A stretch of DNA of 32,464 bases, from positions 1 to 32,464 of the forward strand of contig JAJZWB010000030.1 in NCBI GenBank assembly GCA_021846845.1. The letters run 5' to 3'. Each line of letters starts with the position of its first letter. Positions within the stretch are counted from its first letter, which is position 1. A program made the translations under genes and the position numbers. Origin of the DNA: Actinomycetes bacterium (GTDB lineage: Bacteria; Actinomycetota; Thermoleophilia; Solirubrobacterales; Solirubrobacteraceae). The notes beneath the pieces were generated by a model. It was not told where the DNA came from, did not search any database, and saw nothing but the letters and a program-made list of their open reading frames with translations. Of this stretch, positions 1 through 32,464 are shown in pieces.

Positions 1-102
1 AAGCTAAAGACCATGGCCAGAATCGTCGCACGCCCCGGGTGTGCGTGTTCGGAGGCGCCGGCCACGGAGGCGCGGGCGCGAGGGCGTCCGGTCAATGGCG
101 TC

Positions 103-134
103 GGGGCGCGGCGAGACCCTGCTCGCCGCGCCCC
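103..134 (-). terminator. Hairpin terminator of the FAD oxidoreductase gene
   Basis: A perfect 13-bp GC stem (arms 103-115 and 122-134, loop ACCCTG) lies just past the stop of the leftward oxidoreductase gene. There is no T-run, so it would be a U-tract-free hairpin of the kind often seen in high-GC actinobacteria. Its role as a terminator is inferred from position and stem strength. Confidence 0.6.
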
Positions 135-140
135 GGACGA

Positions 141-1433
141 TCAGCTCCAGGGGTAGGGGCTGTGTGAGACGGGATGCAGGTCGCCGGTGGCGAAGCGCTC
201 GTAGCGGAAGGGGTGCAGCAGCGACGAGTGCTCCCCGGTCAGCACGCGCGCGATCTCGCGGCCCACGGCGATCATCTTGTAGCCGTGGTTGGAGTCGGCG
301 GCAACGAACACGTTGGGCCGCATGTAATCGAACACGGGGAAGTTGTCGACCGTGAACGCGCCGACGCCGCCCGACCGCACGTGGCGGAAGTACTGCCGCG
401 CGCCCTCGAAGCGACCGAGGCAGTGCGAGAGGGACGCGGGCCACATGTCGACGAACCGCGGGTCCACCGTGCCGCCCGGGTAGGGGTCGACCTCGAACTC
501 GTGGCCGACCTGCTGGGGCTCCGCTCCACCCTGGATCGACTTGCGGTCGGGCTTGAAGTACACGCCCCACGGCTCGTCGGTCACCAGCTTGCCGTCGTCG
601 GTCAGCAGCGGTTGGTCGGAGTCGACGTGCAGCACAGGCGAGGTGCGGCCGTCGGCGGTCACGAACTCACGCGGATCGATCTCGACCTCGCCCTCCTGCA
701 GGTACCAGTAGGTCCACATCGGCAGGTCCTTGTTCACGGTGCCGTCGGGCTGGCGGACGTCGAGCCGATTCGGCAGGCCCAGCATCTCCCACAGCGTCGC
801 GACCCAGGGGCCGACGGCGACCACGACCTGCTCGACCTCGACCGTGCCCTGGCTGGTGTTGACGCGCCGCACCGCGCCCGACTCGTCGAACTCGAACCCG
901 GTCACCTCGACGCCGGGGAAGATCCGGGCTCCGGCGGCGCGGGCCTTGTCGGCCAGGCCGAACATCGACTCGCGGTTGAACGCGAAGCCGCCGGCGTGCT
1001 CGTGCAGGCAGACGGTCAGCCCGGGGGCGCGCCAGTCGGCGTAGAGGGAGCGCATGTGGCGCTCCACCTCGCCGGCTCCGACGTGCAGCTCGGACGGGTA
1101 CCCGATGCGCTGCTGGCGCTCGAAGACCTCGATCAGGTCGCTCTCCTGCGCCGGGGGTCCGAGGGCGATGTAGCCGGTGCCGTGATAGTGCAGGGCCTCC
1201 GGGTCGGACTCCCAGACCTCGACGCAGGCGGCCATCAGCTCCTGCATCGCAGGCTGGAAGTAGTTGTTGCGAACGACGCCGCAGGCGATCCCCGAGGCGC
1301 CGGCGGCGATCCCGGTCTTGTCGACGACGATCACGTCGCCGCCCTGCTTGGCCACGTGCCAGGCGGTGGAGAGGCCGTGGACCCCGGCGCCGATCACGAG
1401 CGTCGGTATGGACGAGGGGAGCTGCTCTGACAC
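141..1433 (-). CDS. FAD-dependent oxidoreductase, DAO/sarcosine oxidase beta family
   Basis: The 430-aa protein opens with a Rossmann FAD-binding motif (GAGVHG, residues 15-20). It ends in the second dinucleotide-fold segment typical of DadA/SoxB/PuuB-like enzymes that oxidise secondary or N-substituted amino acids. The GTG start at 1433 is supported by AGGAG six bases upstream. It diverges from a glutamine synthetase/glutamate synthase-like operon, so oxidation of an N-alkyl glutamate or gamma-glutamyl amine made by that operon is a reasonable inference. Family membership is clear; the substrate is not. In the N-methylglutamate pathway the related MgdA works with MgdB, C and D subunits, none of which is here, so this may be a stand-alone enzyme. 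Two tandem palindromes overlap its probable promoter. Confidence 0.85.
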   Translation of the reverse strand: MSEQLPSSIPTLVIGAGVHGLSTAWHVAKQGGDVIVVDKTGIAAGASGIACGVVRNNYFQPAMQELMAACVEVWESDPEALHYHGTGYIALGPPAQESDLIEVFERQQRIGYPSELHVGAGEVERHMRSLYADWRAPGLTVCLHEHAGGFAFNRESMFGLADKARAAGARIFPGVEVTGFEFDESGAVRRVNTSQGTVEVEQVVVAVGPWVATLWEMLGLPNRLDVRQPDGTVNKDLPMWTYWYLQEGEVEIDPREFVTADGRTSPVLHVDSDQPLLTDDGKLVTDEPWGVYFKPDRKSIQGGAEPQQVGHEFEVDPYPGGTVDPRFVDMWPASLSHCLGRFEGARQYFRHVRSGGVGAFTVDNFPVFDYMRPNVFVAADSNHGYKMIAVGREIARVLTGEHSSLLHPFRYERFATGDLHPVSHSPYPWS

Positions 1434-1457
1434 AGGGGGCTCCTGGATTCCGGTAGT

Positions 1458-1494
1458 GTTGCTCTATAGGCAACATGGTTGGTAATTACGCAAC
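1458..1494. promoter_or_regulatory. Two tandem 17-bp palindromes upstream of the FAD oxidoreductase
   Basis: GTTGC-TCTATAG-GCAAC (1458-1474) is followed exactly 20 bp later by GTTGGTAATTACGCAAC (1478-1494). Each is an inverted repeat with GTTGC/GCAAC-type arms. The pair overlaps the likely leftward -10 (TATAGA, reverse complement of 1463-1468). Two-helical-turn spacing fits two dimers of one DNA-binding protein on the same face. The regulator is unknown. Confidence 0.5.
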
Positions 1495-1533
1495 AGTATA
1501 GCCGACGGCTCCGCCCGGGTCAAGTGCGTCTGG

Positions 1534-1562
1534 TTGCAGCCTGTGCGATCAGTTGCTATAAA
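1534..1562 (+). promoter_or_regulatory. Sigma70-type promoter of the glutamine synthetase operon
   Basis: TTGCAG (1534-1539), a 17-nt spacer and TATAAA (1557-1562) form a good -35/-10 pair reading toward the glutamine synthetase gene. It predicts a start near 1569 and a leader of about 170 nt. The AT-rich stretch stands out against its GC-rich surroundings. Confidence 0.6.
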
Positions 1563-1573
1563 CGCGCCGTCGA

Positions 1574-1589
1574 TGTACAAATTTGTCCA
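1574..1589. promoter_or_regulatory. Operator-like inverted repeat TGTACAAATTTGTCCA
   Basis: This 16-bp inverted repeat has one mismatch between arms and begins a few bases past the predicted transcription start of the glutamine synthetase operon. Its left half, TGTACAAA, matches the TTTGTACAAA core found at 10466-10475 and 15665-15674. A protein bound here would block early transcription, so a repressor is the simplest reading (inference). Confidence 0.5.
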
Positions 1590-1690
1590 GTCAGTTCGTG
1601 CTCGTGCCGGGCTGGGCGGAGATGAGGTTGAATCAGGCGTGAGGTCGTAGCGGGCGGGACGTTCGCCGCTTGCCGGTGCCCGGCCGCTGC

Positions 1691-1699
1691 GGTACAAGG
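1691..1699. promoter_or_regulatory. GGTACAAGG, degenerate copy of the TTGTACAA motif in the leader
   Basis: The same nine bases occur at 13563-13571 within the shared promoter region of the zinc-ribbon genes. Here they lie in the leader, about 40 nt before the glutamine synthetase start. The match could be chance, but the motif is rare in this GC-rich window. Confidence 0.3.
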
Positions 1700-1702
1700 T
1701 CA

Positions 1703-1733
1703 TTGCTGCTCCTGTGGGCAGCAAAGAGAGGAG
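1703..1733 (+). promoter_or_regulatory. Leader hairpin with possible anti-Shine-Dalgarno ahead of glnT
   Basis: TTGCTGC (1703-1709) and GCAGCAA (1718-1724) form a perfect 7-bp stem with an 8-nt loop. CTCCT (1709-1713), at the top of the left arm and loop, is complementary to the ribosome site AGGAG (1729-1733). The stem and the CTCCT/AGGAG pairing exclude each other, which would allow a translational switch. No known riboswitch class was recognised. Confidence 0.3.
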
Positions 1734-1738
1734 TGGAG

Positions 1739-3226
1739 ATGGCGACAGGCGACAAGACGCTGATCGAGGAGAGCGAGCACGTATCGCCCGCGACCCTGTT
1801 CGGGGGCAACGTGGACACGGTCCTCGCGACCCCGCGCATCAAGCCGGCCCCCGCGACGCTTGAGGAGGCGCGCAACGCCCCGGGCCGTCGTGAGAGGATC
1901 GAGGAGCTGACGCGGAAGATCGAGGCCGAGGGCATCCGGTACGTCTTCTTCCAGCAGGTGTCCGTGACCGGGCGGGTGATGGGCAAGGGCGTCGTGTCCT
2001 CGTTCTTCCCGCAGGTCGCCGAGAAGGGCTACCAGCTCGTCTACGGCGCGACGGCGAACCTGTTCACCGACCGCTACGGGAACTACATCGGCTTCGGCCC
2101 GGAGGAGTCCGAGCTCGCCGCGGTCGCCGACCTCGACACGTTCGCGGTGCTCCCGTGGGACCCGCGCGTCGCCCGCGTGTACTGCGACTGCTACGACACC
2201 GAGAGCGGCGAGCTGCTGGATGCCGATCCGCGCCAGAACCTGCGCCAGATCGCCCACGAGTTCGAGCAGGAGCTCGGCTACCAGTTCCTGATCGGCATCG
2301 AGCCGGAGATGATGTGGCTCAAGCGCCCCAAGAGCGGCGAGATGCCGGAGGGCGTGACCAAGCCGTACTGCTACCACATCCACCAGTTCGAGGAGCTGCG
2401 TCCGGTGCTGCTCGACGTGGTCGACTACGGGCAGAAGCTCGGCCTCGACATGAGCTACGGCGACCACGAGGACGCCCCGGGCCAGCTGGAGCTGAACTTC
2501 CGCTTCGACCGTCCGCTGCGCACGGCCGACAACATCACGACCTACCGCCAGATCTGCGCCGCGGTCGGGCGCAAGTACGACCTGCTGCCGTGCTTCATGC
2601 CCAAGCCGTTCACGGGCGTGGCGGCCAACGGCCACCACCACCACTTCACCCTGATCGACGATCAGGGCAAGAACGTGTTCCACGACCCGGACGGCCCCGC
2701 CCAGCTGTCGCAGTTCGCGCGCTCGTTCCTGGGCGGGATGCTGGACCACTTCCCGGCCCTGATGTGCGTCGGCAACCCCACCGTGAACTCCTACTGCCGC
2801 ATGTGGGACACCGGCTTCTGGGCCCCGATCTACAAGAACTGGGGCTGGCAGAACCGGACGACCACCGTCCGCGTCGCGTCCGGCGGCCGCTTCGAGTACC
2901 GCGGTGTCGACTCGTCCTGCAACCCGTACCTGACGATCGCGACCCTCCTGCGCGCGGGCCTCGACGGCGTCCGCCGCGGCGTCGACCCGGGTCCCCCGCA
3001 GCAGGGCAACACGTACGACCTGCTTCAGCAGGGCGCGCAGATCGAGAAGGTCCCGGACAGCCTGGGCGCCGCGCTGGAGGCGCTTGCCAAGGACGAGGTC
3101 GTCAAGAGCGCGATGCCGGGCCGGCTCTACAAGGTGTTCAACCACTACAAGCGCGACGAATGGGAGCGCTACCTCGCCGCGGTCACCGACTGGGAGCGCG
3201 ACGAGTACCTGGAGGTCCTGCCCTAG
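1739..3226 (+). CDS. glnT: Type III (GlnT-like) glutamine synthetase / gamma-glutamyl-amine ligase
   Basis: The 495-aa enzyme has glutamine synthetase landmarks: GIEPE (186-190), APGQLE (246-251) in the position of the family's SPGQ motif, NGHHHHF (297-303) and the C-terminal R-x-E-x-R segment followed by NPYL (395-398). The ATG at 1739 follows AGGAG. The in-frame upstream start at 1670 lies in the leader hairpin region and is less likely. The GlnT family includes enzymes that ligate glutamate to an amine, such as gamma-glutamylmethylamide synthetase, as well as ammonia-using enzymes. The three split glutamate-synthase genes just downstream favour an amine role through the MgsABC analogy, but sequence alone cannot choose the substrate. 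A roughly 50-residue N-terminal extension precedes the conserved region. Confidence 0.85.
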   Translation: MATGDKTLIEESEHVSPATLFGGNVDTVLATPRIKPAPATLEEARNAPGRRERIEELTRKIEAEGIRYVFFQQVSVTGRVMGKGVVSSFFPQVAEKGYQLVYGATANLFTDRYGNYIGFGPEESELAAVADLDTFAVLPWDPRVARVYCDCYDTESGELLDADPRQNLRQIAHEFEQELGYQFLIGIEPEMMWLKRPKSGEMPEGVTKPYCYHIHQFEELRPVLLDVVDYGQKLGLDMSYGDHEDAPGQLELNFRFDRPLRTADNITTYRQICAAVGRKYDLLPCFMPKPFTGVAANGHHHHFTLIDDQGKNVFHDPDGPAQLSQFARSFLGGMLDHFPALMCVGNPTVNSYCRMWDTGFWAPIYKNWGWQNRTTTVRVASGGRFEYRGVDSSCNPYLTIATLLRAGLDGVRRGVDPGPPQQGNTYDLLQQGAQIEKVPDSLGAALEALAKDEVVKSAMPGRLYKVFNHYKRDEWERYLAAVTDWERDEYLEVLP

Positions 3227-3259
3227 CGGCACCCCCGAAGGTTCACAGGAGACAACTAC

Positions 3260-4195
3260 ATGTGTGGAATAGCTGGGATCATCTACAGGGGCGGCGATGG
3301 AGGTCATCGCATCGGTCGTGACATGACCGCGATGCTTCAGTCCATGAAGCATCGCGGCCCGGACTCGACCGGCTATGCGCTCTATCGCGCGCCCACGCCG
3401 GAGCTGCTGCTCCGAGTAAAGCTGGGCGACTCCGGCGATGCCGAGTCCTTCCAGTTCGGCGAGGACATTCGCCGGCGTCGCCGTGAGTTGATGTCGGCCC
3501 TCACCGCCGCCGGTGCGAGCACCAAGGGCGTCGAGGACGTCAACGAGTACACGATCAGCGCCACGCTGGACTACCACGGCGATCTCAAGCACCTCGCGGA
3601 CCACATCGAGTCCGTGCACGGGCTGGAGGTGCTGTCCCTGGGCCACTCGCTCGAGATCGTCAAGGACCTCGGCGACGCGCGCAAGGTGTCGGGCGAGTAC
3701 CGGCTGGAGAACTACTTCGGCAGCCACGGCATCGGGCACGTGCGGATGGCGACCGAGTCCGACGTCGACATCGCCAATGCGCACCCCTACTGGGCGTACC
3801 CGTTCTCCGACGTGGCCGTCGTCCACAACGGGCAGCTGACCAACTACCACACCTGGAGGCGGCGCCTCGAGGCCCGCGGGCACCGCTTCGCCTCCGACTG
3901 CGACTCGGAGATCATCGCCGTGTACCTCGCCGACCGGATGGCCGGTGGGGAGTCGCTCGAGGACGCGATGCACCACAGCCTTGAGGATCTGGACGGCGTC
4001 TTCACCTACATCTGCGTGTCCGAGGACGCGCTGGGTGTCGCGAAGGACGAGCTGGCGGCCAAGCCGCTGGTCCTCTACGAGGGCGAGGACATGGTCGCGC
4101 TGGCCTCCGAGGAGATGGCGATCCGCGCGGTGATCGACCACGAGATCGAGACCTATGACCCCTACGAGAGCACGGTGATGGTATGGACACGGTGA
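3260..4195 (+). CDS. Class II glutamine amidotransferase (GltB1/MgsA/GlxB-like)
   Basis: Cys2 directly after the start Met is the N-terminal nucleophile of class II amidotransferases. Supporting motifs are HRGPDSTG (31-38), GHVRMATES (159-167), HNGQLTNY (189-196) and SDCDSE (212-217). It corresponds to the glutaminase domain of the large glutamate synthase subunit, here a separate 311-aa protein. An AGGAG sits eight bases before the ATG. It is the first of three genes that together rebuild GltB in parts, as in MgsABC (N-methylglutamate synthase) and rhizobial GlxBCD. It would hydrolyse glutamine or a gamma-glutamyl amide and pass the released ammonia or amine to the FMN subunit. An insert of roughly 110 residues between the second and third motifs is larger than in simple amidotransferases. 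Confidence 0.85.
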   Translation: MCGIAGIIYRGGDGGHRIGRDMTAMLQSMKHRGPDSTGYALYRAPTPELLLRVKLGDSGDAESFQFGEDIRRRRRELMSALTAAGASTKGVEDVNEYTISATLDYHGDLKHLADHIESVHGLEVLSLGHSLEIVKDLGDARKVSGEYRLENYFGSHGIGHVRMATESDVDIANAHPYWAYPFSDVAVVHNGQLTNYHTWRRRLEARGHRFASDCDSEIIAVYLADRMAGGESLEDAMHHSLEDLDGVFTYICVSEDALGVAKDELAAKPLVLYEGEDMVALASEEMAIRAVIDHEIETYDPYESTVMVWTR

Positions 4196-4983
4196 CGACA
4201 GGAGCGACACAGGAGGAGCCGCGCTTCGATCCTCGAGGGCTCGTCGAGCTCGACGCCCGGGTTCCCCGGGTCGCCGAGATCGACGGCGACCGGGCGGTCT
4301 TCGACGCGCGCGAGCTCACGACGCGGGGGATCAACCTTGAGCTGCGCCGCCTCCTCTACGAGGAGGGCGTGCGTGAGGTCACGGTCCAGAACCCGCGCGC
4401 GCGCCACTCGATCGGAGTCGGCCTGCTCACCCGGGCGAAGATCAACTTCGAGGGCAGCCTCGGATACTTCGCGATGGGCATGATGGACGGCCCTGAGGTT
4501 CACATCGCCGGTCGCGTCGGCTGGTCGGCCTGCGAGAACATGATGTCCGGCGTCACGGTCATCGAGTCCAACGCCGGCTCGCTCACGGGTGCCGCGATGC
4601 GCGGTGGCGACCTCGTCATCAAGGGCAAGGTCGGAGCCCGGACGGGCATCGATCAGAAGGGCGGCACCATCATCGTGATGGGCAGCGCCGGATCGATGAC
4701 CGGCTTCATGATGCAGCGCGGTCGCCAGATCATCTGCGGCGACGTCGGCCCGGGTCTGGGCGACTCGATGTACGACGGGGTCATCTACGTCGGCGGCAAG
4801 GTCAAGTCGCTCGGTATCGACTGCGTTCCGGGAGAGTGGACCGATGAAGACACCGAGCTGATCGAGCGCAAGTTCAGGATCTACGGACTCGGGACGCCGC
4901 CGCAGCTGCAGAAGTACGTGTGCGGCAAGAAGCTCTACAACTACGACACGCTCGAGCCCTCCGAGCGCAAGCTCGTCCTCTAG
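4183..4983 (+). CDS. GXGXG beta-helix subunit of glutamate synthase type (GltB3/MgsB/GlxC-like)
   Basis: The 266-aa protein carries the repeating G-x-G turns of the glutamate synthase C-terminal beta-helix (for example GSLGYFAMG, AGRVGWSACENMMSG, GGTIIVMGSAGSMTG, GDVGPGLGDSMYDG). In GltB this domain has a structural role next to the FMN barrel. The gene overlaps the end of the amidotransferase gene by 13 nt, so translation is probably coupled. It ends 11 nt before the FMN subunit start. A separate protein of this type beside separate glutaminase and FMN subunits is the arrangement of MgsABC, GlxBCD and archaeal-type split glutamate synthases. Confidence 0.85.
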   Translation: MDTVTTGATQEEPRFDPRGLVELDARVPRVAEIDGDRAVFDARELTTRGINLELRRLLYEEGVREVTVQNPRARHSIGVGLLTRAKINFEGSLGYFAMGMMDGPEVHIAGRVGWSACENMMSGVTVIESNAGSLTGAAMRGGDLVIKGKVGARTGIDQKGGTIIVMGSAGSMTGFMMQRGRQIICGDVGPGLGDSMYDGVIYVGGKVKSLGIDCVPGEWTDEDTELIERKFRIYGLGTPPQLQKYVCGKKLYNYDTLEPSERKLVL

Positions 4984-4994
4984 GAGTGCATGGA

Positions 4995-6437
4995 ATGGCT
5001 GACGAAACCTCACCGACTGCGCGCAACATCCTGGGCCACAGCCGGATCTTCACGCCGGAGGTCATGAATGACATCCACGTGAAGGCCGAGCTCGGCCGTT
5101 ACCGGATGCGCGGCTTCTCGATGTTCAAGAAGATCCCGCACTGGGACGAGCTGATGTTCATGCCCGGCACCCTGACGCGGTTCGTCATCGAGGGCTACCG
5201 AGAGAAGTGCGTGACCAAGACGGTTCTCGGATCGCGCTTCGCGTCCAAGCCGATCGAGCTTGACATCCCGATCTACATCACCGGCATGTCCTTCGGGGCC
5301 CTGTCGTTGGAGGCCAAGATGGCGCTCGCCAAGGGCGCGTCGATGGCCGGAACGGCGACGTGCTCCGGCGAGGGTGGGATGATCCCGCCCGAGCGCGACC
5401 TGTCCACAAAGTGGTACTACCAGGTGATCCAGAGCCGCTACGGCTTCAACCCGCACCACCTGATGCTCGCGGACGCGACCGAGTTCTTCATCGGTCAGGG
5501 CTGCAAGGTCGGGCTCGGCGGGCACCTGATGGGCCAGAAGGTGACCGAGCAGGTCGCCGAGATGCGCTCTCTGCCGGCCGGGATCGACCAGCGGTCACCC
5601 GCGCGTCACCCGGACTGGCTCGGCCCGGACGACCTCTCGCTGAAGATCCAGGAGGTCCGGGAGGCGACCAACTACGAGATCCCGGTCCAGCTCAAGCTGG
5701 GCGCCGCCCGCGTCTATGACGACGTGCGGATGGCGGCCAAGTGCGGTCCGGACATCATCTACCTCGACGGTGCCGAGGGTGGCACCGGCGCGGGCCCCCA
5801 CACCGCGACCGAGGAGACCGGCATCCCGCTGATGGCGGCGATCCCGGAGGCCCGGCGCGCGCTGGAGGACGTCGGCCTGGCCGACGAGATCGACCTCGTG
5901 GTCGCGGGCGGCATCCGCAACGGCGCCGACGTCGCCAAGTGCCTGGCCCTCGGGGCCACGGCGGTGGCGATCGGCCACTCGGCGATGATGGCGCTCAACT
6001 GCAATAAGGAGATCCCCGGCGTCACCGACTACGAGGGCACCGTTGGCGTTCCCGCGGGGCAGTGCTATCACTGCCACACGGGCCGCTGCCCGGTCGGCGT
6101 CGCGACGCAGGACACGGAGCTCCGCAAGCGCCTCGTCGTCGACGAGGCGGCGCACCGCGTGTACAACTTCCTGCACACGATGACGCTTGAGTGCCAGATG
6201 CTGGCCCGCGCCTGCGGCAAGACCAACGTGCACTCGCTGGAGCCGGAGGACCTGGCGGCCCTGACGGTCGAGGCCGCCGCGATGGCGAAGGTGCCGCTCG
6301 CCGGGACCAACTACATCCCCGGCGTCTCCGAGGAGCGCGCGCTGGCTCGGATCGAGCGTCTGCTCGAGAGCCACATCGCCAACCCGATCGACTACCTGGA
6401 CCCGGTGTCCACCGCGTCGGCCGGAGGTGAGCTGTGA
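4995..6437 (+). CDS. FMN/Fe-S glutamate synthase domain protein (GltB2/MgsC/GlxD-like)
   Basis: The 480-aa protein is the FMN-binding barrel of glutamate synthase. It shows TGMSFGALS (96-104), a DGAEGGTGAGP phosphate-binding loop (258-268) and AGGIRNG (304-310). A C-x2-C-x4-C cluster (C357, C360, C365; the last in GRCPVG) fits the Fe-S site. The ATG at 4995 follows GGAG at 4983-4986. It should reduce the 2-oxoglutarate imine formed with ammonia, giving glutamate, or with an amine, giving N-alkyl glutamate. No GltD-like NADPH subunit is in the window, so the electron donor is unknown; ferredoxin or an unlinked flavoprotein is possible. Confidence 0.87.
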   Translation: MADETSPTARNILGHSRIFTPEVMNDIHVKAELGRYRMRGFSMFKKIPHWDELMFMPGTLTRFVIEGYREKCVTKTVLGSRFASKPIELDIPIYITGMSFGALSLEAKMALAKGASMAGTATCSGEGGMIPPERDLSTKWYYQVIQSRYGFNPHHLMLADATEFFIGQGCKVGLGGHLMGQKVTEQVAEMRSLPAGIDQRSPARHPDWLGPDDLSLKIQEVREATNYEIPVQLKLGAARVYDDVRMAAKCGPDIIYLDGAEGGTGAGPHTATEETGIPLMAAIPEARRALEDVGLADEIDLVVAGGIRNGADVAKCLALGATAVAIGHSAMMALNCNKEIPGVTDYEGTVGVPAGQCYHCHTGRCPVGVATQDTELRKRLVVDEAAHRVYNFLHTMTLECQMLARACGKTNVHSLEPEDLAALTVEAAAMAKVPLAGTNYIPGVSEERALARIERLLESHIANPIDYLDPVSTASAGGEL

Positions 6438-6877
6438 GCACGCGCAGGCTGCCCGCAGAGCCGCAGAAGATCGTCTCGATCGACGCGGAGTACCTGTCAG
6501 GTCGGCGTTTCCCATACCAGGAGGACATGGGCCTGGTCGAGGACATCGACCTCATGGCCGCGACCCCGGGCGAGGACCTCAACTGGCTGGAGGACATCCA
6601 CCTCCTCATCGAGGACGGCGTGCCCGCGGTGTTCGACCGCTACTCCAACTCGTTCCTGAAGATCTACTTCGCCATCCCGGAGGGACGCGAGGACGAGATC
6701 GCCCGCAAGGTGCTGATCAAGCACCTGCAGTCCGGCAACTCCTACGGGATCACCCTCAAGGAGCGCCACTGCAAGTACCCGCAGCCCGAGCTCGGGCCGT
6801 GGGTGGAGGGCTCGCGCACCGTCGGGACCGACTACCACCGGTCGATCCTGGAGGGCTGGGAGCCGCCGGAGCACTAG
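6434..6877 (+). CDS. Uncharacterised 147-aa protein coupled to the glutamate synthase-like operon
   Basis: The GTG start overlaps the stop of the FMN subunit (GTGA) and is preceded by GGAGGTGA, so it is translationally coupled as the last gene of the operon core. No family was recognised. The protein is soluble and acidic in its N-terminal half (around EDMGLVEDIDLM). It has a conserved-looking central segment (DRYSNSFLKIYFAIPEG) and a C-terminal part rich in His, Tyr and Trp (near ERHCKY and GTDYH). It has a single Cys, and no signal peptide or membrane helix. Tight coupling points to a function with the split glutamate synthase or its substrate, such as a small subunit or binding protein. 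That is inference only. Confidence 0.75.
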   Translation: MSTRRLPAEPQKIVSIDAEYLSGRRFPYQEDMGLVEDIDLMAATPGEDLNWLEDIHLLIEDGVPAVFDRYSNSFLKIYFAIPEGREDEIARKVLIKHLQSGNSYGITLKERHCKYPQPELGPWVEGSRTVGTDYHRSILEGWEPPEH

Positions 6878-6888
6878 CCGTTCGGCAC

Positions 6889-6917
6889 GGGCGCCCGCCC
6901 TCTGCGGGCGGGCGCCC
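6889..6917 (+). terminator. Perfect 12-bp hairpin after the split glutamate synthase operon
   Basis: Arms 6889-6900 and 6906-6917 pair perfectly around a TCTGC loop, eleven bases after the 147-aa gene. There is no T-run. It probably ends or attenuates the operon, so the 250-aa gene 79 nt further on may be expressed at a lower level or from its own promoter. Confidence 0.65.
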
Positions 6918-6995
6918 TGCCCGTCGGGCCCGCGTTGCCGGGAGCGTGGCCGTCGTCTGGCCCGCCCGGCCGGGGCCCTGGAGGAGAGAGAGAGG

Positions 6996-7748
6996 ATGCA
7001 CACCTCAACGGAGCTTCGCAGCGATTCGTTCGAGATCCAGCGGGACGGCGCCGATGTCGCTCTCACGGACGTCCTTGAGGGCTTCACCGCCGCGGACCGG
7101 CTCGGCGTCGTCGTCCGGGAGCCCTGCGGCGCGGTCGGCGCCAGCGGCCTGATTCTCGCGGCCATCACGGCGTTCTACGACGCGCAGAGGCTGCTCTCGC
7201 CGGAGTTCTTCATCTATCCCGACTACTTCACCTTCCAGGTCGGGGCTCCGCTGGGAGACCACTCGATGCTTGACGTGTGGCCGTCCCACAAGGAGGTCGT
7301 CGTGCCCGACGACCCTGACGCGATCCTGGAGGCGGTCAACGACCGCGGGATCACCTGGCTCGTCGTCCCGGAGGGGACGCCGGGACCGGCTCCCACGCAG
7401 CGCGAGGCGCTGGCCAGCGCGCGCAGCCGGATCGCGGGCGCCCTGGCCTACTCGCCGCTCGGTCGCGTGCGCGAACCGGACGTGCGGATCGCGGGCAACG
7501 ACATCACCGAGGGCTACGTGCGCGCCGTGCTTGACCCTGAGGAGCTTCTCAGGACGCTCGGCGACCCGGCGCAGGACCCCTACGCCGCCGTGATCGCCAG
7601 GAGGGCCGGAGAGGCTCCGTCGGAGGCGCGCGCGCGCCTGCTCGCGTCGCGCGATCTGCTGCGGGAGGGCGGCAGGCCGGTGGAGACCTACCGGCGGCTG
7701 TCGCTCGAGCAGGCGCTCAAGCTTCTGACGCCCGGCGCGCGGGCCTAG
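6996..7748 (+). CDS. Uncharacterised 250-aa protein downstream of the operon hairpin
   Basis: The start is supported by an unusually long purine stretch (GGAGGAGAGAGAGAGG) directly before the ATG. I do not recognise the family. The N-terminal half has a VVREPCGAVGASG segment and an aromatic-rich stretch (FFIYPDYFTF), then LDVWPSHKEVVVP and a short alpha/beta-looking region. The C-terminal third is Arg/Glu/Ala-rich and looks helical (GEAPSEARARLLASRDLL). There is no signal peptide or membrane helix. It shares direction with the glutamate synthase-like operon, but a strong hairpin separates them. Role unknown; it may belong to the same pathway by position. Confidence 0.7.
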   Translation: MHTSTELRSDSFEIQRDGADVALTDVLEGFTAADRLGVVVREPCGAVGASGLILAAITAFYDAQRLLSPEFFIYPDYFTFQVGAPLGDHSMLDVWPSHKEVVVPDDPDAILEAVNDRGITWLVVPEGTPGPAPTQREALASARSRIAGALAYSPLGRVREPDVRIAGNDITEGYVRAVLDPEELLRTLGDPAQDPYAAVIARRAGEAPSEARARLLASRDLLREGGRPVETYRRLSLEQALKLLTPGARA

Positions 7749-8102
7749 CGCACGCCGGCCGCCGGCTGTGGCGGTTTTACGCCGCGCCGGTGCCGGGCCG
7801 GTGGCCGCCGGCGGGGCGGTCACTGTTGGACTCCGCGCGACCGCCAGAGCCCAGGGCGCCGGGTAGCCGGTGCCGGCCGGCGGGTGCGCGCCGGTGGCGG
7901 GGCCGGGCGGCCCGCGGCGCAGGGAGCGCCCCGGCCTCAGCCGGGGGTGCGGAGCTGGAGGCCACGTGGGGAGAGACGCTGTGGCAGGCGGGGGAAAAGG
8001 CGCCGGCGGTGGGGCGGGCGGAGGCGCCGGTGGAGCGGGCGGAGCCGGCGACGGAGGGAAGGCCGGCCCAGGGCCGAGGAGGGGCGTGCGCGCGTCGGGG
8101 AA
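7749..8102. other. Gene-free GC-rich spacer between convergent transcription units
   Basis: This stretch separates the rightward 250-aa gene from the leftward permease. It has long open frames only because it is so GC-rich; their products are low-complexity Gly/Arg/Pro peptides. Two imperfect G-rich direct repeats beginning GGCGCCGG lie at 7999-8022 and 8023-8043. Runs of G on the + strand could form G-quadruplexes. Confidence 0.5.
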
Positions 8103-8131
8103 GGGGGCCGGGCCTCGCTGGCCCGGCCCCC
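8103..8131 (-). terminator. Perfect 12-bp hairpin terminator of permease 1
   Basis: Arms 8103-8114 and 8120-8131 pair perfectly around TCGCT, fifteen bases beyond the permease stop on the - strand. Being symmetric, it could also stop transcription arriving from the 250-aa gene on the + strand. Confidence 0.65.
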
Positions 8132-8146
8132 TCCGCGCGCGAGCGA

Positions 8147-9694
8147 TCAGCCGATCGCGAGCGGCATGGAGCTGTCGGACAGCCCCTCCACCCGAACGCC
8201 CATCGCCTCGAAGGCTCTCGCCTCGTCGGCGTCGGGCACCTGCGGGGCCGGCTCACGCCACTGGATCGACTGGCGGTCCTGGACGAGCTTGCGGAAGAAG
8301 AACGCCAGCACGCCGATGAAGACCACGGCGAGCCCGATCAGCGTCTTGCCCAGGCCGTAGCCGTACTTGTTGGCCTCGACCCAGCCGCCCATCACGAAGA
8401 ACGCGAAGTTGGCGGCCAGCACGAACCCGGCGACCGGGAGCAGCACCCCCGACAGCCGGTACGGACGCGGCCAGTTCGCGCGGTCCTTGCGCAGCAGGAA
8501 GAACCCTGACTGGGCGAAGATGTGCGCGACGAAGTAGCCGAGGTTCCCGGCGGCGATGATCGGCAGCGCCCCGTGGAAGAACGTCAGCAGCCACAGGTTC
8601 AGCACCATGTCGAGCGTCATCGCCCGACCCGGCACGTGGCGTGAGCTGAGCACCCCGAGCTGCTTGATCGTCATCCCGTCCTTGGAGACTCCATATAGGG
8701 CTCGGGAGCCGTCCATCGTGGCGGAGTTCATCGACAGGATCAGGCCCGCGACCAGGAAGATGATCATGACGTCGGCGCCCCCGGTGCCGAGGATCCGGTC
8801 GAACGCCGTCACGTAGAACGCGATCGCGGTCGGGTCCTTGGCGATCGTGGCCCCGCCGAGCACGCCGCCCGTGCCGAGCGGCAGCAGCGCGTAGACGAGG
8901 ATCGAGAACGCGGCGGCGGTGATCAGGCCGGTCGGCAGGTCGTGCCGTGGGTTGCGGTACTCCGGCGAGAAGGTCGCGACGGCCTCGAAGCCGTACGAGG
9001 ACCAGCCCATGAAGTACATCCAGGTGATCCCGAGCAGGATGGCGTCGCCGCCGGAGCTGGGGAAGTTGAACGCCAGGTTGGCGCCGTGGAAGTCACCGGA
9101 GAAGTAGCCGCCGAACATCAGCACCAGCAGCGGGATGATCAGCAGCCCGCCGGTGACGTAGCCGACCCAGAGGCCGATCTTCATGCCCAGCACGTTGAAC
9201 GCCCAGACGAACAGGATCACGCCGATGCCGATCACGACCGGCAGATTGAGCAGGAAGTGGGCGCCGCTTGCCTGCCAGGTGCTGCTGGGGAACCACTTCG
9301 CCTGGATCAGCGTCCCGACGACCAGCCCGTTGATCGAGAGGACGCTTGACCACGCGAACCAGTATCCGAACGTGGAGATCGGCCCGACCAGCGCGAAGTA
9401 CTTGCGCCACGCCTCGTGGGCGAACAGCGCGATCCCGCCCGGCTTGGTCGGGAACATCAGCGCCAGCTCGGCGTAGACCAGGTTCTGGAAGAACCCGAGC
9501 AGGACCGAGGCGATCCACAGGACCATCGCGCCGGCGGTGCCGAGCGCGACGACCGAGCCGCCGAGCGCCGCGATCAGGAAGCCCGGGTTCGCCAGGCAGA
9601 CGACGAACCCGTCCCACCACCGCATGCTCTGCAGCAGCTCCCGGTCCTCGACCTCAACGTGTGCGGTCGGGGCCTTCCCGTTGCCGTCATCCAT
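8147..9694 (-). CDS. APC-superfamily amino acid/amine permease 1
   Basis: A 515-aa, strongly hydrophobic protein with about twelve membrane stretches. It has the APC-type first helix (WWDGFVVCLANPGFL), the following GG-x-ALG region and a GWSSYGFEAVATFSPEY loop like that of amino acid permeases. The ATG at 9694 (start MDDGNGKAP) follows AAAGGTGG. The frame stays open further upstream only by GC bias. It is nearly collinear, and very similar by eye, to permease 2 (11189-12736), which has exactly the same length. It follows the zinc-ribbon protein gene in the same direction and probably shares its transcript. The substrate is unknown; the neighbouring amine/glutamate genes suggest an amine or amino acid. 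Confidence 0.87.
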   Translation of the reverse strand: MDDGNGKAPTAHVEVEDRELLQSMRWWDGFVVCLANPGFLIAALGGSVVALGTAGAMVLWIASVLLGFFQNLVYAELALMFPTKPGGIALFAHEAWRKYFALVGPISTFGYWFAWSSVLSINGLVVGTLIQAKWFPSSTWQASGAHFLLNLPVVIGIGVILFVWAFNVLGMKIGLWVGYVTGGLLIIPLLVLMFGGYFSGDFHGANLAFNFPSSGGDAILLGITWMYFMGWSSYGFEAVATFSPEYRNPRHDLPTGLITAAAFSILVYALLPLGTGGVLGGATIAKDPTAIAFYVTAFDRILGTGGADVMIIFLVAGLILSMNSATMDGSRALYGVSKDGMTIKQLGVLSSRHVPGRAMTLDMVLNLWLLTFFHGALPIIAAGNLGYFVAHIFAQSGFFLLRKDRANWPRPYRLSGVLLPVAGFVLAANFAFFVMGGWVEANKYGYGLGKTLIGLAVVFIGVLAFFFRKLVQDRQSIQWREPAPQVPDADEARAFEAMGVRVEGLSDSSMPLAIG

Positions 9695-9795
9695 ACGTAC
9701 ACCACCTTTCGAGTCTTGGTCTGAACTTCGAAGCGGCGGCCGTACGGCTGCGGCCGCGTGCTTCAGCCATCTGTTGTCCACCTGCCCGGGTCCGG

Positions 9796-10239
9796 TCAGG
9801 GCTCTCCACGCAGGGTCCAGCTTCGGCGCCTCGCGATCGCCGCCGCGTAGCGCCGGCGGTGGATCCCCCTGATGAGGCCCCACGTCAGCAGCGCGATCGG
9901 CAGCAGCAGCACGACGCCGGCGGTGTAGCCGCTGAGCGTGAAGAAGGCCGCGCCCGCGACCACGAGCAGCCCCAGGGCCACGGGCAGCGCCCGGAACCTG
10001 AGCTGCAGGCGGCGGATCTCGTTGTACTCGGCCCGGGGGATCCGACCCGTGTCCCAGGTTCGCCCGCAGGTCTCGCAGGTCCAGCTGTCGCCGTGGCGGA
10101 CCCTCTCCCGGTGCCCGCACGAGCAGGTCACCGTGAGCCGGGGCCCGTGAAGGGCGACGCCCGGAGCTTCGTGGCCGATCCGCTTGCGCGGCTCTGGATC
10201 GGCGCCGTCGCGCAGGCGGCGGCGGTATCTAGATGCCAT
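9796..10239 (-). CDS. Zinc-ribbon, two-helix membrane protein 1
   Basis: The 147-aa protein has an N-terminal basic region and a zinc-ribbon-like set of Cys pairs (TCSCG and, about 16 residues on, CETCG). A WDTGRIPRAEYN segment follows, then two hydrophobic helices (from LPVALGLLVV and GVVLLLPIAL) and a basic tail (ending WTLRGEP). The ATG at 10239 aligns exactly with the GTG start of its copy at 13342, and both give 147 aa, so it is preferred over the longer frame from 10308. No ribosome site is obvious. It lies 101 nt upstream of permease 1. I know no function; a membrane accessory or sensor for the permease is a guess from synteny, which is repeated in the duplicated unit. Confidence 0.75.
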   Translation of the reverse strand: MASRYRRRLRDGADPEPRKRIGHEAPGVALHGPRLTVTCSCGHRERVRHGDSWTCETCGRTWDTGRIPRAEYNEIRRLQLRFRALPVALGLLVVAGAAFFTLSGYTAGVVLLLPIALLTWGLIRGIHRRRYAAAIARRRSWTLRGEP

Positions 10240-10456
10240 GGCGGCCGCGATGGTCGATGGGGTCCGGCTGGATCGTGATTCTGCCGTCAGCACCCGCGGG
10301 ACGTTCACGACCGCCGGCCGGGGCGAGACGCCCGGTCGCCTTCGTCGCAGAATCCGCTGTTGCGCAAGTTCGCTCGGTCTGTGAGCTCATTGCCGCTCCC
10401 GTCTCCCTTAAAGCACGGTATGCCACGCGCCGGAAGGCCCCTGCGCGTCGCAACCT

Positions 10457-10485
10457 TTGAACGATTTTGTACAAAGCTATAGCAT
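10457..10485 (+). promoter_or_regulatory. Promoter with TTTGTACAAA operator in the spacer, toward zinc-ribbon gene 2
   Basis: TTGAAC (10457-10462), a 17-nt spacer and TAGCAT (10480-10485) read toward the gene at 10608. The spacer holds the perfect palindrome TTTGTACAAA at 10466-10475, three bases after the -35 and four before the -10. This is exactly the layout of the permease 3 promoter. Leftward transcription toward zinc-ribbon gene 1 may also start near here (TATAGC on the - strand). Confidence 0.6.
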
Positions 10486-10607
10486 CGCGGAGACGGCTGC
10501 GTTGCCGGCCAGGGCCGCCGGCGCCGTCCACGGCGAAACCGGCCCAAACCGATACAATTCATGGGCTCGTCAAACGCATGCGCACCGGCTCGGGAGGGGC
10601 TTGGCTG

Positions 10608-10994
10608 ATGGAGGGAGACTCGGTTCCCAGGAACCTCAGGCACGGACCGCCGATCACGCTAACCTGCGACTGCGGCGAGCGCCGGCAGCTGCGCTACGGC
10701 GAGCGGTGGACCTGCGAGAGCTGCGGCAAGACCTGGAACACGAACCGGATCCCGGCCGAGCAGTACGGCGCGATCCGCGCAACCCAGATCCGCTACCGGC
10801 GGATCCCCGCCGCGCTGAGCGTGCTGGCGCTGGGCTGCATCGTCGCGTTCGTGATCGCCGGCAAGGCGTTCGGCGGCCTCATCATGGTCGCGCTCCTCGC
10901 GACGACATGGACGATGTTCTTCCGCCCGTTCTACCGGCGCCGCTATCGCCGGGCGCTCGCGGACCTGCCGACCTGGAAGATCAAACCCGAGTAG
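10608..10994 (+). CDS. Zinc-ribbon, two-helix membrane protein 2
   Basis: A 128-aa relative of the two other zinc-ribbon proteins here, with CDCGER, then WTCESCGKTWNTNRIPAEQY, then two hydrophobic helices (LSVLALGCIVAFVIAG and GGLIMVALLATTW) and an Arg-rich tail. The ATG at 10608 has GGGAGGGG upstream and begins with a compact N-terminus; the longer open frame from 10467 would translate the promoter. It is transcribed away from zinc-ribbon gene 1 and has no permease of its own downstream. It is more diverged from copies 1 and 3 than those are from each other, so it is probably an older paralogue. Function unknown. Confidence 0.78.
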   Translation: MEGDSVPRNLRHGPPITLTCDCGERRQLRYGERWTCESCGKTWNTNRIPAEQYGAIRATQIRYRRIPAALSVLALGCIVAFVIAGKAFGGLIMVALLATTWTMFFRPFYRRRYRRALADLPTWKIKPE

Positions 10995-11107
10995 GCCGTT
11001 CTCGGAGCCCGTGCCGCGAGGCTCGGCCGGGTGGGGCGCTCTCGGAGGCCGCGCCGGACGGGCGGGGCGCGCCGGGAGGCTCGGGCGGCGGGGGTCGCCG
11101 GTCGGGC

Positions 11108-11142
11108 GGGGCTGCGGGCCCGTCCGTCGAGCCCGCAGCCCC
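11108..11142. terminator. Bidirectional hairpin between convergent zinc-ribbon 2 and permease 2
   Basis: Arms 11108-11119 and 11131-11142 form a perfect 12-bp stem with an 11-nt loop. It sits between the ends of two convergent genes (10994 and 11189), so it can serve both strands. Confidence 0.6.
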
Positions 11143-11188
11143 GGCGCCGGTTCATCTGGAGGTCAGCGCGCAGCCCCCGGCAGCTCCG

Positions 11189-12736
11189 TCACCTCGCGGC
11201 CAGCGGGGCCGACCGCTGCACCTGACCGTCGAGTGCCACGCCCATCGACTCGAACGCTCGCGTGGACTCGGCGTCCGGCATCGTCGGCGTCGACTCACGC
11301 CAGTGGATCGAGGTGTGCTCCTGGACGACCCGGCGGAACACGAACGCCAGCACGCCGATGCAGACCACCGCGAGCCCGATCAGCGTCTTGCTCAGGCCGT
11401 AGCCGTACCTGTTGGCCTCGACCCAGCCGCCCATGACCAGGAAGGCGATGTTGGCGGCGAGCACGAACCCGGCGACCGGGAGCAGCGCCCCCGACAGCCG
11501 GTAGGGACGCGGCCAGCTCGCGCGGTCCTTGCGAAGCAGGAAGAAGCCGGACTGGGCGAAGATGTGCGCCAGGAAGTAGCCGAGGTTGCCGGCGGCGATG
11601 ATCGGCAGCGCGCCGTGGAAGAACGTCAGCAGCCAGATGTTGAGCACCATGTCCAGCGTCATCGCTCGCGCGGGCACGTGGCGGTCGCTGAGCACCCCGA
11701 ACTGCTTGATCGTCATCCCGTCCCTGGAGACTCCGTAGAGCGCTCGCGAGCCGTCCATCGTCGCGGTGTTCATGGACAGGATCAGCCCGGCGACCATGAA
11801 GGCGATCATCACGTCGGCGCCGGCGCTGCCGAGGATCCGGTCAAACGCGCCGACGTAGAAGGCGATCGCGGTCGGATCGCTTGAGATCGCCTTGGTGCCG
11901 AGCACGCCGCCGGTGCCCAGCGGCAGCAGCGAGTAGACGAGGATCGAGAACACCGCCGCCGTGATCAGGCCGGTCGGCAGGTCGCGCTTGGGCTCGTGGT
12001 ACTCGGGCGCGAACGTCGCGACGGCCTCGAACCCGTACGAGGACCAGCCCATGAAGTACATCCAGGTGATCGCCAGCAGCGCCGCGTCGCCGGACGATGC
12101 CGGGAAGCTGAACGTCATGCTGGAGCTGTGCCAGTCGCCGGTGAAGTAGCCGCCGAACATCAGCACCAGCAGCGGGATGATCAGCAGCCCGCCGGTGACG
12201 TAGCCGACCCAGAGGCCGATCCGCATGCCCAGGACGTTGAACAGCCAGACGAACAGGATCACGCCGATGCCGATGAAGATCGGCAGGTTCAGCAGGAAGT
12301 GGGCGCCGCTGGCCGACCAGGTGGTGCTCGCGAACCACTTCGCCTGGACCAGCGTCCCGACGACGAGGCCGTTGACGGCCAGCACGCTTGACCAGGCGAA
12401 CCAGTAGCCGAAGGTCGCGATCGGCCCGATGAGCGAGAAGTACTTGCGCCACGCCTCGTGGGCGAACAGGGCGATGCCGCCCGGCTTGGTGGGGAACATC
12501 AGCGCCAGCTCGGCGTAGACCAGGTTCTGGAAGAAGCCGAACAGGACCGAGGCGGTCCAGAGGACCGTCGCGCCCGCGGTCCCCAGCGCGAGCACCGAGC
12601 CGCCGAGCGCGGCGATCAGGAAGCCCGGGTTCGCCAGGCAGACGACGAACCCGTCCCACCACCGCATGCTCTGCAGCAGCTCCCGGTCCTCCACCTCGAC
12701 CTGTGCCGTCGGGACTTTGCCGGTGCCGTCATCCAT
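11189..12736 (-). CDS. APC-superfamily amino acid/amine permease 2 (duplicate of permease 1)
   Basis: This 515-aa protein has the same length, helix pattern and motifs as permease 1, including WWDGFVVCLANPGFL and GWSSYGFEAVATF. Differences cluster in loops and at the C-terminus (ending APLAAR rather than MPLAIG). The ATG at 12736 corresponds to the start of permease 1, and the upstream AAAGGCGGTGG matches permease 1's AAAGGTGGTG. Zinc-ribbon gene 3 lies upstream in the same direction, repeating the order of the other unit. The intergenic gap carries two 25-bp direct repeats that the other copy lacks. Paralogous transporters beside one catabolic module may differ in affinity or substrate (inference). 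Confidence 0.87.
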   Translation of the reverse strand: MDDGTGKVPTAQVEVEDRELLQSMRWWDGFVVCLANPGFLIAALGGSVLALGTAGATVLWTASVLFGFFQNLVYAELALMFPTKPGGIALFAHEAWRKYFSLIGPIATFGYWFAWSSVLAVNGLVVGTLVQAKWFASTTWSASGAHFLLNLPIFIGIGVILFVWLFNVLGMRIGLWVGYVTGGLLIIPLLVLMFGGYFTGDWHSSSMTFSFPASSGDAALLAITWMYFMGWSSYGFEAVATFAPEYHEPKRDLPTGLITAAVFSILVYSLLPLGTGGVLGTKAISSDPTAIAFYVGAFDRILGSAGADVMIAFMVAGLILSMNTATMDGSRALYGVSRDGMTIKQFGVLSDRHVPARAMTLDMVLNIWLLTFFHGALPIIAAGNLGYFLAHIFAQSGFFLLRKDRASWPRPYRLSGALLPVAGFVLAANIAFLVMGGWVEANRYGYGLSKTLIGLAVVCIGVLAFVFRRVVQEHTSIHWRESTPTMPDAESTRAFESMGVALDGQVQRSAPLAAR

Positions 12737-12781
12737 CACATCCACCGCCTTTCGGGTCTGCGCTTGCACCATGTCGCCGCT

Positions 12782-12844
12782 CGCACCCGCGCGTGCCGGT
12801 GCGACCTCCGGATCGCGCCCGCACCCGCAGGTGCCGGTGCGACC
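12782..12844. repeat. Two 25-bp direct repeats between zinc-ribbon 3 and permease 2
   Basis: Copies at 12782-12806 and 12820-12844 differ at two of 25 positions and are 38 bp apart. Each contains CGCACC...GGTGCG, able to form a small hairpin. They lie in the intercistronic gap of a presumed two-gene transcript, so they could affect mRNA stability or permease expression. The equivalent gap of the sister unit lacks them. Confidence 0.6.
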
Positions 12845-12898
12845 GCCGCCTCGTCACGGGCCCCGGCAGGGTGCCTGGGGCGTCCGTCGTGCGCCGTC

Positions 12899-13342
12899 TC
12901 ACGGCTCTCCCCGCAGGGTCCAGCTCCGCCGCCTCGCGATCGCCGCCTGGTAGCGGCGGCGATGCACCCCCCGCAGCAGGGCCCAGGTCAGCAGCGCGAT
13001 CGGAAGCAGGAGGACCACGCCCTGCAGGTATCCGCTCAGCGTGAAGAAGGCGGCTCCGGCGACGACAAGCAGGCCGAGCGCCACCGGCAGCGCCCTGAAG
13101 CGCAGCTGGATCCAGCGGATCTGGTTGTACTCGTCGCGCGGGATCCGGCTCGTGTCCCACCTCCGGCCGCAGCCCTCGCACACCCTGATCTCGCCGTAGC
13201 GCAGCTTGTGCCGGCGTCCGCAGGAGCAGGTGAGCGTCAGCGGCGGCCCGTGGAGCGCGGTCCCCGGAGCCTCGTGGCCGACCCGCTCCCGCCGCGGCGG
13301 CGCGGTGCCGTCACGGAGACGGCGACGGCGCCTAGCGGCCAC
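12899..13342 (-). CDS. Zinc-ribbon, two-helix membrane protein 3 (duplicate of protein 1)
   Basis: The GTG at 13342 gives a 147-aa protein that aligns end to end with protein 1. The N-terminus is basic (MAARRRRRLRDG), followed by the shared RxGHEAPG segment, TCSCGRR, CEGCGRRWDTSRIPRDEYN, the identical hydrophobic stretch LPVALGLLVVAGAAFFTLSG and the identical tail WTLRGEP. An open frame extends upstream to 13477 but has no better start. It lies 162 nt upstream of permease 2. Retention of both members of the unit after duplication suggests the zinc-ribbon protein and permease act together. The biochemical role is unknown. Confidence 0.77.
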   Translation of the reverse strand: MAARRRRRLRDGTAPPRRERVGHEAPGTALHGPPLTLTCSCGRRHKLRYGEIRVCEGCGRRWDTSRIPRDEYNQIRWIQLRFRALPVALGLLVVAGAAFFTLSGYLQGVVLLLPIALLTWALLRGVHRRRYQAAIARRRSWTLRGEP

Positions 13343-13551
13343 CCGGCCCCCGATCCGCGCCGGGTGCGGCGTGACGTCGCTGACCCGAACCGATCCGCCG
13401 ACGGCGGACGGCCTCGCCGCATGACGACACCGCTCGTGCCGTCGACCATACGGAAGATGCTGAGTCGGTCCCAGCATCCGGGCGCATCTCTGTCCTCGCG
13501 TTCCCTCTCGTGTCGATCGCGTCCGCGCCGCAACACGCTCGGGGAGCGATC

Positions 13552-13601
13552 TTGAGCAGATTGGTACAAGGAGGCTAGAGCATCGCGTGGACGCTTGTCA
13601 A
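13552..13601. promoter_or_regulatory. Promoter region of zinc-ribbon 3/permease 2 with TTGGTACAAG site
   Basis: Leftward, TTGACA (reverse complement of 13596-13601), an 18-nt spacer and TAGCCT (reverse complement of 13572-13577) form a promoter toward zinc-ribbon 3. TTGGTACAAG (13561-13570) lies just past its -10. The + strand also keeps TTGAGC (13552-13557), three bases, the operator, five bases and TAGAGC, which mirrors the promoter at 10457-10485. That suggests the duplication carried a divergent promoter whose rightward gene is absent here. Confidence 0.5.
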
Positions 13602-13639
13602 ACCCCGCGTCCGCGGCGTCCGGCGCCCTCAGACGCCGA

Positions 13640-13669
13640 GGGGCGCGGCCGGCGAACCGGCCGCGCCCC
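13640..13669 (-). terminator. Perfect 13-bp hairpin terminator of the permease 3-usp transcript
   Basis: Arms 13640-13652 and 13657-13669 pair perfectly around CGAA, fifteen bases past the leftward universal stress protein stop. No T-run is present. Confidence 0.65.
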
Positions 13670-13684
13670 CTCCGACGATCCGTC

Positions 13685-14107
13685 TCAGTGGACGATCAGC
13701 ACATCGCAGCCGGCGCCGTGGGACACGGCGTCCGAGACGCTCTGCCCCAGCAGCCGCTGGATCGCCGACAGCTCGCGGCCGCCGATCACGATCATGTCGG
13801 CCGACCGCTCGCGGGCCGCCGCCACGATCCCCTCGGCCTCGTGCCCGAGCGCCTCGATGTACTCGGCGGATAGGCCCTCGCCGTCGAGGTACGCCCGCGC
13901 CTGGCCCAGCTCCGCGCGATGCTCGGCGGCGGTCTCGACCGGGTCCGTCGCGATCGAGCGCGGCGCCGCGGAGGTGACCACCGGGGCCACGCTGGTCACG
14001 ACCAGCTTGGACCCGAGCGCCCTGGCGAGCGTCGCGGCTCGCTCCAGCGCGCGATGCGAGACCTCGCTCTCGTCGTAGGCGACGAGGATCGTCCCGATCG
14101 AGCTCAT
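13685..14107 (-). CDS. Universal stress protein (UspA family)
   Basis: A 140-aa single Usp domain. It has the N-terminal beta strand and Asp (TILVAYDES), a central helix pair and a C-terminal segment IGGRELSAIQRLLGQSVSDAV that occupies the place of the nucleotide-binding G-x2-G-x9-G-S/T loop in an altered form. Its ATG overlaps the permease 3 stop by four bases (ATGA), so the two are translationally coupled. Usp partners encoded with transporters are common and often bind ATP or AMP to tune transport. The altered glycine loop leaves ATP binding uncertain. Confidence 0.88.
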   Translation of the reverse strand: MSSIGTILVAYDESEVSHRALERAATLARALGSKLVVTSVAPVVTSAAPRSIATDPVETAAEHRAELGQARAYLDGEGLSAEYIEALGHEAEGIVAAARERSADMIVIGGRELSAIQRLLGQSVSDAVSHGAGCDVLIVH

Positions 14108-15579
14108 GCGACCGCCACCGGCTCGGCACCGAACAGCTCCGCGCGCTCGGCCTCCGTCGGCATGTCCGGGACCTCCTCACGCAGGTGCACCTTCTCGCCG
14201 TCCTGGACGACGCGGCGGAACACGAACAGCAGCAGCGAGCCGAGCAGCACCCCGACGCCGATCCAGAAGTCGGTCCAGGTGCCGTACCCGTTGAGGTGCG
14301 GCGCCAGCGCCCCGATCACCAGGAAGGCGGCGTTGAGCACGGCCAGGGTCGCGGCGATCGGCACCCACGCCGGCCCGACCTTGATCGGTCTCGGCCAGTT
14401 GGGACGGTCGCGGCGCAGCAGCAGGAACCCTGACAGCGCGAACACGTGCGCCATCACGTAGCCGATGTTGCTCAGGTACAGGATCGCGAGGTTGCTCTTG
14501 ATGAACAGCACCAGGCAGATGTTCACGAACAGGTCCATCGACATCGCGCGGGCGGGGACGTGGAACCTGTTGAGCGTGCCGAACTGCTTGATCGTCATGC
14601 CGGCGCGCGAGATGCCGTACAGCGCCCGTCCCGCGTCCGAGGTCGACGAGGTCATCGACAGCAGCAGGCTCGCGATGATGCACAGCGTGAAGAACGCCGC
14701 GGCGCCGTGGCCCACGAGCGTCGACATCGCCTGCGTGTAGAACTGGCCCTCAGCGGTCGCCGCCGGCACCGCGCCGGTGACGCCGCCCAGGCCGAGCGGC
14801 AGCAGCACGCAGATCAGCAGCATGAACGTAGCCGCCGAGCGCAGCGCCTTGTGCGTGTCGTCGATCGTCCTGTACTCGGGAGCGAAGGTCGCGCACGCCT
14901 CGGTCCCGTACGCGGACCACGCGAGGATGAACATGTACACGAGCGCCAGCTTGATGCCGCTCCATGGGCCCGTGAAGGTCGCGTGGATGTTGCTCGAGTG
15001 CCAGTCGCCCGTGATGTAGGGCGCGATCACGAACAGCGCCAGCGGCACCATCAGCAGCGCCGCGCACGCGTAGGTGAACCACACGGCCGGGCGCATCCCG
15101 AAGATGTTGAACGCCCACACGAAGATGATGCAGCCGATCGCGATGAACGAGGACAGCGTCAGCGTGTTGCCGGCGAACGCGATCGACAGGGTGGAGTGTG
15201 GCCACCACTGCGAGGTCGCGAGGTCGCCGATCACCTTGCCGAAGATCGACAGCACGACCGACCAGCCGATCCAGTAGCCGAACGCCGACAGCGGACCGAC
15301 CAGCGTCGTGTACTTGCGCCAGCCCTCGTGGGCGTAGAGCGCGATCCCGCCGCTGCGGTTTCCGAACATCGTCGCCGGCTCGGAGTAGATCCACGCCTGG
15401 AGCATGCCGATCGCTGCCGACGCGCCCCAGAGGATCATCGAGCCGGTCACTCCGAAGAGCCCCAGCGTGTAGCCCAGGCTTCCAAGCAGAAAGCCCGGGT
15501 TGCAGAGAGCGATGATGAAACCGTCCCACCATCGCAAAGTCTTGAGGAGCTGGACCTCCTCGACGGTTGCACTGGCCAA
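14104..15579 (-). CDS. APC-superfamily amino acid/amine permease 3
   Basis: A 491-aa polytopic protein related to permeases 1 and 2 (LRWWDGFIIALCNPGFLLG near the N-terminus, AWSAYGTEACATFAPEY mid-protein) but clearly more distant. The TTG at 15579 is chosen because AGGAGG lies eight bases upstream and it begins just before the conserved region. The ATG at 15621 lies upstream of that ribosome site. It is coupled by a 4-nt overlap to the downstream Usp gene. Its promoter contains the same TTTGTACAAA operator as zinc-ribbon gene 2, so it probably belongs to the same regulon. The transported substrate is not predictable from sequence. Confidence 0.87.
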   Translation of the reverse strand: MASATVEEVQLLKTLRWWDGFIIALCNPGFLLGSLGYTLGLFGVTGSMILWGASAAIGMLQAWIYSEPATMFGNRSGGIALYAHEGWRKYTTLVGPLSAFGYWIGWSVVLSIFGKVIGDLATSQWWPHSTLSIAFAGNTLTLSSFIAIGCIIFVWAFNIFGMRPAVWFTYACAALLMVPLALFVIAPYITGDWHSSNIHATFTGPWSGIKLALVYMFILAWSAYGTEACATFAPEYRTIDDTHKALRSAATFMLLICVLLPLGLGGVTGAVPAATAEGQFYTQAMSTLVGHGAAAFFTLCIIASLLLSMTSSTSDAGRALYGISRAGMTIKQFGTLNRFHVPARAMSMDLFVNICLVLFIKSNLAILYLSNIGYVMAHVFALSGFLLLRRDRPNWPRPIKVGPAWVPIAATLAVLNAAFLVIGALAPHLNGYGTWTDFWIGVGVLLGSLLLFVFRRVVQDGEKVHLREEVPDMPTEAERAELFGAEPVAVA

Positions 15580-15654
15580 ACCTCGTCCCTCCTGATCTCG
15601 GCGGCCGGCCGGGTGGCCCAATGCCTCCCGGCCTTGTGGCGCTTGTTGCGCGCG

Positions 15655-15683
15655 GTTATACCAGTTTGTACAAAGCCGGTCAA
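15655..15683 (-). promoter_or_regulatory. Promoter of permease 3 with TTTGTACAAA operator in the spacer
   Basis: On the - strand, TTGACC (complement of 15678-15683), a 17-nt spacer and TATAAC (complement of 15655-15660) form a near-consensus promoter. The spacer is GGC + TTTGTACAAA (15665-15674) + CTGG. A protein on this palindrome would sit between -35 and -10, which classically means repression, or MerR-like remodelling. The predicted leader to the TTG start is about 70 nt. Confidence 0.7.
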
Positions 15684-16015
15684 CGAACCGTTGACCTCGC
15701 TCGTGCCGGGCGGCACGCGGCCCGGAGGGCCCCGCCCGGCCGCCATCCGGGGGCCTGCCGGGGTTTCCCGGGCGGTCCCTCCGCGGGTCTCTGGGCCGTC
15801 CGTACGGGTGGTGTTGGGAGGGGTCCCTCGGGGCGCTCGTGCGGACCCCGCCCGGGTGCCTGGCCGTCGTCGGGAGCGGTCATCCGGGCGGCTCGGGGGC
15901 CCTCCGGCGGCCCGCGGGGGCGCTGCGGCCGCGCTTCGGCGGCGTTTCCGGGACGTTTTCGGTCCCTGTCGGGTGCGCGATCGCCCGCGGCGTGGCACTA
16001 TTCGCACAAGGAGAG
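15684..16015. other. Divergent intergenic region, GC-rich, no gene seen
   Basis: This stretch lies between the permease 3 promoter and the rightward Usp-like gene. Open frames here have no supported start and give Arg/Pro/Gly-rich peptides. Apart from the ribosome site of the next gene (AAGGAGAG at 16008-16015) no clear -35/-10 or repeat was found. Confidence 0.4.
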
Positions 16016-16498
16016 ATGACCGCTACCCGTGGACTGCAGGGCTTCGACACGTCGGCCACGTCGGGCGAGTCCCCGCCGCGCCCCGTGCTTCTGGTCACGC
16101 TCTCGGCGCGCATCGAGCCCGTCGCCGAGCGGGTCGCGATCGAGAGCGCGCTCGAGACCCGGGCCAGGCTGCTGATCGCCAACATGCTGTGGCTGCGGCC
16201 CCTGCCCTCCACGCTGATGCTGGCGCCGGAGGCGCTGACGCTTCCGCATGAGGAGGACCTGGAGGAGGTCAGGGCGACAGCGCAGCGCGCCGCGGCCGCC
16301 GGCGTGCCGACCGAACTGCTCCGGATCCACAGCCGGCGGCCCCTGAAGGCCGTGGTTGAGCTCGTCAGCGAGCGCCGGCCGGGCCTGGTCGTCCTGGGAC
16401 CGGATCCCAAGCGCGCGCCGCGCTGGTGGAGGGCGCTCGCCGCGCGGCGGATCCGCAGCCTGGACGACTGTCTGGTCTGGATCGGGTCTGACGACTGA
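16016..16498 (+). CDS. Divergent UspA-like alpha/beta domain protein
   Basis: A 160-aa protein starting at ATG 16016 directly after AAGGAGAG; the frame is open further upstream but without ribosome sites. It resembles a universal stress fold: PVLLVTLS as first strand, then ERVAIESALETRARLLIAN, a helix with AAAAGVPTELL, and VVELVSERRPGLVVLGPDP ending near a basic WWRALAARRIR segment and a final strand (CLVWIG). The classic glycine-rich nucleotide loop is missing, which points to a non-ATP-binding Usp type. It diverges from permease 3 and may share its control region. Confidence in the gene is good, in the fold moderate. Confidence 0.72.
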   Translation: MTATRGLQGFDTSATSGESPPRPVLLVTLSARIEPVAERVAIESALETRARLLIANMLWLRPLPSTLMLAPEALTLPHEEDLEEVRATAQRAAAAGVPTELLRIHSRRPLKAVVELVSERRPGLVVLGPDPKRAPRWWRALAARRIRSLDDCLVWIGSDD

Positions 16499-16569
16499 GC
16501 TCGCGCGCGCGCGTCCTGCCCCGTGGCAGACCGCGTCAACGGCTGGCCCTAGACTCCGGCGCCGAACAC

Positions 16570-17424
16570 ATGCCCGCAGGCATTCAGGACACCCCCTGGA
16601 CCAGGTCATCGCTCGTCGACGGGAGCGCGCGGCGGCCGCTGATCGGCGTCTCCGCGAGCCTGCACGACTTCGGCGACTACGGCGGGATCGGCGTCCAGCG
16701 ACCGGTACACCTGGCGGGGGGGATGCCATTGGTGCTGCCGCAGTTGCCCGAGGCCGTGGATGAGATCCTGGAGCGCCTTGACGGTCTGCTGCTCGCGCCG
16801 GGCCGCGACATCGACCCGGCTCGCTACGGCGAGGAACCCGACGCGCTGCTCGCGGCGACCGAGCCGCGGCGCGACGAGTTCGAGCTGGCGCTGGCCCCGG
16901 CGGCGCTCGCGCGCGGGCTGCCGGTGCTCGGGATCTGCCGCGGCATGCAGGTGCTCAACGTCGCGCTCGGCGGCTCGATGGTTCAGGACGTGCGGTTGAG
17001 TGAGGCCTGGCGAGACCATCCATCGGACCCGGGGTGGCAAGCGTGGAAGCGGATGGAGCTGCTTGCGCTCGGCGAGCTGAGCGAGATCCCGGCGCATCCG
17101 AGGCACGCGATCGAGGTTGCGCGGCCGAGCATCCTGGCCGACTCGCTCGGCGAGGGGCCGGCGACGGTCGACTCCTTCCACCATCAGGCGCTCGGGCGCC
17201 TGGGGGAGGGGCTGCGCGTGACGGCGGTCGCGCCCGACGGGGTCGTCGAGGCGGTCGAGCTGGAGCAGGCCGATGATCGGTGGGTCCTCGGGGTGCAGTG
17301 GGAGCTGCAGGAGGAGTGGCGGATCGACGGACGTTTCGCGCGCGTGTTCGAGGCGTTCGTCGCCGCCGCCGCGGAGCGCGCCGGCGCGGTCGGGGCCTGG
17401 TCCCGCCCGTCCGGCCGCCTCTGA
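16570..17424 (+). CDS. Class I glutamine amidotransferase, PuuD-like (peptidase C26), catalytic His substituted
   Basis: The 284-aa protein has the nucleophile elbow GICRGMQ (Cys123), NVALGG and the substrate-side SFHHQAL (202-208) typical of gamma-glutamyl-GABA hydrolase-like proteins. The motif that is normally GVQWHPE reads GVQWELQEEW (241-250), so the expected catalytic His is Glu. PuuD in the Puu pathway splits gamma-glutamyl compounds, which would suit a gamma-glutamylation module upstream, but the altered triad makes hydrolysis uncertain. No Shine-Dalgarno precedes the ATG. A TAGACT at 16550-16555, about 14 bases upstream, suggests a very short leader or leaderless mRNA. It converges on the SDR gene with a 21-nt gap. 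Confidence 0.8.
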   Translation: MPAGIQDTPWTRSSLVDGSARRPLIGVSASLHDFGDYGGIGVQRPVHLAGGMPLVLPQLPEAVDEILERLDGLLLAPGRDIDPARYGEEPDALLAATEPRRDEFELALAPAALARGLPVLGICRGMQVLNVALGGSMVQDVRLSEAWRDHPSDPGWQAWKRMELLALGELSEIPAHPRHAIEVARPSILADSLGEGPATVDSFHHQALGRLGEGLRVTAVAPDGVVEAVELEQADDRWVLGVQWELQEEWRIDGRFARVFEAFVAAAAERAGAVGAWSRPSGRL

Positions 17425-17445
17425 TGGCCGGTCGAGCCGGCGCGG

Positions 17446-18273
17446 TCAGGAGGTCATCCCGCCCCACTGGCCGCCGGTGATGCTCAGCACCTGGCCCGTG
17501 ATGTAGTTCGCCCACGGCGTGCAGAGCAGGAACACGCCGCCGGCGGCCTCGGACGGCGTGCCCGGACGCCCGAGCGGGATCAGGTTCGGCACGACGTCGC
17601 GAATCTGGGACGGGATCCCGAGCTGGACCGTGCGGCCGTCGATCTGCATCGTGTTGGCCTCCTCCTTGACAGCCGTCAGGCGCGTCTCGATGAAGCCGAA
17701 GGCGACCGCGTTGACGTTGATCCTGAACTGGCCCCACTCCTTGGCCAGCGTCTTGGTCAGCCCGATCACGCCGGATTTGCCCGACGCGTAGTTGGCCTGC
17801 CCGGCGTTGCCCATCGTGCCCGAGATCGAGGAGACGTTGACGATCTTGCGGAACACCTCGATCCCCTGCTCACGCTCGACCTTGGCCGGCTCGCGCATGT
17901 GGGGCGCGACCGCGCGGCACATCTGGAACGGCACCACCGTGTGGATCGCGAGCATCCGGTGAAACGCCTCGTCGGTCATCTTGTGCAGCGGAGCGTCCAT
18001 CGTGTAGCCGGCGTTGTTGACGAGGATGTCCACCCTGCCCCATTCCGCGATCGTCTGGTCCACGAGCGCATCGCAGGCGCCCGGCCGGGTGAGATCGCCT
18101 GCGAACACGAGCGTCTCGCCGGCGATCTCCGAGGCGGTCCCCCGCGCGAGGTCGCCGTCGAGGTCGTTGATCAGGACCTTCGCGCCGTGCTCGCTCAGGA
18201 GTTCGGCGGTCGCGCGGCCGATGCCACGGGCAGAGCCCGTGACGATCGCGACCTTCTCGTCGAGGATTCCCAT
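17446..18273 (-). CDS. Short-chain dehydrogenase/reductase (SDR, FabG-like)
   Basis: A classical SDR of 275 aa. It has the NAD(P) motif TGSARGIG (12-19), NNAG (86-89), Ser in NVSSIS (around 149), and Tyr162/Lys166 in YASGK. The C-terminal TGQVLSITGGQWGG is the usual family ending. Asp at the end of the second strand (INDLDGD) leans toward NAD(H) preference. The ATG follows GGAGA. It could be a 3-ketoacyl reductase or an alcohol/hydroxyacyl dehydrogenase; the substrate cannot be told. It diverges from the DUF6457-like gene and has no co-directional neighbour. Confidence 0.88.
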   Translation of the reverse strand: MGILDEKVAIVTGSARGIGRATAELLSEHGAKVLINDLDGDLARGTASEIAGETLVFAGDLTRPGACDALVDQTIAEWGRVDILVNNAGYTMDAPLHKMTDEAFHRMLAIHTVVPFQMCRAVAPHMREPAKVEREQGIEVFRKIVNVSSISGTMGNAGQANYASGKSGVIGLTKTLAKEWGQFRINVNAVAFGFIETRLTAVKEEANTMQIDGRTVQLGIPSQIRDVVPNLIPLGRPGTPSEAAGGVFLLCTPWANYITGQVLSITGGQWGGMTS

Positions 18274-18488
18274 CGGCTGTCTCCGTCGATCGTCGTTGGC
18301 GATGTGATCTTGTCAGCCCGCTCAGGCCCGCGCTCGGCACAGATGGACGGCGGCTCCGGGCTCGGGCGCGCCGGTCGCCGCGCCGGCCGCCGGGCGGTCG
18401 GCGTCGCCGGGACCTTGGGGATGTGCGCAGGCAAGCTCCCACCCTCCCGGCAGATCTCCCGCGCGGTCCGCCAGGTAGGGTTCGCCCG

Positions 18489-18725
18489 ATGAACGCGAAC
18501 GACTGGCTGGCCGCGTACGCAGAGCGCCTCGGCGTGCCGGCGCCGACCAAGCAGGAGCTGGAGGCGGTGCTCGACCTCGCGGGTGAGGCGGCCCACCGCT
18601 CCCAGCGGATCGCCGCGCCCGTCGCCTGCTGGCTCGCCGCCCGCGCGGGGTTCCAGCTCGACGAGGCGCTGCGCCTGGCGCAGGAGACCGGCGAGCCGCC
18701 TGAGGGAGCTGGAGCGGACGGCTGA
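18489..18725 (+). CDS. Small DUF6457-like protein
   Basis: A 78-aa acidic helical protein starting MNANDWLAAYAERLG and containing a LDLAGEAAHRSQRIAAPVACWLAARAG-type block (described by its ends LDLAG and AARAG), which I match to the DUF6457 family of small actinobacterial proteins. ATG 18489 is preferred: a TAGGGT element ends seven bases upstream, fitting a leaderless transcript, and the family usually starts with this NDWL-type segment. Its stop lies next to the likely start of the saccharopine-dehydrogenase-like gene. The biochemical role is not known. Confidence 0.65.
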   Translation: MNANDWLAAYAERLGVPAPTKQELEAVLDLAGEAAHRSQRIAAPVACWLAARAGFQLDEALRLAQETGEPPEGAGADG

Positions 18726-19884
18726 GCGCGACCACGATGTCGTGCTGCTCGGCGCCACCGGCTACACCGGAGCGCTGACCGCGGAGCACCTCACGCGCAG
18801 CGCCGGCGGCGCGCGCTGGGCGGTCGCAGGGCGCAGCCGCCAGCGGCTTGAGTCGCTGCGCGAGCGCCTGGCCGTGATCGACGCTGCGGCGGCCGACGTG
18901 CCGCTGCTCGTCGTCGATGTAGAGGACGCTGCCTCGCTGCGGCGGCTGGCTCAGAGCACGAAGGTCCTGGCGACGACCGTGGGGCCCTATCTGCGCCACG
19001 GCGAGCCGGTCGTCGCCGCGTGCGCGGCGGCGGGCACCGACTACGCCGACCTGACCGGTGAGCCTGAGTTCGTCGACCGCGTGTGGCTGCGCCACCACGA
19101 GCAGGCGCGTCGCACCGGCGCGCGGCTGGTCCACTCGTGTGGCTTCGACTCGATCCCGGCGGATCTCGGCGCCCTCCACGCCGTTCAGCGCCTTCCGGAG
19201 GGCGAGCCGATCCAGCTCGAGGGCCACGTCCGCGCCGGCGGGACCTTCAGCGGCGGCACCTACCAGTCGATGCTGGAGGTGATGGGGCGACTGCTGCCCG
19301 CGCGCGAGCTCGCCCGTCGCCGGGCCCGGCTCGAGGGCCGTCCGGCGGGGAGGCGGGTCCGCGGGATGAAGGGCCCGCCCCGCCACGATGCGAACGCGGG
19401 CGGCTGGTTGCTCCCCGCACCCACGATCGACCCGATCACGGTGCTGCGCTCGGCCCGCGCGCTGCGCCGCTACGGCCCGGACTTCAGCTACGGCCACTAC
19501 CTGCTCGTCCGTCGGCTGCCGACCGCGGTCGCTCTCGCGGCCGGGGCCGCGGGCCTGGCCGCGGCCGCCCAGCTCCCGCCGCTGCGCGGCGCTCTCGCCG
19601 GGCTCAGACGCTCGGGGGAGGGGCCCAGCGAGGCGCAGCGGGCCCGCGGCTGGTTCCGCGTCCGCCTCGACGGTCGATCCCCGAGCGCCCGCGTCGTGAC
19701 CGAGGTGGCCGGCGGCGACCCCGGCTACGGCGAGACGTCGAAGATGCTCGCGCAGGCGGCGCTCTGCCTGGCGCTTGACGACCTGCCCGACGTCGCCGGC
19801 CAGCTCACCCCGGCGGTGGCGATGGGCGAGGCTCTCATACGGCGGCTGGAGCGGGTGGGGATCGAGTTCAGGACGGTGCGTTGA
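18583..19884 (+). CDS. Saccharopine dehydrogenase-like NAD(P)-binding oxidoreductase (trans-acting enoyl reductase type)
   Basis: From residue about 50 the protein reads DVVLLGATGYTGALTAEHL, the Rossmann start of the saccharopine dehydrogenase-like/trans-acting enoyl reductase family. The family features VGPYLRHGEPVV and CGFDSIPADLGA follow. The start is unclear: GTG 18583 overlaps the DUF6457 gene by 143 nt and its first 45 residues are Arg/Pro/Ser-rich, while the next ATG/GTG/TTG in frame is GTG 18742, inside the first strand. A CTG near 18700-18711 is possible. The family reduces double bonds in lipid or polyketide precursors in mycobacteria. The following decarboxylase start overlaps its stop, so the genes are coupled. 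Confidence 0.8.
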   Translation: MRRPTAPSGSPRPSPAGSPPARGSSSTRRCAWRRRPASRLRELERTAERDHDVVLLGATGYTGALTAEHLTRSAGGARWAVAGRSRQRLESLRERLAVIDAAAADVPLLVVDVEDAASLRRLAQSTKVLATTVGPYLRHGEPVVAACAAAGTDYADLTGEPEFVDRVWLRHHEQARRTGARLVHSCGFDSIPADLGALHAVQRLPEGEPIQLEGHVRAGGTFSGGTYQSMLEVMGRLLPARELARRRARLEGRPAGRRVRGMKGPPRHDANAGGWLLPAPTIDPITVLRSARALRRYGPDFSYGHYLLVRRLPTAVALAAGAAGLAAAAQLPPLRGALAGLRRSGEGPSEAQRARGWFRVRLDGRSPSARVVTEVAGGDPGYGETSKMLAQAALCLALDDLPDVAGQLTPAVAMGEALIRRLERVGIEFRTVR

Positions 19885-21260
19885 ACGAGCGCCCGGCTCG
19901 GGAGGTCGACGCTGAGTCGCTGCGCGAGCCGCCGGGGCCGCGGGCGGACCTGCGCTCCGACGGTCGCGCGGCGCTGGAGTGGGCCGCCTCGTACCTGGAG
20001 CGCGTGGGCGACCTGCCGGTGCTGGCACGGGTGGCCCCCGGCGAGATCCGAGCACGGCTGCCGGCGGAGGCGCCGGAGGAGGGCGAGCCGTTCGCCGCGG
20101 TGCTGCGCGACCTGGACGAGATCCTCCTGCCGGGGGTGACCCACTGGCAGCACCCGCGGTTCTTCGCGTACTTCTCGGTCAGCGCCTCGGAGCCCGGGAT
20201 TCTGGCCGAGCTGCTCGCCGCGACGCTCAACTCGATCGCGATCCTGTGGCGCACCGCTCCGGCCGCCACCGAGCTCGAGGGGGTCGTGCTCGACTGGACC
20301 GCGAAGCTGCTGGGGCTTCCGGACGGGTGGCACGGCCACATCGAGGACAGCGCGTCGACCTCGACAGTGGCGGCGATGATGGCGGCGCGCGAGGCGACCG
20401 GTCGCAACCTGGTCGTCTGCTCCGACCAGGCGCACTCATCGGTCGCCAAGGGGGCGCGGATGCTCGGCATGGAGCTCCGGCGCGTCGCGGCCGATCCTGA
20501 GCTGAGGATGCGCGTCGACGAGCTCGGCGACCTCAGTGGGGCCGCGGCAGTGGTCGCGACCGTCGGCACGACCGGCAGCGCCTCGGTCGACCCGGTGCCG
20601 GCGATCGCCGACGCCTGTCGCGCCGCCGGGGCCTGGCTGCACGTCGATGCCGCCTACGCGGGCTCGGCGATGGTGTGCCCCGAGCTCCGGTGGGCGTTCG
20701 CGGGCGTCGAGCGTGCCGACTCGCTCGTCGTCAACCCCCACAAGTGGCTCCTGACGCCGATGGACTGCTCGCTGCTCTGGACCCGGCGCCCTGAGGATCT
20801 GCGGGCGGCGTTCAGCCTCGTGCCCGAGTACCTGCGCACGCCTGACGCCGAGGATGCCCTGTCGCTGAGCGAGTACGGACCGGCGCTCGGCCGTCGCTTC
20901 CGCGCGCTGAAGCTGTGGGCCGTGCTTCGCTGCCACGGACGGCGGGGGCTGCAGGAGCACATCCGGCGCGGACTCGCGCTGGCGGAGACGTTCGAGCGCT
21001 GGGTCGCCGAGGAGCCGGGCTGGGAGCTCTGCGCTCCCCGCCACTTCTCGCTCGTCTGCCTGCGCATGGAGGGCGGCGACGACCGCAACCGCGAGCTGCT
21101 CGCGCGGGTGAACGCGTCGGGGGAGGCGTTCCTCTCGCACGCGGTGCTCAACGAGCGGTTCGTGCTGCGCATGGCGATCGGGCAGGCGTCGACCACCGAG
21201 CAGGACGTGAGACGCGCCTGGGACGCGCTCCGTCGCGAGGGCGCGGCGCTCGCGGGCTGA
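19881..21260 (+). CDS. Group II PLP-dependent decarboxylase (aromatic-L-amino-acid decarboxylase-like)
   Basis: The 459-aa protein has HPRFFAYF (91-98), His185 in SDQAHSS for stacking on PLP, HVDAAYAG (254-261) with the ring-nitrogen Asp, and NPHKWLL (285-291) whose Lys288 should form the Schiff base. These features fit aromatic-amino-acid/tyrosine/tryptophan decarboxylases and related amine-forming enzymes. The TTG start at 19881 overlaps the preceding stop (TTGA). It would release CO2 and an amine such as tyramine, tryptamine or phenylethylamine; the substrate is not resolvable here. It lies 101 nt upstream of squalene-hopene cyclase and may or may not be in that transcript. Confidence 0.88.
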   Translation: MNERPAREVDAESLREPPGPRADLRSDGRAALEWAASYLERVGDLPVLARVAPGEIRARLPAEAPEEGEPFAAVLRDLDEILLPGVTHWQHPRFFAYFSVSASEPGILAELLAATLNSIAILWRTAPAATELEGVVLDWTAKLLGLPDGWHGHIEDSASTSTVAAMMAAREATGRNLVVCSDQAHSSVAKGARMLGMELRRVAADPELRMRVDELGDLSGAAAVVATVGTTGSASVDPVPAIADACRAAGAWLHVDAAYAGSAMVCPELRWAFAGVERADSLVVNPHKWLLTPMDCSLLWTRRPEDLRAAFSLVPEYLRTPDAEDALSLSEYGPALGRRFRALKLWAVLRCHGRRGLQEHIRRGLALAETFERWVAEEPGWELCAPRHFSLVCLRMEGGDDRNRELLARVNASGEAFLSHAVLNERFVLRMAIGQASTTEQDVRRAWDALRREGAALAG

Positions 21261-21319
21261 GCCTCGGGCCGGGTCGGCCTGGTCGGGCTGCGCTGCGCCT
21301 CGGCGCCGTCCGCACCCGC

Positions 21320-21339
21320 TCTCTCATCGTTCTCTCATC
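21320..21339 (+). promoter_or_regulatory. 11-bp spaced direct repeat upstream of shc
   Basis: TCTCTCATC occurs at 21320-21328 and again at 21331-21339, one helical turn apart, 23 bases before the cyclase start. OmpR-type response regulators typically bind 11-bp direct repeats, and two such regulators are encoded at the end of this gene run. A TCAT pair with the same spacing precedes the second regulator (30983 and 30994). Confidence 0.4.
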
Positions 21340-21361
21340 TGCCGACGGGTACCACCCGGTG

Positions 21362-23227
21362 ATGGCAACGGTCGCTCCTGAGCTGGAGACAGGGGTCTCG
21401 GATGCTCTCTCCCGCGCCTGCGATCACCTGCTGGCCCTGCAGGACGGCGCCGGGTGGTGGAAGGGCGAGCTGGAGACGAACGTCACGATGGATGCCGAGG
21501 ATCTGCTCCTGAGGGAGCTCCTTGGGATCAGGGAGCTAGCCGCGACCGAGCGCACGGCCGCCTGGATCCGCTCGCAGCAGCACCCGGATGGCTGGTGGAG
21601 CAACTTCCGCGGCGGCCCGGGCGACCTGTCGACCACGATCGAGGCCTACGTCGCGCTCCGGCTCGCCGGCGATCGCCCGGATGCCGAGCACATGAGGGCC
21701 GCCGGCGAGTTCGTGCGGGACCGGGGCGGCCTGCAGCAGGCGCGCGTGTTCACCCACATCTGGCTGGCGATGTTCGGCTTGTGGCCGTGGGAGCTCGTGC
21801 CGGCGCTCCCCGCCGAGATGATCCTGCTGCCGCCGTGGGCTCCGTTCAACCCGTATGACTTCGCGTGCTGGGCTCGCCAGACGGTCGTCGCGCTCAGCGT
21901 GGTTCTCTCCTACCGGCCTCGTGGGAGGCTCGGGTTCACCCTGGAGGAGCTTCGCGGGGCGGCGCCGTGGTCGCCTCCCGCTCCACGGACCGCGCTCGGG
22001 CGCGCGCTGGTCTCGCTGGATCGGGTGCTTCACGCCTACCAGCGGCGCCCCGTCCGCAGGCTGCGCGAGCTGGCGCTCGCCCGTGCCGAGCGGTGGATCG
22101 TCGAGCGTCAGGAGGCCGACGGCTCCTGGGGCGGGATCCAGCCGCCATGGGTGTACTCGCTGATCGCGCTGCGGCTCCGCGGCTACGCTTTGGATCACCC
22201 GGTGATGCGCCGTGGCCTGGAGGGCCTGGAGTCGTTCGCGATCGATGGCTCCGGGCCCGTCTCGCGCCGTCTGGAGGCATGCCAGTCACCGGTGTGGGAC
22301 ACGGCGCTCGCCGTCGTCGCGCTGGCCGACGCCGGCGTCCCCGGGGACCATCCGGCCCTGGTCCGCGGAGCCGATTGGCTGCTCGGGCAGCAGGTGCTCG
22401 TGCGAGGCGACTGGGCGATCAGGCGTCCCGGCCTGGAGCCGGGCGGCTGGCCGTTCGAGTTCGCCAACTCCAACTACCCCGATGTCGATGACACGGCCGA
22501 GGTGGCGCTGGCGCTGACGAGGGTGCGGCACCCCGAGCCCGACCGGGTCGCTCGGGCCGTCGAGCGCGGCGCGCGCTGGCTTGAGGGGATGCAGAGCTCA
22601 GACGGTGGCTGGGGCGCGTTCGACGCCGACAACTTCCGGCCGTGGGTCCGCGCGCTCCCGTTCTGCGACTTCGGCGAGGTCATCGACCCCCCGAGCGCCG
22701 ACGTGACGGCGCACGCTCTGGAGCTGCTGGCGGCGCTGGGACGTGCCAACCCGGCGGGGCTCGATTGGCTGACGGCCGCGCAGGAGGACGACGGCTCGTG
22801 GTTCGGGCGCTGGGGCGTGAACCACGTCTACGGCACAGGTGCGGCCGTGCCGGCGCTGGTCGCGGCTGGCGTGCCCGTCACCGACGGCCGGATCCGGCGG
22901 GCGGTCCGCTGGCTCGAGCGACACCAGAACCCCGACGGCGGCTGGGGCGAGGACTGCCGCTCCTACGACGATCCGGAGTGGATCGGGCGGGGCGCCAGCA
23001 CCGCCTCGCAGACGGCGTGGGCGCTGCTGGCCCTCCATGCCGCCGGCGAGCGCTCGGCGGCCGCCCAGCGCGGCGTCGCGTGGCTGGTCGCGCACCAGCG
23101 GGAGGACGGCGGCTGGGACGAGCCCCAGTTCACCGGCACGGGGTTCCCATCGGACTTCTACATCAACTATCACCTCTACCGGGTCGTTTTCCCGGTGATG
23201 GCGCTGGGCAGATGGGCCGGATGCTGA
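21362..23227 (+). CDS. shc: Squalene-hopene cyclase
   Basis: The 621-aa length is normal for the family. The catalytic acid motif DVDD (374-377, in NYPDVDDTAE) protonates squalene. Several QW repeats are visible (QQHPDGWW, QEADGSWG, MQSSDGGWG, HQNPDGGWG, HQREDGGWD). The ATG at 21362 matches the usual N-terminus; an open frame upstream to 20915 overlaps the decarboxylase and is discarded. No strong ribosome site is seen. The enzyme is a monotopic membrane protein converting squalene to hopene/hopanol. It heads a compact run of squalene-synthesis and hopanoid-tailoring genes. Confidence 0.95.
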   Translation: MATVAPELETGVSDALSRACDHLLALQDGAGWWKGELETNVTMDAEDLLLRELLGIRELAATERTAAWIRSQQHPDGWWSNFRGGPGDLSTTIEAYVALRLAGDRPDAEHMRAAGEFVRDRGGLQQARVFTHIWLAMFGLWPWELVPALPAEMILLPPWAPFNPYDFACWARQTVVALSVVLSYRPRGRLGFTLEELRGAAPWSPPAPRTALGRALVSLDRVLHAYQRRPVRRLRELALARAERWIVERQEADGSWGGIQPPWVYSLIALRLRGYALDHPVMRRGLEGLESFAIDGSGPVSRRLEACQSPVWDTALAVVALADAGVPGDHPALVRGADWLLGQQVLVRGDWAIRRPGLEPGGWPFEFANSNYPDVDDTAEVALALTRVRHPEPDRVARAVERGARWLEGMQSSDGGWGAFDADNFRPWVRALPFCDFGEVIDPPSADVTAHALELLAALGRANPAGLDWLTAAQEDDGSWFGRWGVNHVYGTGAAVPALVAAGVPVTDGRIRRAVRWLERHQNPDGGWGEDCRSYDDPEWIGRGASTASQTAWALLALHAAGERSAAAQRGVAWLVAHQREDGGWDEPQFTGTGFPSDFYINYHLYRVVFPVMALGRWAGC

Positions 23228-23285
23228 CCGACCGCCGGCGCCCGCTGGCGAGCGTCCGGCGCTGCCCGCCGATCGGGGGGCTCGT

Positions 23286-24038
23286 GTGGGCGTGACGGTC
23301 GGTCCGAGCGTGGGCGCGGCGGCCGGTCCGAGCGCGGGAGTGCTGCCGCCGCGGGAGGCGATCCTGGCTCGCGCTCGCACGGAGAACTTCCCCGTCGCGC
23401 TGTGGGCCCTGGGCCCGCGCGCCCGCCGTCACCTGCTCTCGATCTACGGCTTCGCGCGGCTCGTGGACGAGATCGGCGACGAGCTTGAGGGCGACCGTCC
23501 GGCGCTGCTGGACCGGATCGAGCGGGAGCTCGACCAGCCGGCGCATCCGGTGATGGTGGCGCTCGCCGCCACCGTGGGCGAGTGCGCGCTGCCGCGCGAG
23601 CCGCTGCTGCGCCTGATCGAGGCCAACCGCCGAGACCAGCGGGTGCACCGCTACGAGACCCTCGAATCGCTGCTCGACTACTGCCGGTTGTCGGCGGCGC
23701 CCGTCGGCGAGCTGGTGCTGGGCGTGTTCGGCGTTCGCACGCCGGAGCGCGTCGCGCAGTCGGATCGGGTCTGCGCGGCGCTCCAGGTGATCGAGCACCT
23801 CCAGGACCGTGACGAGGATCTCGCGCGCGGCCGCGTCTACATCGGGCCGTTCGACGCCGTCGGCGGCGCCCGCGAGCTGCTGCGCGACGGCCCGCGGCTG
23901 GTCTCGGGACTGCGCGGCCGGGCTCGCCTTGCGGTTGCCGGGTTCCTGGCCGGGGGCCGCCGCGCGCTGGACGAGCTGGAGGGCAGGCCGCCCCGGCCAT
24001 TTGCCCGCGCCTACCTGAGGGCGGTTCTGGGACGGTGA
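23286..24038 (+). CDS. hpnC: HpnC, squalene synthase-like (hydroxysqualene synthase)
   Basis: A 250-aa member of the trans-isoprenyl diphosphate synthase family. It has ENFPVALWALG near the start, the first Asp/Glu-rich motif DEIGDE, and the second in EHLQDRDEDLARGRVYIG. In the characterised HpnCDE pathway HpnC converts presqualene diphosphate to hydroxysqualene. The GTG at 23286 gives a Gly/Val/Ala-rich extension of about 20 residues before the conserved region. Position after shc and before HpnD, with a GTGA-type overlap at its end, supports the assignment. Confidence 0.9.
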   Translation: MGVTVGPSVGAAAGPSAGVLPPREAILARARTENFPVALWALGPRARRHLLSIYGFARLVDEIGDELEGDRPALLDRIERELDQPAHPVMVALAATVGECALPREPLLRLIEANRRDQRVHRYETLESLLDYCRLSAAPVGELVLGVFGVRTPERVAQSDRVCAALQVIEHLQDRDEDLARGRVYIGPFDAVGGARELLRDGPRLVSGLRGRARLAVAGFLAGGRRALDELEGRPPRPFARAYLRAVLGR

Positions 24039-24910
24039 TCGCGCCCGCGCTGGAGCTTGAGTTCGCCTACCGCACGTGCGAGGAGATCACGCGGCGGGCG
24101 GCGGCCAACTTCCACTACGGGATCAGGCTGCTCCCGCGGGACAAGCGCCGTGCGATGAGCGCCGTGTACGCGCTGGCGCGCCGGGTGGACGACATCGGCG
24201 ACGGCGAGGGCGACCCGGCCGAAAAGCTCCAGGCCCTGGCGGCCGAGCGTGTCAAGCTGGCCGCGATCTCGGGTGACGGCTCGGGACGGGAGCTGCGCGC
24301 TCAGGAGCTCGGCAGCGATCCCGTGATCGAGGCGGTGGCGGACGCCCACGAGCGCTTCGCCCTCCCGCTTGACGCGCTCGAGCAGTTGATCGACGGCGTC
24401 GAGCTCGACGTCCGCGGCTCCCGCTACGAGACGTTCGACGAGCTGGTCGTCTACTGCCGCGACGTGGCCGGCTCGATCGGGCGCCTGTCGGTGGCGATCT
24501 TCACCGGCGGGGACGGGGCGCGGCTCGCGAGCCTCGCGGACGACCTCGGCGTGGCGATGCAGCTGACCAACATCCTGCGTGACGTGCGCGAGGACTTCGA
24601 GAACGGCCGCGTCTATCTCCCTTACGAGGACATGCGGGCGTTCGGCTGCCCGCAGCCGCTCGACCTGAGCGACGCGCTGATCCGCTTCGAGGCCGCACGC
24701 GCACGGGAGTGGTTCGAGCGCGGCCTGCGCCTCGTGGACTCGCTGGACGCGCGCAGCGCCGCCTGCGTTCTGGCGATGACCGGGATCTACCGGCGCATCC
24801 TCGATCGCATCGCCCAGGACCCGGATCAGGCGCTGGCGCGGAGGATCTCGCTGCCGGTCTGGGAGAAGGGCTGGCTCGCGGCCCGGAGCCTCGCGGGGAT
24901 GCGGACGTGA
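24035..24910 (+). CDS. hpnD: HpnD, presqualene diphosphate synthase
   Basis: The 291-aa protein shows FHYGIRLLPRDKR, the first Asp motif RRVDDIGD and the second in QLTNILRDVREDFENGRVYLP, all strongly conserved in HpnD/phytoene-squalene synthases. It should condense two farnesyl diphosphates to presqualene diphosphate, the substrate of HpnC. The GTG start overlaps the HpnC stop and its own stop overlaps the HpnE start (GTGA), so hpnC, hpnD and hpnE are probably translated in a coupled way. A phytoene synthase is the alternative, but the context decides. Confidence 0.93.
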   Translation: MIAPALELEFAYRTCEEITRRAAANFHYGIRLLPRDKRRAMSAVYALARRVDDIGDGEGDPAEKLQALAAERVKLAAISGDGSGRELRAQELGSDPVIEAVADAHERFALPLDALEQLIDGVELDVRGSRYETFDELVVYCRDVAGSIGRLSVAIFTGGDGARLASLADDLGVAMQLTNILRDVREDFENGRVYLPYEDMRAFGCPQPLDLSDALIRFEAARAREWFERGLRLVDSLDARSAACVLAMTGIYRRILDRIAQDPDQALARRISLPVWEKGWLAARSLAGMRT

Positions 24911-26259
24911 GGCGGGTGGTCGTCGTCGGCGGCGGGCTGGCCGGGATCGCGGCGGCGCTTGACTGCGCGCGCGACGGCGCGTCCGTGACGCTTCTGGAGT
25001 CCCGCGGGCGGCTCGGCGGAGCGGCCTACTCCTTCACCCGCGACGGCCTGATCGCCGACAACGGCCAGCACGTGTTCCTGCGCTGCTGCACCGAGTACCG
25101 GGACCTGCTGGAGCGGATCGGCGCCGCGGAGCTCGTTACGCTGCAGCGTCGCCTCGCGATCGCCGTGCTGGCGCCGGGGCGCCCCCCGGCATGGCTCAGC
25201 CGCTCGGGGCTCCCGGCTCCGCTGCACCTGGCCGCGAGCGTCGCGCGATACCGCCCGCTCGGCGCCCGTGAGCGGGCGGCGCTCGTGCCGGCGCTGCGGG
25301 CGCTGCGCGCGGTCGACCCCGATGACCCCCGCGCCGACCGGCGCTCCTTCGGGGCCTGGCTCGCCGAGCACCGGCAGGGCGAGCGGTCCGTGGCGGCGCT
25401 GTGGGAGCTGATCGTGCGCCCGACGCTCAACCTCCCGGTCGCCGAGGCGTCCCTGGCGCAGGTCGCGCAGGTGTTCCAGCAGGGCCTGCTCGGCGACCGC
25501 GCCGCCGGAGACGTGGGCTACGCGACGGTCCCGCTCGGCGAGATCCACGACGTGGCCGCCCGGCGCGCGCTGGAGCGGGCTCGCGTCGAGGTCCACCTGC
25601 GCCGCGCCGCCGCCGCGATCGTGCCCGACGGCGGCGGGTTCAGGGTGGAGTCCGGCGGCGCTCCCTCGCTGATCGCCGATGCGGTGATCCTGGCGGTCCC
25701 GCACGACCGGGCCGCGCGGCTGCTCCCGCCCGGATCCGGGTGCGACCGTGCCGCGCTGAGCGACCTCGGGACGTCCCCGATCGTCAACCTCCACGTCGTC
25801 TACGACCGGCGAGTCCTGGGCCTCCCGTTCGCGGCCTGCGTGCAGACACCGGTCCAGTGGCTGTTCGACCGCACCGAGGCGTCGGGGCTGGCGCGCGGGC
25901 AGTACCTCACGCTGCCGCTCTCCTGCGCACGGCCCGAGCTGGAGCTGTCCGTGGACGAGCTGCGCGATCGCTTCCTCCCGGCGCTGGCCGCGCTGCTTCC
26001 CGCCGCACGCGGGGCTCGCGTGGAGGCGTTCTTCGTGACACGCGCGCATGCCGCCACCTTCCGGGCCTCGCCGGGTGCCCGCGCCCTGCGTCCGGGGCCG
26101 CGCACGGCGATCCCGGGGCTGGCGCTCGCCGGCGCATGGACGGACACCGGCTGGCCTGCGACGATGGAGGGGGCCGTCCGCAGCGGCCGTGCCGCCGCAT
26201 GCGAGGTGAGGTCGGCGCTCGCCCGGCGCGTCCCCGAGAGGGCGATGGTGGCCGCGTGA
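24907..26259 (+). CDS. hpnE: HpnE, FAD-dependent hydroxysqualene dehydroxylase
   Basis: A 450-aa amine-oxidase/phytoene-desaturase-like flavoprotein. The dinucleotide motif VVGGGLAGIAAA is at the very N-terminus, followed by LLESRGRLGG and, further on, DNGQHVF and LNLPVAEASLAQ. The C-terminal FAD loop ends in LALAGAWTDTGWPATMEGAV. These fit HpnE, which reductively removes the hydroxyl to give squalene. GTG 24907 overlaps the HpnD stop; the open frame upstream to 24709 is in the HpnD gene and is ignored. It completes the three-enzyme bacterial squalene route in the order C-D-E. Confidence 0.92.
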   Translation: MRRVVVVGGGLAGIAAALDCARDGASVTLLESRGRLGGAAYSFTRDGLIADNGQHVFLRCCTEYRDLLERIGAAELVTLQRRLAIAVLAPGRPPAWLSRSGLPAPLHLAASVARYRPLGARERAALVPALRALRAVDPDDPRADRRSFGAWLAEHRQGERSVAALWELIVRPTLNLPVAEASLAQVAQVFQQGLLGDRAAGDVGYATVPLGEIHDVAARRALERARVEVHLRRAAAAIVPDGGGFRVESGGAPSLIADAVILAVPHDRAARLLPPGSGCDRAALSDLGTSPIVNLHVVYDRRVLGLPFAACVQTPVQWLFDRTEASGLARGQYLTLPLSCARPELELSVDELRDRFLPALAALLPAARGARVEAFFVTRAHAATFRASPGARALRPGPRTAIPGLALAGAWTDTGWPATMEGAVRSGRAAACEVRSALARRVPERAMVAA

Positions 26260-27758
26260 GTCCGCTGACCGTGCTCGCCCCGCTGTCGGTGGAGGCGCGC
26301 GCCGTGCGCGCCGGCGCCCCGTGGGCGCACGTCCAGCGGGTGGGGATGGGACCGCGCCGGGCGGCGCGAGGCGGCGCTGCCGTCGACGCCGACGGCGGCG
26401 CGGTGCTGATCGCGGGCTTCGCGGGCGCACTGGACCCGGAGCTTGCGCCGGGCGACGTGGTGCTCGCCTCGGAGTTGCGCGGGCCGACCGGGACCACGCG
26501 CTGCCCCGATCCGTCGATCCTCGCCGGCGTCCTGCGACGCGGCGGCCTGCGGGTCCGCGTCGGGCCGATCGCGTCGAGCCAGCGGCTCGTGGTCCGCGAG
26601 CGCCGCCGCACGCTCCAGCGCACGGGTGCGCTGGCGGTCGACATGGAGTCAGCCTGGCTGGCGCCGGTCGCGCAGGGCCGGCCGCTGGTCACGCTCCGCG
26701 TCGTGCTGGACACGCACCGCTCTGAGCTGCATCGCCCGCTGCGAACGGTGGCCGGAGCCGCGGTCGCCTACCGCACGCTCCGGCGCGCGTGCGCGCTGGC
26801 GGAGAGCTGGGCGCGGGCGCTGGGCCCGCGCCAGGTCGTGCTCGCCGCGCCGCGCGCCTCGTGCGCCGGCGTCGTGCGTGCGGTGGAGGTGGTCGAGCGG
26901 GCGCTTGAGGACCGCGGAGCGCCGGTCTACGTGCGCCGCCAGATCGTCCACAACGCCCACGTGGTGACCGAGCTCGAGCGGCGCGGCGCGATCTTCGTGC
27001 GGGAGGTCGACGAGGTCCCGGATGGCGCCACCGTGATCTTCTCGGCGCACGGCGTCTCCCCGGCGGTGCGCGCGGCGGCCGCCGCGCGCGGCCTCGATGT
27101 GATCGATGCCACCTGCCCGCTGGTGTCCAAGGTCCATGCCGAGGCCCGCCGGTTCGCGCAGGCCGGCCGGGAGATAGTGCTCGTCGGACACGCGGAGCAC
27201 GAGGAGGTCGAGGGGACCCGCGGGGAGGCCCCGGCCCACACGCGCGTCGTCGCGACGCCGGCCGAGGCGAGGGCGCTGCGCGTGCGCGATCCCGAGCGGG
27301 TCGCCTATCTCACCCAGACCACGCTGTCGATCGACGACACCGCAGAGGTGGTCGAGGCGCTGCGCGAGCGGTTCCCCGGGCTGGTCGGGCCCGTTTCCAG
27401 CGACATCTGCTATGCGACCCAGAACCGCCAGGACGCGGTGCGCGCGCTCGCCTCCGACTGCGACCTCGTGCTGGTCGTCGGCTCGCCCAACTCGTCCAAC
27501 TCCCGACGTCTGGTGGAGGTGGCCACGCGCGCCGGCTGTGCTGCGGCGCTGGTCGACGACGCCACCGAGATCGAGCCGGAGCTGCTGATCGACCGTCACC
27601 GGATCGGCCTCACGGCCGGCGCCTCGGCGCCGGAGGCGCTCGTCCAGCGAGTCGTCGGCGCGCTCGCCGGGCTCGGCGGCGCGACCGTCCACGAGCGCTC
27701 CGTCGCACGCGAGGACGTGTACTTCAAGCTGCCGCCAGAGGTCAGGCGGGGGGTCTGA
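26256..27758 (+). CDS. ispH: Fusion of HpnG-like nucleoside phosphorylase with IspH (HMBPP reductase)
   Basis: The 500-aa product has two parts. Residues 1 to about 188 resemble the hopanoid-associated phosphorylase HpnG (LTVLAPLSVEARAV, AGFAGALDPELAPGDVV, AVDMESAW). Residues about 191-500 are a complete IspH: the three [4Fe-4S]-ligand cysteines C203 (SCAGV), C287 (DATCPLV) and C385 (DICYATQNRQ), HN at 232-233, HEEVEGT (315-321) with the catalytic Glu, TQTTLS and SPNSSNS. IspH makes IPP/DMAPP from HMBPP; HpnG removes adenine from adenosylhopane. No stop or plausible restart separates them. The GTG at 26256 overlaps the HpnE stop. One chain thus joins an early isoprenoid step to a late hopanoid step. 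Confidence 0.88.
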   Translation: MSPLTVLAPLSVEARAVRAGAPWAHVQRVGMGPRRAARGGAAVDADGGAVLIAGFAGALDPELAPGDVVLASELRGPTGTTRCPDPSILAGVLRRGGLRVRVGPIASSQRLVVRERRRTLQRTGALAVDMESAWLAPVAQGRPLVTLRVVLDTHRSELHRPLRTVAGAAVAYRTLRRACALAESWARALGPRQVVLAAPRASCAGVVRAVEVVERALEDRGAPVYVRRQIVHNAHVVTELERRGAIFVREVDEVPDGATVIFSAHGVSPAVRAAAAARGLDVIDATCPLVSKVHAEARRFAQAGREIVLVGHAEHEEVEGTRGEAPAHTRVVATPAEARALRVRDPERVAYLTQTTLSIDDTAEVVEALRERFPGLVGPVSSDICYATQNRQDAVRALASDCDLVLVVGSPNSSNSRRLVEVATRAGCAAALVDDATEIEPELLIDRHRIGLTAGASAPEALVQRVVGALAGLGGATVHERSVAREDVYFKLPPEVRRGV

Positions 27759-27759
27759 G

Positions 27760-28764
27760 ATGCCGGTTCCGCTGCGCCAGTCGGTACGAATGGCGGCCTA
27801 CCTCGCCGAGCAGAGGCTGCGCGGCAGGGAGCGCTTTCCGCTGATCGTAGAGCTGGAGCCGCTGTTCCAGTGCAACCTGAAGTGCGCCGGTTGCGGCAAG
27901 ATCCAGCATCCGGAGCACGTGCTTCGCCGGCGGATGCCGGTGCAGCAGGCGCTCGACGCGGTGCACGAGTGCGGCGCGCCGATGGTCTCGATCGCCGGCG
28001 GCGAGCCGCTGGTGCACCCGGAGATCGATGAGCTCGTGCGCCGGCTGGTGCAGCGGCGCAGGTTCGTCTACCTGTGCACGAACGCGATCCTGATGCAGCG
28101 GCGGCTGGACCGCTTCGAGCCCTCACCCTACTTCGCCTGGGCGGTTCACCTCGACGGCCTGCGCGAGCGCCACGACGAGTCCGTCTGCCGCGCCGGGGTG
28201 TTCGACAAGGCGGTGGCCGCGATCCGCGCCGCCAAGGCGCGGGGCTTCCGCGTCACCACCAACACGACCTTCTTCACGCACGACACGCCGGAGGCGGTGC
28301 GCCGAGTCCTGGACTTCCTCAACGACGAGCTCCGCGTCGACCAGATGATGATCTCGCCGGCCTACGCCTACGAGCGAGCCCCGGACAGAGAGCACTTCCT
28401 CGGGGTGCGCCAGACCCAGGAGCTGTTCAGGGCCGCGTTCGCCGACGGACGTCGAGAGCGCTGGCGCCTGAACCACTCGCCGCTGTTCCTGGACTTCCTG
28501 GAGGGCAAGGTGGACTTCCCGTGCACGGCCTGGGGGATTCCCAGCTACTCTGTGTTCGGCTGGCAGCGCCCGTGCTACCTGATGGCGGACGGTTACGCGA
28601 AGACCTATCGGGAGTTGGTCGAGACGACCGACTGGGACGCCTACGGACGGGGCCGGGACCCGCGCTGCGAGAACTGCATGGCGCACTGCGGCTACGAGCC
28701 GACCGCGGTGCTCGCGACGACGCGCTCGCTGCGACAGGCCGCGCGCGCTCTGACCCGGGGCTGA
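27760..28764 (+). CDS. hpnH: HpnH, radical SAM adenosyl-hopene transferase
   Basis: The 334-aa protein has the radical SAM cluster motif C38-x3-C42-x2-C45 (CNLKCAGC), the glycine-rich SIAGGEP, and a C-terminal Cys group (RCENCMAHCGYEP) seen in HpnH. HpnH adds the 5'-deoxyadenosyl radical to diploptene, giving adenosylhopane, which HpnG then cleaves. It starts one base after the stop of the HpnG-IspH fusion gene, so the two steps are adjacent. The ATG directly precedes the conserved N-terminus (PVPLRQSVRMAAYL). Extended side-chain genes such as hpnO are not seen in the window. Confidence 0.94.
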   Translation: MPVPLRQSVRMAAYLAEQRLRGRERFPLIVELEPLFQCNLKCAGCGKIQHPEHVLRRRMPVQQALDAVHECGAPMVSIAGGEPLVHPEIDELVRRLVQRRRFVYLCTNAILMQRRLDRFEPSPYFAWAVHLDGLRERHDESVCRAGVFDKAVAAIRAAKARGFRVTTNTTFFTHDTPEAVRRVLDFLNDELRVDQMMISPAYAYERAPDREHFLGVRQTQELFRAAFADGRRERWRLNHSPLFLDFLEGKVDFPCTAWGIPSYSVFGWQRPCYLMADGYAKTYRELVETTDWDAYGRGRDPRCENCMAHCGYEPTAVLATTRSLRQAARALTRG

Positions 28765-28768
28765 GTCT

Positions 28769-29425
28769 TTGCGCGTGCTGGTGGTGGAGGACGAGGCCAA
28801 GCTCGCGTCGCTGCTGCAGCAGGGCCTCGCAAGCCGCGGGATGGGGGTCGACGTGGCACGGACGGGCGACGAGGCGGTGATCCGCGCGACGGCGACCGAC
28901 TACGACCTGATCCTCCTGGACGTGATGCTCCCGGGCCGAGACGGGATCGATGTCTGCCGGCAGCTGCGGGCTCACGAGGTGTGGTCGCCGACGCTGATGC
29001 TGACCGCGCTCGACGACGTCGAGTCCCGGGTCCGCGGGCTGGACAGCGGTGCCGACGACTATCTCGCCAAGCCGTTCTCGTTTGAGGAGCTGCTGGCGCG
29101 GATGCGGGCCCTGACACGCCGCGGCGGCCCGCCGCGGCCGACCCTGCTGACCGTGAGGGACCTGAGGCTCGACCCCGCTTCGCGCCGGGTGTGGCGCGGC
29201 GGCGCGGAGCTGGCGCTGACCCCGCGTGAGTTCGCGCTGCTGGAGGTGTTCATGCGCCATCCCGGGCAGGTGCTGAGCCGCTTCGAACTGCTCGAGCACG
29301 TGTGGGACCACAGCTACGAGAACCGCTCCAACGTGATCGACGTGTACGTGGGCTATCTGCGAGAGAAGCTGGACCGGGCGTCGATCGAGACCGTGCGCGG
29401 CGCCGGCTACCGGTTGCGGGCGTGA
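28769..29425 (+). CDS. OmpR/PhoB-family response regulator 1
   Basis: The 218-aa protein has a receiver domain (acidic pair at EDE 7-9, phospho-acceptor Asp51 in LLDVMLPG, Lys in AKPFS) and a winged-helix DNA-binding domain (LTPREFALLEVFMRHPGQVL, ending RGAGYRLRA). The TTG at 28769 lies four bases after the HpnH stop, so it may be transcribed with the hopanoid genes. Its stop overlaps the kinase start (GTGA). It probably controls envelope functions, but no target is proven; 11-bp repeats ahead of shc are candidate sites. Confidence 0.92.
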   Translation: MRVLVVEDEAKLASLLQQGLASRGMGVDVARTGDEAVIRATATDYDLILLDVMLPGRDGIDVCRQLRAHEVWSPTLMLTALDDVESRVRGLDSGADDYLAKPFSFEELLARMRALTRRGGPPRPTLLTVRDLRLDPASRRVWRGGAELALTPREFALLEVFMRHPGQVLSRFELLEHVWDHSYENRSNVIDVYVGYLREKLDRASIETVRGAGYRLRA

Positions 29426-29576
29426 GGCGCGGGAGCCGGAGCGCGGATCCTTCGGGACGCACGGCCGGCCTCGTGCGGCGCCGGCTGCCGGTTGCTGGCC
29501 TGAGGCGCGGGCGCGACGCCGAGGATCCCCCGGGACGCAGGGCGGGGCTCGCTCGCCGGCTGCGCCGGCTGCCGTT
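29401..29576 (+). repeat. 78-bp in-frame tandem duplication at the regulator/kinase junction
   Basis: 29401-29478 and 29479-29556 are imperfect tandem copies with a 78-bp (26-codon) period, both starting CGCCGGCT-CCGGTTGC. A third partial copy begins at 29563 (CGCCGGCTGCCGTT). Copy 1 spans the regulator's last codons and the kinase start; copy 2 lies wholly in the kinase N-terminus, where the former stop/start region is read as LRRG. Confidence 0.75.
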
Positions 29577-30945
29577 CAGGGTGCGGCTGGTGCTGAACTT
29601 CGCCGCGGTGATGGTGGTGCTGTTCGGCGGCCTGGCGCTGCTGCTCCAGACCGAGTTCTCAGACAGCCTCGATCAGGGGCTCAACCGGTCGCTCGGCGCC
29701 CGGGCCGCCGAGCTCGCGACCCTCCTCAACGCCCGGCGCAGGCTCCCGGCGCTGCCCGAGGTCGACGGCGCCTTCGCGCAGATCGTCGCCGTCAGGGGAC
29801 GTGTGCTGGACGCGACGACGGGCTTCGGCGCGCCGCTGCTGACCGCGCCCGAGCTGCGACGCGCGTCCGCTGCGACGGTGACGCTCGATCATGGAGATCG
29901 CGCCCGGCTGCTGGCTCAGCCGATCTCGACCCGGCCCGGGGCGGTCCTCGTGGTCGGCGCATCGCTCTCGCAGCTTGATCACGCGATGACCTCGCTCAAC
30001 GAGCTGCTGTTCATCGGCGGGCCGCTGCTGCTGCTGATCACCTGCCTGGCGGGCTACGTGCTCGCCGAGCGCGCGCTCGCGCCTGTTCAGAGGATGGCGG
30101 CCTGGGCGGAGCGCATCTCGGGCGCGCCCGGTGACGACCGGCTGCCGCTGCCCGAGGCCAAGGACGAGCTCCGCGAGCTCGGCGACGCGCTCAACGCCGT
30201 GCTTGACCGGCTCGGCGATGCGCTCAGGCGCGAACGCAAGTTCGTCGCGTACGCGGGGCACGAGCTGCGAACGCCGATCTCGATCCTGAAGCTGGAGCTG
30301 GAGCTGGCGCGTGCGTCCGGCGGATCGGGTGAGGACCTCGATCGGCGGCTGCGGTCGGCGGGCGAGGAGGTCGATCGCCTCGCTCAGCTGGCGCGCGACC
30401 TGCTGGTGCTGGGGCAGGCGGAGCTCGGGCAGCTGCAGCTGCGCTGTCGCGCGGTGCGCGTGCGAGAGCTTCTGGAGATCGTCGCGGAGCGATTCGCGGC
30501 CGCCTACGGGCTGCGGAGCGACCGGGTCCGGACCCTCGACGAGGAGGGATTGGTACTGGACGCAGACCCGGCGCGTCTGGAGCGCGCTCTCGCCAACATG
30601 GTCTCCAACGCCCTGCGTCACGGCGCGGGCGACGTCGTGCTCGTCGCCCGTCGCGGCGAGGACGCCCTGGAGCTGCACGTGCTCGACGAGGGCCCCGGGT
30701 TCGCGCCGGACTTCATCCCGCATGCGTTCGAGTGCTTCACGCGTGAGGAGACCGGCCATCGGGGCACGGGAGGCGTCGGCCTCGGCCTCTCGATCGTGGC
30801 GGCGATCGCCGAGGCCCACGGCGGGCATGCCCAGGCCGTCAACCGACCCGGTGGCGGCGCGGACGTCTGGCTGTCGCTTCCGCTCTCGCGTGCGTCGGTC
30901 CAGCAGGCGCCGAGTCCGCGCACGCCGCTGGCGGCGGGCGCCTGA
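29422..30945 (+). CDS. Membrane sensor histidine kinase 1
   Basis: The 507-aa kinase has a basic cytoplasmic N-terminus, TM1 (about 55-75), a periplasmic sensor of roughly 120 residues, TM2 (about 196-215), a HAMP region (ALAPVQRM...) and the H-box AGHELRTP with His280. The N-box (MVSNALRHG), a D-x-G-x-G-like box (DEGPGF) and GGVGLGLSIV follow. GTG 29422 overlaps the regulator stop. Its first 45 or so residues contain the tandem-duplicated segment and are low complexity, so the ancestral start may have been further in. It should phosphorylate regulator 1. The signal is unknown. Confidence 0.9.
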   Translation: MRRGSRSADPSGRTAGLVRRRLPVAGLRRGRDAEDPPGRRAGLARRLRRLPFRVRLVLNFAAVMVVLFGGLALLLQTEFSDSLDQGLNRSLGARAAELATLLNARRRLPALPEVDGAFAQIVAVRGRVLDATTGFGAPLLTAPELRRASAATVTLDHGDRARLLAQPISTRPGAVLVVGASLSQLDHAMTSLNELLFIGGPLLLLITCLAGYVLAERALAPVQRMAAWAERISGAPGDDRLPLPEAKDELRELGDALNAVLDRLGDALRRERKFVAYAGHELRTPISILKLELELARASGGSGEDLDRRLRSAGEEVDRLAQLARDLLVLGQAELGQLQLRCRAVRVRELLEIVAERFAAAYGLRSDRVRTLDEEGLVLDADPARLERALANMVSNALRHGAGDVVLVARRGEDALELHVLDEGPGFAPDFIPHAFECFTREETGHRGTGGVGLGLSIVAAIAEAHGGHAQAVNRPGGGADVWLSLPLSRASVQQAPSPRTPLAAGA

Positions 30946-30948
30946 GCG

Positions 30949-30972
30949 GCGATCGCAGCCATGCGCGATCGC
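30949..30972. repeat. Paired GCGATCGC palindromes between the two two-component systems
   Basis: The octamer GCGATCGC occurs at 30949-30956 and 30965-30972. The copies could also pair with each other as an 8-bp stem with an 8-nt loop. They lie in the 50-nt gap between kinase 1 and regulator 2 and could be a weak terminator or a protein site. Confidence 0.35.
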
Positions 30973-30995
30973 GCCGCGCGCGTCATCCTTTGCTC

Positions 30996-31652
30996 ATGCG
31001 CGTTCTGATCGCAGAGGACGAGGTCCGACTCGCGGAGACGATCGCCAGGGGGCTGCGGCGCCAGGGGCTCGCGGTCGACGTCGCGCACGACGGCGAGCAG
31101 GCGATCGCAAAGGCGAGAGTGGTGCGCTACGACGTGCTCGTGCTCGACCGCGAGCTGCCCGTCGTGCACGGAGACGATGTCTGCCGCACCGTCCGCGACG
31201 AGCGGCCCGAGACCGGGATCCTGATGCTCACGGCCGCCGGCGCCCTGGAGGACGTGATCGAGGGGCTGTCGCTCGGGGCCGACGACTATCTCCCCAAGCC
31301 CTTCCGCTTCGCCGAGCTCGTGGCGCGGGTGCACGCGCTCGCGCGCCGCTCGTCGCCCAGTCGGCCTCCCGTGCTGCGCCATGGCGACCTGGAGCTCGAT
31401 CCGGCCCGTCGTCGCCTGACGCGCGCAGGACGGGAGATCGAGCTGGCACGAAAGGAGTTCGCGGTGCTGGAGGCGCTGATGGCGGCCGACGGCGCTACGG
31501 TTTCCGCAGAGCAGCTGCTCGAACGAGTATGGGACGAGCACACCGATCCGTTCACCAACGTCGTGCGGATGACGATCATGACGCTGCGTCGCAAGCTGGG
31601 CGAGCCACAGGTGGTGCAGACGGTGATCGGGGTCGGCTACCGGATGTCATGA
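30996..31652 (+). CDS. OmpR/PhoB-family response regulator 2
   Basis: A 218-aa regulator with receiver (EDE 7-9, Asp51 in VLDRELPV, Lys in PKPFR) and a C-terminal winged helix (LARKEFAVLEALM to VIGVGYRMS). ATG 30996 is preferred over the TTG two codons earlier because it gives the standard MRVLIAEDE start; no ribosome site is seen. A TCAT/TCAT pair 11 bp apart overlaps the start region and may reflect autoregulation. It is coupled to kinase 2 by an ATGA overlap. It differs clearly from regulator 1, so this is a separate system rather than a recent copy. Confidence 0.92.
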   Translation: MRVLIAEDEVRLAETIARGLRRQGLAVDVAHDGEQAIAKARVVRYDVLVLDRELPVVHGDDVCRTVRDERPETGILMLTAAGALEDVIEGLSLGADDYLPKPFRFAELVARVHALARRSSPSRPPVLRHGDLELDPARRRLTRAGREIELARKEFAVLEALMAADGATVSAEQLLERVWDEHTDPFTNVVRMTIMTLRRKLGEPQVVQTVIGVGYRMS

Positions 31653-32464
31653 GAGGCGGTCAGAGCCGGTGGCTGCGACGGCCGGCGCCGACGATCCGGC
31701 TGCGGCTCACCGCGCTCTACGGCACGGTCTTCTTGATCACGGGCGCGGCGCTGCTCACGCTCGGCTACCTGTTCGTCCGCGACAACCTGGTCACGCGCCC
31801 GCGGCTGCGACACGAGCTCGCCAAGCTCGGCTTCCACCTGCACCGCAGCTACCCGTTCGACTTCCCGCCGGGCTCTCCTGAGGCGAGCCTGATCCGCTCC
31901 GCCGAGACGCAGATCGTCTCCGGGGCCCTGCACCGCCTGCTCATCGAGTACGCCGTGGGGCTGTTCCTGATGACCGCGATCTCCGTCGTCACCGGCTGGA
32001 TGCTCGCCGGCCGGGCGCTGGCTCCGCTGCGCCGGATCACCGCGACCGCCCGCCGGGTGTCCGGCGAGAACCTGGGGGAGCGGATCGCGCTGCGCGGCCC
32101 GGCGGACGAGCTCAGGGAGCTGGCCGACACCTTCGACGGGATGCTCGCCAGGCTTGACGGCGCGTTCGCCAGCCAGCGGCACTTCGTCGCCAACGCCTCC
32201 CATGAGCTGCGCACGCCGCTGGCGATCATGCGCACCGAGATCGACGTCGCGCTCTCGGACCCCGGCGCCGCCGTCGAGGACATGCGGGAGATGGGTGAGG
32301 CGGTGCGCGAGACGGTCGACCGCTGCGAGCGGCTGATCGCGAGCCTGCTCCTGCTGGCACGCAGCGAGGGGACCGTGGGACACCCAGAGCCGGTCGACAT
32401 CGCAACGCTCGCGGCCGACTGCGTCACCGACCTCTGGGCGCGCGCCCAGGAGTCGAGATCGGAA
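31649..32464 (+). CDS. Membrane sensor histidine kinase 2 (3' end outside the window)
   Basis: The frame opens with ATG overlapping the regulator 2 stop and remains open for 272 codons to the window end, so the gene is truncated by the window, not by mutation. It shows TM1 (about residues 21-43), a short extracytoplasmic loop of about 55 residues, TM2 (about 99-121), a HAMP domain (ALAPLRRITATARRVSG) and the H-box NASHELRTP with His185. The dimerisation helix continues through CERLIASLLLLARSE. The ATP-binding domain lies beyond the end. The small sensor loop suggests sensing within or near the membrane. Confidence 0.9.
   Translation, partial: MRGGQSRWLRRPAPTIRLRLTALYGTVFLITGAALLTLGYLFVRDNLVTRPRLRHELAKLGFHLHRSYPFDFPPGSPEASLIRSAETQIVSGALHRLLIEYAVGLFLMTAISVVTGWMLAGRALAPLRRITATARRVSGENLGERIALRGPADELRELADTFDGMLARLDGAFASQRHFVANASHELRTPLAIMRTEIDVALSDPGAAVEDMREMGEAVRETVDRCERLIASLLLLARSEGTVGHPEPVDIATLAADCVTDLWARAQESRSE

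What the first reader, a model, noticed from the sequence alone, without database searches (positions are those of the whole stretch)
1574..15674. A local regulon marked by TTTGTACAAA with fixed promoter geometry
Perfect TTTGTACAAA palindromes lie in two promoters with identical layout (-35 TTGAMC, 3 nt, operator, 4 nt, -10): 10457-10485 (+) and 15655-15683 (-). A related inverted repeat lies at the start of the glutamine synthetase transcript (1574-1589). A degenerate form, GGTACAAGG, lies at 13563-13571 and 1691-1699. Such AT-rich motifs should be rare at this GC content and all sit at promoters or leaders of the amine/permease genes. They imply one dedicated regulator, probably a repressor, encoded outside the window.
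Basis: partly seen in the sequence, partly recalled or inferred. Interest (0 to 1): 0.7.

Follow-up and report, generated by a model that had tools for sequence, protein, structure and literature searches.

The report
Methylamine regulon with 16-base operator
The repeated DNA motif is real, but it is one end of a 16-base repressor-type binding site that marks the methylamine and trimethylamine use genes of a soil actinobacterium, and a GntR-type regulator encoded elsewhere in the genome is its likely reader: a tidy new local regulon of a familiar kind.

Summary
Both perfect TTTGTACAAA palindromes exist and are the only two in the 3.68-Mb genome, which is a Solirubrobacterales draft judging by its relatives. 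The promoter footprint is conserved in eight sibling genomes. The unit was mis-framed. The shared operator is the 16-bp inverted repeat TGTACNAATTNGTACA. The 1691 box is not supported. Geometry is not fixed: the operator overlaps the -10 at the permease promoter and lies just after the -10 at the glutamine-synthetase-like promoter. The genes form a methylamine cassette. The same operator precedes trimethylamine dehydrogenase, a TMAO-demethylase-like GcvT, FTHFS and an acyl-CoA-dehydrogenase operon, in this genome or in siblings. The regulator is very probably a GntR-UTRA protein. It is present in exactly the nine permease-bearing genomes of the genus, sits beside TMADH in this genome, and leads the GS operon in a distant Thermoleophilaceae genome. 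That genome is the only distant one carrying the operator, and it lacks the rival IclR. IclR instead tracks a different motif at the DAO promoter. Position implies repression. Binding and inducer are untested.

The parts
1574..1589 (+). Operator O1: TGTACAAATTTGTCCA, 16-bp inverted repeat just downstream of the -10 (TGCTATAA, ~1554-1561) of the GS operon
   Evidence: one mismatch to TGTACNAATTNGTACA; conserved at the same place in sibling GS leaders
15657..15672 (-). Operator O2: TGTACAAACTGGTATA read on the minus strand, overlapping the -10 of the permC promoter
   Evidence: 29.2 bits; present in all nine permC-bearing genus genomes
15655..15683 (-). permC promoter TTGACC-N17-TATAAC (-35, operator, extended -10 TGGTATAA)
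   Evidence: footprint TTGACCNNCTTTGTACAAACTGGTATAA in 9 genomes; -35 and most of the -10 invariant
10458..10473 (-). Operator O3: TGTACAAAATCGTTCA (minus), next to TGCTATAGC (-10), in the divergent region between znA-permA (-) and znC (+)
   Evidence: 2 mismatches to consensus, 20.6 bits
13553..13568 (-). Degenerate operator O4: TGTACCAATCTGCTCA (minus), upstream of znB-permB; its surroundings resemble the O3 region
   Evidence: 3 mismatches, 14.3 bits
1739..3226 (+). Glutamine-synthetase-like gene, probable glutamate--methylamine ligase (GMAS-like)
   Evidence: PF00120; 243 bits to glutamate--methylamine ligase 9qur, second to an archaeal GS 8ool
3260..6437 (+). Three glutamate-synthase-like subunits (GATase, GXGXG, Glu_synthase): N-methylglutamate-synthase-like
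   Evidence: Pfam; synteny with GS in siblings
6434..6877 (+). orf6434, conserved with the operon, no family
8147..9693 (-). permA, APC permease, TMAO-permease-like
   Evidence: NF053774 186 bits, below its cut-off
9796..10308 (-). znA, small zinc-ribbon-like protein with two hydrophobic stretches
   Evidence: sequence; paralog of znC
10608..10994 (+). znC, paralog of znA; in siblings it directly follows orf6434 in the GS operon
11189..12772 (-). permB, APC permease, TMAO-permease-like
12899..13477 (-). znB, paralog of znA and znC
13685..14107 (-). Universal stress protein downstream of permC
   Evidence: PF00582
14104..15579 (-). permC, APC permease, TMAO-permease-like; TTG start at 15579
   Evidence: NF053774 183 bits; orthologs in 8 siblings
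141..1433 (-). DAO/sarcosine-oxidase-like FAD gene, divergent from GS; carries a different motif (TTGCG-N5-CGCAA type), not the TGTAC operator
   Evidence: promoter alignment

Best explanation
TTTGTACAAA is the outer end of a 16-bp inverted-repeat operator, consensus TGTACNAATTNGTACA. It marks a methylamine/trimethylamine catabolic regulon in Solirubrobacterales. A GntR-family repressor with a UTRA ligand-binding domain (this genome, contig 203, positions 3329-4270 on the minus strand) binds it as a dimer. It blocks RNA polymerase by covering the -10 (permC) or the DNA just after the -10 (GS operon, TMADH and others). A methylated amine or a catabolite of one would bind the UTRA domain and release it, inducing uptake (permC, permA, permB), TMA demethylation (TMADH), the glutamylmethylamide and N-methylglutamate steps, and one-carbon handling (GcvT-like, FTHFS) together. 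Shown by sequence: the operator, its conservation, its positions and its target genes. Strongly supported by co-occurrence and linkage: the identity of the regulator. Inferred: dimer binding, repression and inducer.
For: Footprints: nine permC promoters in the genus and eight GS leaders carry the site. A palindrome-centre scan puts the best symmetry at the 16-mer centre for the permC, GS and other groups; the 10-mer centre stands out only in permC, where it is second best. Same operator elsewhere in this genome: C203:2460, 7 nt after TGGTATAAA, before a TMADH gene 90% identical to its sibling; C104:144 before a TMAO-demethylase-like GcvT; C31:35006 before an APC permease (15.7 bits). TMADH identity: 903 bits to 1djn. 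Regulator: GntR-UTRA domains; strong orthologs in exactly the 9 of 28 genus genomes that have permC (Fisher p 1.4e-7); beside TMADH here; leading the GS operon with a site in the gap in distant genome G060. Of 22 distant permease carriers only G060 has a strong GntR ortholog, and only it has the operator near the permease. Operator model R2 hits 9 of 10 GntR-positive and 0 of 40 GntR-negative genomes.
Against: The operator does not match the published HutC/UTRA consensus NyGTMTAKACNy, where GT and AC are 4 nt apart (PMC4494728); here the distance is 10, although the protein's HTH is canonical. Within the genus GntR cannot be separated from the pathway, so co-occurrence there is also co-occurrence with the substrate genes. 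R2 was trained on the genus sites, so its in-genus hits are by construction, and its E-values are weak (0.19 to 1.9 per genome). The separation from IclR rests mainly on one distant draft genome. No expression or binding data exist.
Confidence: 0.76

Rival explanations
1. The operator is read by the IclR-family regulator encoded next to the GntR gene, not by GntR.
For: IclR is adjacent to GntR and close to DAO or TMADH in the genus and is present in all nine operator-bearing genus genomes. The operator does not fit the HutC consensus.
Against: IclR orthologs occur without the operator in G011, G002 and many distant permease carriers (13 of 22 pass the threshold), and none passes it in G060, which has the operator. 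In G011, which keeps IclR and DAO but not GntR, the DAO promoter keeps a separate TTGCG-N5-CGCAA-type motif.
Confidence: 0.12
2. The functional unit is the 10-bp TTTGTACAAA palindrome within a fixed -35/-10 frame, as first read.
For: It is conserved with at most 2 mismatches in nine permC promoters; it is a secondary symmetry centre there.
Against: It is not conserved in the GS leaders or at the other targets, where only the 16-mer symmetry appears. In some permC promoters the 10-mer symmetry is broken (TTTGTACCAA, TTTATACAAA).
Confidence: 0.07
3. The sites are activator-binding sites or only promoter elements, with no repressor.
For: The right half of the permC operator coincides with the -10 (GGTATAA), so some conservation there is promoter conservation.
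Against: GS, TMADH and other operators lie downstream of the -10 and are conserved independently of promoter elements; activators rarely bind there.
Confidence: 0.06
4. Chance AT-rich motifs at promoters.
For: Promoters are AT-richer than genes in this genome.
Against: Genome-wide rarity, orthologous footprints and recurrence at functionally linked genes on other contigs.
Confidence: 0.01

Closest known systems
TmoR (GntR family) and TmaR (AraC family) of Ruegeria pomeroyi (PMC13390433)
   Same: Transcriptional control of TMA catabolism; TmoR is a GntR-family repressor of tmm, and TmaR binds the tmm, tdm, dmm, gmaS-mgs and mgd promoters.
   Different: Alphaproteobacteria with the Tmm/Tdm oxidation route; the master regulator is an AraC-type activator; TmoR acts only on tmm. 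Here a single operator covers TMADH, GMAS/NMGS-like, transport and one-carbon genes. Sequence relationship of this GntR to TmoR was not tested.
HutC/UTRA subfamily of GntR regulators (YvoA/NagR, DasR, PhnF, HutC)
   Same: GntR winged helix plus UTRA domain; YvoA matches over nearly the full length; repressor-type positions at catabolic promoters.
   Different: Operator TGTACNAATTNGTACA has GT and AC 10 nt apart instead of the usual 4 (PMC4494728).
Trimethylamine dehydrogenase plus N-methylglutamate pathway
   Same: TMADH full-length match; GMAS-like GS and split glutamate-synthase subunits in one operon.
   Different: Found in uncultured Solirubrobacterales with APC-type TMAO-permease-like transporters and small zinc-ribbon-like proteins.

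Membership tests
GntR family, HutC/UTRA subfamily (the proposed regulator) | N-terminal GntR winged helix | tested here: met
   PF00392 3.7e-20; invariant SRGTLR recognition segment in ten orthologs
GntR family, HutC/UTRA subfamily (the proposed regulator) | C-terminal UTRA domain | tested here: met
   PF07702 42.8 bits against cut-off 23.8; 48.8 bits in a sibling
GntR family, HutC/UTRA subfamily (the proposed regulator) | Operator of the form NyGTMTAKACNy | tested here: not met
   TGTACNAATTNGTACA has GT-N10-AC (against PMC4494728); published exceptions exist (FarR, NagQ, SdhR)
GntR family, HutC/UTRA subfamily (the proposed regulator) | Direct binding to the operator and ligand-dependent release | not testable with these tools
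   needs EMSA or footprinting
Methylamine/TMA catabolic regulon | Operator at genes for uptake, demethylation and C1 transfer | tested here: met
   permC, GS operon, TMADH, GcvT-like, FTHFS and others
N-methylglutamate pathway | GMAS with split glutamate-synthase-like NMGS subunits | tested here: met
   (sequence level only; the GS also resembles ordinary glutamine synthetases)
N-methylglutamate pathway | N-methylglutamate dehydrogenase mgdABCD | not tested
   not searched genome-wide
TMAO permease (NF053774) | Score above the curated cut-off | tested here: not met
   181-187 bits against cut-off 690: related, not a member

The most novel reading that the evidence does not exclude
A UTRA-type GntR repressor with a canonical HTH recognises a 16-bp operator of unusual half-site spacing (GT-N10-AC) and acts as the single master repressor of a complete TMA-to-C1 regulon in Solirubrobacterales, with a second, separate IclR circuit at the adjacent DAO gene.
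Probability: 0.5. Interest if true: 0.5.

Novelty: new member of a known kind. Interest (0 to 1): 0.4.

Why it matters
It gives a testable operator and regulator for methylated-amine use in a soil actinobacterial lineage met here only as metagenome assemblies, and ties together TMADH, the GMAS/N-methylglutamate operon and several uncharacterised transporters as one induced pathway. No paper linking GntR to this pathway in Actinomycetota was found in the library searched. If the operator spacing is confirmed it adds an exception to the HutC-type binding rule.

Tried and rejected
(1) First genus-wide pattern ACCNNNTTGNACAANNNGGT: my spacing was wrong; it returned mostly chance hits, much like the reversed control, and is not used. 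(3) A MerR-type reading (palindrome in a long spacer with ACC/GGT arms) was considered and dropped: the spacer is 17 nt and the ACC/GGT arms are promoter elements. (4) GGTACAAGG at 1691: no conservation. (5) Rfam: no RNA family in the window, so no riboswitch in the leaders by that test. (6) Literature search for the motif returned unrelated, mostly eukaryotic papers. (7) The permC paralogs in L067, L068 and L069 lack the operator upstream. (8) C134:19844 (before a chemotaxis-type receptor) and hits inside ORFs at C61, C82, C109 and C163 were treated as chance.

Full report
What was checked. TTTGTACAAA lies at 10466-10475 and 15665-15674 and nowhere else in the 3.68-Mb draft genome of which the window is contig 75. 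The 8-mer TTGTACAA is equally restricted, against 8 hits for the reversed control. A first-order Markov model of the window predicts 0.009 copies of the 10-mer and 0.83 of the 8-mer genome-wide.

The gene setting. The + strand operon from 1739 encodes a GS-like ligase close to both an archaeal glutamine synthetase (259 bits) and a glutamate--methylamine ligase (243 bits), followed by GATase, GXGXG and Glu_synthase subunits, which is the layout of an N-methylglutamate synthase. Divergent from it is a sarcosine-oxidase-like DAO gene. Three APC permeases on the minus strand all have the TMAO permease model as best hit, but far below its cut-off. Three small zinc-ribbon-like paralogs (znA, znB, znC) accompany them. 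In siblings znC follows orf6434 directly in the GS operon, and permC lies beside a universal stress protein. Here the extra permA/znA and permB/znB genes lie between orf6434 and the permC block. Records of the relatives are mostly named Solirubrobacterales.

Phylogenetic footprints. Orthologs of permC exist in nine genomes of the genus including this one. All nine carry TTGACCNNCTTTGTACAAACTGGTATAA or a close variant upstream of permC; a tenth sequence, a second copy in one of these genomes, does not. The GS upstream regions of eight genomes share a -10 (TGGTATAA or TGCTATAA) followed within about 20 nt by TGTACCAATTTGTACA or a close variant.

The operator re-framed. In the same register the permC site reads TGTACAAACTGGTATA, so its right half is the -10 itself. 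A palindrome-centre scan over the aligned sites puts the best centre at the middle of the 16-mer in the permC, GS and remaining groups; the centre of TTTGTACAAA stands out only in permC, second best. The window therefore has operators at 1574 (28.6 bits), 15657 (29.2), 10458 (20.6) and a degenerate one at 13553 (14.3). The 10458 and 13553 sites have matching surroundings. On the minus strand both follow a TGCTATAG- or TGCTCTAG-type -10, as at GS, and point to znA-permA and znB-permB. A permA-like gene in a distant genome has its operator in a similar place. The palindromic GCTATAGC at 10476-10483 leaves open that znC (+) is served as well.

Extent of the regulon. Allowing three mismatches, this genome has 16 places, against 10 for the reversed control, so that list is only mildly enriched overall. 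With two mismatches there are four: three in the window and C104:144, about 30 nt before a GcvT-like gene whose best model is the folate domain of TMAO demethylase. C203:2460 stands 7 nt after TGGTATAAA before a TMADH gene (90% identical to a sibling protein that scores 903 bits to the solved TMADH). C31:35006 precedes another APC permease. In siblings the site also precedes an acyl-CoA-dehydrogenase/GcvT/flavin-reductase operon, FTHFS and possibly the GntR gene itself.

Which regulator. Two regulator genes sit together in siblings: a GntR-UTRA protein and an IclR protein. In this genome they are on contig 203 next to TMADH. GntR orthologs (63% or more to the query) occur in exactly the nine permC genomes of 28 held (Fisher p 1.4e-7); one further genome, G002, has only fragments. 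IclR occurs in those nine plus two others. Outside the genus, 22 genomes with a permC-like gene were tested. Only G060 (Thermoleophilaceae) has a strong GntR ortholog (52%), and only it has the operator near the permease. There GntR is the gene directly before the GS operon, with TGGACCAATTCGTGCA in the gap next to a GGTATAGT -10. G060 has no IclR ortholog at the threshold, whereas 13 of the 22 do. Model R2, built from permC and GS sites of the genus, hits 9 of 10 GntR-positive genomes and none of 40 GntR-negative ones; the hits in the genus are by construction, while the zeros and the G060 hit are informative. The DAO promoter carries another motif, a tandem of TTGCG-N5-CGCAA-like repeats, retained in G011, which has IclR and DAO but no GntR or permC. 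The simplest reading is GntR for the TGTAC operator and IclR for the DAO motif.

Mechanism. Operators cover the -10 or lie just downstream of it, the usual position for a repressor that blocks polymerase. A UTRA domain binds small molecules, so an amine or a catabolite is the expected inducer (inference from the family). No binding or expression data exist.

Comparison with the known. In Ruegeria an AraC-type activator (TmaR) and a GntR repressor (TmoR) control TMA use (PMC13390433). The present system shares the pathway logic but differs in lineage, first enzyme and regulator scope. The regulator meets the domain tests of the HutC/UTRA subfamily but its proposed operator does not meet that subfamily's usual consensus (PMC4494728). 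This is the main reason to keep the regulator assignment below certainty.

Verdict. A real, conserved, pathway-specific regulon; first reading right in outline and wrong in motif frame, geometry and one site. New member of a known kind.

Noticed in passing
window 1460-1500 (minus-strand DAO promoter): A second conserved motif, tandem TTGCG-N5-CGCAA-like repeats about 20 nt apart after the -10 of the DAO gene, seen in ten genomes including G011, which lacks GntR; probably the IclR operator.
   Followed up: partly
window 20915-28764: Hopanoid biosynthesis cluster: squalene-hopene cyclase, HpnC-, HpnD- and HpnE-like genes and HpnH.
   Followed up: no
window 9796-10308, 10608-10994, 12899-13477: Three paralogs of a small zinc-ribbon-like protein with two hydrophobic stretches and no Pfam family, tied to the methylamine operon and permeases across the genus.
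   Followed up: partly
window 16570-17424: Peptidase_C26 (gamma-glutamyl hydrolase-like) gene conserved near the cluster; could act on gamma-glutamylated amines.
   Followed up: no
window 19881-21260: PLP-dependent decarboxylase, best model L-2,4-diaminobutyrate decarboxylase, far below its cut-off.
   Followed up: no
L188 829-1599 (this genome, contig 12): A second GntR paralog (about 40% identity) in this genome, with a stop codon reported inside its match; role unknown.
   Followed up: no
window 28769-31652: Two response-regulator genes and an adjacent histidine-kinase-like ORF, judged from the translations only.
   Followed up: no
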